Source of the DNA: Cucumis sativus
Taxonomy: Eukaryota > Streptophyta > Magnoliopsida > Cucurbitales > Cucurbitaceae
NCBI RefSeq assembly: GCF_000004075.3
Contig: NC_026661.2
Span: forward strand, 19,248,307 to 19,312,306
Direction: 5' to 3'
DNA length: 64,000 nucleotides
The stretch's first letter is position 1. Every line of letters starts with the position of its first letter. The notes below the pieces were generated by a model. The model saw nothing but the letters and a program-made list of their open reading frames with translations. It was not told the DNA's origin and ran no database searches. This document shows, piece after piece, positions 1-64,000 of this stretch. The translations under genes were made by a program, and so were the position numbers.

Positions 1-1131
1 GAGTGCGCACCGGAAAGAGTCACCATCTCCTCTGATGAGAAACCCCGCTTGCCGAAACTCTCTGTGAGCTGCTCGGCATTGAAAGAGGGACCAGGGAGAC
101 TGTTTGCTTCTTCCTTTATTGAGATGCGACCATCACGACGACCGGCTGGTACTGCATAGTTGATACCTCCAACTCTGCATGCGCTGTCCCGGGCGGCGAA
201 GGCGAGAATGTCGGCACAAGAAACGGTGTTCGGGCAAATAGCCTCGATTTTGGCCTTGGCTTCGTCGATAACCTCGAAACCTCGTAAGCTTGGGAAGTTT
301 GCTATATGTTCTCTCTCTGATGGGTTGTTGGGTGTGGACTTCAGCAACACGGAAGCTTCACAACCCTGAATAATTGCATATTAGAAAATTTGAATGTTAG
401 ATTAATACTAATGAGAGAGAAATGTAGTATTAAAGGGATCTAAGTATGAAATATTTTCCTCGTTTATTCAATTTTGACTCGTAAAATTCATTTGAAAAGT
501 GGGTTATTGAATTATTAATATAATTAAATTTACTATAAACCATCGACTTTAAGTTTGTTAACCCATACTGCATAATATTAATACGTTTAAATTATACATT
601 ATTAACAACAAACTATAATTAGAATATTAACTAATAATAATTATTTGAGTATACCCCTGTCTTTTTCTTTATAAACATAATAACTCCTAAAATTCAAAAT
701 CTACTACTAAATAACATAATATTTATTTCGAAAAAACACCCAAATAATTCATCCTACCCTTATCAAAGTGTTTGATTGGACAAAAGAGAAAACACTTAAA
801 AAGTTAGAAATCAAATTAAACTTTGATGAATTGTATTCAAATCGTTTGGAAAAGAAAAACACAATAAAAAATCAAAAAAGCTTTTGAAACTTACTCTAAC
901 GAAACAATCATGGAAGTGCATTCGAATAAGACCCGCAGCAATGCCGGGGTTTTGAGAGATGGCTTGATTTACAGCATTCTTGATAATGGTCTCAGCGTGA
1001 GGACACGATGATTTATAGAACCCTACTTTTAGGGTTTTAGAAGCCAAAGTGGAGTGAAAGAGGAAGAAGAAGATGATGCAATTAGAGAGTAGCTTTGAGA
1101 GAAGTTTGAACTTTTGAGAAGAAGATGCCAT
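1..1131 (-). CDS. class III peroxidase, 5' part (runs off window start)
   Basis: Secreted haem peroxidase (oxidises phenolics with H2O2 in the apoplast or cell wall). Exon 1 is 895-1131 and exon 2 is 1-365, continuing outside the window; the intron 366-894 has GT-AG ends and phase 0. About 200 residues are visible of the usual 320-350. Residues 1-31 form a signal peptide with a hydrophobic core. The distal haem motif RMHFHDCF (R70, H74) is intact, VSCADIL lies at 127-133, and the last full codon is the proximal histidine H200 of SGAH. Residue 82 is Glu in GCEAS where most members have GCDAS or GCDGS; this Asp is a distal calcium ligand. The start is the first ATG ahead of the signal peptide. 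The overall sequence is closest in my memory to the peroxidase 5 type, but I cannot assign an orthologue. Confidence 0.93.
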
Positions 1132-1224
1132 TAATAATGTTTTGGAGGAGAGAAAAATGAGTTTTTTTTTTTTTTTCTTTTTGAGTTATATTGGATTAAT
1201 ATGAAGAGATGATTATGATTATGG

Positions 1225-1232
1225 TATTTATA
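1225..1232 (-). promoter_or_regulatory. TATA box of the peroxidase gene
   Basis: On the minus strand the sequence reads TATAAATA, about 95 bases upstream of the ATG at 1131, flanked by CCTC and CC. The spacing suits a leader of roughly 60-70 bases. This is inferred from motif and position only. Confidence 0.5.
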
Positions 1233-1239
1233 GAGGCAG

Positions 1240-3809
1240 AGGGTCGCTGGTTTAATATATTTCTTATGTAAAACGAAACCGTGTATTAAAAGCTGTCAAT
1301 TTATGAAGTTTTCTAAAGTTTGATCTGTTCTCTAATCATATATTTAAAAATAATATGGAGGTTAGTTATTAATTATTTGACTATAGGAAGAAGGGAAAAC
1401 AAACCTCCAATGGGATATTTAAATAAAGTTGTTTTATGTTCGTAGTAGGTATATATTTTGAGAGGGGAAATATCATATAGTTGCATGTTGAGTGTGTTGT
1501 TTCCCAACCTCTTTTTTCAAAGGGGAGGTTTGAATTTACAAGCTTTAAAAAAAAAAGGAAAAAACAATGAGAATTTTTTATTTTAAATTCTCTTATTTTA
1601 ACATAATTAAATTATTAGCTAGCTAGGGTTTGTTCTTGTTTGGTTTGGAATTATAAGAAATTTGTACTCTATTTTTTATATAATATTAATGAAGTGGAAA
1701 CGATGATGTGTTAAGGAGACGATCATTTAGTGGAGATGTCCGGGTACACTTACTAACTCAGGTATCATTTTCTATATATATATAAGAAATTTTATTATTT
1801 TTGTAGTTGTTACTATGTTTTTTGAATGATATAATATTAAATTTATTTCATATATTCTATCGGTATGTCATTAAGGTATAGATATATTTTTTTGTTTCAA
1901 AATTTTTATTTGAAATTATAATGGATTTCTACTTTAGTGACAACTCTGAAAGATTATATATGTTTACAACATTATTGTGTTAGCCATAGATATTTTTTAT
2001 AAGAAAAATAGTCGTTGAAAATACTACATAGTCGACTATTCTTCCGATAGGATTTCGAAGTAGTTTTAGAATGGTTCTCATCTCATTGGAGCAAGAGCCG
2101 TCCTCTATTTCATGTTCGGTCAGGATTAGCCATAACTTTGGTGAGGAAAGACTCATTTTGGTCTAAAATGGGTCAAAAGAGTGCTATTTTTTAGGTCAAA
2201 CTTTATTACCTTCTCGGTTTAGTTGCTTCAATTCCTATTTTATATCGATTATACCTTTCGGTTCAAAATCACTCCTAAGAATTAATATTCTCTAAGTTGT
2301 GATCGATCATTTCCTAACAAAAGATGTACTAATACTTTTAGATCAAAAGTAAATTTGGAAAGTTGGACTGTTAGTTAAATTTTGAAAATCAACCTATACT
2401 TTTTTTAAAAAACAATGATATAGGATAGGTTAGGGTTGCATTTGAACATTTCCACTAAGTGAACAAAACTTCTTTCAACGGTACCCTAATCATCTTTTAA
2501 AAGACATATCACTAAGCACACAAAGGAGAACAAAAAGGTCAGGGACTAATCAACATTTAAAATTACAGAATACATAAATATTAATAACCATATATGAGCC
2601 GAGTTGTAATATTTAAAAAGCTTGTTTAGGTGAGATTGAAAATCAACCTAATTGAAAAAGTACTTTAATCAAATTAATTAATAACTAGTTTACCTGTTAA
2701 ACTTCTTTTAATTAGAATTAATTAATTTGATAGTTGAATTCCAATACTCAATTAAAATAAATTTATTTTTTTAAAGAAAAAAAAGTATAATCCAAATCCG
2801 TTATGAATTAGTCCAGAAAAATAATAAGAATTACTGACCCTCAAAATTTTCTTAATAAAAAAAGACGTGGTAAAAGAAATTGTCAATATTTAGATTCTAA
2901 GGAGAGAAAAAAATTACATCATATGTAGACTATCTCAATTGATCTTCAAATTTCATTATAAATATTGTCCTACCTTTTAAAATGTAAAAACTTTGGTGAA
3001 GTAGAGAAATTTGAACCTCTAAGTTAAGGTTGATATTACAAATATTATAAATATTATATCAATTGAATTAGGCTTATTTTGACCTTAAAATAAATATAAT
3101 TATTATTATTGAATGTCATAACCAAATGAACAAGATTTAAAATAAGAAAATAAAAAGAAGACCCAACAAAAATGAAATTAGAAGACACGTGTCTTGTATT
3201 AAGTTTGAAATAATATAGAAAAATTGATTTTCGAACCACCAATTTTTTTAATTTATTATATTATTTATCTAAATGTAAGTTTAAACCAAGTTTTATTTTA
3301 TTTCGAATTTAAATAGAAAATTTCTTCCACAATAATGGGGTTAATTATGATTAAGTGTTTCGAGACCAAATAGTCCATTACTTAATTTTGTGGATGCTCA
3401 ATATATTGAAACGTTATCTATTCATCCTATGCTAGTACGCTAACCTTAAAAATCTCCTCCACAAGGACCTCAAAATTATCAATGAAAAACTTAAACATTC
3501 TAAACATGGGTCGACAACGTCGAGAAGCTGGGGATGAGATAGTGTTATGGTATTCTTATTATACTTCAAAAATAATGTGGGTGTATATATCAAAATTAAG
3601 AAATTGAAATTTGTTAAGTGTAAGGCTCAATTTAATATTGTAAAATTGGAAGTTTTGAGGAAAATATAAAAAAAGATTTCCTAGTAGATTGGATATAAGA
3701 GTACACTTGTCCACACACCCAAACAATAATTGTCCCGTTCAAAGCAATATCCATATTCCGTATGGGAATGAATATTTTCAGGTATCCAAACAGTGGGCAT
3801 CTTCTTTGT
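1240..3809. other. AT-rich spacer between peroxidase and TRM13, no gene seen
   Basis: The stretch is AT-rich with many in-frame stops in all frames and no exon-like island with matching splice sites. A slightly more GC-rich part near 2040-2310 is unexplained. It must contain the distal promoters of the peroxidase (leftward) and the TRM13-type gene (rightward). Confidence 0.6.
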
Positions 3810-3815
3810 AAGGTT

Positions 3816-3877
3816 TTAGGGTTTTAGGGTACGTTTCGAGCTTGAAGACATTGACAGTGAACCAAGAATTAGGGTTT
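3816..3877 (-). promoter_or_regulatory. telo-box cluster in the leader of the TRM13-type gene
   Basis: TTAGGGTTT occurs at 3816-3824, is followed at once by a second TTTAGGG, and occurs again at 3869-3877, five bases before the ATG. On the minus strand these are AAACCCTAA telo-boxes, which in plants are common in promoters and leaders of translation and ribosome-biogenesis genes. The link to co-regulation of this tRNA-modifying enzyme is inference. Confidence 0.5.
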
Positions 3878-3881
3878 TGAA

Positions 3882-6158
3882 ATGGCTTCCCGTTGTCAGT
3901 TTTGGCTTCCAAAGAAGAACAGATTCTGTGCAGTTGCTCCAATTAACGATTCCAAGTACCACCATCTTTATTTCTCTGAAATTTAATGCTTATTTCAGTC
4001 GCTGGCTTCTCTTATAATTTTTCTTTCCTTTTCGAATTTTTTTGAAGATTTTGTGGCAATCACAGCTCCAGAGCTGATGGAGACATGGTTCCATGTCCTG
4101 TAGACCCGTCTCAGTAAGTTTAATAACTTTCTTTCTCATCTCTGTACTTAGTGTTCGTTAACTTTGATATATAGTTTCCAGTTTGGTAATAATTCTTAGC
4201 CTATTATGTTCTCTATATTCACTTCTCTAGCTCTGTGCTTCGAGAAAATCTTCAAGGACATGTGAAGAGGTGTCCATTATTGAAACAAACTCAATCCTTG
4301 GCTGGCCAACCGTTCTATCAAAAGGGCATCAATGCTGGGGAGGAGGATTCGATGTCGTCAAATGGACCGCATTCGGGTTTGTCAGATAGTATTTCCTCTG
4401 AAATGAAGAGGAATATTGTTTATGGTATGTCTGGAGATCAATTTCATCGCCTTCTTGGAAAGATTAGAGCTCTTCATGATCTGATATGCAAGGATATTCA
4501 AGACTCTTATAAGATAAAGGAAGCTTGCAATATGTGGATTAAAGGGGAAATAGATAGGTACTTAGTTGTTGTTGGCAATTAATGGCTTTCATGGGATTTA
4601 ATGGGTTTTCTAAATTGTCCTCTGTTTTCTTTTGAGTAGGAAAATTCCGTTTCAAGAGAAACACGTTCTGCAGCAGGCGTCAATTCTCGGAAACTTGGAC
4701 GAATTTGGAGTGCTGAGTAATTACGATGGAGGTGAACAACGTGAGGGTGACCGATCATATGGCAATGACGCTAATGTCGTCCCCGCTGTGGTTGAATTTG
4801 GAGCAGGAAGAGGCTACCTAACTCAAATGCTTGCAGATTGTTATGGTATCAAGAGGGTGTTTCTGGTTGAGCGGAAATCGTACAAACTGAAGGTTAAAAT
4901 TCAAGATTTCGCCCTTATGTACGTCTAGATTTTTAGCATTTTGATTGGTTAAATTTTGCCAGTACTAAACTTCATTTGGATTTATACCTTTTGACTTTGT
5001 GTGTTTTGTTACGCCAATGCAACCCCTAGGCTGATCGATCGTTACGACAGAAAGAGAGCTTGATTTTAGAGCGTTTGAGAATAGACAGTAAGGTTTTCTC
5101 AAATTATGTTTTATGGCTTTTCGAAAACCATCTCTTAATATAGAGAGAAGTGCACGATAATCATATACCTGCATTCTTGTGTTAATTCCATCTGATTCTT
5201 GATCTTGATAACACAAGTACGGTTATATTCATTCTTACAGTTGAGGATCTAAACTTGAATGCTGTTGAATCTCTGAGGCATAATCCTTACTTAGCCATTG
5301 GTAAACATCTCTGTGGGCCTGCAACAGGTTGTTAGATCGCAGTATTGAATTTATTGTAAACTATAGTTCTTACCCGAAATAAAGCTGTTTGAACCACCTA
5401 TTCCCAATTTTATTTCATAGATTTGGCTCTCAGATGTTGCCTTACCAAACAACCGAATCATGCTGTTACCGAACGGTGCAGAGATAAATCAAAATTGAGA
5501 GGTTTGGCGATAGCGACATGTTGCCATCACCTTTGTCAATGGAACCATTACACAAGTAAGCAATCCCTTTACATCTTGCGAATATATGCCTCAAATGAGG
5601 TATCTTTTTCCTTGACTTTAGAAGAAAGCAGTACTCAGTATTAGCTAAAGATGATCTTCTCTACAGATAAGAGATATTTATTAGAACTGGGAATCACAAA
5701 AGAAGAATTTCTTGCAATTACATGGTTCACTAGTTGGGCAGTGGATGCTAATCACAGTGAAGATATTTCAGATGTTACTGACTCAAAAACATTTTTTCAA
5801 TCTAGGTAACCATTATCACGTGATCCATACAAAACCATTACTTTTACTGTTCATATTATAACCTTGTGATGCATGATAACAATTTTACATAAATTCTGCA
5901 CAACTCCCATATCGTTGCAGTGAAAATGAAAGCGATGGGATGATTGGATGCATGGTAAAAGACATTGTAAAGAGTATGAATCCAGTGGAAAGGGCAGTCC
6001 TGGGATTTATGTGCAAGGAGATTATTGATATGGGAAGACTAATGTGGCTGAAGGAATGTGGATTGGAAACACAGCTTGTTAAGTATGTTCCATCTACCAT
6101 TTCCCCTGAAAATCATTTACTAATCGCTAAATGCAGCAGACACATTTGTGCTACTTAA
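3882..6158 (+). CDS. TRM13: tRNA 2'-O-methyltransferase TRM13 homologue
   Basis: TRM13 enzymes methylate the 2'-OH of nucleotide 4 in the acceptor stem of certain tRNAs, using SAM. Nine exons: 3882-3955, 4048-4113, 4231-4557, 4640-4892, 5030-5087, 5241-5327, 5421-5555, 5667-5805, 5921-6158. All junctions are GT-AG and the phases join to exactly 459 codons (458 aa). The N-terminus has the TRM13-type CCCH finger (C5, C16, C27, H30), then a CHHC finger (C41, H47, H57, C61). The SAM-binding motif EFGAGRGYL lies near residues 208-216, followed by the conserved GKHLCGPATD-type segment encoded across exons 6-7 and a CCHH stretch in exon 7. The length fits plant members. The start is the first ATG and gives the complete first finger. 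The neighbouring tRNA-Ala is probably a chance neighbour. Confidence 0.93.
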
Positions 6159-6883
6159 TTTTATGATGCAATTTAAATTTCTATGGTTTATTGTGAGAAT
6201 AAGTGGGGTTAGTATTTACTCTTGAACAGTTTGGTTGTTGTTTAAAGAAAAACAAACATTGAAAATCAAGGATGTGATGAAGAAAGAGCGCATTTTTTGT
6301 TTTGTTTCTTAAAATGTGTTTGATTATTGTTTTCAGATTGTGACTTCTCAATTTGAAACTTTAAATTAGGTAAAACATTTAGTTCTGAAATTTGAAAATA
6401 GTATGACAAAATTTGCGTGCTTGGTTCTTTTTATTACAGGTCATGTCAAATTTTGTTTCATTATGTGTTTATACTTATGTTGATTGGCATTTATTTCTTT
6501 TCTGTTAAATGTATATGTATATTTTTATATATTTTAGTTATATTTTTAAATTGTTAGTGAATGTAAAAATTATTGGTTGATAATGTAAGCTTGACGTTTT
6601 TTATGATAAGCTTACATGTCATTCATAATGAGTTACCAACTTTTATGATTTTGTTTACCCAAATTTCTTGAGTTTGCATAGTATTTCATACGAGTAATTT
6701 TAACATTTATGTTGGTTAGAAGTTATTGTTCATTACATTTCTGCTAAAAGAAATTATAATAAAATAGTAAAAAAATATCAATAGAAAAGGTATTAAAATG
6801 ATTTTTAAAGTTAAATTATAAATTGAAAATTTGAACTTGGTATCAATGGAATCTAGATTTTGCCAACTTAAATAAAAATGATA
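6159..6883. other. AT-rich spacer, 3' flank of TRM13
   Basis: It holds the TRM13 3' untranslated region and AT-rich spacer. I see no further gene or clear repeat before the tRNA. Confidence 0.6.
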
Positions 6884-6956
6884 TGGAGATGCAGGGTATC
6901 GAACCCTGTACCTCTCGCATGCAAAGCGAGCGCTCTACCATTTGAGCTACATCCCC
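6884..6956 (-). tRNA. tRNA-Ala, anticodon UGC
   Basis: A 73-nt cloverleaf reads on the minus strand. The acceptor stem GGGGATG pairs with CATCTCC, including a G3-U70 wobble pair, which is the classical alanine identity element, and the discriminator base is A73. The D-arm is GCTC...GAGC, the anticodon stem CTCGC/GCGAG encloses the loop TTTGCAT (anticodon TGC), and the T-arm CAGGG TTCGATA CCCTG is canonical. There is no intron and no encoded CCA, as expected for a plant nuclear tRNA gene transcribed by RNA polymerase III from internal A and B boxes. Confidence 0.97.
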
Positions 6957-7236
6957 ACGTTTTGATTAAAAATTATTCTTTTTGACTTTGTTTCTTTATG
7001 ACAATGTTTTTATTACCCAATTCATATTCAAGTTCCTCACTCCAATGTTTCGACTTGTCCACCAAGAAATATTCTTTATTCTATTTTTTCCAAAGAAAAT
7101 ATCACAAGTCCAAATTGATTTTCTCATCTCATACGTAACAGTATTCCCACTCCACATTTATTAATTTAACACCAAAATCTCTCCTTTCTCCATCACTCTC
7201 TCACTAAGCACTTTACTTTCGCCACTTCCCTCAAAA

Positions 7237-9165
7237 ATGGATAATCCTACCGGCGCCGTCCTCTTCACCACCGTCGGCCTGAACCAATACGGCTTCGATA
7301 TCTTCTCTGTTCCACTCAATTCCCTCACCGTCGAACGCCAACTCACCGATGGAATCTCTGTCAATTTCAATGCCCAGTTCCTTAATAACCAACTTTCCGT
7401 TGTCTTCATCTCTGAACGCTCCGGCTCTTCTCGAATTTACCTCTCCGATTCCCCTAATTCTTCCCCTAAATTGCTCGCTTCCGCCCCCGGAAGCTGCTTT
7501 CATGACCGACCCATCGTTACAAATGGCAGACTCCTTTTCATCTCTGCTCATGAAAACCCCCATAAGCCCTTCACCAGCTGGGCTGCTCTGTATTCCACTC
7601 CGTTGGATGGCCACGATTCGGTTACTCGGCTGACTCCTCTCGGGTCCGTCGATTTCAGTCCAGCGGTGTCCGAAAGTGGGAAGTTTGTGGCGGTTGCTTC
7701 TTATGGCTCTCGTTCTTGGGGCGGCGAATTTCATGAGCTAAATCTAGAAATTGTTGTGTTTAAATCTTCTGACCCGGGTCAGCGGGTTGTGGTTGCCGGT
7801 CGGGGTGGATGGCCATCGTGGTCCGGCGACTCCACGGTCTTCTTTCACCGGAAGGCCGACGATGGGTGGTGGAGCATTTTTAAAGTCGAGATTCCTGAAA
7901 ATCTTGATTCTTCTAGGTCCTCCGTTTCCCCTGTTGCAATCCGGGTCACTCCGGCGGGTCTTCATTGCTTTACTCCGGCTGCCATGAACGACGGCAGACG
8001 AGTTGTCGTCGCTACACGAAGAGCCGACAGTAAATACCGACACATCGAGATTTTCGATTCTGAATTGGAAGAATTCATCCCAATTACCCAGAAACTGAAT
8101 CCCGAATTCCATCATTACAACCCCTTTGTCTCACCGGATTCCAATTTCATCGGATACCACCGATTTCGCGGCGAGTCAACTCAGAGCGAGTTGATTCCAT
8201 ATCTCTACCCGGTAATTTCCCCAATTAAAGAACTCCAAATTATCCGAGTAAACGGTTCGTTCCCAACGCCGTCACCTGACGGCGATTTAATCGCCTTTAA
8301 TCCCGGTTTCATTGGATTACAAATCGTTAAATTTGACGGCTCGAAATGTCGAACCGTTTTAAAAGATCGAACCGCCTTTTGCAATTCATGGAGCCCAACA
8401 GAGAAAAATGTGATTTACACTTCGTTGGGACCCATTTTCGGGGCGGTTACAGCGACGGTCCAGATCGCTCGGATCACGATCAACTCTGGTGATAGCGATG
8501 AAGTTAGCAATGAAGTAAAGATTCTTACAAAAGACAATACCGGAAATAACGCCTTTCCGGCATGTTCACCGGACGGTAAGTTTCTGGTCTTCCGGTCCGG
8601 GAGAACAGGACACAAGAATCTTTACATTGTCGACGCCATGAAGGGAGAGTTTGAGGGGGAATTACGACAGTTGACGGATGGACCGTGGATAGATACGATG
8701 CCTAACTGGTCGCCGAGGGGAGATCTCATAGTATTCTCTTCAAACATGCATAATCCAAAGAACACCGAAGCATTTAGTATATACGTCATAAGACCGGACG
8801 GTTCGGGGTTGAGGAGAGTATACGTGGCAGGACCGGAAGGGTCTAGTGAGGTGGACAGGGAGAGGATTAACCATGTGTGTTTTAGTAGGGACGGTAACTG
8901 GCTTTTATTTACGGCCAATTTGAGTGGGGTGACGGCGGAGCCGGTGTCGTTGCCCAATCAGTTTCAGCCATATGGCGATTTGTTTGTGGTGAGATTGGAT
9001 GGGACCGGTTTAAGGAGGCTGACGTGTAATGCATATGAAAATGGGACTCCCACGTGGTATTATGGGAGTGAGCTGGCACTTTCCGGTTTGAGTTTGAAAG
9101 ATGAGGTAGTTGGTGAGAAGTTGAAAGGAGATTTTGATGAACCGCTTTGGATAAAGTTTGATTGA
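7237..9165 (+). CDS. TolB/DPP6-N-like beta-propeller protein, intronless
   Basis: A single open exon encodes 642 aa. It contains PD40/TolB-type propeller repeats: FPACSPDGKFLVF near residues 438-451, MPNWSPRGDLIVFSS near 487-501, VCFSRDGNWLLFTA near 546-559, and a final GTPTWYYGSELAL near 602-614, with weaker blades earlier such as SFPTPSPDGDLIAF. Plants have a small family of such proteins (Arabidopsis 'TolB protein-related' / 'DPP6 N-terminal domain-like'), cytosolic or of unknown site, with no catalytic serine-peptidase domain; none is visible here either. The start is the first ATG after a CT-rich leader and fits the family N-terminus. Coding GC is clearly above the flanks. The molecular role is not known to me. 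Confidence 0.9.
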   Translation: MDNPTGAVLFTTVGLNQYGFDIFSVPLNSLTVERQLTDGISVNFNAQFLNNQLSVVFISERSGSSRIYLSDSPNSSPKLLASAPGSCFHDRPIVTNGRLLFISAHENPHKPFTSWAALYSTPLDGHDSVTRLTPLGSVDFSPAVSESGKFVAVASYGSRSWGGEFHELNLEIVVFKSSDPGQRVVVAGRGGWPSWSGDSTVFFHRKADDGWWSIFKVEIPENLDSSRSSVSPVAIRVTPAGLHCFTPAAMNDGRRVVVATRRADSKYRHIEIFDSELEEFIPITQKLNPEFHHYNPFVSPDSNFIGYHRFRGESTQSELIPYLYPVISPIKELQIIRVNGSFPTPSPDGDLIAFNPGFIGLQIVKFDGSKCRTVLKDRTAFCNSWSPTEKNVIYTSLGPIFGAVTATVQIARITINSGDSDEVSNEVKILTKDNTGNNAFPACSPDGKFLVFRSGRTGHKNLYIVDAMKGEFEGELRQLTDGPWIDTMPNWSPRGDLIVFSSNMHNPKNTEAFSIYVIRPDGSGLRRVYVAGPEGSSEVDRERINHVCFSRDGNWLLFTANLSGVTAEPVSLPNQFQPYGDLFVVRLDGTGLRRLTCNAYENGTPTWYYGSELALSGLSLKDEVVGEKLKGDFDEPLWIKFD

Positions 9166-11578
9166 TGTTTATGTGCATTCTCTGAGATTGAATCTTGGTT
9201 GTATTAAAAAAGTTGAAGCGTTTTCAATGACCTTCAAACTTTTCATTATTGGTTACTGTCTTTTCGTGTTAAAAAATTTCTCTTAAATAAAAGTTGGAAA
9301 TAAGTATATTGATATAAATTTTTAAGAACTATATGAATATTGATTAAAATTGTAATAATTGGATAATAAAACTTTAGACATGACTTCCGTACCACTACAA
9401 TTAATCATTTTTAATGGTTGTGACTGTAAAGTAAAATAAGATATGTTGTTAGTGGATTGAATGGTGTGACATGATCAATATTTGGAAACTTCATTTGTTT
9501 TTAATTTGTTTCCCTTGCTTCCCTCTTTTTTACTCTTTACATAGTCTCTCTTCTTTTTCAGCTCGGTTTTGTCGATTTCATGGCCTTAAAGCTCGTGGTC
9601 GAACTTCACTTACCTGATAAAGCCACTCACATGGCTCTTCTATCTCTCTCTCTCTCTCTCACATTGCTTCCTTCATTACTGCCACCTCCAATCCATCTTC
9701 CTCTCAACAATCTCCAATACTCTAATGAGATTTTTTATCCTCGTTTATCACTTATTCGAAGATGAAGACACCCTTTGTGGTCTCACCCACTCCTCCAAAT
9801 GGCTATTTTGAGACTCCCCTCTTAGCCTCGCTTCCATGTGCTTTTAGAGCTTCACCAATGGATGGTCATCAACAATTCGGTTTCACCCCTAAACTCTAAA
9901 TGACAATAAACATAATTGAACAAGTAATTTTTCAAATAACCATTAACGAATTATATTTATAGTAAAACAAACATTGCCTGAAAATGAACAAAACATGTAA
10001 CTTAAAAGTTTTGATAATCTGAACTCATAATCGGTTAATATTTCAAATAATAAAGTTTTCATTTCAATAAAAAAACTAGAGTTATTTTATTTTAGTTTAA
10101 ATATGAATTGAATTATTTGTGTAAGTGTGCCTCAACCTCAACTCTCAACGATAATATATGTTGACTCCAAATGCTTTCATTGAAATGGTGAGTAACTATT
10201 TTTCTTCTTCTACCGTGGATGAAATTATTTTAAAATGAAAATTGTAGAAGCAAGTTTATAAATTAAAACCAATACAACTAACAATTGAAATTTAAAATTG
10301 ACATATTTGAAAGGAGGGAAATTGAAATATTTCCTAAATTTTATTATTTTTGTGTATCAAATATTAAAGTAAAAAATGGATTTTGGTTTGGGCCCTAATT
10401 CCAAACTTTGGATCACACGTGGCTTGACCGGCGGCGGCTGTGTCTATTTTGGTAAGAGAAGACGGCGTGACCTTCACCATCACCTACTCCCTAAATTTAC
10501 GATAATACCCTCAAAATATCAAAAGAGCAAAAAACAAAATTATTGAAAATTTAACTTCATTATTTCTAATAATAATAATAATGGTTTAAATAGCATTTTT
10601 TTTAATATACTTTTTTAAAAAGTTAGTTCATGTATTTTTAAATATTTTATTTCAATATTTGTATTTTGTCTAATAGTTTCTCCTATCAATTAGCATGTCT
10701 ATTGTAATTTTGTTTAAATAGGCTCACATCTTTTAATGAAAGTTATCATTCTTATTCAACCAATTTCAATAAAAATAATTTCAAATACTAAATTTAAGAT
10801 TGAAATATTTTTAAATATAAAAAGATTGACACTATTTACAAAATATAGCAAAAAAAAAAAAAAAAACAAACCAATACATGAATAGTTTCAATCTTTTTCT
10901 CTCTATAAAATTGGATAACGATAACATAAATTCACATACAAATCCAAGGTAGAAACAAAGTTTTGATTTATTTTCTAGGATGATTAGAACCGACAACAAT
11001 TTTGAAAGTAATAATCAAACGTGTAACAATATTTTCAAAAAAATTGCAAACTTAGGAAAGTCTATGAGTATAATAATTTAAATCTAATGACTTTTTTTTA
11101 TAATTCGAACTCCAAAAAAATTGGGTGGAAATTGTGTTGATTTTGATTTGGGCTGTAATCAGGTATAGGGCCCAAGCCCAATCCGACTACCAAGTTCGGA
11201 ATAGAGTAGAACGGAGGAAATAGAAACGTTGGTTAAAATGAAAATACATATTTGGTAGTAAATTGGAAAATGCAATCGAGGGTAAAATAAATAATAATAA
11301 GAATAGAAATGAAAAATTGTATGTGGAGTGAGTTTCGTCGCGGCTCTCCAAATTCTCGTTCGACCCCTTTTAAGAACTTTCTGGGAATCAATCAAATATC
11401 CTCCTTTGTTTTTCAAACCCTAGGCATTCGGATTTCTCTAATTATTCATCTTCTCCTTGTTAATCTCACATAATTTCTTGTGCTTCAAGTTCCAGATTCT
11501 TCATACTCGGATTGCCCTCTACTTTCACGATCTAATTGGACTTTTCTCCTTCCCTGTACCGTTGACAACAAGAGAACA
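9166..11578. other. AT-rich spacer with a CT run and a small GC island
   Basis: It contains the 3' flank of the propeller gene, a CT microsatellite near 9645-9661 inside a pyrimidine-rich stretch (9,520-9,860), a GC-rich island near 10,410-10,470 (ACGTGG, then a CGGCGG run), and the leader of the HEL2-type gene just before 11,579, with an AAACCCTAG telo-box-like motif near 11,416. I find no gene with splice sites. Confidence 0.5.
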
Positions 11579-14500
11579 ATGGACGATAGCTGTGCTGTGT
11601 GTGCCGATACTCTTGAATGGGTTGCCTATGGGTCTTGCGGTCATCGGGATGTTTGCTCCACCTGCGTTGCTCGTCTTCGATTCATTTGTGGTGATCGCCG
11701 TTGTTGCATCTGCAAGTCCGAATCTGCTGTCGTGTTTGTCTCTAAGGTGAGAGTGCTGCTTTTCCCCGTTCTACGATTGTGTTCAATTCTGGGGGTGTTT
11801 ACTTGTTGAATTCTGATATATTTTTTTTTTCTTTTTTATTCATACGCAATTTGGTTTTTTCCTAAGTGCTCTGCTGCTGTAGTTGCATTCGAATTCTTTA
11901 TGGAATATTTTTTCCCCCTTTACACTCATGAATTTCCGAAACTATTAATGCGCTTTTGTTTTCTGTTCGGTTTAGATTATCGTACTTTAGTACTTGTATC
12001 AAAGGAATGCGGATGCATTTCGAATGTCTGATTATTCTATCCTTTTCTCCTTGCTTCAATGTTAATGTGATGTTTTTTATAGTCCTCTCTTTTTCCATTT
12101 CTTTCTTTGATAGATTAAGGTCTGTTTGGATACTGCCTTGGAAATAAATTTTCATTTTATTAATTCAGAATAGAAACCATAATATTAATGAATTTAGGAA
12201 TAGTGATTTCAATGTGAATAGTAATAATACCTCATAATATCATCTGAATTAAAAAAAAAAAAAAAAAAAAAAGAGAAGAAATGCACCGGTAGGTTGAGGA
12301 AAGGTGAGTTCGAGTACTTAGCTTGATCTCTCATCGGGATTTCTATGTTATTTATGATTTTTTTGTATGGTTTTAGGAATATTGGTGTCCATGACATTGA
12401 TCAAAAGTTCTCCAAATTGCACTCACAATTATTGGTTGCTCTCAGTGTTACCTTCGTGTTTTTGTTATTTCACTGGGCTTATGATGCTCATGATTCTGCT
12501 GTAGGCCTTGGGAGATTACACAAGGACGATTAACGACTTCACAGTCTTTCCTTCAGAACCAAAAGAGGGTCGTTGTGGATCCTATTGGTATCATGAAGAC
12601 ACACAAGCATTTTTTGATGATGCTGACCACTACAAGATGATAAAAGCAATGTGTAGATTGTCATGCAGTGTGTGTGATAAGATAGGTGAAGATCAACCAA
12701 ATGATGCCTCAAAGCGCCGAGGAAGATTTCGGAATATTGAGCAGCTAAAGGGTCATTTGTTTCATCGACATAAGTTGTTTATGTGCAGCCTTTGTCTGGA
12801 AGGCAGGAAGGTATGCTTATTATTCCTTTAAAAATTTTCTGGTATGTTGGACATTGAAACTCATAGCCTGATTACTCTAAGTAGATATTTTTTATCAAGG
12901 AAGAGAATATAATTTTTAAAAAAAGTGTGTTTTATTTGTTATATATGCAACACAAAATATTGTGGAAAAAATGTAACAAAATAAAGCTAAATATAAATTA
13001 AAAGAAAAAAGAAAAAGCAGTGGAGTATTCTATCCCGTTCGATGAGTAGTCTAAAGAATACCTTTTTAGTTGGATGGAGAGAGGAACAGAGCAAAAGGGA
13101 GGGAGAGGGAAAAATTTAAAACCAATCAACTTAAGATCATAACTCAGGACTCTGAAGCTGCTGGAGAATTTCAAGCCAGGCGATGGACCAATATGTATGT
13201 ACATGAAGTGCGATAATATATTAAACATAGAATAATATCAACAGTAACAAAAGAGAAAAATAATTTTGCCACCTCATATTCATGTTAACTTTTTCAGATG
13301 TCTGATATTATAGCCTATGTCTTATAGTCCATGGGTATGATGACCATAATTGAACATGAAACAGAAATTTTCTTTTCTTTTCTTTGATTGCAACCATAGT
13401 GCTGATTAGGTTTTCTGGTGTGTCTCAGGTTTTTATTTGTGAGCAGAAGCTATATAATAGGGCACAATTGAATCAGCATATACACACTGGTGACTCTGAG
13501 GTGGACGGAAGTGAGAGTGAGAGAGGTGGTTTCACTGGGCACCCTATGTGTGAATTTTGCAGAACTCCATTTTATGGAGATAACGAGTTGTATACTCATA
13601 TGTCAACTGAGCATTATACATGTCATATATGCCAAAGGTAAACTAAACATGGCTTGAGTGTGACTAGGGTTTATAGTTTAAACTAAACTTGGCCGCCAAT
13701 GTATAACTGAACTGGACCAAATTGACAACGTTTTGTTTTTCATTTGAACAACCATCAATTATTTAATTTGTTTTTTAGTTGTCTTGGTTATCAACTCGTT
13801 TAATCAGAATTCCTTTTCTTTTGAAAGGAATCTTTGGTTAAGTTAATTTTATTCATGAATCTGTCAGAAAAATGAATAGGTGAGTTGGGATTATAAAGAA
13901 GGATCTAAAAGACCTGAACCAATCAATTCTTTTCTTGTTCCATTATTCTTCTCTAGGGAACCAAACCTTTCAATTTTCAAAATCTCAAGTTGGAAATTTA
14001 ATGGTACCGAATGGATTCAACTCTGTACCTTCATCCTTTTTCATTTTTATCTTAGCGAAGATTAAAAATTGTTCCATTTTTTGTGGTTGCAGGCTCCACC
14101 CTGGACAATATGAATACTATAAGAATTATGATGACCTAGAGGCAAGTTGTTTATCGACAATATATTGTCTTTTCAATCACTGTTTTGAGTTTTGAGCTTT
14201 AAGTCTAATATAGTGAGCTTCTTTGGGCAACAGATCCATTTCCGACAAGGACATTTTCTTTGTGAAGATGAAGCCTGCCTTGCTAAGAAGTTTGTTGTGT
14301 TCCAATCTGAAGCAGAAATGAAGGTAACTTGGGACATGGAAAGAAAGGCATTTTTTATGTGTTTAGTTAAAGGCTCTAGGTTGCTCCATTACACTGCATC
14401 ATCTCTTCATGTCTACTTGTTTATATTTCAGAGGCACAATACTATTGAACATGGTGGCAAGCTATCTCGATCTAAGCGAAATGCTGCTTTGCAGGTATTT

Positions 14501-16450
14501 ATTACTTCTCTTCCAGTTCTGCTTTTAAGACCCTATTTGGTTTTTCAAATTTGTGCTTGTTTTCTATATTTGTAATTATTGTTTTCATTTTTCCTAGGTA
14601 TCCTAGTTTCCAAAAATAAAAATAAGTTCTTAAAAGTTATTCTTTCTAGTTTTCAATATATGGCTTGGATTTCGATGATACTTGTATATGTGGACAACTT
14701 GACATAGAAATCAATAAGTGAAGGTAGTGTAAGGTTTAATTTTGAAATACCAATTTGGTTATAAATGGGATTTAAGAAATTCAATTTGTGTTTTGTATGC
14801 CATTTTTTAATCTTATTCCCTTTTCCTGCATTATTTATCACTTAACATTGTCTTTTCCAGATACCAACCAGTTTTCGGTATCGAAGAAGTAACGACCAAG
14901 ATAATCGTCGTGGCAGACGAACATTTCGTCGTGATTCTTCGGATGATCTACTTTCTTTGGCCCTTCAAGAAAGTTTTGAAACAGCCAATGTTGATGACAA
15001 CAATCATGACCCATTACCTAGCGGACAAGTAGCCTCAGATCAGGAAAATTTAAGCAACGTTGACCCGTTGATTGAATCATTCGAAGCATTAGCAACTACA
15101 GATCCTGAATCAGCTTCTCGATACCTTCAAGCCTTGGGCCATTCTAGGAATTCCCAATTGGAGCAATCATCCTTTCCTCCCCTTTCAACTGCATCTAGCA
15201 GTAGCCATCCAAAGCCCAATCAGGACAAAGACATTATACATAATAACAGTATGGCAGCTCATCTTCGGCGCCAGAGGAATAATGTGACCGTTCTAAATTC
15301 TGCAGGTTGGCCAAAATCAAGTCGTGCCCCAGTGCTACCATCAAATAACTCATCTCAAGCTTGGCCAGCAATAAATTCCAATCATGCAGCTTCAAGCAGT
15401 TCTGGGCAGACTAAGGGGGTTGCCACCATTAATAATGGCCCTTCAGTCTCTGCTTATGCAAATGCTGCTCAGATGCATCCAAAGCCTCGATCTACTTCTT
15501 CAAGTGGGTCAGGCAGTAGCAGTAGGATCAGCCACTCTGCTTCCGCGCCCAATCTCACCGACATTGCACATACCGAACCATCAGTTAACGAATTCCCTCC
15601 AGTATCTGCAGCACATGCACGGAAAGTGCCATCAAGTAGCCAAAGTTCAATGAACATGGAAGATGTCCAGACAGCAAACAAATCTCTAGTTGAAAAGATA
15701 CGTGCTGCACTTGATTTTGACCAAGATAGATATTCCATTTTTAAAGATATATCTGCACAATATCGTCAGGGTCAGATTGACACGGAAATGTATCTAGACT
15801 GCGTGCAACAGTTTGGTTTGTCACATCTTTTGCTTGAGTTGGCTAGGCTCTGTCCTGATCCTCAGAAACAGAAAGAACTTGTGGAGACCTACAACGCTAG
15901 TTTTCATAAAGATGTGTTCCCAGTCAATGGTAGGGCCCAAGATAGTATTCAAATTAAAGACAAAAGTAAGGGGAAAAAAGGTAAAGGGAAATCTATAGAA
16001 GTTAAAGACAGCAGTTCCAAAGACAAATTAGCAGATAGTATCATGAGCAGTGTTCGGGAATTGCAGTCGAGCTACAGGCCACCAGATGAAGATGTAGAGG
16101 TATTATCAAAGGGTGAGTATCGTACTTCGAAAGGGAAACTGAAGATATCTTCTGACGACCAGCAAGGTGGGACAGGAAGACAAAAGAGTCAACCGTCTAC
16201 TGGTCTATCGAACCAAAGCACTGGGGATGGTGGTGGTGGTGGTGGGGGGAGCAAACAAAAAAAGAAAACTTCCAAGTTTCATAGAGTTCGTTTAGGCGAT
16301 GGATCGGTTGCTGCACTCTTGGATCTAAAAAACTCCAATCTCGGTTCAGACCCTGACCCAGATGAAAGAGTAGAGGACAGGAACAATGGTGCAGGGGCAT
16401 TGCCTGTTCGGGGCGTTTGGCGAAATGGAGCCCAAAAGCTCTTCTCCTAG
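11579..16450 (+). CDS. HEL2: RING/C2H2 E3 ubiquitin ligase of the HEL2/ZNF598 type
   Basis: HEL2/ZNF598 proteins bind collided ribosomes and ubiquitinate small-subunit proteins to start ribosome-associated quality control. Seven exons: 11579-11746, 12505-12810, 13429-13637, 14093-14141, 14234-14323, 14432-14494, 14861-16450; phases join to 825 codons (824 aa). The N-terminal RING uses C5, C8, C20, H22, C26, C29, C42/43 and C45. C2H2-type fingers follow (for example MCEFC...H...H and HYTCHIC in exon 3, HFLCEDEAC in exon 5). The C-terminal half is Ser/Asn-rich, low complexity, with a glycine run near 16,230 and a conserved terminal GVWRNGAQKLFS. Intron 4 (14142-14233) begins with GC (GAG|GCAAGT), a GC-AG intron; no GT alternative keeps the frame. 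In-frame GTG/TTG upstream are not used; ATG 11579 starts exactly at the RING. Confidence 0.93.
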
Positions 16451-16822
16451 CACAAGTTTGGTGAAATGTAACATTTTGTGGATATAGAAGCAACATAATT
16501 CGATTGATCTGTCTGAGGATTTGTACAACCAGATGGGTCGAACTCGAAAGGATGGTGAAATTTTGCATCGGTGATGAAAGCAATGGCTGTAATGTGGTGG
16601 CACATGCTTTCTTCAATATTTTCTGAGTTTTATCATTTTGATATATATCATAGTGTGGATAATATGATATGTTTCTTTTTGTGTTGAAGTGGGAGCATAA
16701 TGAAGAAACTTCTGATGTTTAAGTAAACCTCACTTCTCTGTATTTAACTTCTTTATACGGTCTTATGTTTCCACAAGGGAATGCTTAGCCTTTCAGAAAC
16801 TGCCAAGTTGATGCTTTTTGTG
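16451..16822 (+). other. 3' flank of the HEL2-type gene
   Basis: It holds the 3' untranslated region (no long open frame) and reaches the point where similarity to 29,314 onward begins. No separate gene is seen. Confidence 0.5.
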
Positions 16823-17087
16823 TATCCAACATTTCTTTTGAAATTTTACTATTGTTTTTCCCATAAGATTCCCACTTTAATCGAGTTTTGAGTTCCCCTG
16901 TTAAAGACATCTTATTTGGAGGAATAAAAGTGTATTATGCTCACAGTTTTTCAATCCAATTTTACTAAATTGAAATTTGCCTTTGCATATTTGTATTTTA
17001 AAAACCTATTTTGAATCCTCTTTCCTTTTTTTCAAAATAACTTATTTTTTAAATTAAATACTCGAAAATGTAATTCTAATACATCAT
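16823..17087 (+). repeat. outlier of duplicated block, copy A (pairs with 29,314-29,599)
   Basis: This 265-base stretch matches 29,314-29,599 in the same orientation with a few per cent differences and a small indel (copy at 29 kb has extra bases after GCTCACAG). It sits only about 65 bases upstream of the main copy A block, while its partner lies 7.9 kb upstream of the main copy B block. The simplest reading is that one side lost, or the other gained, the intervening 7.9 kb. Confidence 0.8.
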
Positions 17088-20059
17088 TAACCTATTCTTT
17101 TTAAAGGTAATTTCATATTATTAGTGATGCAAGTGATTCGAATCAAAATGAATCAAAATATAGTAAAATTTCATTTATTTATATAAAGACATCGATATAC
17201 TTTTATAAAATCTAAAATTTTACTATATTTTATAAATAGTTTCAACCGTTTTATAATTTACAATAAAAATACATGTGTTTGACAATTTATTCTACAAGTA
17301 CAAGTTTGTTTGATTTGCTATATACTAAAAATACTTTTATTAATTTTAAATTGCAATAAAAAATGGTCATATGGGAATAGTAGTTGAAAGTGGCCAATTG
17401 ACCATAAAACAATTGCCAAAGATGAGATGAGACAAAGAAACTTTCACTATATAAACTATCACTATATAAATGCTTATTGTTTTCTAATGCATGTACCTTT
17501 TAGAGATGAGATGAGACAAACAAACACCTAATAATTGGAACTAAATGAGAATGAAAAATAAAATACATCAATGTGTAAGTTTTTACATTTTTAGAATTGT
17601 TTTGAAAGCATTAATGCTTTTCAATTCCACCTCAAATTTGTATTAAAAATCCACAATTTTAAATGAATAACAACTACTTTTGTTTAATTAAATTATACTA
17701 AATAGGAAAAGTTTCACTTCACTCTCTCATTTTGCAAATTGTCTTTAAATAAGATGAAAATTGTTAATGTGTGATGACATCATTTAATTTGCAACAAGTA
17801 AATAAAATATTGATTAGGTAATTCATATCAACCATACCTTTCAATATTAAATAATACACTATAGCAACATTGATAGTCTGTATAGTGATCGTAATCAAAT
17901 CACATATATAAGTGCTTTCTAACCTTTACACATCATTTTCCATATTTCATTTTCACGAAAAGCCATAAAGTTTTTAACAAATTTAAACATTAATGGTATT
18001 TTTAGAACAAATTCCAAAATTCCAAAATAAAAAATAATTTAACTCAAGATGTAATGATATAATTGAAATAAATATATTCTAAATATACGCGTAAAAGATA
18101 TAACTTATTGTTTTTAATTAAACACTTAAAATATATTCTAAATATATGTGTGAATATTTATTAAATTAATTGAACTGACTTGAAATTTTATTGAGTGTTG
18201 AATATGTTTTAAAATCATTTTATTTTGTTTTGTTTAAAAAAACTAAACATGTATTATTATTGCATTGCATAGGAATCTTTGTTAAGTTCATGCATGTAAT
18301 AGCTTTATAGGAGGATTCTCCCTTTACAATCCCACATGAAATCAGTTTACTAAGCTTAATTTGTTTTGAGTTATATTATAGATATGTGGTATTAAACTTA
18401 TGGTCAAAATTTAATTAGGTGACATCACATCATACTTTATCTCAACTTGAGGGTATATTATTCTAAGCCACACAAGTAATTTCTTTAAGAAAAACAAAAT
18501 TTGATAACAATATCCTAATCTAATTCCACCATGAGTGCCAATACAAATATACAAATATACAAACATAATAGTTATGCCACGTGTCAAACCCTATGGTTAA
18601 AAGTTTGGTTATGATGATTTTCAAAATTCCTTTTGTAAGGAAAGAAAAAGAAAAGGGAATTTTATGTAATGCATCCTTGGTTGGTGACCAAAAATTACTT
18701 TATCTTCACCTACCTTCAATTAATGAATTAGGAATTCTTACTGCAAACTTGGGTTGGTGATGATAGCAACATTTTAAGTGAAGTTTTAAATTTTTTTTAA
18801 AAAAAACCTAAATAAAATTTAATTATAGATTTATTAGGTAAAAGTTAAATCGTAAACTTTATTCTTATGGTTTAACTTTTGTTTTTATTTTAGAAATATC
18901 AATATCGAGAGAGAATTGAGATGTTGTATTCATGGTCTTATAAAATGTTATGAACGAAAGAATATAAATGTTACTAAGATTAAAATATATTATGTTGTGT
19001 TTGATAAATTTACAAACTTTTAATTTTCTATCTATTCTCTAAATGTTTAAATTTTATAGGTAATGTATCATTTTATAATAATTTTGTTTTAAAATTATAA
19101 GTTAAAAGGCTTTATATTAAACAAAAATATATTTAATTTAAGATTATTAAAAATTGTAAAATATGTTAAAAGTGTGTAGGCATGAAGATGGTGGTGTGGT
19201 AACAATTTGCCTTAAAATGAGTGCGAGAAGGGAGGTGTTGAGTCGCACTCCTGGTCGCGTGTTTCCAAGAAAACTCTCTCAATTTAACCTTCACACTACA
19301 CCAATCTTAGTATTCCAACAAGTCAATTCCAACTCCAACAATATACCTCAATCAAATTAGTGAAAAAGAGTTGTGAACCACAAACCATGTACCCAAACAT
19401 TTTATTTCTTTTTTAGTTTAAATATCTCGTATATAATATTTAAAATATTTTCTACTTGTACAAAGATTCCTCGTTTACTTTTTCTTGCCATAAATTCTAT
19501 TAGGACAGTAACTTTTTCTATACTCTAAATAGTAAGTTTCAAAGTGTTCAAGTGCATCATGCATGCCAAGACATGTTCTCAAGAGTGACACTAAAAAACT
19601 AAAAACAAAAAGCATTTATGAAATCCCAATTTAATCAAATCCTAAATATTTTTCACTAAAAAAATGGAACATAAATGGGATATTTTTGTTTTCAAATTGG
19701 CAAGCCAGCATGCAGCACGTTGTTGACGTGTCCTTCCACGTCGGATTCTATTTATATATTTTTACCACAGTAAAAAGAGAATAAAATTAAAGTCGTTGAC
19801 TCTTCTTTAGCCGGAGAAGCGCGTGAAGCTGATGCCGGATACAAATCGGCAAAGCCCCGACACGTCATCGAGATGCTAGTATCAAATATTGTCCCTTGGA
19901 TCTCCCTTCACCAACTCTATTTGAACGGTCACGATCTTCCACGTCCAACGTTCGGAAGAATCTTTTCGAAATGCCATGACTAGTCCCTATAATCCTCCCT
20001 CTTGGCTCCCTAGGGCATCCCAACCGGTTATTCCGGTAGCCGGGAAGGTGGCTGGACGC

Positions 20060-20067
20060 TATAAATA
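20060..20067 (+). promoter_or_regulatory. TATA box of SAM synthetase copy A, with ACGT motifs upstream
   Basis: TATAAATA lies in a stretch that is nearly unchanged between the two gene copies (about 19,690-20,190 and 42,715-43,208). Upstream, both copies keep several ACGT cores (near 19,716, 19,724, 19,737, 19,862 and 19,940), the usual targets of plant bZIP and related factors. The leader exon ends with TCATCAG|GT at 20,191. Confidence 0.7.
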
Positions 20068-20191
20068 CCTGCTTTGTTCTTCTCGTAGTCCTTGTACCGT
20101 TGAGCTTCGCCTTCTAATTGAGCTCTGGTTCGGTTGGCGTTTTAGCTCGATTTCTTTCTCTCTTTCAGATCTACGCTGCCGATTTCATCAG

Positions 20192-20996
20192 GTTTGCGAG
20201 CTCTGTTCCACCATTTTTCTTTTCGTCAATCTTTGTTTTCTCATTTCCTCCTTTCCTCCTTTCTTCGATGGTTTATGAATGGATTTAGGGGAATTTTCTC
20301 TTTTTTGTATTCTAGTGGTACTGGTAGATTTGTTTCAAGTTTGTTTCTCTATTCTTCCAGATCTGACAGTTTCTTTTGAATTTTTCTTTCGGAATTAGTG
20401 AAGGATACTTCCATACTGTTTTGTGCTCTCTGAGATTCTGGATCTCGGGCGTTGGGGTTTTTTATTGGCTTTTGGTACCTATGTTTCGTTTGTCAGCTTG
20501 TATTTGTCATTGTTGAATCGTTCGATCCGGTTTGTAAGTAAAATAAATTTTGTGGGCGCACTTGTTTTCCACGGTTTTCGTCTTACGGTTTCATGATTCC
20601 CTAGATCTCTGGTTAGGGCTAGGTTTTTTGTTGGTAATTGGATTTAGTAGGGGACTGTCTCTGTGGTTCAATTGCAGATCCAGTCATCTTCTACATGAGT
20701 GTAGGACTCCTTAGGGAAGATCTTGTGTTTTCTAATTTTAATTTTGTTGCTTCCCTGCTTTTGAACCTGTTTGGTTGTTCAGATTCGTCGAGTCATTTCC
20801 ATTTATTAAAAGTTTCTATAATTTTCTTTGAATCTTCTGAATCTGTGCTTGTATTACCCAGATTTCTATAATCCTATCTTGATTTCAAGTGTGTTGATAT
20901 TTTCAAGCTTAAGCAATACTGATGTGACTAAAACTTAACTAATGGACTGAGTGTTTTTTTGTACGCGAACTAATATGGTGTTTTGTTATGTTTCAG
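20192..20996 (+). other. 5' leader intron of SAM synthetase copy A
   Basis: GT at 20,192 (after TCATCAG) and a TTTCAG acceptor at 20,996, two bases before the ATG. The sequence between is T-rich and has no continuing frame. Leader introns just before the ATG are typical of plant SAM synthetase genes. The copy B intron (43,209-44,020) differs at few places, the largest being about 16 extra bases near 43,362. Confidence 0.85.
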
Positions 20997-20998
20997 AG

Positions 20999-22180
20999 AT
21001 GGAGACCTTTCTATTTACCTCAGAATCCGTAAACGAGGGTCATCCCGACAAGCTCTGTGACCAGATCTCCGATGCGGTGCTTGACGCCTGCCTAGCTCAG
21101 GACCCCGACAGCAAGGTCGCATGTGAGACCTGCAGCAAGACCAACATGGTCATGGTCTTTGGAGAGATCACCACCAAGGCCAATGTGGACTATGAAAAGA
21201 TTGTTCGTGACACATGCCGAAACATTGGATTCATTTCCGACGATGTGGGTCTTGATGCTGACAACTGCAAGGTCCTGGTTAACATTGAGCAGCAGAGCCC
21301 AGATATCGCTCAGGGTGTTCACGGCCACTTCACAAAGCGCCCTGAGGAGATTGGCGCTGGTGACCAAGGGCACATGTTTGGCTATGCCACTGATGAAACC
21401 CCTGAATTGATGCCTCTTAGCCATGTCCTCGCCACCAAACTGGGTGCTCGCCTCACTGAAGTTAGAAAGAACGGCACCTGCCCCTGGTTGAGACCTGATG
21501 GCAAGACCCAAGTCACTGTTGAATACTACAACGACAATGGCGCCATGGTACCCGTCCGTGTCCACACAGTTCTGATCTCCACCCAACACGACGAAACCGT
21601 CACCAATGACGAAATCGCCACAGACCTCAAAGAGCATGTCATCAAGCCAATCATCCCCGAGAAGTACCTCGACGAGAAGACCATCTTCCACCTTAACCCT
21701 TCAGGCCGTTTTGTCATTGGTGGCCCTCATGGTGATGCAGGTCTTACCGGACGCAAGATCATCATCGACACCTACGGTGGTTGGGGAGCTCACGGTGGTG
21801 GTGCTTTCTCCGGAAAGGATCCCACCAAGGTCGACAGGAGTGGTGCCTACATTGTGAGACAGGCTGCTAAGAGCATTGTCGCCAGTGGGCTTGCACGTAG
21901 GTGCATTGTCCAAGTCTCTTACGCCATCGGTGTGCCAGAGCCACTATCCGTTTTCGTCGATACATACAAAACCGGGAAGATCCCCGACAAGGAAATCCTG
22001 GAAATCGTGAAGGAGAACTTCGACTTCAGGCCAGGAATGATCACCATCAACCTTGATCTAAAGAGGGGTGGCAATGGCAGATTCTTGAAGACTGCAGCAT
22101 ATGGACACTTCGGAAGGGACGACCCAGATTTCACCTGGGAAACTATCAAGCCACTCGAGTGGGAGAAGCCTCAATCTTAA
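20999..22180 (+). CDS. SAMS: S-adenosylmethionine synthetase, copy A
   Basis: Makes S-adenosylmethionine from methionine and ATP in the cytosol; SAM feeds methylation, ethylene and polyamine synthesis. A single coding exon gives 393 aa, the usual plant length. Visible motifs: N-terminal [15 protein letters not shown]-binding GAGDQG (119-124), GGGAFSGKD (266-274) and the C-terminal [13 protein letters not shown] region. Residues 71-73 are DTC in the family-typical [12 protein letters not shown]. Residue 114 is Arg, where I recall Arabidopsis MAT1 having the nitrosylated Cys. An in-frame upstream extension lacks family similarity and lies in the leader intron, so ATG 20,999 is the start. GC is high through the exon, with C-ending codons, as in highly expressed genes. 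Only two single-base differences and one complex indel separate it from copy B. Confidence 0.97.
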
Positions 22181-24178
22181 ATGGATAGCGGATTCGTTTG
22201 GTGGTCTCTAATTCCTTACAATTCAATATCTGGGGATTGTTGTTACTTCATGATGAATGATTTTCGTGTTATCTTTTTTCTTTTTTCTGCTGCTTTATGT
22301 TCTCCAAAGCAAATTATATTTGTTCTATTTCCTTTTCCTAGTTTAAATCTTCTTGTAATATTTTTAATATTCTAAATACTATCAATGGAATGAAAAATCA
22401 TTTTGTTAAAAACCTTTTTCTCCCTTCCATTATTTCTTCTTTATTTAATGATTTTGAGTTGATGATGTTTATACACTATGCTATAATCTTGCGGATGAAA
22501 TGGGGTTTTAATATTTGATCAATTTCTTATCCTAAAGTGAGTAAATGACCCCTACTTGCTTAACTCACCTAATCATAAACCTAACAACCATCAAATTAAA
22601 ACATTTAATATAATTAAAGTTGATTACCTCTCACTAAATTGTTAATGATTGGTACAAATCCTTCTACCGTAGTTAAAGTGTCATTACTTGCTTACGTGTT
22701 TAACATTTTGTTTTTATCTAAGAATGTCAAACGTGCATTTTCCTCTTCAATAAATTACATGTGGAATGAGGTTAGGATATATTAGCTCAAATTGACCATG
22801 TCTATCTTTAATTATCAAATTAGACTATAATAAGATGGGAATTTAAACCTCAATTGGAAACCCCAATGGGACCAAAAACCATTTGTTAAATAAAATAGCC
22901 TACAAAATGATTAGTTATTAGTTACTAAAAATGCTGTGGCTCTCAAAATCCTCTTTTAAGTCAAAGCAAACTTTGGCCAATGAGACATTTACAAATAAAA
23001 GCTTAGTCAATTGGACTTCCTTCCATTTTGAACATTCCTTTTTGTAGGGACCAAAAATGAGAAACAAACTCTGATTTTGGATATTATATAATAAGTTGAA
23101 TAATAAATTAAAAATAAAGGAGATTTCTATAAGAAAACTCTCGTAAACCTAAGTTTTTATGTGATTATGTGCATAATTTAAAATTACCTTTATCTATTAT
23201 TAATATAATATGAATATTTTGTCAAATTTGTTATTTTTTACAATTTTCCTTTTCTCATATAATTATTTAAAATAATAACAGTACAACTATTTAAATAACT
23301 TTTAAACATATTTTAAAAAAAATAGGAAATTAGAATAACTTATTCCAAAAATGTAAAGAACAAACACACTTATAGTAAGAAAAACTAAATCCACTTGTCC
23401 TTCAAAATTCAAAGACAAAAAAAAAAGTAACTTTTGTGAAGCTTAAATTCATGGCTTAAATAAGAGAAAAGTCTTACAATAAATATAATACAACAATTAA
23501 ATTTAAAATATTAACGGATATAGTAAAAATGTTTTAAAAAATAAAAATTATAAAAATTATAAAAAAATATAACAAATCTAGCATTAGCTACTTTTGTTAA
23601 AATTTTAGGGCATAATTATTATTCCTAAACACCTTATCAATGATTGTCACACAGAAATTGGAAATTTCATTGTCTCTAAAGTATTTTTGGGCCTTCAGTG
23701 AGCTTTTTGGACAATTTCTATGAATTAAAGGTACAATATGTTTTCTATTTTTAGAATTATTTTTAAGTTTTCCTACATTTATAGGAGGGGAATTGTTATG
23801 AATAATAAAAAGTGAATAAGTTGAATAAAATTTATTACTTTTTAAAGTGTACTCTATTATTTTGTCATTTTGACTATTATCTGTGAGTCTAACCCCTTAA
23901 AATGCCACCGTTACATTTACCCTCTATTTTTCTTCACATCATCTCTAATAAGATCTAGATATGGGCTGGCTCGTTGGACCACGTTGGGCCAAAGGGCCCA
24001 TATCACTCAAACCATTTTAATCCAAAATTAAATTGACCTAAAAATCTTGTTATGAGCCATTTTAACTCTCTAGAAATACATATATGAATAGAATTTTAAA
24101 ATCAAATATATCATAATCTATTTTAAGTTTATTTAATAAAGTCAAAGATAAATGTATCAATATCAAATTTAGAAATAA
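22181..24178 (+). other. 3' region of SAM synthetase copy A and spacer to the kinase remnant
   Basis: The first 200 bases are the 3' untranslated region, nearly the same in copy B. The spacer to about 23,160 matches 45,400-46,190 with roughly 1-2 per cent substitutions. From 23,160 to 23,800 the two copies align only in patches. No gene is seen. Confidence 0.7.
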
Positions 24179-25268
24179 CAAAATACTGATCAAAGATCAA
24201 CGGCTGCGATTTGAAATTGGAGTGGACGCTCAATTTTTCTAATCTACGAATCGTTGCCCCCAAAGTTCTCTTCATTTGCAGTTACTGCTTGGAATAAATG
24301 GATGAATATGAAACGTAATGACTCTGTCTCAATGCGTATTATAAACGGAAGACGAAGGTCGCCGGCGAAAGTTGATCGGAAGTAGGAGACCACTGGCGAA
24401 GTCCAACGAGGTTAACTCAAAGAAAGCTCGACGACTTCGTTCTACCAAGCAGTCGCCTGCTTCGACGTTTCGCTTTGGTGTGTATATATATTTTATTATA
24501 GCCTCCGTTCTAAGCGCGAGCGACCTGTCGTTACTCTGACTGAAGCATTGTGGACTTGTTCCTGTGGAATTTCATATCTGATCAACGGTATGAATCGGTT
24601 TCTTCTCATTTTTACTAGCTACCTGTTGAATTGCTGATGTTTTCTCTCTTTAAATGTTAAAGAATATGCATGATTTTGATGTGCAGTGTATTGCTTTACT
24701 AGGTCCGCTAAATTAAGCTCAATTTGCTGTCAGTGCGGATTCCGGAGTTTTGGCTTTTGAATTGTGATCGACGAGGTGATTTATCGCCTTCTTTTTCGTT
24801 AGTTTGTTATACCAATCTTCTTGATAACGATTTTTTTCCTGAGAACTGCATGTACGTGCGGCTTTTTATCGGATCGTTTTCTTTTTTATTGGTTTGTTTT
24901 ACTCGTTCGTTTGATGTAACTAGAGATATTTTTCGAAATCCAACCCAACGTTAATCAGTATTCTTGCGAGTCCTCGTTAATATTTGTTTAATTTCCGGTT
25001 CTCTAGTGTTTATTTGAATTCTTCATGTGAAGTTGAACACATTTCTGGTTAATACTTCCTGTTTGTAAGGCTGTTCATCATCTGTTCTAACAACGACATT
25101 TTTTCGTTTTCTGTAATGTCATTTAAGCAATATTGTCAGACGAAAACATAAAATAATTAGTTGTTCTAACGACTATTTTTGCACTTGGAGATGGACAAAG
25201 ATTTCCAATAATTTTTATTAACTTACTAATTTTGGCATCAGTTGGCGCATCTGTGAACAAAGAAAACG

Positions 25269-26852
25269 ATGGGATGCTTTGGTTGCTGCGAAGAAGATGC
25301 TATCCAGAAGGCTGCTGATAATAGCAACACGTACCAAGTAAAAACTTCAGCAGGTAATCGTAGTACGGCACTAAATTTCAACCGTACTGAGAGTGATATA
25401 TTCTCATATCGTAATTCATAAACGCATTGAATGGAATCAACAGGAGCTGCTGGTCTGAACACGGATTTATGTTATGTGTGAAATATTATCACTTTGATTT
25501 GTCAAACAAGCCCCTGATATGGTTGCACGGCTTCACTCCACCCGTGTTCTTGGAACCTTTGGCTATCATGCTCCCGAGTAAGTTGATTTGTTCTAATGTT
25601 ATTTCATATACTTCAGTGTGAGTTTCACTTTTCTGCATTTAATCCCACGCTTGAAACTGGCATATTGAAATTAAAGATGCTTACTGCTTAGATGTTCTCC
25701 CATATCTAGACTATTTTAGCCCATTCAAGCACTAGGTTAATGGGCTCTCTGTAAACGAATACACACAAAAGGTACAGCTAACAACTAGGAAACAGAGACA
25801 AGGGCCTAGTGGTTGGGTCAACTTACTGATCATGGCCCACTTGGCCTGGCCACTGTAAAAACCACTCTGGTTCATTGATGCACCAAAGAATTCACATATG
25901 GTACCTTAATAAAGATTGTGAATTAACCGAGAAGAAAAAGTTCTCTTAACTAGCTCTAGCCGCTAGTTGTAGTATTTTTCTTTTACATCAAGACAGCCAA
26001 CTCCCAAGCTATAATATTTAATTACTGCCGGTTCAACTAATGAGGAGAATTAGGATAATCAGTAGATTTTAGGTAACATTTAGTTTAGCGGCTAATTTGG
26101 ATTGATTAGTGTTTAATTAGTTGTTTTTTGTATTTGCTTGTCTATAATTAGCTAATTTAGGCTGTAATAGAGAGCTTTTGAACATCATTTGAACTATCAC
26201 TTCGTTCTTGGGGAGTGTTCTCTCATCTTCATAACGAGTCTGGCTTACGAATTTGGCTTAAACCTTTTCTGTTGTATCATATCCTAGATATAAAATAACA
26301 CAACTCAACAGACTTCATGAGTAACTAATAGAAGATTCTTGAGAAAAATAAAACTGCAGAAGATTTTGAACACATGAATATATTATTGTTGATATAATAA
26401 AAAGTTGCAGGTTCCTTCTCTATAATTAATTCTCCAGGTTTGAATGTAAGACATCACTACATAATCATAATATAGCATTATCAATAAGCTAAATATTGTG
26501 GGTGGCTTCCCATTTTGAAAATTACAGATACGCAATGACTGGACAATTGAATTCCAAGAGTGATGTATACAGCTTTGGCGTTGTCCTGCTTGAACTTTTG
26601 ACAGGAAGAAAGCCAGTTGATCATACATTACCTCGAGGACAGCAAAGCCTCGTGACATGGGTATGTTTTTTACTTTTGTATGCTTATACTCTTCTGATCT
26701 TCCTCCCTTTATCTACCTAATTTCTGAGCAGCTTGAGACTTTGAAATGTTTTGAAACGTAATCAGGCCACGCCCAAACTTTGCGAAGATAAAGTTAAGCA
26801 GTGTGTTGATGCAAAACTAGGAAATGAGTACCCTCCTAAGTCAGTTGCTAAG
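25269..26852 (+). pseudogene. PTI1-like kinase, decayed copy A
   Basis: Remnant of the kinase that is intact at 49,137-53,195. Exon 1 (25269-25353, [10 protein letters not shown]...) is clean. A deletion of about 1.06 kb then joins intron 1 to the last part of exon 4 (25,494-25,577), removing exons 2 and 3 and the glycine loop, active lysine and HRD motif. The exon 4 rest also lacks one base in TCAAACAAGCC, which shifts the frame, and has Val for Ala after DM. Exon 5 (26528-26660) and exon 6 (26766-26852) are intact, but exon 7 is absent because the duplicated block ends in intron 6. The promoter side carries its own 343-base deletion at 24,186. It cannot make an active kinase. Confidence 0.92.
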
Positions 26853-27767
26853 GTACCCCATACGCATACTGTTATTTTCTTGCTTATGTTTGGTAATCAT
26901 ATCTCTCCTTTTTCTATCTCTCTCCTTACTTGTCTGTGTGAGATTCTCTTTCTTTTTTCCTTTATTCTTTTTTTTCTAGTTTTAGATAGAAATTGTATTA
27001 AACCAACATTTCTCTATCTAAGGGGAAGGGGAACAGAGCCCGAAGAGGACATTTTCAATTACCTAGAGCCACAGAGTTTAAATCTTTACCAACAATTTGA
27101 AAATTGAAAAGAGAAATAAGAAAAACTGTTTGCTACAAAACCGATAAGAATTATGAAATACGAAAGGACCCCACATCACTGAGAATATAATTGATTCCTC
27201 ATTCTCATCACGATGTGGGTGATGGATTTTAAAAGGAAGTACTTGAAAAGTTTTTTTTTTTTTTTTTTTTGAAAAACCATTTTTAGCACTTAAGATTAGT
27301 CCATAGATTTCACACCGACTCCATTCGGTAAATGGTAACCATTTTCTTCTATTTTTATTTTTGAAAAACTTAGTCCTATTCTTCTTCAATTTTTATTATG
27401 ATTTTTTACTAAATTTTTATCGTGGTTTTCATCTTTTCATCTCTTAAGTACAACAAGTTGAACTTTTAGCTAAATTTTAAATGAAAAACTAGCTTTTTAA
27501 AACTATTTCTTTCAAGTATTTCAAACTCAACCTTATAATCCAACTAGCTTCTACTAAGATTTAAATTTTAATTCAATTTGATTTGGAGGTTTCAGCATTT
27601 TGATTTTTAATCTCCATTTTTATTATAATGTTCATAGGTTAATTTAAAAGATCTATAGTTAATTAAATTTAACTACATTTTCATCACTCTTAAAATGAAT
27701 TTATATTTCTCACTTCTTAACAAATTTAATTTTATATGTCAAAGACTTAGGTGATTATTTAAGTTAA
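26853..27767 (+). other. intron 6 remnant of the kinase copy A; end of the duplicated block
   Basis: Matches the first 0.9 kb of intron 6 of the intact kinase (51,754-52,654), with small indels, including different lengths of the poly-T run (near 27,250 and 52,158). After GATTATTTA-GTTAA the two sequences stop resembling each other, which fixes the right edge of the duplication to about 27,767. Confidence 0.8.
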
Positions 27768-28359
27768 TAAAATAAAGGGTTAACTTTTTGGTATATAACA
27801 AATTGATGATTTCAAATATAACAAAATTAGTCATATTTATAAGTATACAAAAATTTAGTTTTTATTGGTGATAAATCTCAATAGATTGGAACACTTCATT
27901 ACTAATAAAAAAAATAAAATTTTGATAAATTTGTAAATACTTTTGAATGATATTGTTATTTAAAACAATTTTGGTATAATATAACAAAATGTAAAGTAAA
28001 GGTAGAAGGAAATAAGATAATATGTGAAGCATATAAACCGAGTAAAATGCGAACTTTCCTTCCGGTATTAATTATTATTTTCCATCTAGTACCTCCGTAT
28101 ACTTTCTCTTCACGTCGCAGAGTCATCTGCCACGTCATTACGTGATCATCTTATTTTCCTTTGCAAATTGCAATGTCTTTCTACCCTCATCTGCTTCTCT
28201 AATTGTATGTATATATGACAATATCCTTCCGTACCACAACCGTTCCTTTTAGGATAAAATCAAATTAGATTATAGCAATTCCTAATTCCGATCCTCACCC
28301 ACAGTTCTTCTGGGCTCTCTATAACCTTCTCCATTTTTCCATTTATCTCCAAATTCCTC
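27768..28359. other. AT-rich spacer and promoter of the gene at 28,360
   Basis: Sequence found only once in the window. Near 28,316 CTCTATAACC could serve as a TATA box for the gene starting at 28,360. No other gene is seen. Confidence 0.45.
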
Positions 28360-28912
28360 ATGTCTCTCTCTGCTCTATCCAAACCCAAATCCCTAACCCT
28401 AACCCTAAATCTCCTCCGTCCTCACCTCTTCCGCCGTCCTTTCTCCTCCCCTTCCGATCACGATCTCACCGACCTCCCTGAATCTCCTTCTTCTTCCGAT
28501 CCCCTTCTTCGCAACCTTGAGGACGCTATTCAACGCATCCTCGTTCGACGATCTGCCCCCGATTGGCTCCCCTTCGTTCCCGGCGCTTCCTATTGGGTTC
28601 CTCTGCCTTCTAATTCCCATTTACCTCCCATTGCCAACGTTCTTCGTAACTTGGCTAACCCTCTCTCTCCTGAACAATCCTTGTCTACCACTACCGTCCG
28701 TGGCTGGCCCTCTTCTCATTACTTCATTCAAGGTATTCCTCTTCTCTCGTATTTCGTTTTCATTTCATCTCTACTCTCTCTCTTTCTTTAAATTATTTAT
28801 TTAGGAAATAAAATACCCTTTCATCGTAGGTACGCATCTTCCTTCTCTTGATCCGGAGGTTGACACCACGTCGACTGAATGTGATGCTTCCCTTGACCAC
28901 GAGGAAGGGTGA
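28360..28912 (+). CDS. small hypothetical protein, probable mitochondrial targeting
   Basis: Two exons, 28360-28732 and 28830-28912, GT-AG, joining to 152 codons (151 aa). I do not recognise the product. The first 30 or so residues are rich in Ser, Leu and Arg with few acids (LLRPHLFRRPFSS), which suits a mitochondrial or plastid transit peptide. The middle holds a compact Trp/Pro-rich segment (DWLPFVPGASYWVPLP) that looks like a conserved plant motif, then GWPSSHYFIQG across the splice site, and the C-terminus is acidic (DHEEG). Codons are C-rich and GC stands out from the AT-rich flanks. The bases encoding the residues SLTLTLNL read as a CCCTAA-type telomere-like repeat. Confidence 0.8.
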
Positions 28913-29313
28913 GAATCCGATCTGGGCGTGTTCCTATTAGTTCTCATACTAAACTAGTTTCTGCCCCTGTAGTGAAGTCTGAATTATATTTTCTTTTGCT
29001 CTGCAAGTTATTAGATTTGTATATTGAGAGACTTTTAATCAAATAATTAACTTGATAGCTCCTTTCTTGTGGTTAATTTCTACAAATTAACACTCTTCAG
29101 ATTGTCACATTCTCTACTTTCCTCTACTCTCACTTCATATTGCAACGAGAAGCACACTTCGGTTTGTAGCTTGCTTGGTGTTGTTTGAAATCTTGTGTAA
29201 TTTTTGGAAGATCATTCCTTTTTAGGTTCATCTACTCGCCGCGAGGTTGTTACCTTTCTCTTTTGATATTGTAACCTTGTTTCTTAAAAACAAGACTGTA
29301 GATTTTGGGCGTC
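28913..29313 (+). other. 3' flank of the hypothetical gene
   Basis: T-rich, no open frame of note, no similarity to the rest of the window until the repeat at 29,314 starts. It probably includes the 3' untranslated region. Confidence 0.5.
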
Positions 29314-29599
29314 TATCCAACATTTCTTTTGAAATTTTACTATTGTTTTTCCCATAAGATTCCCACTTCAATCAAGTTTTGAGTTCCCCTGTTAAAGACA
29401 TCTTATTTGGAGGAATAAAAGTGTGTTATGCTCACAGTTCTATGAGTATCATTTTTCAAACCAATTTTACTAAATTGAAATTTGGCTACGCATATTTGTA
29501 TTTTAAAAATCTATTTTGAATGGCTTGGATGGGTTTCCTTTTTTGAGAATAACTTATTTTTTAAATTAAATTCTCGAAAATGTAATTCTAACACATCAT
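29314..29599 (+). repeat. outlier of duplicated block, copy B side (pairs with 16,823-17,087)
   Basis: Same-orientation match to 16,823-17,087, beginning at TATCCAACATTTC and ending at ACATCAT. Its position upstream of the ATG8 gene while the main copy B block starts at 37,468 shows that the two copies differ by a 7.9 kb interval here. Confidence 0.8.
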
Positions 29600-30504
29600 C
29601 GTCAACTCCCACCGGTGATCATTAGTCAGTCGAAACAGATTAAAAGGAAGAAGAAATTGAGAAGAATCAGCAATTGATTCAAGATAAAAAGAAAAAAGAA
29701 AGATGAGAAGTAGAGATGAAGATCAAGTATTCCATCTATAATGAAATTTTGTGTAATTGAAAAACAAATTGGAGATGAAATAAATCATATTAATGAATCA
29801 ATCATAATGCAAACGGAATAGAATTGCTTTTTGATCACATATTATGAAAATTAATTTGTATTTTCTTAACGTACTAGAGTACAAAGCACATGTGGCTCAC
29901 TTCTTAAATAACATGGGAGGCAAGAATAATGGCGAACTAATTGATTGAGAAGAGAGGGAGAAGAAGAAAAAGAAATAAATATATATACATATTTATTTAA
30001 AGTTAATTTCACCGAATATTTTTAGGCCGTGTAACAAAATAAAAAAAAAGGATCAACTATTTTTTATAAATAATCTTTGAAACAATTATTAAAATATTTT
30101 GTGTGTGTTTCTTTAAAAGAACGAATTAGAACAATGCAACTATCAAAAACTCCATAATCATGTCCCGAGCAGCAACTTCTTTCTTTCAATTCTATTTTCA
30201 CCTTTTTTGTTAACCACTTTCTTTCTATTTCCTGTTTTTGAAAATTAAGCCTAAATTTTATCAAATGAAAAGCTCTACTTGGATCCATGGCCACATCCTA
30301 TCTTTCTGCATTTTTAAAACCGTTTCTATAATCAAAATTTTGACAGAAAATGCAAAATATGAAGGATGATATTATACACATTAACATTATAATTTATGGA
30401 TAATGTCAACATAAAAAACAAATTTGTCCAAGGAATATACATTGACATAATGAGATTACAGAAACATACAGCTTCAGCATTCCCAAATCTCAATCCGATT
30501 AGTC
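29600..30504. other. AT-rich spacer, 3' side of the ATG8 gene
   Basis: Purine-rich stretch near 29,640-29,710, otherwise AT-rich. The right end holds the ATG8 3' untranslated region (minus strand). No gene is seen. Confidence 0.5.
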
Positions 30505-32154
30505 TTAGCCAAAGGTTTTTTCACTGCTGTAACACATGTACAGAAAGCCATCACCATCCTTGTATGAATCGTACACCGTACTCATTAAGCTAGCTGCAAT
30601 AATCTGAGGTCATTAGCAAACGATAGCGAGGCACCAAAATGGTCAATAGCATCAACTCAAGTGCAACTCTACCTGTTTGAGGCAAAGTATTGTTTACAAA
30701 TACAAAGAGAGCTTTTCCAGGTGCTAGATGAAGCCTGGTGCTTAGAACATGGATGAACTGCCCAACAGACATGTCTCGAGGAATGAGGTACCTTTACTCA
30801 AATGAGAAAACAAATGACATTCTAATAGAGAAAACAAAATCGTGATGACACAATATGCCACCATGCTACATTCGGATCGATCACAACTGCCTTTCAAAAT
30901 ATAAAGTGGGCTATTTTAACTATGTTCTTGTTTATTTATCATATTCATGTTTCTACTTTTTGGTCGCTTCTCAAAAATTTGTGTCTAGAAAGATTTCGAA
31001 AACTTTGTAAACAAGAAACAAAAGATCTATCAAAAAAGTTCGTTTCTTACGAAAATAAGAAATGGGTAGGAAACAAGAAATGAGAACATTATCAAGCAGA
31101 CAAGGTGAGAAATCTATGAAACATGGAGTGTTTTATTTATGACAAAAACATGATTCAACCATCAGAATGACACTAAATTTACCAAGTTTCGGGATGACTA
31201 TATAATAGAGAATACCATAAACTTATAGCCAAACAAAAACAGACATGAGCAATCAAGAAAAGAGTGTAATGCTAATCTCTGCTTTCATTCAATTGATTTT
31301 CAGAAACAGTTAAATTAAATTAGTGGAACAGAAACATTGAGGAAACTCAAAACAAGATGGAGAAGCTCACTTCTTCTTTTCCATCTCAGGAAGTTCACAT
31401 TTCCCATATCTCTCAACAATTACCTGCAATTACTCGAAACATCAAAAGGAAAACCGTTAATTTACTTCCGTGTATTTTGGAGGAAATTAGCATCTATCTA
31501 TCTATCATTGGCACCTCACAAACATAAGAAGATTACATAATTGAGACTTCATGTTATTTTCCATGTCATTGAATTTTAGGAACAAAAGTAGTGAATGTTT
31601 CATTTGTCTAAGCAACCAAAATTGAATTTGAATACAATCAACAAGCAGCTTCTCGCCACGAGTTATGCGATAAACCTCATACAAGTTTGTTCTTGGATAA
31701 CAAAGAAAACATTGACTAAAATCATTTGATAACTTTAGAATTTCATTTCCCTATAGCAAAACACGCAAGCTATTCCGTATTCCGCAGAGATTTCGTAAAG
31801 AGGAAAACAGATTGAAAAAAACCCTAAGAATTCGACACCTGCAGACTCTCTGAATCACCGATATTATGTATATCGAATAAATTCACAAATTCACCGTCAT
31901 ATTCTCTAATAAAACACAAGTATGAAGAGAATCTTGCAACTTACGGGGATTCGATCAGGATACTTGGCTAAGACTTCGAAGGACTCCCCAAATCGTTGTT
32001 CTGTGAAAAAATCAAGGCCATAATTAAACAAAAAATAGATATAAAAGGAGAGAAAAACTGATGAAAAATTAGGATGATGATGTAGAATTTGAAGCCACAA
32101 AAAGTCAATCATACCGAAGGTGAACTCGTCCTTGAAGGATTTGGTTCTTCCCAT
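30505..32154 (-). CDS. ATG8: autophagy-related protein ATG8, exposed C-terminal glycine type
   Basis: Ubiquitin-like protein that is conjugated to phosphatidylethanolamine on autophagosome membranes and binds cargo receptors. Five exons on the minus strand: 32115-32154, 31945-32000, 31371-31423, 30673-30791, 30505-30593; GT-AG, phases join to 119 codons (118 aa). The family core is complete: [28 protein letters not shown], the hydrophobic stretch [15 protein letters not shown], and [15 protein letters not shown]. The stop follows the glycine directly, so no tail has to be cut by ATG4 before lipidation, as in Arabidopsis ATG8h and ATG8i; the sequence resembles that clade. It lies inside the 7.9 kb interval present on the copy B side of the duplication only. 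Confidence 0.95.
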
Positions 32155-34563
32155 TAGCGCTGTCTTTGCGTTGCCGTACAAATGGGAAGAACGTATAAAT
32201 AGAGATAATCCTTCCTACCTTTTGCTTTCTTTAAATTCAATTTTAATTAACAAACACCAACTGTGGGACACAATCTTAAACCAAATATATGTCAATTTAA
32301 GCATTTTTAAAATTTTTAAAAAACGTAGATTTCAACACCGACCCGACCCGACCCGATCCCTCCTTGAGCATTTTCACTCCAACTCATATCTTCCACTTAG
32401 TTGATTATATTGTTATATTCGATTATACTGAACAGAATTTTTTAACAGATCCAATCCAACCCAAAAAAAACAATCAAAAATTTGAACCTAATCAAATCTA
32501 ACTCATATTTAAACTAACTCAATCCAACATTTATATTATAGGTTGGATAGCGTTGTCGAGTTATTTATATTATTCTTACACATCTATTTTCAGGTGACCA
32601 TTTTCAATTTGATCTGTTTTGATATTATGGTTTTTTTTAGTTTATCATACTTAGCTACCATTTCTTTTTCATTCAATTTCCTTTTTTTTTTTGTCTGTTC
32701 ATCAAATAATTTCTAGCATCCTGCCAAACTAAAATTCTATCCTCTTTTTGTGTTCTTAGACCAGCTGGATTTTATAATTTCTTTTCCAATGTATTTATAT
32801 CATTAAATGTAATAATAGATATATATATGTGACTCTCTCCATATTTTTCTTTTGTAGTATAATGCAATTACCAACCACTAAGCACTAATTCAATTTTCTT
32901 TATCATTAACAAAATCTCTTCAATGTTTATTTTGGTATAGGGAAAGAGTTATATATACTTTTGATTCGTAAACCTCTAAATAGCTTATATTTAAATATTT
33001 GAGATATTTGAATTTCATTGCATTTTAAAGTTCATGTGACACTTCATTTTTTCTTTTTATTGAAATTTTAAAACATTTATTCCTTTTTGTTTTTCCTCCC
33101 TCTTCCATTTGTCTTCTTCCTTTACTGTCAACAACAAGTTATCGTTGGCAGTAGAGTGACTTATGTGAGTATTAAGTTTGACCATAACCCTATGTTGGAC
33201 GATGAACATTTGGTGCAACCATTCCAATAGATCCAAAAAGAATTAGATTTTTGTTGAGATTGAAAATTTGAAATCCTATTCTTAGATCTCACAAACTGAA
33301 AATGCCTCATTCTTTTTTATCCTTTCTCACAAAGAGATAACGTGAGAGTGGAGCCTTCATGATAAGATGAATGGAGTATTGAAAACCATAAATTTTGTTT
33401 GTAGTCCTTTCATTTTGCTACAATAAAAAAAAAATGATTTTGTTACTAATTATTTTTTAAAATGGTTTTTCAAGCACATTAATTTTGATGAATATTATTA
33501 AGATATTTTACAAATGGTTGGTCCATGGGAAAGTGATTCAAAAACATTGATGTACACATTTTGTCTTTTAATTGTTTTTTTTTTTTAAATTACAATGACG
33601 AGTTTGTATTCCTTTCGATCCATTCAATATAAGTATATTAGTTTTGTTTAATTATAAATATCATCCTTTAAAAGAGATTACAAGAAAAATCATTGGTTTA
33701 GGATAATAAGAAAACACGTCAAGATTAGAAGATTCAAACCACAAATTTCTTATTCGTTAATAAATATTATTTGTCAATTGAACTACACTTGATAGACACG
33801 TTTTATTTTAGTTCAAATCAAATACGATGGTGAGAAAAGTATAAGTCTTTCGACCATAGAAAATGCAATAAATGAAGTTTGAAGGACATAGAAAGAGACA
33901 CGAACTCTAACAATTTGACGTTTAGTAAATTTGAAGGGTAAAAGAGATTTATATTAGGTTAAAATACTATTTTCAATCCCTATACAGTTTGATTTTAGTT
34001 CTTATATACCTTTCAATCATTCTAATTAAAATTTGGATATATTGTTTGTTTTATTGAAAGAAAATTCTTTATGATAAAAGAAAACAAATTATATATTTTA
34101 TTTGGGACAAATCACAAGATTAAGTGTTCTCAAATTACATTAAAAAAAAGCATGAAAATGGGCAAATCAAATTATGGCATTGTGTATTCAATGGTGAGAG
34201 CTGGTGTAATCAAATGCTACATGGTGTGGTTGGACTTGAGATTAATTTTGCTTGAGCACGCTAATTAGAATAATAATTAAAGTTGCCAAAGCTAAATAGT
34301 CTAAAAGTATTGAAAGAGATTGAAAATTGAAGTCTAAATTATAAGCCTAAGTCCAAAACTTAGACCCAAAAGTTAGATTAGTCTAAGCCCATACAAGATC
34401 CAACATTCAAATAATAACAAAAAAGATAAATCAACAAATTTGCCATATCCTCTTCATCACTTATAATTTAAAAGTTCGAACATTCATCATCACTAATACG
34501 AGAATAAGTTGACAACCTTTGTATTATTTAAATGAAGCATCAATATCTAAACAACATTGATTT

Positions 34564-34743
34564 ACGATCATGTACCTAATCCATTTATATTTAGTAGAAG
34601 ATCGCGTACCAATATCATTTAGATTTGATGATACGATCATGTACGTATCAAGAGTCAAACGACTGTGTACCAAGATCTTTTATATTTGATACACAATACT
34701 GAACTAAGATCGTTTAGATATTAGTATACGATCGTTTAGATTT
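34564..34743 (+). repeat. degenerate minisatellite, about 35-base unit
   Basis: About five to six imperfect units, each built from a GATCNTGTACC-like part followed by a TCATTTAGATTTGAT-like part (for example ACGATCATGTACC, AGATCGCGTACC, CATTTAGATTTGATGATACG, GATCGTTTAGAT). Units are not in exact register, so the edges are approximate. Confidence 0.65.
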
Positions 34744-35538
34744 AAAAGTTAAAATATATGAGAGATGACGAAAGAAAAGAAATTTTAGAGGAGAAAATAA
34801 AAAATCACGAACAAAAATCTACGAAGGAGAAGTAATAATATAAAGAAATGAATAATACGAGATAAAATGAATAAATAACAAAAAAAGAAAAATAAGTGAA
34901 AAATCGTCCAAAGCAAGTATGTAATTTATAAAAATACCACAAATCTACTCATTTTTATTTGGTTATATTTATGAAAATTAATATTTTTTTAAATGAATAA
35001 GTTTATTTCTTTTATAAAATAGTTTCAATAAATAATATATATTCTATTAATGTCAATTTCTGGTTTTAAAAAAACAAAATTTATTTTTGGGAAAATAGTT
35101 ATTTGGATTATTTGATAGTTGGAAAATAAAGATTGTACCGTCCAATTAATAAGGGTTTGTAAGAAAAGGGTAAGAATTGGATAAAACAAGCTCACATGAC
35201 CAACATGTGCTGTTTTAAATGTCTCATACTTCTCCAACAAAATAATTTTCAAATAATACATATTCAGATCTACTATACCTTATTTATTATTTCAAAAACA
35301 AAAACCACTTTAGTATCAAATCAAATATGAAGCTAAACTAATTAATTCATTAACATGCTGTTACAAATATTTTATTAATTAATATAACAAGAAGATCACC
35401 AAATGATTAACATTTTACTACTCTTCATTGTCCAACCCAAATTTTCATGCTTTTCCACTACTCAATCAACCTATTAAAATGAGACCTTCCAAGTTGACAA
35501 AGTTCCGTTCATTCATAGATTTGATTTATACGTGTCAA

Positions 35539-35580
35539 TTGCATTTCAAACGTTAGAAGTTGCATTTCAAACGTTAGAAG
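35539..35580 (+). repeat. exact 21-base tandem duplication
   Basis: Two identical adjacent copies of 21 bases (35,539-35,559 and 35,560-35,580), beginning TTGCATTTC and ending GTTAGAAG. A recent slippage event; no function suggested. Confidence 0.9.
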
Positions 35581-35936
35581 AAGACATACCAACGTTTATC
35601 CAAATATAACCTTAGTAAATAAAATGATCCCAAGATTAAGTTTATCTAAGTAGATTTTTCCGTTAGCTGTTCATAATTAATTAATTGATGAGTTTAATAT
35701 CAGTTAATCATTAATATTCATTTTTATTAATTATTAAATAGAAATGTGTTATTTAGAGGATTTTTGTATGAACCAATGTTTTATTTTTTATAATTTCCCT
35801 TATTTCAGCAAATTTTAACTAATCTATATATCATTTTTAACTATTTAATATTAATTATTAAAACTACAATTAAGAGAAGAAGGTCTCTATAGCAAAATAT
35901 TATAAATTCGTACAGATAATAATTTAAACTATTTAT

Positions 35937-36111
35937 ATATCAAGATTGTCTAGATATTAACTGCCTATCCCAAATAGTTATGTGTACCAAAATCATTTAG
36001 ATTTTTAAATTTGGTACAAGATGAGTATTAAGATCGTTTATATTTTTAGATTTGATATAAAATTGTTTAAATTTGGTATAAATATCAAGATCTGAATATT
36101 CATATACCAAG
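35937..36111 (+). repeat. second cluster of the degenerate 35-base repeat
   Basis: Carries the same word pairs as 34,564-34,743: GTGTACCAAAATCATTTAG, TTAAGATCGTTTATATTT, TAGATTTGATAT, ATTTGGTATAAAT, CATATACCAAG. The units are more eroded. This indicates a dispersed repeat family rather than one local array. Confidence 0.55.
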
Positions 36112-39100
36112 TTTTTCGCACTTGTGTATGTTTGATTAATCATAAGGTTTTTTCTTTTACGTTTTTAAACTTTTATGTTTTTTAAATTATTCTAAAAATA
36201 TTTTCATATTTTATTATATTTTTAAAAAGTAGTTTATTTTTAAAGGATTAAATAATTAATCAATATAAATATACAACAATATATTAAAATAACTAACTAC
36301 TAACATAATTCCTTTTAACTTTTCTATATCTAAAATATCTCAATCGTATGTAACAAAATTTTAGATATCGATCACAAAATTAAGAGAGGTCTGAAATTTT
36401 TTAATTACATTTTGTGATATTGTTTGAACAATTTAGTTGTTTAAAATAATATTTGTTTAGGTTAGAAAATAAAAATAATAATTAGTAGTAGGGGAGTGAG
36501 GAGTTGGCGAGTAGTGTCGGTGGAGATCTAAAAGAAATGAATGTCGAAATGTCGGCAAAAGGAAGCTTTACAGATCATTACGATCGTGCCGATAACATCA
36601 CCACAACCCATGCACGTCACTCTCACTTCTCCATTTCCCACTCTTTTCTTTTCTTTTCTTTTCTCCTTTCTCAATTATATTCATTCTTAATTACCAATCA
36701 TTTTTTATTTTCATTTCTAAAATAAAACCATTTCTCCCCTTCTACATTCATGTCTCAAAACTATGAGTTGTTCTTTTATATAAACAAAATTAATTGGTTG
36801 AAAATGTGTAAGTAAGTTTTTAGGGATTTAATTTTGCATCTATCTAAGGCATTTAAGTTATTTGTGAGTTGTAAAATTTAAAAAAAAAATTAAAAGAAAA
36901 AGAAAAAGGAAATAATGCATGTGATGAAGGGTCAAACTTATAGATGTTTGTTGGGGTATTTGTGAAGTGAAAGACCAAAAATCATAATAATAAGACAATT
37001 TTCATACACTTTTGCCAACCAAATGATAGATGGCAAACCTAAACGATGCCGCGTTGAAAGAGAAAATAATCAACTTTATTTATTTGCCCCCAAATAAGGT
37101 GCTTACAAAATATCTTTCTTTCTCTTTTTCTTAAATGTTAAAACCGCTCACATCAAATCAACTAATGCCTAGACCAACTAATACCTCGACCAGAGATCAC
37201 GGATTCATTTTTTTCGTTTTCAAATATGGTATTACAATACATTTGAGAAGGTAAAACTAAGAATAGTATTGTTTAAACAAAAAGCTTAATAAATATGATG
37301 TTAGTTAGTTAGGTTAAAGAGTACACTTTATTAGGCATCCATCGTTATAACTTGATTAGCCTTCCAATTTTAATAGCTACCAATTTAGTTTTAACTCGAT
37401 AGATATGGTTTGTTTGAATAACTCAACCGAAGTTTGAAAAGAAAATTTTCATCAAAGAAAACTGAACCAAAATATAGTAAAATTTCATGTATTTATATCA
37501 CAGAAAATCACCGATACACTTTTATAAAATCTAAAATTTTGCTATATTTGATAAATTGTTTCAATGGTTTTATCATTTACAATAAAAATACATGTGTTTG
37601 ACAACTTATTCTAAAAACGTGCTTTTAAGTACAAATTTGTTTGATTTGCTATATACTAAAAACGCTTTTATTAATTTTAAATTGCAATAAAAAAAATAGT
37701 CATATGGGAATAGTAGTTGAAAGTGGCCAATTGACCATAAAACAATCGCCAAAGACCATAGTCCATTGATTAAAAAGTGTTTACATGCGATAAAAATATA
37801 TTACAATTTAGTTGGGTACGACAAATATAATATCTCATTCTAAATTAAAAGTAAAGATTAGTTTTTACATTAAAAAATGGGTAGGAGGTAAGCTAAAGTG
37901 GTTTTAATATATTTGTTAATGACTTTGTTCACATGCTTATTGTTTTGTAATGCATGTACTTTTTAGAGATGAGATGAGACAAAGAAACACCTAATAATTG
38001 GAACTAAATGAGAATGAAAAATAAAATACATCAATGTGTAAGTTTTTACATTTTTAGAATTGTTTTGAAAACATTAAGGCTTTTCAATTCCACCTAAAAT
38101 TAGTATTAAAAATCCACAATTTTAAATGAATAACAACTACTTTTGTTTAATTAAATTATACTAAATAGGAAAAGTTTCACTTCACTCTCTCATTTTGCAA
38201 ATTGTCTTTAAATAAGATGAAAATTGTTAATGTGTGATGACATCATTTAATTTGCAACAAGTAAATAAAATATTGATTAGGTAATTCATATCAACCATAT
38301 CTTTCAATATTAAATAATACAATATAGCAACATTAATAGTCTGTATAATGATCGTAATTAAATCACATATATAAGTGCTTTCTGACCTTTACACATCATT
38401 TTCCATATTTCATTTTCACGAAAAAACATAAAGCTTTTAACAAATTTAAACATTAGTGGTATTTTTAGAACAAATTCCAAAATAAAAAATAATTTAACTC
38501 AAAATTTAATGATACAATTGAAAAAATCTTAAAATTTAGAAACATTTTTAAGAAGAATTATTGTAAAATATCTAGATAAATTTTTTTGCTATATACACTT
38601 ATTTTTAACATAAATAGTTATCCATTTCAAACACGTTTTAAAAAATTTCATAAGGAAAAAAAGAAATAACGTTAAAGTCTCTTTAATATACATACGTATC
38701 TATATTATTGATTTATAAGAAGACAAGTTAGTGTGGGCAACCTTCCAAACAAACATAAAGAGCTCTCATTTCATTATTTCACCATGATCTTTTCATCAAA
38801 CTCCTAAAAAATTGACATGTCTCATTATCAACGTTTCTTTCTTATCAGTTCACCCCAAATTGATTTTAATTTTGCTTCCTTCCTATTTTGAAATTCTTGG
38901 TTTTATCCTTTTATTTTTCTTCCTTGGTATTTTGACCATGGAAATATGGTTTTTTCTTAAATTATATTTTTTTTAAAGTAAAGAATTACTCAAAATCAGA
39001 ACATTCTTTTCTTTTTCATTTTGAACAAAGAGACGTCATCTTTTATAATTTATTTAAAACGTTTCCTCAATTTTTTGTGTCCATATTCATAAATCCCCGC

Positions 39101-39115
39101 AGCCCCACAACTTTC

Positions 39116-39220
39116 TCATCGGACAATCGGACCCGCCTCTGTAGTCTCCGTCGCACCGACGGCCGGGACAACTTCTTGGCGGCGGTCACCGGTCAGCCCA
39201 ACCGTTTTCAACGGCTTCAT
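39116..39220 (-). other. GC-rich island with a 34-codon open frame, copy B only
   Basis: In very AT-rich surroundings, 39,098-39,225 is strongly GC-rich. On the minus strand an ATG at 39,220 opens a 34-residue frame ending at 39,116 (MKPLKTVGLTGDRRQE...AGPIVR). It has no recognisable relative in my memory. It could be a promoter island, a gene fragment or a small peptide; the stretch is absent from copy A. Confidence 0.3.
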
Positions 39221-39834
39221 TTTTGTTAAAATCTGATTTTGGTTTGGGATTGTTTTTCCAAGGCCAAAAAGAAAATATTATATAATAATCTTAATTGTTT
39301 TATGGATGTTTGGTTAAATTATTTTTCTTTTTGTAAAATCACTTTTAAGTTTTAATTTGTTTAAACCTAATATTGATTTAATTGGGAACTTTGTGTCATA
39401 TCTTGGGTGGTGGGAACCGCAGCGCACCTATCTTGGTCCCAAACAAACCCCAACCACCTCATTCCTCCCTTTTCTTTATATCAATGTTCCACGTGACAAT
39501 AATCACTATACCATTCTTTAGAAATCAATTTTTTTAAAAAAAAAACTTAGAGTGCGTTGGTTGAGATTATAGAGTGTTTAATTTTGCCAAAAAAAACTAT
39601 TTTAAAGAAAATGATAGTATTTGACAAATTAAAATAATATATTTTCTATCTTTAAAAACCAAATTCTATTTAAATCTTAAACTCATTTCTCACAAAGTGT
39701 TTAAAATAAATGTATTATTGAAAAATATTTTTTTAATTCAATTCAAACGTCGGTAAAAGATTTAATTTATTTTTTTTAATTAAACACTTAAAATTATTCT
39801 AAATATATTCGTAAATATTTATTCATCTATTAAA

Positions 39835-39923
39835 TTAACTTATTAAATGAGTTGAATTTACTTGAAATTTTATCCAGTATTTAACTTATTAAATGAGTTG
39901 AATTTACTTGAAATTTTATCCAG
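39835..39923 (+). repeat. 43-base tandem duplication (period 46)
   Basis: Two identical 43-base copies (39,835-39,877 and 39,881-39,923), TTAACTTATTAAATGAG to TTATCCAG, separated by TAT. Copy A (near 18,160) has only one, diverged version, so the doubling happened after the segmental duplication or was lost there. Confidence 0.85.
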
Positions 39924-42900
39924 CACTCAAAGGTTGAATATGTTTTTAAATCATTTTGTTTTGTTTTATTTAAAAAACTAAACATGTATTATTATTGCAT
40001 TGCATGTGAATCTTTGTTAAGTTCATGCATGTAATAGCTTTTGTCATTTTCTTGTATAGATGGTAAATGGTTTCTTTTTTTTCTAATTTTGAAAAAAAAA
40101 ACTCCTTCTCGTTTTGTGAAAAAATGAATTGTTATAATGTATAAAATAAAATTTAAACTCAATTTAAAAACTATCACTATATATATAAAAAGATGGAGGA
40201 CATTCTCGATAGGGATTCGATTTTCCAATAATATAAATATTCGTTCCTAAATACACAAGGATGACACTATTTTCTCCATAAAGGTTAGAATGAAGACTTT
40301 CCTGACTCCAGTATGCCACATCAACCCCAATTATAGGAGAATTTAAATATATGATATTTTGGTGAACAATATATATCTTAATCAATTGAATTATAATGTT
40401 TTAAAGTTGCAACAGTGTATGAGAAAATAATTAACTTTTCCATAAAGTTCATACATTATACTGTAGGTCAATACTTTTACTTCATTTGATCACATGATGT
40501 TTATAGGAGGATTTTTCCTTTACAATCACAGGTGAAATCAGTTTTAATTTGTTTTGAATTATATTATGGATACGTGGTATTAAACTTATGATCAAAATTT
40601 AATTAGGTAACATCACATCACACTTTATCTCAACTTGAGGGTATATTATTCTAAGCCACACAAGTAATTTCTTTAAGAGGCAAAATGTGATAACAATATC
40701 CTAATCTAATTCCACCATGAAATAAAATAATATAATAGAAAAACTTGAGGTTATGTCACGTGTCAAACCCTATGGTTAAAAGTTTGGTTATGATGATTTT
40801 CAACATTCCTTTTGAAAGGAAAGGAAAAGAAAAGGAAATTTGATGTAATGCAACCTTGGTTGGTGACCAAAAATTACTTCATCTTCACTTACCTTTAAAT
40901 AATGAATTTGGAATTCTTACTGCAAACTTGGGTTGGTGATGATAGCAACATTTTAAGTGAAGTTTTATTTTTTAAAAAAAAAAAACTAAGTAAATTTTAT
41001 AATAAAATTTAATTATAGATTTATTAGGTAAAAGTTAAATCGTATTAAAATTTTATCTTAGAAACAACGAGATCTAAAGAGAATTGAAATGCATTCGTGG
41101 TGTTCGAGAGAAATAAATGTTACCGAGGTTAAAATAATAAATTTTCTATCTTTTCAAATTTTATATCTAATGTCATCATTTTATAACGATTTTGCTTTAT
41201 ATTAGATAAAAATATATTTAATTTAAGATTATTAAAGATTGTAAAATATGTTAAAAGTGTGTAAAATAATTTCAAAGTTCATAGGCTCGTGGACACATTT
41301 AAGAAAAGCCTACCAGTTTATTTAAAAATAAAATAAAAAGTCTATAAAACAAAAAATCAAAGTTAAGTATATAAAAATGAAGAAAAGAGCAAACACTTGA
41401 GAAAAGAGCTTAGAAAAGAAGCAAATCTTTAACGTCTTTCTTGATTTGGTGACACGCGTGAGTTTTGTTTTTCTAGTTCAAACAAAAATTCAACAAACAT
41501 ATACATTGAACAATGACAAATTTTGAAATTCTAAAACTTACCATAATAACAATACAAATTTACTTTCTTTTACTTTCTTTTACTTTCATTTCAGTTCTCA
41601 AGTTAGTAAAAGTATATCCACTTGGTTCAAAACTTTTCCAAATAAATTTAAAAGTTAATAATAATAATAATAATAAGGCATGGAGATGGTGGTGCGGTAA
41701 CAATTTGCCTTAAAATGAGTGCGAGAAGGGAGGTGTTGAGTCGCACTCATGGCCGCGTGTTTCCAAGAAAACTCTCCCAATTTATCCTTTCACTTCAACC
41801 CAAATTTATTGTTGTGGTAAAAAATAAAGAATTCCAAATTTTCCTTTTTTCTCCTTTTGCTTTTTCAGATTTAAATTAGACGCGTAATAAAAGAACTTAA
41901 ATAGCTATTGTCCAATCATCATCCACCACAAACTCTTTTGTATATCGCACATATCCCATCCAGATTCATCCTATTTTTATAATTCAATTTAAACATTTTC
42001 ATCCTATACTTTTAAATTCTTTTTTTAATTTTATATACATTTAATATAAAATTCTACTAAAACTAAAAGAATTAAGATTCAACAAATTTTAAATTATATA
42101 AATCAAAAAGCGAGTTTAACCCATTTATTTAATTACCTTTTAAAATATATTCTATAAAATTAACTTGTGCAGGTTTATTTCGTGACCAAAGATTCAATTA
42201 AAAATTAATTTATACACAATTACAACTAATAATTTGATTTAAGCAAGATTTAAGTCACAAGAAATACTAAACCAATGCCAACCCAAGCTAAATACTTTAG
42301 ACATTCATTTAGGTATTAGAGTTTATTAACTTTGACACCACACTTAAGCAACTTCAACAATATATTTCAACCAAATTAACGAGAAAGAGTTGTGAATGAT
42401 AAACTATGTATTGAGATATATTTCATCTCTTTTTTAGTTAAGTATCTCGTAGATAATATCTAAAATATTTTCTACTTGTACCTAGATTTCTCGTTTACTT
42501 TTTCTTGTCATAAACCGTAAAAGATAGTAATTTTTTCTATGCTATAAATAATAAGTTTCAAAATGTTCAAATGGTTCATGTAAGCCAAGACATGTTCTTA
42601 AAAGCGACCCAAAAAAATTAAAAACAAAAAGCATTTATGAAATTCGAATTTAATCAAATCCTAAATATTTTTCACTAAAAAGATTGAACATAAATGGGAT
42701 ATTTTTGTTTTCAAACTGGCAAGCCAGCATGCAGCACGTTGTTGACGTGTCCTTCCACGTCGGATTCTATTTATATATTTTTACCACAGTAAAAAGAGAA
42801 TAAAATTAAAGTCGTTGACTCTTCTTTAGCCGGAGAAGCGCGTGAAGCTGATGCCGGATACAAATCGGCAAAGCCCCGACACGTCATCAAAATAATAGTA

Positions 42901-43076
42901 TCAAATATTGTCCCTTGGATCTCCCTTACCAACTCTATTTGAACGGTCACGATCTTCCACGTCCAACGTTCGGAAGAATCTTTTCGAAATTCCATGGCTA
43001 TCCCTATAATCCTCCCTCTTGGCTCCCTAGGGCATCCCAACCGGTTATTCCGGTAGCCGGGAAGGTGGGTGGACAC

Positions 43077-43084
43077 TATAAATA
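43077..43084 (+). promoter_or_regulatory. TATA box of SAM synthetase copy B
   Basis: TATAAATA in the same context as at 20,060. The upstream 350 bases with the ACGT motifs are conserved from copy A with only a few changes (for example ATCGAGATGC against ATCAAAATAA after GACACGTC). Confidence 0.7.
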
Positions 43085-43208
43085 CCTGCTTTGTTCATCT
43101 CGTAGTCCTTGTACCGTTGAGCTTCGCCTTCTAATTGAGCTCTGGTTCGGTTGGCGTTTTAGCTCGATTTCTTCCTCTATTTCAGATCTACGCTGCCGAT
43201 TTCATCAG

Positions 43209-44020
43209 GTTTGCGAGCTCTGTTCCACCATTTTTCTTTTCGTCAATCTTTGTTTTCTCATTTCCTCCTTTCTTCGATTCTTTATGAATGGATTTAGGGG
43301 AATTTTCTCTTTTTTGTATTCTAGTGGTACTGGTAGATTTGTTTCAAGTTTGTTTCTCTTCTTCTGAGACATGAATTCTTCCAGATCTGACAGTTTCTTT
43401 TGAATTTTTCTTTCGGAATTAGTGAAGTATACTTCCATACTGTTTTGTGCTCTCTGAGATTCTGGATCTCGGGCGTTGGGGTTTTTTATTGGCTTTTGGT
43501 ACCTATGTTTCGTTTGTCAGCTTGTATTTGTCATTGTTGAATCGTTCGATCCGGTTTGTAAGTAAAATAAATTTTGTGGGCGCACTTGTTTTCCACGGTT
43601 TTCGTCTTACGGTTTCATGATTCCCTAGATCTCTGGTTAGAGCTAGGTTTTTTGTTGGTAATTGGATTTAGTAGGGGACTGTCTCTGTGGTTCAATCGTA
43701 GATCCAGTCATCTTCTACATGAGTGTAGGACTCCTTAGGGCAGATCTTGTGTTTTCTAATTTTAATTTTGTTGCTTCCCTGCTTTTGAACCTGTTTGGTT
43801 GTTCAGATTCGTCGAGTCATTTCCATTTATTAAAAGTTTCTATAATTTTCTTTGAATCTTCTGAATCTGTGCTTGTATTACCCAGATTTCTATAATCCTA
43901 TCTTGATTTCAAGTGTGTTGATATTTTCAAGCTTAAGCAATACTGATGTGACTAAAACTTAACTAATGGACTGAGTGTTTTTTTGTACGCGAACTAATAT
44001 GGTGTTTTGTTATGTTTCAG
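43209..44020 (+). other. 5' leader intron of SAM synthetase copy B
   Basis: GT follows TCATCAG at 43,208; acceptor TTTCAG ends at 44,020 two bases before the ATG. Compared with copy A it has about 16 additional bases (TTCTGAGACATGAA region near 43,362), lacks a short CTCCTTTC repeat near 43,265, and has a handful of substitutions. Confidence 0.85.
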
Positions 44021-44022
44021 AG

Positions 44023-45210
44023 ATGGAGACCTTTCTATTTACCTCAGAATCCGTAAACGAGGGTCATCCCGACAAGCTCTGTGACCAGATCTCCGACGCG
44101 GTGCTTGACGCCTGCCTAGCTCAGGACCCCGACAGCAAGGTCGCATGTGAGACCTGCAGCAAGACCAACATGGTCATGGTCTTTGGAGAGATCACCACCA
44201 AGGCCAATGTGGACTATGAAAAGATTGTTCGAATGACACTGAACGCGCGAAACATTGGATTCATTTCCGACGATGTGGGTCTTGATGCTGACAACTGCAA
44301 GGTCCTGGTTAACATTGAGCAGCAGAGCCCAGATATCGCTCAGGGTGTTCACGGCCACTTCACAAAGCGCCCTGAGGAGATTGGCGCTGGTGACCAAGGG
44401 CACATGTTTGGCTATGCCACTGATGAAACCCCTGAATTGATGCCTCTTAGCCATGTCCTCGCCACCAAACTGGGTGCTCGCCTCACTGAAGTTAGAAAGA
44501 ACGGCACCTGCCCCTGGTTGAGACCTGATGGCAAGACCCAAGTCACTGTTGAATACTACAACGACAATGGCGCCATGGTACCCGTCCGTGTCCACACAGT
44601 TCTGATCTCCACCCAACACGACGAAACCGTCACCAATGACGAAATCGCCACAGACCTCAAAGAGCATGTCATCAAGCCAATCATCCCCGAGAAGTACCTC
44701 GACGAGAAGACCATCTTCCACCTTAACCCTTCAGGCCGTTTTGTCATTGGTGGCCCTCATGGTGATGCAGGTCTTACGGGACGCAAGATCATCATCGACA
44801 CCTACGGTGGTTGGGGAGCTCACGGTGGTGGTGCTTTCTCCGGAAAGGATCCCACCAAGGTCGACAGGAGTGGTGCCTACATTGTGAGACAGGCTGCTAA
44901 GAGCATTGTCGCCAGTGGGCTTGCACGTAGGTGCATTGTCCAAGTCTCTTACGCCATCGGTGTGCCAGAGCCACTATCCGTTTTCGTCGATACATACAAA
45001 ACCGGGAAGATCCCCGACAAGGAAATCCTGGAAATCGTGAAGGAGAACTTCGACTTCAGGCCAGGAATGATCACCATCAACCTTGATCTAAAGAGGGGTG
45101 GCAATGGCAGATTCTTGAAGACTGCAGCATATGGACACTTCGGAAGGGACGACCCAGATTTCACCTGGGAAACTATCAAGCCACTCGAGTGGGAGAAGCC
45201 TCAATCTTAA
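44023..45210 (+). CDS. SAMS: S-adenosylmethionine synthetase, copy B, with altered helix
   Basis: Same enzyme as at 20,999; 395 aa, two residues longer than copy A. All ATP and methionine site motifs are unchanged (GAGDQG at 121-126, GGGAFSGKD at 268-276). The only protein difference is at residues 71-75, where the family-typical DTC of copy A is replaced by MTLNA. In DNA, 12 bases of copy A (TGACACATGCCG) are replaced by 18 (AATGACACTGAACGCGCG); this reads best as a 2-base gain plus a 4-base gain that together keep the frame. Only two other single-base differences exist in the coding sequence (GAT/GAC at codon 25, ACC/ACG in GLTGR), both silent. The gene has its own conserved promoter and leader intron and looks expressible, but the effect on folding is unknown. 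Confidence 0.95.
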
Positions 45211-48046
45211 ATGGATAGCGGATTCGTTTGGTGGTCTCTAATTCCTTACAATTCAATATCTGGGGATTGTTGTTACTTCATGATGAATGATTTTCGTGTT
45301 ATCTTTTTTCTTTTTTCTGCTGCTTTATGTTCTCCAAAGCAAATTATATTCGTTCTATTTCCTTTTCCTAGTTTAAATCTTCTTGTAATATTTTTAATAT
45401 TCTAAATACTATCAATGGAATGAAAAATCATTTTGTTAAAAGCCTTTTTCTCCCTTCCATTCTTTCATCTTTATTTAATGATTTTGAGTTGATGATGTTT
45501 ACACATTATGCTATAATCTTGCGGATGAAATGGGGTTTTAATATTTGATCAATTTCTTATCCTAAAGTGAGTAAATGACCCCTACTTGCTTAACTCACCT
45601 AATCGTAAACCTAACCATCAAATTAAAACATTTAATATAATTAAAGTTGATTACCTCTCACTAAATTGTTAATGATTGGTACAAATCCTTCTACCGTAGT
45701 TAAAGTGTCATTACTTGCTTACGTGTTTAACATTTTGTTTTTGTCTAAGAATGTCAAACGTGCATGTTCCTCTTCAATAAATTACATGTGGAATGAGGTT
45801 AGGATATATTAGCTCAAATTGGCCAATGTCCATCTTTAATTATCAAATTAGACTGTAATAAGATGGGAATTTAAACCTCAATTGGAAACCCCAATGGGAC
45901 CAAAAACCATTTGTTAAATAAAATAGCCTACAAAATGATTAGTTATTAGTTACTAAAAATGCTGTGGCTCTCAAAATCCTCTTTTTAAGTCAAAGCAAAC
46001 TTTGGCCAATGAGACATTTACAAATAAAAGCTTAGTCAATTGGACTTCCTTCCATTTTGAACATTCCTTTTTGTAGGGACCAAAAATGAGAAACAAACTC
46101 TGATTTTGGATATTATATAATAAGTTGAATAATAAATTAAAAATAAAAGAGATTTCTATAAGAAAACTCTCATAAACCTAAGTTTTGATGTCAATATGTG
46201 CATAATCATTTGAAATATTTTCCTAATCATTTGAAATAATTATATAATATTTAAAATTAGATAGACAGTTTTTGCAAAAATAATTGTATAGAAAATTTGA
46301 TAATTCCTAGAAGTTGTTTTTTAGGACAATTTTTTTTTAAAAAAAATAAATTAAAATATTTATCAACTGTAGTATCAATCCTTATTATTGATAGAATATA
46401 AAAACTTTTGTCATATTGTAAATATTTTGTCAAATTTAATATTTTTAAAATTTTTTCTTTTTTCTTATTTAAAATGACATATAACTATTTAAAATAATAA
46501 TAATACATTTATTTAAATAATTTTTAAATTCTTTTAAAAAAATTAGAAGACTAGAATAACCTATTCCAAAAATGTAAATGACTTCGTGAAATTATATCTA
46601 TACTTTCAAATATTACGAGTAATGTACGTGACATCTCTATTTTCCTCTGGATGAATCCTTAGAATTATTACCTTTGCTTAGCATTTAAGACTGTGGATAG
46701 TAGAATCTGTAATATGTGTGATTGAATTATTTCTTTCTAATGTATTTTTGACAAAGATGATATCCAGAGGATGTGTAAATTGGTGATATTTCCTATAATG
46801 CTCTTTTTGGTTAATTTCATCTCCCTTCTTTTTCTTTTAAGTCTCACAATATTTTATCAAAACACACCTTGATAGATGATTCAAATTTATAAGTTTAAAA
46901 TATATAAATTTATAAGTTCTTTAATTTCTTACCATATTTATAATATAACAAAGTAAAGCATTAGCTATGTTTGTAACTTTTGTTAAAATTTTACACCACA
47001 ATTATTAGATGAATTTATCACGGATATTTTTGTACGTCTATAAAGTATTTTTGGGCGTTCAATGAGCTTTTTGGACCATTTCTATGAATGATACTCTTTT
47101 TTTCTATTTTTACATTTTCCTACATTTATGGGTATGGGAATTGGTATGAATAGTAAAAAAGGAATAAGTTCGATAAAATTTAGGGAAATTTTTAAAAATT
47201 GTAGATTTTATAAAATACTTACGGCCTATATCAAATTCTATCACGAACACTATCACTCATAATCCAAATTTTGTTATAATTTGTAAATATTTTAATTTAT
47301 TTTGTTACTTTTAAAAATGTTCGTAAAATGTAAAAAGTTTCAATATTTGTTTATTTTTTTAAATAATCTCTAAATGGGTTGGTGTATTCCTTATTATTCC
47401 TAAATCTAACCCCTCAAAATGTCACCCGCCCTTACAATTACCCTTTATTTTTCTTCACACACCATCTCTGTTAAGATTTAGATATGGGCCGGCTCGCTGG
47501 ACCCCGTTGGGCCAAAGGGCCCATATCACAAACCATTTTAATCCAAAATTAATTGACCTAAAAATCTTGCTATGAGTCATTTTAACTGTCTCTAAAAATT
47601 CATATAAGAATATAATTTTAAAATCAAATATATCATAACCTATCGATTTAACTTTATTTAATAAAGTCAAAGATAAATGTATCAATATCAAATTTAGAAA
47701 TTACAAAATACATTATTGTAAATGATTTGTCTTTATCATTTAATTTGACCTACATTCTTAAAACCAATATAACTATTGATTATCATCCATAATATATCAT
47801 CAACTCCAAATTTAGAATATTCCTTTATTATTATTATTTTCAGCTTAACAGCAATTTTGACATTAATCAAACTATTAAAATATGCCATGAAGTAATAAGA
47901 TATTAATTCCATGTGAAACGACTTGTCGTTTTTCCAATATCTTGGTCAACTACAGCTCTCCCATCAATACCATTCCGCCACGTCATACATCAACTTGCCA
48001 CCTTCCGAAATCATTCTCAGCCGTCCATCTTTTCGATCTTGACGGT
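45211..48046 (+). other. 3' region of SAM synthetase copy B and spacer to the kinase
   Basis: The 3' untranslated region and spacer match copy A to about 46,190. From 46,200 to 47,130 the copies align only in patches (extra 0.3 kb here). The right part, 47,712-48,054, is the kinase promoter side that is deleted in copy A. No further gene is seen. Confidence 0.6.
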
Positions 48047-49136
48047 CAAAATACTGAACAAAGATCAACGGCTGCGATTTGAAATTGCAGTGGAGGCTCA
48101 ATTTTTTTAATCCACGAATCGTTGCCCCCAAAGTTCTCTTCACTTGCAGTTACTGCTTGGAATAAATGGATGAATATGAAACGTAATGCTCTGTCTCAAT
48201 GCGTATTACAAACGGAAGACGAAGGTCGCCGGCGAAAATTGATCGGAAGTAGGAGACGACTGGCGAAGTTCAACGAGGTCAAGTCAAAGAAAGCTCGACG
48301 ACTTCGTTCTACCAAGCAGTCGCCTGCTTCGAGGTTTCGCTTTTGTATGTATATATATTTTATTATAGCCTCCGTTCTGAACGCGAGCGACCTGTCATTA
48401 CTCTGACTGAAGCATTGAGGACTTGTTTCTGTGGAATTTCATATCTGATCAACGGTATGAATCGGTTTCTTCTCATTTTTACTAGCTACCTGTTGAATTG
48501 CTGATGCTTTCTCTCTTTAAATGTTAAAGAACATGCATGATTTTGATGTGCAGTGTATTGCTTTACTAGGTCCGCTAAATTAAGCTCAATTTGCTGTCAG
48601 TGCGGATTTCGGAGTTTTAGCTTTTGAATTGTGATCGACGAGGTGATTTATCGCCTTCTTTTTCGTTAGTTTGTTATACTAATCTTCTTGATAACGATTT
48701 TTTTCCTGAGAACTGCATGTACGTGCGGCTTTTTATCGGATCGTTTTCTTTTTTATTGGTTTGTTTTACTCGTTCGTTTGATGTAACTAGAGACATTTTT
48801 CGAAATCCAACCCAACGTTAATCAGTATTCTTGCGAGTCCTTGTTAATATTTGTTTAATTTCCGGTTCTCTAGTGTTTATTTGAATTCTTCATGTGAAGT
48901 TGAACACATTTCTGGTTAATACTTCCTGTTTGTAAGGCTGTTCATCATCTGTTCTAACAACGACATTTTTTCGTTTTCTGTAATGTCATTTAAGCAATAT
49001 TGTCAGACGAAGAACATAAAGTAATTAGTTGTTCTAACGACTATTTTTGCACTTGGAGATGGACAAAGATTTCCAATAATTTTTATTAACTTACTAATTT
49101 TGGCATCAGTTGGCGCATCTGTGAACAAAGAAAACG

Positions 49137-52100
49137 ATGGGATGCTTTGGTTGCTGCGAAGAAGATGCTATCCAGAAGGCTGCTGATAATAGCAACACGT
49201 ACCAAGTAAAAACATCAGCAGGTAATCGTAGTACGGCACTAAATTTCAACCGTACTGAGAGTCATATATTCTCATATCGTAATTCATAAACGCATTGAAT
49301 GGAATCAACAGGAGCTGCTGGTCTGAACACGGATTTATGTTATGTGTGAAATATTATCACTATGATTTTTAGATGCTCTAGGGAGGCCTTATCTCTATGT
49401 CATTTAATGCGACTGTGATATGTGTTTGATTCTTTTTTAACTGTCTTGTTGTGTTCTGTACTTCTGTATAAAATTGAGGATCCTCTAATGTCTCTGTTCT
49501 TGTCTCTTTTAAGTGGAATAGGATTTATCAAAATATTAAAAGGTAAACCTCTGTCATGTAGGAACTGATGAAAGCTATCACAAACGGCAAACTGCACCTA
49601 AAAGTCCTCCAATAGTGAAAATCCAGCCCATTGAAGTCCCTGCCATATCATTTGAGGAACTAAAGGAGGTAACCAAAAATTTTGATGCCGACTGTCTGAT
49701 TGGAGAGGGTTCCTACGGTAGAGTATACTATGGGGTATTTACAAGTGGGCAGACTGTGGGAATTAAAAAGTTGGATGCCAGCAAACAGTCAGATGATGAA
49801 TTCTTATCTCAGGTTCTTTTTACTACACTAATTTAAGTTGTAGTGTAAAATTAGTTATCATTATATATATTGACTAATTGTTCAAACTAATAGGTCTCCA
49901 TGGTTTCAAGACTAAAGCACGATAATTTTCTAAACTTGATTGGGTACTGTGTTGGTGGCAATTCTCGAATTCTTGCATATGAGTATGCTTCAAATGGATC
50001 TCTTCACGACATTTTACATGGTACATGCGATCAACGTTAGATCGTTGAGTTGTTGAATGCATGATCTTTTTTTGTTATTTTCTTGCATTGTTCCTCAAAA
50101 AGAAGGCAAGATGGGTTGCTTGCCCATGCAATCTGATCGAGCAATTCGAGTTTGCATACCCTATGCAGTTGTATTTGATTAATGCTTTGAAGGCTGATTG
50201 ATATTATCATGACATGTGTCCAATGCAGGGAGGAAAGGAGTCAAAGGATCACAACCCGGCCCTGTTCTTTCCTGGGCACAAAGAGTAAAAATTGCTGTAG
50301 GTGCTGCAAAGGGGTTGGAGTATTTGCACGAAAAGGTCGATCCTCATATCACCCATCGTGACATAAAATCCAGCAACGTACTAATATTTGATGATGATTT
50401 GGCAAAAATTGCTGACTTTGATTTGTCAAACCAAGCCCCTGATATGGCTGCACGGCTTCACTCCACCCGTGTTCTTGGAACCTTTGGCTATCATGCTCCC
50501 GAGTAAGTTGATTTGATTCTAATGTTATTTCATATACTTCAGTGTGAGTTTCACTTTTCTGCATTTAATCCCACGCTTGAAACTGGCATATTGAAATTAA
50601 AGATGCTTACTGCTTAGATGTTCTCCCATATCTAGACTATTTTAGCCCATTCAAGCACTAGGTTAATGGGCTCTCTGTAAACGAATACACACAAAAGGTA
50701 CAGCTAACAACTAGGAAACAGAGACAAGGGCCTAGTGGTTGGGTCAACTTACTGATCATGGCCCACTTGGCCTGGCCACTGTAAAAACCACTCTGGTTCA
50801 TTGATGCACCAAAGAATTCACATATGGTACCTTAATAAAGATTGTGAATTAACCGAGAAGAAAAAGTTCTCTTAACTAGCTCTAGCCGCTAGTTGTAGTA
50901 TTTTTCTTTTACATCAAGACAGCCAACTCCCAAGCTATTGCCGGTTCAACTAATGAGGAGAATTAGGATAATCAGTAGATTTTAGGTAACATTTAGTTTA
51001 GTGGCTAATTTGGATTAATTAGTTGTTTTTTGTATTTGCTTGTCTATAATTAGCTAATTTAGGCTGTAATAGAGAGCTTTTGAACATCATTTGAACTATC
51101 ACTTTATTCTTGGGGAGTGTTCTCTCATCTTCATAACGAGTCTGGCTTACGAATTTGGCTTAGACCTTTTCTGTTGTATCATATCCTAGATATAAAATAA
51201 CACAACTCAACAGACTTCATGAGTAACTAAGAGAAGATTCTTGAGAAAAATAAAACTGCAGAAGATTTTGAACACATGAATATATTATTGTTGATATAAT
51301 AAAAAGTTGCAGGTTCCTTCTCTATAATTAATTCTCCAAGTTTGAATGTAAGACATCACTACATAGTCATAATATAGCATTATCAATAAGCTAAATATGT
51401 GGGTGGCTTCCCAATTTGAAAATTACAGATACGCAATGACTGGACAATTGAATTCCAAGAGTGATGTGTACAGCTTTGGCGTTGTCCTGCTTGAACTTTT
51501 GACAGGAAGAAAGCCAGTTGATCATACATTACCTCGAGGACAGCAAAGCCTCGTGACATGGGTATGTTTTTTACTTTTGTATGCTTATACTCTTCTGATC
51601 TTCCTCCCTTTATCTACCTAATTTCTGAGCAGCTTGAGACTTTGAAATGTTTTGAAACGTAATCAGGCCACGCCCAAACTTTGCGAAGACAAAGTTAAGC
51701 AGTGTGTTGATGCTAAACTTGGAAATGAGTACCCTCCTAAGTCAGTTGCTAAGGTACCCCATACGCATACTGTTATTTTCTTGCTTATGTTTGGTAATCA
51801 TATCTCTCCTTTTTCTATCTCTCTCCTTACTTGTCTGTGTGAGATTCCCTTTCTTTTTTTCCTTTTTTTTTTTTTTTTTCTAGTTTTAGATAGAAATTGT
51901 ATTAAACCAACATTTCTCTATCTAAGGGGAAGGGGGAACAGAGCCCGAAGAGGACATTTTCAATTACCTAGAGCCACAGAGTTTAAATCTTTACCAACAA
52001 TTTGAAAATTGAAAAGAGAAATAAGAAAAACTGTTTGCTACAAAACCGATAAGAATTATGAAATACGAAAGGACCCCACATCACTGAGAATGTAATTGAT

Positions 52101-53195
52101 TCCTCATTCTCATCACGATGTGGGTGATGGATTTTAAAAGGAAGTACTTGAAAAGTTTTTTTTTTTTTTTTGAAAAACCATTTTTAGCACTTAAAATTAG
52201 TCCATAGATTTCACACCGACTCCATTTGGTAAATGGTAACCATTTTCTTCTATTTTTATTTTTGAAAAACTTAGTCCTATTCTTCTTCAATTTTTATTAT
52301 GATTTTTTACGGTGGTTTTCATCTTTTCATCTCTCAAGTACAAGTGGAATTTTTAGCTAAATTTTAAATGAAAAACTAGCTTTTTAAAACTATTTCTTTC
52401 AAGTATTTCAAACTCAACTTTAAAATCCAACTAGCTACCATTGAGATTTGAATTTTAATTCAATTTGGTTTGGAGGCTTTAGCATTTTGATTTTTAATCT
52501 CCATTTTTATTATAATGTTCATTGATTAATTTAAAAGAACTATAGTTAATTAAATTTAACTATATTTTCATCACTGTCAAAATGAATTTATAATTCTCAC
52601 TTCTTAATAAATTTAAGTTTATATGCCAAAAACGGAGGTGATTATTTAGGTTAAAAATGCTAAACTTAAAATTTAAACACCACAGTAAAACAAAACTCAA
52701 ATCTTAACAATCTTAACAATAAAATTGAAACTCCTTGAGGAATGAATTCAAAAACTAATAACCAAGGGTGTAATCTAACATTTTGAAACTCAAGAGCCAT
52801 ATCGGAACTATACCAAAAATCTAAAAAGCCAAAAAAGTATGTGTATGAAAATAAAAAATCACATTCAATAGCTATAAGGAGACACATTATGTCGGCTTGA
52901 AAGAATAACTTTTTCTAAAAATGTATATGGGTCTCAATTTACAAAAACAGTCAATTATGAAGTTACATTACATTTTTGAAAACTTGGCCAGATCTTTTAT
53001 AGAAAAAGGTAATAAAAGTGATATGTAAAAGCAAAGCTGAAGGGAGAAGCAGTTTCATTTTGCTTAGTGATTGTATTTTTACAGTTTGCAGCAGTGGCTG
53101 CATTATGCGTCCAATACGAAGCAGATTTCAGACCAAACATGAGTATTGTAGTCAAAGCTCTTCAACCACTCTTAAATGCCCGTCCTGGTCCTTGA
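49137..53195 (+). CDS. PTI1: PTI1-like protein kinase (receptor-like cytoplasmic kinase VIII type)
   Basis: Membrane-anchored cytoplasmic Ser/Thr kinase of the Pto-interacting 1 type, acting in defence and oxidative-stress signalling downstream of AGC kinases such as OXI1 in known cases. Seven exons: 49137-49221, 49562-49812, 49894-50020, 50229-50502, 51429-51561, 51667-51753, 53085-53195; GT-AG, 356 codons (355 aa, family-typical). MGCFGCC at the N-terminus suggests acylation on Gly2/Cys3/Cys6/Cys7. The glycine loop is [11 protein letters not shown] (76-86), the active lysine K97 in GIKKLD, the catalytic loop HRDIKSSN (197-204) and ADFDLSNQ (216-223) has DFD instead of DFG, as is usual in this family. 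Activation-loop [15 protein letters not shown] is intact. A leader intron ends at 49,109. Intron 6 (1.3 kb) contains the right edge of the duplication. Confidence 0.94.
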
Positions 53196-53281
53196 GGTGA
53201 AACCACCAACTCTTAAAAATCTCTCTGTTTCTTTTCTTTTTTCTTTCCTGTGGATTCTTGTTTGTTACTACCTCTTGGGTC

Positions 53282-53302
53282 CACGTGCTGACACGTGACG
53301 TG
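53282..53302 (+). promoter_or_regulatory. G-box cluster
   Basis: CACGTG occurs at 53,282-53,287 and 53,292-53,297, followed at once by GACGTGAG, giving three ACGT cores in about 20 bases. A further CACGTG lies near 53,502. Such clusters bind plant bHLH and bZIP factors, but here the site is just downstream of the kinase and no gene start follows within 4 kb on the plus strand. Confidence 0.45.
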
Positions 53303-55000
53303 AGGCTTCCAAATTATTACCCGGGTATTAAATTTTTCGTTGGTGGTGGGTGATCATCAATTTGTTTACAAAAACAGTGAGATACCACAATCATCATTTT
53401 TCATGTCATATATGAACGACGTGTCGTCGTTTCTTCTTCTTTTTCTCTCTCTCTCTCTCTTTTGGTTGGCCTCTCGTTTATGTGCTTCTTTTGCCTCTTC
53501 ACCCACGTGCATGATGGCCCATTTTCTCCCAGAAAAAAAGAAGAAAGGGTAAAGTAAAGTTTTTAGCTTTTTCTATTCTATTATTTAGTTTTTCTTCTCT
53601 TTCTTTTTTAGCTTCACGGGCTGAGTGGCGAAAAACAACACTTTTTCCCTCTGACACACTGCACGTCCCCTTCTTTCTTTCTCTTTTTCGGTTTTGACCC
53701 TTCAAAATAAAGTTATAAATTAAAATTACATGTTTTCCTCCACAATTCTCAACTTTCTCGCTTGTATTCAGTAGCCTCTTGAATTTTAGTTACATCCTTG
53801 TAATTGTAGTTGTATTTTTAAACTTTTAAAATTAAAAATTGAGACTTGAATTTGTCATTAATTTTCAATTTTTCTTTAAAAGTAATTAAATTCACAATCA
53901 ATTTTTAAAAACAAACACAAAAAAAAGAGAGTTTTTGAAAAAAAATGTAATTCTTTGAAATCTTATTAAAATCATGGTAGAAATAAACACATATTTAAAA
54001 AATAAAAATCCAAAAATGAAATAAACACTTTTTGGTTACAGCCCACCAAATTTGTAGCATAGTTTTGACCGAACTCTCTATTTCTTACTATAATTGTATT
54101 TGTTTACATTTTTTGATGACTTTTAGCCAAAAAGTAATTGGAAGTTATCAATAGTTGAATAATAAATGATCCATAATGAACTATCTTGATGTTAGGTTCT
54201 ACACCGATAAAAGTGCTTTTTAAGTACTTCACTGTCAATGACTTATACTATATTTATTTAGGAATATGCCCTTAGCATGTCAAATGCCATTTTTTTATAT
54301 ATGGTCCAAAGTACTTCCACTTAATATTACCATGTTTTTAAATAAATGAGGAGTAATTTTCTAACAACTTGTTTGTAAATCATTTTTAAAATTCTAACGT
54401 CCACTTTAATTTCCACTTTTAATTACTCAAAATTACTTTAATATTTAATTTTAACATTTTTTTTCATTATACTAAAATTGTTAGGGATGATTAACAAAAG
54501 GGATTTTGAGTATTTTAGAATTATGTACTAAAATGCCTGTTTGGAGCAATGTTTGTGAAACAGTTAAACATAAGAAGTGCCTTTTCTTTTAAAGCACTTT
54601 GGGGAGGGTAGAGTAAAGAGTTCATCATCAAAGTAACGGTTTTTTTTAAAGATTTTCTTATTAAAGTAATTATTGTTGAAATGTGTCTTTGTGGACCAAA
54701 AAGTACTTTTTCTAACAAAATTATGCGTTCTTTTGTTTAAATAAAAAAAGTTATCAAATTGTTGTGTGTTCATAAAAGTAACACTTTTGGGTGAAAAGTA
54801 CTTTTAGGATTAACAATGATTACAGATACCTATAAATCAAGGATTTTATAAGAATCTTTTTATTTAAATATTCTAGTGATGAAATTTAATTAGAAAAATA
54901 TGGCAGTTCTCAGGGTATTTGAACTTGATAGCACATTTTTCATTCATTTGGCAACATGATACGAATTTAACATATTTTCAAATTTTTAAATAAATGTAGA

Positions 55001-55024
55001 TATATATATATATATATATATATA
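55001..55024 (+). repeat. (TA)12 microsatellite
   Basis: Twelve uninterrupted TA units; likely polymorphic in length. Confidence 0.9.
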
Positions 55025-55361
55025 AGTACTTTGTAAACAACAAATTAAGTATTATTTCTTCTAAGAGTAGTTAAGTTTTAAAGTCATATTATTGATTATC
55101 TAATTGTAGCCTCCATTATTCTAATATAAAGTTATGTCCATGTGGAATTTGAAAATGAGAGAGCCCACCACAAAAATTGTAAAATGAGAAAGATTCGATA
55201 TTGTATGGGAAAATAGGTGTGATTTAATATGATGACAATCAATTTGGTAGTTCTAATTAATTAACATTCACTATACAAAAAAATTAATTACATGTTCTCG
55301 AGTTCTTGTTTGAGAGAACGATTTCGTTACTATCAAAGTAAAATTAGTTTGAATCTTTCAC

Positions 55362-55415
55362 TCAATTATGATTGTAATTAAAGAATAATCAATTATGATT
55401 GTAATTAAAGAATAA
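55362..55415 (+). repeat. 27-base exact tandem duplication
   Basis: Two identical adjacent copies (55,362-55,388 and 55,389-55,415), starting TCAATTATGATTG and ending AAGAATAA. Confidence 0.85.
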
Positions 55416-57327
55416 TTATTGATTTTAAATAATGATAAACTAATTATACTTAGCTAATCTATGTAGACAATTAAGAATCTCATTCGTTTTGATAATCTCT
55501 TTTATGATTGCAATAATTTAATCACTTCAAAAATACGTAACTATATTAGTCTTTTTACTTTTACGTTTACAACAATTCAGTATATAAAAAAATATCAAAA
55601 TGTGAGGTGGTTTTAACAATTTTGGGTTTGTAGCTTATAAATATATTTACCTAAACATTTATCAATCTACATTCATTTTAAATAGCATATTCATTATTGC
55701 TAAATCAACTTAAAATGCTTTAAGTGGAATGATTGGTAATAAATTTATTGCATAAATCAACATTTAAGTAAATAATAGAATATATAGACACAAAATTTGC
55801 ATATACCACATCAAATTGGTAAAAGAAAAAAACAAAATTTGATGTCGAGCACAAAAATCGATATCAGTTACTATCACCGATGGTTGTTAATAATAAATGT
55901 TACTAATAATTATTATATGCACTAAAATGTAAACGTGGAACAATTCTTTTTTTTTTTTTACAAATTGACTATCAACATTTGTTATTTTAGCAAATATTTT
56001 AAAAATCGTAGTTCGTTTTTAGATCATTTTCTCGATAGAGTGCTATTTGCTATCATATTCCAATTGAAAACCTCATAAGTCACAATAATCAGTGTATATC
56101 CTTATTTGATCGACTAATATTCAAAATGGACCAATATTTATATGCCTAATTGAAATAAGAAAAAAAAACGCTCTAATTTCTACGAAAACTTTTGTTTCTT
56201 TTAATTGACTATTTGGATTGATACAAAATTATACAAGCTTTTTTTTTAAAGAAAAAAAGAAAATTAAAGGATTAAATCTAATAAATATAGATTTAAAATT
56301 GGAAAGTTAAATGAAAATGCAAAATGTAAAATAAAAGAAAGAAAATATGAAATTTATTTTATTAAAAGTAGTACACATAATATCTTCTCTGTATTGATAG
56401 GTAACATCATAGTGATATTCCTACTTTTTCTCATTTTCTTTCTTTCTTTTGTTTTATGTTTTTCCTCTCCATCTCTCAACTTTCCAATTTTGTTTCATTT
56501 TAGTTTTAGATTCTAAGAAATTCTATATTCTAAACTTTTCAATAATAACCATTTTATTTAATTTATTATTTTGCCACCCAATACTCATTCATAATACGTC
56601 AATCTATTGATGTGCAACGGTGACATTTGGATATTGAATCTATGGTCTTTATTTATTGTTTTAAGATCTATGATTATCTCGAGTTGTGAGGTTTCTCCTT
56701 TTTTATTAATAATATAATATATTTGTATAGCAAAATATGATGATATTTGAAGTCATGCCAATAATTGGATGAAAGAATTATCCTAAGACTTAAGATAGTT
56801 ATCCTTTAAAAATTAATAGATTTGCTATAAATTTAAATAAATGTGTAGAAAACTGAAAAATAAATGACTCTATAGTTGAAGAATTGTCACAAAAAAAATT
56901 AACAAAATATTTGAGCAAAATTTGATGGTCTTTTCCTATTCTATTAATAATAAATATTAATAATCGATAGAATATATTAGGAGTAAGAAATAGACATTTA
57001 AAATTTTAAAAAGTATGTAAAAATTAGAATGAATTTAGGAGGACGGTAACGACACTTTCTTATCCTCTCTCCTCTCTCTCTTCCCCTCCACCTTTCATCC
57101 TCATTTTCATCTTCATTCATTGTTAGATTCTACCTTTCCACAAATATGTATGAAATTTTGCAAAAATAAACTACAAGAACTTCTCTTTTCGATCAAAATC
57201 GGAAAATCAAATCACTGAATATTCCAATACACATTATCCCAATTTTCTTACGCACAAATCTTAAATTCAATTCAATTTATGGCTAAATCTTCAAGTTTCA
57301 TTATCTCCTTCTACCGCTTCATTCTCT

Positions 57328-57741
57328 TCATCTTCCACCTCCACCCTTCCCGTCGTTCTCATCATCAGATCGGTATGATTTCATAATAAACTCCGGGAAA
57401 ATGAAATTCGCTAGCAAATACGCAATCAGTAGCACGCCGCTGTGCACAAATTACCCAAAACACAAATAAGAAATTTTAATTAGTTTATTCTGAGTAAGGA
57501 GAAATTCGGCTAACCTTATCGGGAGGAGGACTGAAATGTCGCCGGATTGCGACGGAGGAATAGTGCTGTTTCCAAGAATTAGAGAAGTTGGAAGAATTGA
57601 ATTGGTCTTTATTGAACTGAAACGGTGGGTTATTTGTGGAGGAAGATAAATTTGGTGGAAGATGTGGAGATTATGTTGTGGTTGTCGTGGATTTGGTGAT
57701 GGAAGAAGACGGAATTGAATGGAGGAGAAAATGGAATTCAT
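57328..57741 (-). CDS. small single-membrane-span protein, probable organelle targeting
   Basis: Two exons on the minus strand, 57515-57741 and 57328-57439, with a 75-base GT-AG intron; phases join to 113 codons (112 aa). I do not recognise a named family. The first 50-60 residues are rich in Ser, Pro, His and Gln with almost no acids, like a plastid or mitochondrial transit peptide. SGDISVLLPISGVLLIAYLL spans the splice site and forms one clear hydrophobic segment (about residues 70-90), followed by ANFIFPEFIMKSYRSDDEN and a Gly/Lys-rich tail. The intron is supported by the phase match and by the membrane segment being completed only after splicing. The organisation resembles small thylakoid or inner-membrane proteins, but this is inference. 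Confidence 0.75.
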
Positions 57742-59820
57742 AGTGAAAAGTGATTTTAGCGGCGGAGAGATGGAGAAATGATTGTTACGCCATTTTTAAG
57801 GGATTTCTGAACCTTGAGGAAGAAGATGAAGAGGAAAGGTGAGGAAGGGATGTGAAGTGAACGATTAGATAATCTTTCATCTTTATTTTTATTTTCTATT
57901 TTATTTAAAAAAATAGCAAATTTTACAAATAAAAATAAAATTTGTTCCCTTCAACGAAAAGTGGAATTGAGAGAAATCGTTTAACTATTGGTCAATAATG
58001 TTGAATAACTATATTTAAGTAAAGTTAGTTGTTTCCATAGATACCTTAGAGCTCTACCCCAGCTTTCTAATGTGACATATTCTATTAATTGATATAGCAA
58101 TTAATTTGTAATATTTGTAAAATGTTACCAATATAACAAAAATTTAAATGCTATCATTATTTTATTATTATTAATTGTTAATATTACATAATTTATAGAA
58201 AATTTTGAAATTTTGGTATCTATAGTTCAAAATAAGTTAAACTTTAGACTTAGCCTTTTTAGCTTATAATTAGAATTTACCCAATAAGGTTTGATAAAAT
58301 TTTATAGTAAATAAAAACTATTTAAGAGAATTTAACAATCCTAATTTAACACCACATGCTATATTTATATTTCTATTTAATATAATTATGCGTTTTTTAA
58401 TTTTAAAACTCAAATTTCATATACATACATATTTTTAAATTTTGGAAAATTTAAAATGAAATTCGAAAATATAGTCATGCTACCAATACTTCTAAAATAT
58501 AAAATTTTAAAAATTTGTTGAATAAAAAAAACTAAAAAAATTGAGTGTGCTATGATATATTTTTCTATATTATGTAAATAGTTTCAATTTTCTCTTTTCT
58601 TATATTTGAAAATGCTTAAAAAAATATACTAACTTGATACCATTGAATGAGTAGATTTTAATTGAATTGTCGAGCATACATTTATTGATAAATTAATTTG
58701 TTTAAGTTTGTTGTTTTTATATCGAGTGGGTCTACACAACGTGTATACCAATATTTGATAGGTAACATCACGCCGTATGACCCTATCCCTCCCTTACCCT
58801 TTCAAATTTCTCTCCCTCTCTTTTTCTTTCTATGTTTGTTTTCTTTTTCCTCTCTCTCTCTCTCAACTTTCACATTTATTTCATTCTCATTTTATTTTTT
58901 ACAAAAGTTGTATAGTTGCCATCTAAATTTAATTCAATACTCATTCTGGCTATATGGATAATTTAAATATATATACTCTTCATGATATGTCAATCTACTC
59001 ATATAATTTGCATAAACACAATAGACATGTCTATTATCCTCTCCCTCATGTGCTTAATCGGAATATTTAGTATGAAATACTCATTTTGTTATGTTTGTGC
59101 TTTTATTTTATCTTTTTAATAAATAACTATGTATGCGTTTGAAGCTATAAAAAAATTCATACTATTTAACTTTGAGATATATAACTTATTTAGTTGAAGA
59201 TATTTATTTGAATGTGTGGTTTGTTTTGGTAAACCTTATATGATTTTAAATATGGATGATGTGAGAAAGGAAAGAAATGTGAAGTATGATTAAAAATACA
59301 AAAAAGAGACGAATGGATAGAGGTGTAGTCCAACTAACTTTCTATATACGACAGTTTTTATTAATTGACTTCTACTTCAACCACAACCCAATAAGCAATG
59401 TATCACAAACATATCCAATAACACTTACCTTCTATACTTCAACACTATTAATTTGGCATCATTTCAAGCTTTCAATACATGTTTGCTCCCCCCTAAACTA
59501 ATTACCTTTTTTATGTACTTGCGTGTGTCATTAGTAAAATGCATTTTTTAAAAAATTTTAACAACTTTCTACTTTCTTTTTTAGTTTAAAGACAATTTTT
59601 TAAAATTTAGAGATTTATAAATATAGGGAAGATAATTGAAAAAGAAAAAAGATTATGTAATTAAAATAATATAGAGAGGAGATATTAATGAAAGAACAGG
59701 TGGAGTCATAATTTCAATAGGGGCGGAAGAGAGAGAAAATGAAGAGCGCGCCAATAATAAAACGTCCGACATTATAATCATTCTCACTTCCCTTTCACTC
59801 TTCCGCCCTCGCCATCTCCA
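57742..59820. other. AT-rich spacer between divergent genes
   Basis: Promoter side of the small membrane protein gene (leftward) and distal promoter of DWF1 (rightward). A CT microsatellite lies at 58,851-58,864. No gene is seen. Confidence 0.5.
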
Positions 59821-59852
59821 TTGCCGTCCCCCTCGCGGTATCTGACCTTCAG

Positions 59853-60925
59853 GTACTCTTCTACCTCCAACCATGAAACTCCTCTGAACTTCTATATTCC
59901 AACTTTTTCTGGTTTTACTTCACCGTAGTTTATGTTCTTGCATTTGTTCTTACTTTTTTTTTTTCTTCCAAAAGCTCCTCTCATTCTTTCTCTCTCTTCT
60001 CCTCAAAAAGTATGGTTATAGTTTCTAAGAGTCATCATTTCCATCTTGCAGCTTCTGCTGTTCTTTTTCTGTAAATGAACGGCGGAATTTTATTTCAAAG
60101 AAATTGTGCATTTAACACTTTTTTTTTTCTCTGAAAAAGGAATGAGAAACTTACATACCGACGGTGAGTACTTGAATTCCTTTATTGTTGAAGCATCGAT
60201 GTACCTGTGTTGGATTTCTTCCACCACTTTTTTTTTTTTTTTGTTTCTTTCCTTTTGAAGTTGAAGCTAATAATTGAGGATAAGAATCCTTTATCCGCTT
60301 GTTTGTTTCAATCGGTGTATAATTTTGCTTTCCACTGGCTATTTCTTTAATTTTTAAAGTTTATGCTTCCCTTTCCACGCCTTTACGATTTTCGACTTCT
60401 TACTTTCTTTGCTTCACCTTCAATCATCACCGGTAACCTCTCATTTCTTCATTTTTTAGAATGCTGAGAAAAATGTGTTTATTTCAATGCAACATTTTTT
60501 TTCCTTCGTTTTCATGTTAGCAATTCAGTGATCTCTGTGCTGCTTTTTCTGCTTTTCCTCTGTTTCGTTATTACTGAGGAATTTTGTTGACTGCTTGATT
60601 TATCATTTATTTTCTGTTTGGGCAAAAAATATAAGGATGTTGGATTGTATCTCTACTCTTGGAATAATCGCTGCATAAATACATTTGTGTATCAGATGAA
60701 TTAACACGATATGCGGTTTGAATGCTGAAATACTTTTTAACTTTCCTTTTGTCTCTGATTTTTTCTCTGTCATTTAATACACCATTTTTTTTTTAAAAAA
60801 AAGTTTCTCGGTAGTGGTGCAAAATCTTTTTGTGGAGGACATTCTTTGATGAAACTTCACTCTTGATTAAAATATTTGTGATATTTTGCAACCATATTGA
60901 CCATTTGTCCTCATGGTTACTGCAG
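59853..60925 (+). other. probable 5' leader intron of DWF1
   Basis: A donor-like CTTCAG|GTACTC at 59,852/59,853 and an acceptor TACTGCAG at 60,925, 26 bases before the ATG, enclose 1.07 kb of T-rich DNA with no continuing frame. Transcript data are needed to confirm it; other donors in the stretch are possible. Confidence 0.5.
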
Positions 60926-60951
60926 AGGAGAAGGCATAATCGCTTAGAACA

Positions 60952-63023
60952 ATGTCAGATTTAGACGTTCCTTTGCGTCCAAAGAGGAAGAAGGTTTGGG
61001 TGGATTACTTTGTGCAATTCAGATGGATTTTAGTTATTTTTATTGTTCTTCCTATATCATTCAGCCTATACTTCTTCACATATCTTGGGGACGTCAGATC
61101 TGCCTGGAAGTCCTACAAGAAACGCCAAAAGGAACATGATGAAAATGTGCAGAAAGTTGTCAAGCGCCTTAAACAAAGAAACCCAGCAAAGGATGGACTT
61201 ATTTGCACAGCTCGCAAGCCTTGGATTGCTGTGGGAATGCGAAATGTTGACTACAAACGAGCGCGTCACTTTGAGGTCGATTTATCTGCTTTCCGGAATA
61301 TTTTGGATATTGACAAAGACAGAATGATTGCCAAAGTTGAACCCCTTGTGAATATGGGGCAAATAAGTAGAGCCACTGTCCCACTCAATCTTGCTCTTGC
61401 TGTAGTTCCTGAACTTGATGATCTTACTGTTGGTGGACTCATCAACGGGTATGGAATTGAAGGAAGCTCCCATCTCTATGGCTTGTTCTCGGACACTGTT
61501 GTGGCTTACGAAATTGTTCTAGCAGATGGCCGAGTTGTTAGAGCTACTAAGGATAATGAATTCTCAGATCTTTTCTATGCAATCCCATGGTCACAAGGGA
61601 CAATTGGTCTTCTTGTTGCTGCTGAGATTAAGCTCATACACGTTAAAGAGTATATGAAAGTTACATATAAACCTTTTAGAGGGACATTAAGAGAGATTGG
61701 ACAAGCTTATATGGATTCTCTTGCACCTAGAGATGGAGATCAAGATAACCCAGAAAAGGTTCCTGACTTCGTTGAGACTATGATTTATACCCCTTCTGAA
61801 GCTGTGGTCATGTCAGGTAGATATGCTTCCAAAGAAGAGGCCAAGAAAAAGGGAAGTGTGATAAATCAGATTGGATGGTGGTTCAAACCATGGTTCTACC
61901 AGCATGCATTTACAGCACTAAAGAAAGGGGAGTTTGTGGAGTACATTCCTACAAGGGATTATTATCATAGGCACACAAGGTCTTTGTATTGGGAGGGAAA
62001 GCTTATCCTTCCCTTTGCAGATCAATGGTGGTTCAGACTTTTATTGGGATGGATGATGCCTCCCAAAGTTTCTCTGCTCAAAGCTACGCAAGGTGAAGCT
62101 ATCAGAAATTATTATCATGAAATGCATATTATTCAAGACATGCTTGTTCCTCTTTACAAGGTTTGCGATGCTTTGGAGTGGGCTCATCGTGAGTTTGAGG
62201 TACTCCTTTTCCCCATACAACCTTTCTTCCATAAATTACGAGCTTGGTTTTGAAGTTTTTAGGTTTGTGTCTAGTAGAACTTTAAATTTCAATTTATCGG
62301 GCATGATTCTAAAATATCAACTTTAAAACCCACAAATCTATTAGATAGAAAATTGTATATTTAATCTTATAAAAGTGTAAGTTCAGTATCATATTAGAAC
62401 AAAATCCAATTTTATATTTAATAGAGTTCACGCAAAACTAAAATTAAAGAACCTATTGTATACAAAATTTGGAAGTCTTTAGGCAAGCGGTCTTTTCAAA
62501 GGTGAATAAAATTGAAGTATGCAGCTTTATTTGGTTAACAATAACAATTTGTTTATGCGTTGTTGCACAGGTTTACCCTGTTTGGCTCTGCCCACACAGA
62601 ATCTTCAAGCTTCCAGTCAAAACCATGATATTTCCCGAACCAGGATTCGAGTTTCAAAATCGACAAGGCGACACAAAATATGCTCAAATGTACACAGATG
62701 TTGGACTGTACTACGCACCAGGCCCTGTCCTGAGGGGCGAAGCTTTCGACGGTGCCGAAGCTGTTCGTAGAATGGAGAACTGGCTTCTAGAAAACCATGG
62801 ATTCCAGGCTCTATACGCGGTTTCGGAACTGAATGAGAAGGATTTCTGGAAGATGTATGATGCTGGGCTGTATGAAGAATGCCGTAAGAAATATGGAGCA
62901 GTAGGAACTTTTATGACAGTGTACTACAAGACCAAGAAAGGTCGAAAAAGTGAGAAGGAAGTGAGGGAAGCGGAACAAGCTCATCTCGAAACTACTTATG
63001 CTGAAATGGAACAACCTAATTAA
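60952..63023 (+). CDS. DWF1: delta(24)-sterol reductase DWF1/DIMINUTO
   Basis: FAD-dependent enzyme of the ER membrane that isomerises and reduces the side-chain double bond of 24-methylenecholesterol to give campesterol, the precursor of brassinosteroids. Two exons, 60952-62199 and 62571-63023, GT-AG, phase 0; 566 aa, close to the 561 of the Arabidopsis protein. An N-terminal membrane segment lies at about residues 20-45 after a Lys/Arg-rich stretch. The FAD-binding region of the VAO type is seen as LTVGGLINGYGIEGSSH near 157-173, with WSQGTIGLLVAAEIKL downstream. The C-terminal exon carries the conserved YPVWLCPHRIF and GDTKYAQMYTDVGLYYAPG segments. The start is the first ATG in the exon and matches the family N-terminus. 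The first in-frame stop after GAG|GTACTC confirms the intron. No damage seen. Confidence 0.97.
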
Positions 63024-64000
63024 ATGAAGATCTTGCCTCAAATATTTGGTGGGTTTCCTTACTTAATTCTCTTTTTCTTCTTCTCTTTTTTCTTTTGTAC
63101 TTCTTTTCTCTTTTCTTTTTTCAAGCAATTGATGCTTTTGTAGCTTCATATCTGATGATCTTAGTTGCCTGTCTGACCCACCTTGACTCTCCGAGTGGTT
63201 AATTTGAGAATAAGTTGTAGTTTGAACGGTTGAATCTGATGGATTATCATTCGAGTTTCCTTTTTATGTTTTGTTTTATGCATAGATGATGAGACAATGT
63301 TGAAGAACAAAAATGTGGTGAGATTTGAGATTAATGTCTATTTGATTTTTGAAGTTTTAAAATGTACACTTTAGTTCTTAAGATTAAATATGATAAAAAT
63401 ATATTATAGTATTATTTTCTTAGGATGGCATCCCTTCTCTCCTTCTCTCATTCTCTCCCCCTCCTCACCTCAACCTTCCATAGATCGTTTTTTGGTTAAT
63501 GTATGGAACTAACAAGAACGATTTTCAAGCACCCCTAACTCACAGTCATTTCACTCGTCATCCCCACAAATCTCTAGCTAATCTTTCGGTGGAACTTTCC
63601 AACGAGCATAGAGTTTGGTTTACAAAATACAACAAATTTATTTCCTTTTTTATCTTTATTTATTTGCTTTTTTTCTTTCTCCAAATCTCAACTGTTTTTT
63701 TATTTTCCAATTCTCAAGCTCTTATTTCTTAAGGAAATTTCTATACTTCTTTGTCACCATCAAATTCTGCAAAGCAATAAATCCCTCCGTTTTATTTGTC
63801 CAAATTCAGTTTTTAAAACACTAACAAGTTTCATCAAAGAAAACCAAACTGTTCCAATCAAATCTTTCAATTTATAGCGTGGAGTAATATTTCTTTTCAA
63901 TTTGTAAATTTGTTGTGAGAAATGAAAATTTCATGGTAAAAAACGAAGATATGCAGCTATGGAACTTGGGATTGATTTGGGAGCAAAGAAAGAATATTAG
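63024..64000. other. 3' flank of DWF1 and AT-rich spacer
   Basis: Pyrimidine-rich 3' untranslated region, then AT-rich DNA to the window end. Short open frames at 63,500-63,820 start without ATG context or splice signals and look random. Confidence 0.5.

Follow-up and report, generated by a model that had tools for sequence, protein, structure and literature searches.

The cucumber genome (Cucumis sativus, contig NC_026661.2) carries, within the 64,000-nucleotide stretch analysed here (the window), two copies of one segment that differ in length, and the question raised by this locus is whether the shorter copy has lost DNA or the longer one has gained it. A first-pass annotation had favored loss, describing two colinear blocks of which one had shrunk. 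The blocks are indeed direct and colinear, both in a blastn comparison of the window against itself and in a global affine alignment, and over the spans originally compared copy A (10,614 bp) is 4,573 bp shorter than copy B (15,187 bp), in keeping with the 4.6 kb first given. Homology starts to the left of that block, at 16,820 in A and 29,311 in B.

16,820-27,770, + strand: copy A, apparently eroded, with its right edge in the last kinase intron (blastn, alignment)
27,771-29,310, + strand: inter-copy stretch of 1.54 kb, containing a putative small gene whose ORF starts at 28,360
29,311-52,657, + strand: copy B, the fuller copy (blastn, alignment)

The inter-copy stretch is single-copy, except that its first 250 bp include short matches to repeats, and its putative small gene gave no match in a Pfam search. 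At an E value of 0.01, no second homologous place in the window was found for this stretch, for the left flank of A (16,450-16,819), or for the 1.14 kb to the right of B that includes the last kinase exon; each yielded only 17-25-bp matches to unrelated places. If A's own copy was lost, the inter-copy stretch represents the left end of the tandem unit.

The direction of change is clearest where a gap meets a gene. The block includes a kinase gene, absent from the first-pass annotation, for which PTI1-like is a working name independent of any database match.

49,137-53,195, + strand: PTI1-like kinase gene of B; frame pieces match the exons of the C3 paralogue
25,269-26,860, + strand: kinase pseudogene of A; first exon retained, middle exons gone
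49,359-50,414, + strand: 1,056-bp segment present only in B, with kinase exons and a 3-bp ACT repeat; the corresponding site in A is 25,490/25,491

The kinase call in B is based on reading-frame pieces. Two of the four exon open reading frames searched matched Pfam domains (50,213-50,506, Pkinase and PK_Tyr_Ser-Thr; 51,373-51,621, PK_Tyr_Ser-Thr, with a Pkinase match below the cut-off), and those at 49,540-49,836 and 51,646-52,005 had no Pfam match. The final exon (53,085-53,195) occurs once in the window, to the right of B and outside the duplicated block, and no last kinase exon was found in the window for A. Homology stops within the final kinase intron, at the presumed breakpoint of the duplication, and A therefore probably never had the whole gene. 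In the A pseudogene, a 1-base difference shifts the frame of the remaining exon. The 1,056-bp gap ends within a kinase exon, and the C3, C4 and C6 paralogues all align through that exon without a break; for C3 a further comparison and a translation were made. Because this exon is unbroken in three paralogues, the gap is a deletion from A, and it is the one gap at which, judged from sequence, gene content decides the matter.

The other large gaps point mostly the same way in their distribution. A raw count of gaps of at least 100 bp in A (17,149-27,770) gives 11 present only in B and one present only in A, although a 2,165-bp member of the 11 belongs to a larger gap on the left. Within the block, and with adjacent gaps left unmerged, 10 such gaps are absent from A and one from B (two-sided binomial, 0.012); when the left-hand gap is entered once, the tally is 11 versus 1 (0.006). 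These counts depend on the single parameter set used for the alignment and on whether adjacent gaps are merged. They bear out the first description of at least seven gaps with nearly all large ones missing from A; to the extent that the gaps represent losses, loss is thus concentrated in one copy. The only gap above 100 bp that is present in A alone includes a dispersed repeat; it may therefore reflect a gain in A, and is little guide to whether B has lost DNA. Indels shorter than 40 bp are symmetric (32 only in A, 27 only in B) and the losses range from 0.1 to about 8 kb, which does not fit the original proposal of decay by repeated small deletions. The segments found only in B, together with the A fillers, are these:

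29,599-37,458, + strand: 7.86-kb stretch, with about 60 bp (17,087-17,148) in A instead
37,756-37,932, + strand: 177-bp segment, with a 47-bp filler in A
17,423-17,469, + strand: the filler in A, matching over its initial 19 bp a site that begins 37 bp past the filler end
38,523-39,752, + strand: 1.23-kb segment, merged from two adjacent gaps; its right end holds a Harbinger-like MITE
18,068-18,091, + strand: A filler; 18/18 bp match a site at 18,129, starting 37 bp past the filler end
39,835-39,923, + strand: 1.9 copies of a tandem 46-bp unit, only in B
40,039-40,499, + strand: 461-bp segment with a 3-bp TTT repeat
41,263-41,675, + strand: 413-bp segment with a 1-bp repeat and (TAA)n at its right edge
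41,790-42,348, + strand: 559-bp segment (merged), with 38 bp in A
46,201-46,257, + strand: 2.8 copies of a 21-bp tandem repeat in B; 44-bp gap
46,260-46,379, + strand: 120-bp segment; its right edge falls inside a dispersed element that is truncated in A
47,704-48,046, + strand: 343-bp segment flanked by the 8-bp repeat CAAAATAC

Polarity at these gaps was read from internal evidence (gene content, fillers, a cut element, microhomology and uniqueness) rather than from an outgroup, and for the non-genic gaps the directions given below are those that we infer. Two of the four A-side fillers tested appear to be templated by their flank. The filler at 17,423 matches the A site at 17,507 at 18 of 19 positions and the version in B, at 37,970, at all 19, a match equalled in 0 of 1000 plain base shuffles and 32 of 3000 random placements; for the filler at 18,068 the corresponding figures are 0 of 1000 and 5 of 3000. 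No flank template was found for the 62 bp of A at 17,087, which stand opposite the 7.86-kb stretch, or for the 38 bp at 19,292. At the 120-bp gap, the A remnant of the dispersed element ends at the gap, whereas in B the element runs on, as it does in the seven family members compared. Finally, the direct repeats described earlier as 8, 3 and 2-3 bases long are present, with CAAAATAC flanking the 343-bp gap, ACT the 1,056-bp gap and TTT the 461-bp gap. Measured against a null of 20,000 random endpoints, only the longest of the repeats at four clean junctions (8, 3, 3 and 1 bp) exceeds chance (P 0.00055); repeats of at least 3 bp have a P of 0.078, and the 3-bp examples are within chance. For the earlier suggestion of microhomology-mediated deletion, then, one of the four clean junctions has a repeat longer than chance predicts.

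Most of the large gaps could instead be insertions into B, by transposons or captured DNA. The longer copy does contain such material: the MITE lies at 39,545-39,749, dispersed repeats occupy about 34,541-34,980 (inside the 7.86-kb stretch) and about 47,183-47,330 within segments found only in B, and two tandem-repeat stretches are likewise absent from A. The MITE in B lacks its right end and is broken exactly at the edge of the 1.23-kb gap, so a captured fragment in B would fit too, and the 8-bp direct repeat is also compatible with a target-site duplication. However, the 1,056-bp segment consists of kinase exons, and the 40-bp ends of the 343-bp segment show no terminal inverted repeat, nor could we find a second copy of it, for which reasons a hAT target-site duplication was rejected as the source of the 8-bp repeat. 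Moreover, templated fillers occur on the A side, whereas the ends of the segments found only in B show no comparably strong flank match apart from the 46-bp tandem repeat.

Copy number argues in the same direction. Initial searches for copies of the B-only pieces scored the best 40 of 416, 320 and 1591 candidates; five stretches were then searched again singly with all candidates scored, with 37,756-37,932, 46,583-46,956 and 47,183-47,404 left out of this second round. None of the pieces searched alone has a full second copy, which is what one would expect of deletion. For the 7.86-kb stretch, which is the largest gap and lies to the left of the block first described, no second long copy was found in the genome, and its parts at 29,599-34,530 and 35,000-37,458 gave only fragments of up to about 190 bp; 38,523-39,530, searched alone, gave no second copy. 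The 461-, 413- and 559-bp pieces were considered as dispersed repeats and rejected, since outside copy A just fragments of about 42-56 bp recur (40,039-42,348). We consider insertion into B quite improbable as the source of most large gaps. Loss from A is instead favored by internal sequence evidence at four gaps besides the 1,056-bp one (two with templated fillers, one with the cut element, one with the 8-bp microhomology), and is probable for the 559-bp gap on uniqueness. One B-only gap, the tandem repeat at 39,835-39,923, is a gain in B, and that at 46,201-46,257 is probably another. The proposal that the redundant copy A decays thus holds at the kinase gap and is favored at four more, but does not extend to the gain or gains in B; its direction of change was mostly right, yet incomplete.

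Divergence between the copies, previously put at roughly 1-2 per cent, is not uniform. Overall there are 385 mismatches in 10,297 aligned columns, and a two-state mosaic (log-likelihood -1432.7) fits better than one rate (-1587.2), with 1.1% in three tracts, within the range first given, and 8.9% elsewhere. Two of the three tracts surround the SAM synthetase (SAMS) and kinase genes:

19,678-23,118, + strand: low-divergence tract in A surrounding SAMS; 33 differences in 3418 columns
24,566-27,442, + strand: low-divergence tract in A surrounding the kinase; 31 differences in 2837 columns

Silent divergence is significantly lower in such tracts than in neighboring ones. Outside marked exons, 64 of 5050 columns differ in the low tracts and 298 of 3329 in the high tracts. 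The longest identical run, 552 aligned columns with indels skipped, is mostly kinase intron. This pattern suggests old duplicates that were partly re-homogenized by gene conversion, although low divergence follows the genes and constraint could be part of the mosaic.

Alternatively, the duplication might be young, at about 1%, with the 9% tracts representing fast-evolving or misaligned intergenic DNA and with no gene conversion. That two of the three low tracts coincide with genes would fit, as would the location of 17 of the 19 gaps of at least 40 bp in high-divergence tracts, where gaps cut the alignment and can inflate apparent divergence nearby. Yet when only blocks of at least 100 columns are considered, the high tracts still differ at 7.1% (120 of 1686) versus 1.2% (55 of 4658, non-exon) in the low tracts, a kinase-intron block in a low tract has no differences in 422 columns, and SAMS synonymous differences stand at 1.1%. 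We therefore regard a young duplication as doubtful. It is also unlikely that A was born gapped, in one patchy, template-switching copying event from B. Such an event might leave several short-homology gaps and templated inserts all in one copy, and the 1.54 kb between the copies permits a non-tandem insertion of A, but it does not predict the divergence mosaic. Furthermore, the 1,056-bp gap sits in the 31/2837 tract flanked by tracts of about 9% and so looks younger than the duplication; its place in a homogenized tract implies that the kinase-exon deletion is probably younger than the last local exchange as well.

The SAM synthetase genes lie within one of these tracts.

20,999-22,180, + strand: SAM synthetase A (SAMS-A); 393 codons, open, with a canonical RDTCR motif and Pfam S-AdoMet_synt N, M and C domains
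44,023-45,210, + strand: SAM synthetase B (SAMS-B); 395 codons, open

Each gene is full length with three Pfam domains and an open frame, and the two differ at 3 of 265 synonymous positions (1.1%). The coding region of SAMS-A has no internal stop and keeps the canonical motif, which agrees with the view that the synthetase in A was kept. An unusual motif change sits in SAMS-B and not in SAMS-A: near 44,232-44,247 a complex, frame-neutral alteration, readable as +2 and +4 bases, converts DTC to MTLNA. The DTC is present in SAMS-A, in the C6 paralogue and in the solved structures 6vcx and 6vcz. The literature matches listed for the cucumber SAMS family or a tandem copy, for conversion of cucurbit duplicates and for the locus tags contain no description of this tandem SAMS pair in their listed entries.

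Only one assembly was used and the SAMS-B change might stem from an error in the consensus at that site, which raises the prospect of a haplotypic duplication or a misjoin. Such an artefact is very improbable given the distinct flanks, the tracts of about 9%, and a kinase pseudogene in A while all kinase pieces looked for are present in B.

The best explanation, to which we assign a probability of roughly 70%, is a duplication followed by piecewise loss from A, with gene tracts kept alike by conversion. A segment with SAM synthetase and the PTI1-like kinase would have been duplicated in direct orientation, leaving B near the ancestral arrangement. In separate events A would then have shed pieces ranging from about 0.1 to 8 kb, and the scars of these events (microhomology of up to 8 bp and fillers copied from the flank) resemble those of polymerase-theta-type end joining. 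Gene conversion may have held the SAMS and kinase tracts about 1% apart while the remainder drifted to about 9%. More tentatively, it is possible, if less than probable, that A was largely protected from indels wherever exchange was still on, and that where exchange had stopped A lost DNA and B kept it. The genes would thereby have been sorted, with the canonical SAMS in A and the complete kinase, perhaps with the small gene, in B, and the SAMS-B motif change would postdate the last exchange.

Parts of this history have known counterparts. Biased fractionation (Woodhouse et al. 2010, PMC2893956) likewise involves preferential loss of DNA or genes from one duplicate, with direct repeats at some deletion edges. 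That case follows tetraploidy and has intra-exon deletions of 5-178 bp, sometimes larger, whereas ours is a local segmental duplication with losses of 0.1 to 8 kb, polarity taken from internal evidence, and a single junction whose microhomology exceeds chance. Footprints of polymerase-theta-mediated end joining in Arabidopsis (PNAS Nexus 2024, PMC10923293) share deletions reaching kilobases, microhomology of about 3 bp and fillers often taken from the immediate flank; here the events are historical, the enzyme is suggested by sequence, and two fillers lack a template. Sequence exchange among plant duplicates is described in the RPP8 family (PMC6771003), and its counterpart here would be the patchwork of low and high divergence. 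Unlike that family, this locus has a housekeeping-gene segment in two neighboring copies, of which one is eroding, and exchange is viewed in one genome through divergence alone.

On the practical side, qPCR primers published for this SAMS gene of cucumber match both A and B exactly in this assembly, so expression assays using them would not separate SAMS-A from SAMS-B. More broadly, the locus appears to be a clear natural instance of a process already known, the erosion of a duplicate. It offers a compact natural record of a duplicated plant segment being dismantled, joins large losses bearing end-joining-like scars with probable islands of gene conversion, and is small enough for genotyping across many accessions.

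Self-blastn of the window (C7:19,248,307-19,312,306, in a genome of 226.6 Mb and 88 contigs) and global alignment bear out the colinear duplication with lopsided gaps described in the first-pass annotation. Copy A, the eroded copy, and copy B, the fuller one, are direct and colinear. They were first noted as spans of 10,614 bp (A) and 15,187 bp (B); homology reaches left to 16,820 in A and 29,311 in B, and the right edge of the B block is at 52,657.

14,846-16,450: left flanking gene, ZNF598-type protein (Pfam PAH_ZNF598)
17,375-17,836, 19,678-23,118 and 24,566-27,442 (A): low-divergence tracts, two-state model
18,855-19,108 (A): A longer than B, global alignment
27,771-29,310: 1.54 kb separating the copies; single copy, first 250 bp with short repeat matches; contains a small putative gene that matched no Pfam family
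29,599-37,458: 7.86-kb stretch found only in B, global alignment
34,541-34,980: dispersed repeat matching in either orientation, hit by most of the 40 places scored (of 416 candidates) for the B-only stretch
46,583-46,956 (B) against 23,362-23,579 (A): gap region
47,183-47,404: gap region, largely a dispersed repeat
60,940-62,253: right flanking gene, FAD-binding protein (Pfam FAD_binding_4), presumably DWARF1/DIMINUTO-like

Two histories would fit: a tandem unit of 27,771-52,657, with later loss of the 27,771-29,310 counterpart in A, or insertion of A beside 27,771-29,310.

Divergence between the copies is mosaic. Right of 17,100, 371 of 10,027 aligned columns differ; with indels skipped, the longest identical stretch spans 664 columns, a length that never exceeded 348 in 2000 permutations, and difference counts per 250 columns have a variance of 102.6, against a maximum of 19.9 in 2000 permutations. 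The substitution level of 1-2 per cent originally reported holds for the low tracts, at 1.1% in the two-state model, but not for the remainder, at 8.9%. Outside marked exons, differences number 64 in 5050 columns of low tracts and 298 in 3329 of high ones (55/4658 and 120/1686 in blocks of at least 100 columns only). The SAM synthetase (SAMS) genes of the two copies have 3 synonymous differences in 264.8 sites, a complex change in the B gene being left out. A kinase-intron block differs at 0 of 422 columns, for which gene conversion can account but coding constraint cannot. Low tracts hold 2 of the 19 gaps of at least 40 bp although 64% of the A span falls within them (binomial 2e-6), a test that is partly circular because gaps disturb the alignment nearby. 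At a plant rate of 7e-9 substitutions per site per year, a divergence of 9% would take roughly 6 to 7 million years, and one of 1% less than 1 million, as an order of magnitude only. The duplicate pair is read as old, its gene islands probably being maintained by conversion.

The asymmetry between the copies is confined to large gaps.

Indels by size, counted over A 17,149-27,770
1-4 bp: A-only 17, B-only 15
5-19 bp: A-only 11, B-only 8
20-39 bp: A-only 4, B-only 4
40-99 bp: A-only 4, B-only 5
At least 100 bp: A-only 1, B-only 11

One of the 11 large B-only gaps belongs to the left gap, leaving 10 in-block; some spans given here merge adjacent alignment gaps. Polarity was judged within this one genome, from gene content, fillers (short A sequences standing where B has a B-only segment), element cuts, microhomology and genomic uniqueness. 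Gene content decides for loss from A at 49,359-50,414, because the right edge lies inside an exon that paralogues on C3, C4 and C6 match unbroken. Loss from A is also favoured at 37,756-37,932 and 38,523-39,752, because the A fillers match downstream sites: 19 and 18 bases, respectively, match sites starting 37 bp downstream. The first filler agrees at 18/19 with A's own site (17,507) and at 19/19 with B's version (37,970), as if its template in A had changed since copying; the second agrees at 18/18. Plain shuffles gave 0/1000 matches as good for each filler, and random placements 32/3000 (37,756 gap) and 5/3000 (38,523 gap). No template was found for the other two of the four A-side fillers.

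For the 1.23-kb segment at 38,523-39,752, it is also possible that B captured a fragment, because a MITE at its right end (39,545-39,749) lacks its own right end and is clipped precisely where the gap stops, judging by family ends from seven copies. This family, which we take to be Harbinger-like, has many copies across the genome, GGGTGTGTTTGG...CCAAACGGACCCT ends, and TTA/TAA edges in most of the seven members fetched. Loss from A is nevertheless the reading favoured here. It is likewise favoured at 46,260-46,379, because a dispersed element that is cut off at the gap edge in A runs further in B, as it does in seven fetched family members, and at 47,704-48,046, because this segment has an 8-bp microhomology (P 0.00055), no inverted ends and no second copy found in the genome. 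Against this reading, repeats of at least 3 bases turn up at 7.8% of random endpoints. Genomic uniqueness makes losses probable at 29,599-37,458, 40,039-40,499, 41,263-41,675 and 41,790-42,348. That A is the shrinking copy is mostly right in direction, although B has gained sequence at some gaps, through the 46-bp tandem unit at 39,835-39,923 and probably also through the 21-bp repeat at 46,201-46,257. A dispersed repeat forms part of the sole A-only segment above 100 bp, which A may have gained.

Downstream of SAMS lies a kinase gene, which we take to be PTI1-like, with a Pfam kinase domain on two of four exon ORFs. In B, its reading-frame pieces, compared singly and unspliced, match the exons of the C3 paralogue; the last exon (53,085-53,195) lies outside the block, so the block edge falls in the last intron. 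Of this gene, A retains its first exon as well as its 3' introns and exons, but the middle exons are missing together with the 1,056 bp that contain them. A one-base difference shifts the frame for the remainder of the affected exon, and the last exon was not found in A.

Both SAMS genes are open with all three Pfam domains (393 codons in A, 395 in B), and a third, on C6, is the only other one found in the genome (3/3 candidates scored). At about 44,232-44,247 the B gene differs in a way interpretable as +2 and +4 bases; the frame is kept, and DTC in a conserved motif becomes MTLNA (44,227-44,250). Sequence comparison makes the B state the derived one, because DTC is shared by the A gene, the SAMS gene on C6 and two solved structures, 6vcx and 6vcz, presumably Arabidopsis enzymes. 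The change lies inside an otherwise identical run and would therefore be either a recent mutation or a local consensus error. The two qPCR primers published for the cucumber SAMS gene Csa_7G419610 (PMC8034359, Table 1) match the window exactly twice, spanning 20,090-20,183 and 43,107-43,200, which points to Cucumis sativus chromosome 7 as the most likely origin of the window; the assay would not separate the two genes. Differences of 413 and 559 bp lie upstream of them (41,263-42,348).

Overall, A is eroding, with some gain in B, and the canonical SAMS gene sits in the eroding copy. In Arabidopsis, polymerase-theta end joining is described as producing deletions that can reach kilobases, homologies of some 3 bp, and fillers templated from the flank (PMC10923293); two fillers in copy A resemble the last of these. 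Maize homeologues are described as losing sequence preferentially from one copy (PMC2893956). The cucumber pair is a good example of an already known process, and the 413- and 559-bp differences may set the promoters of its two SAMS genes apart.
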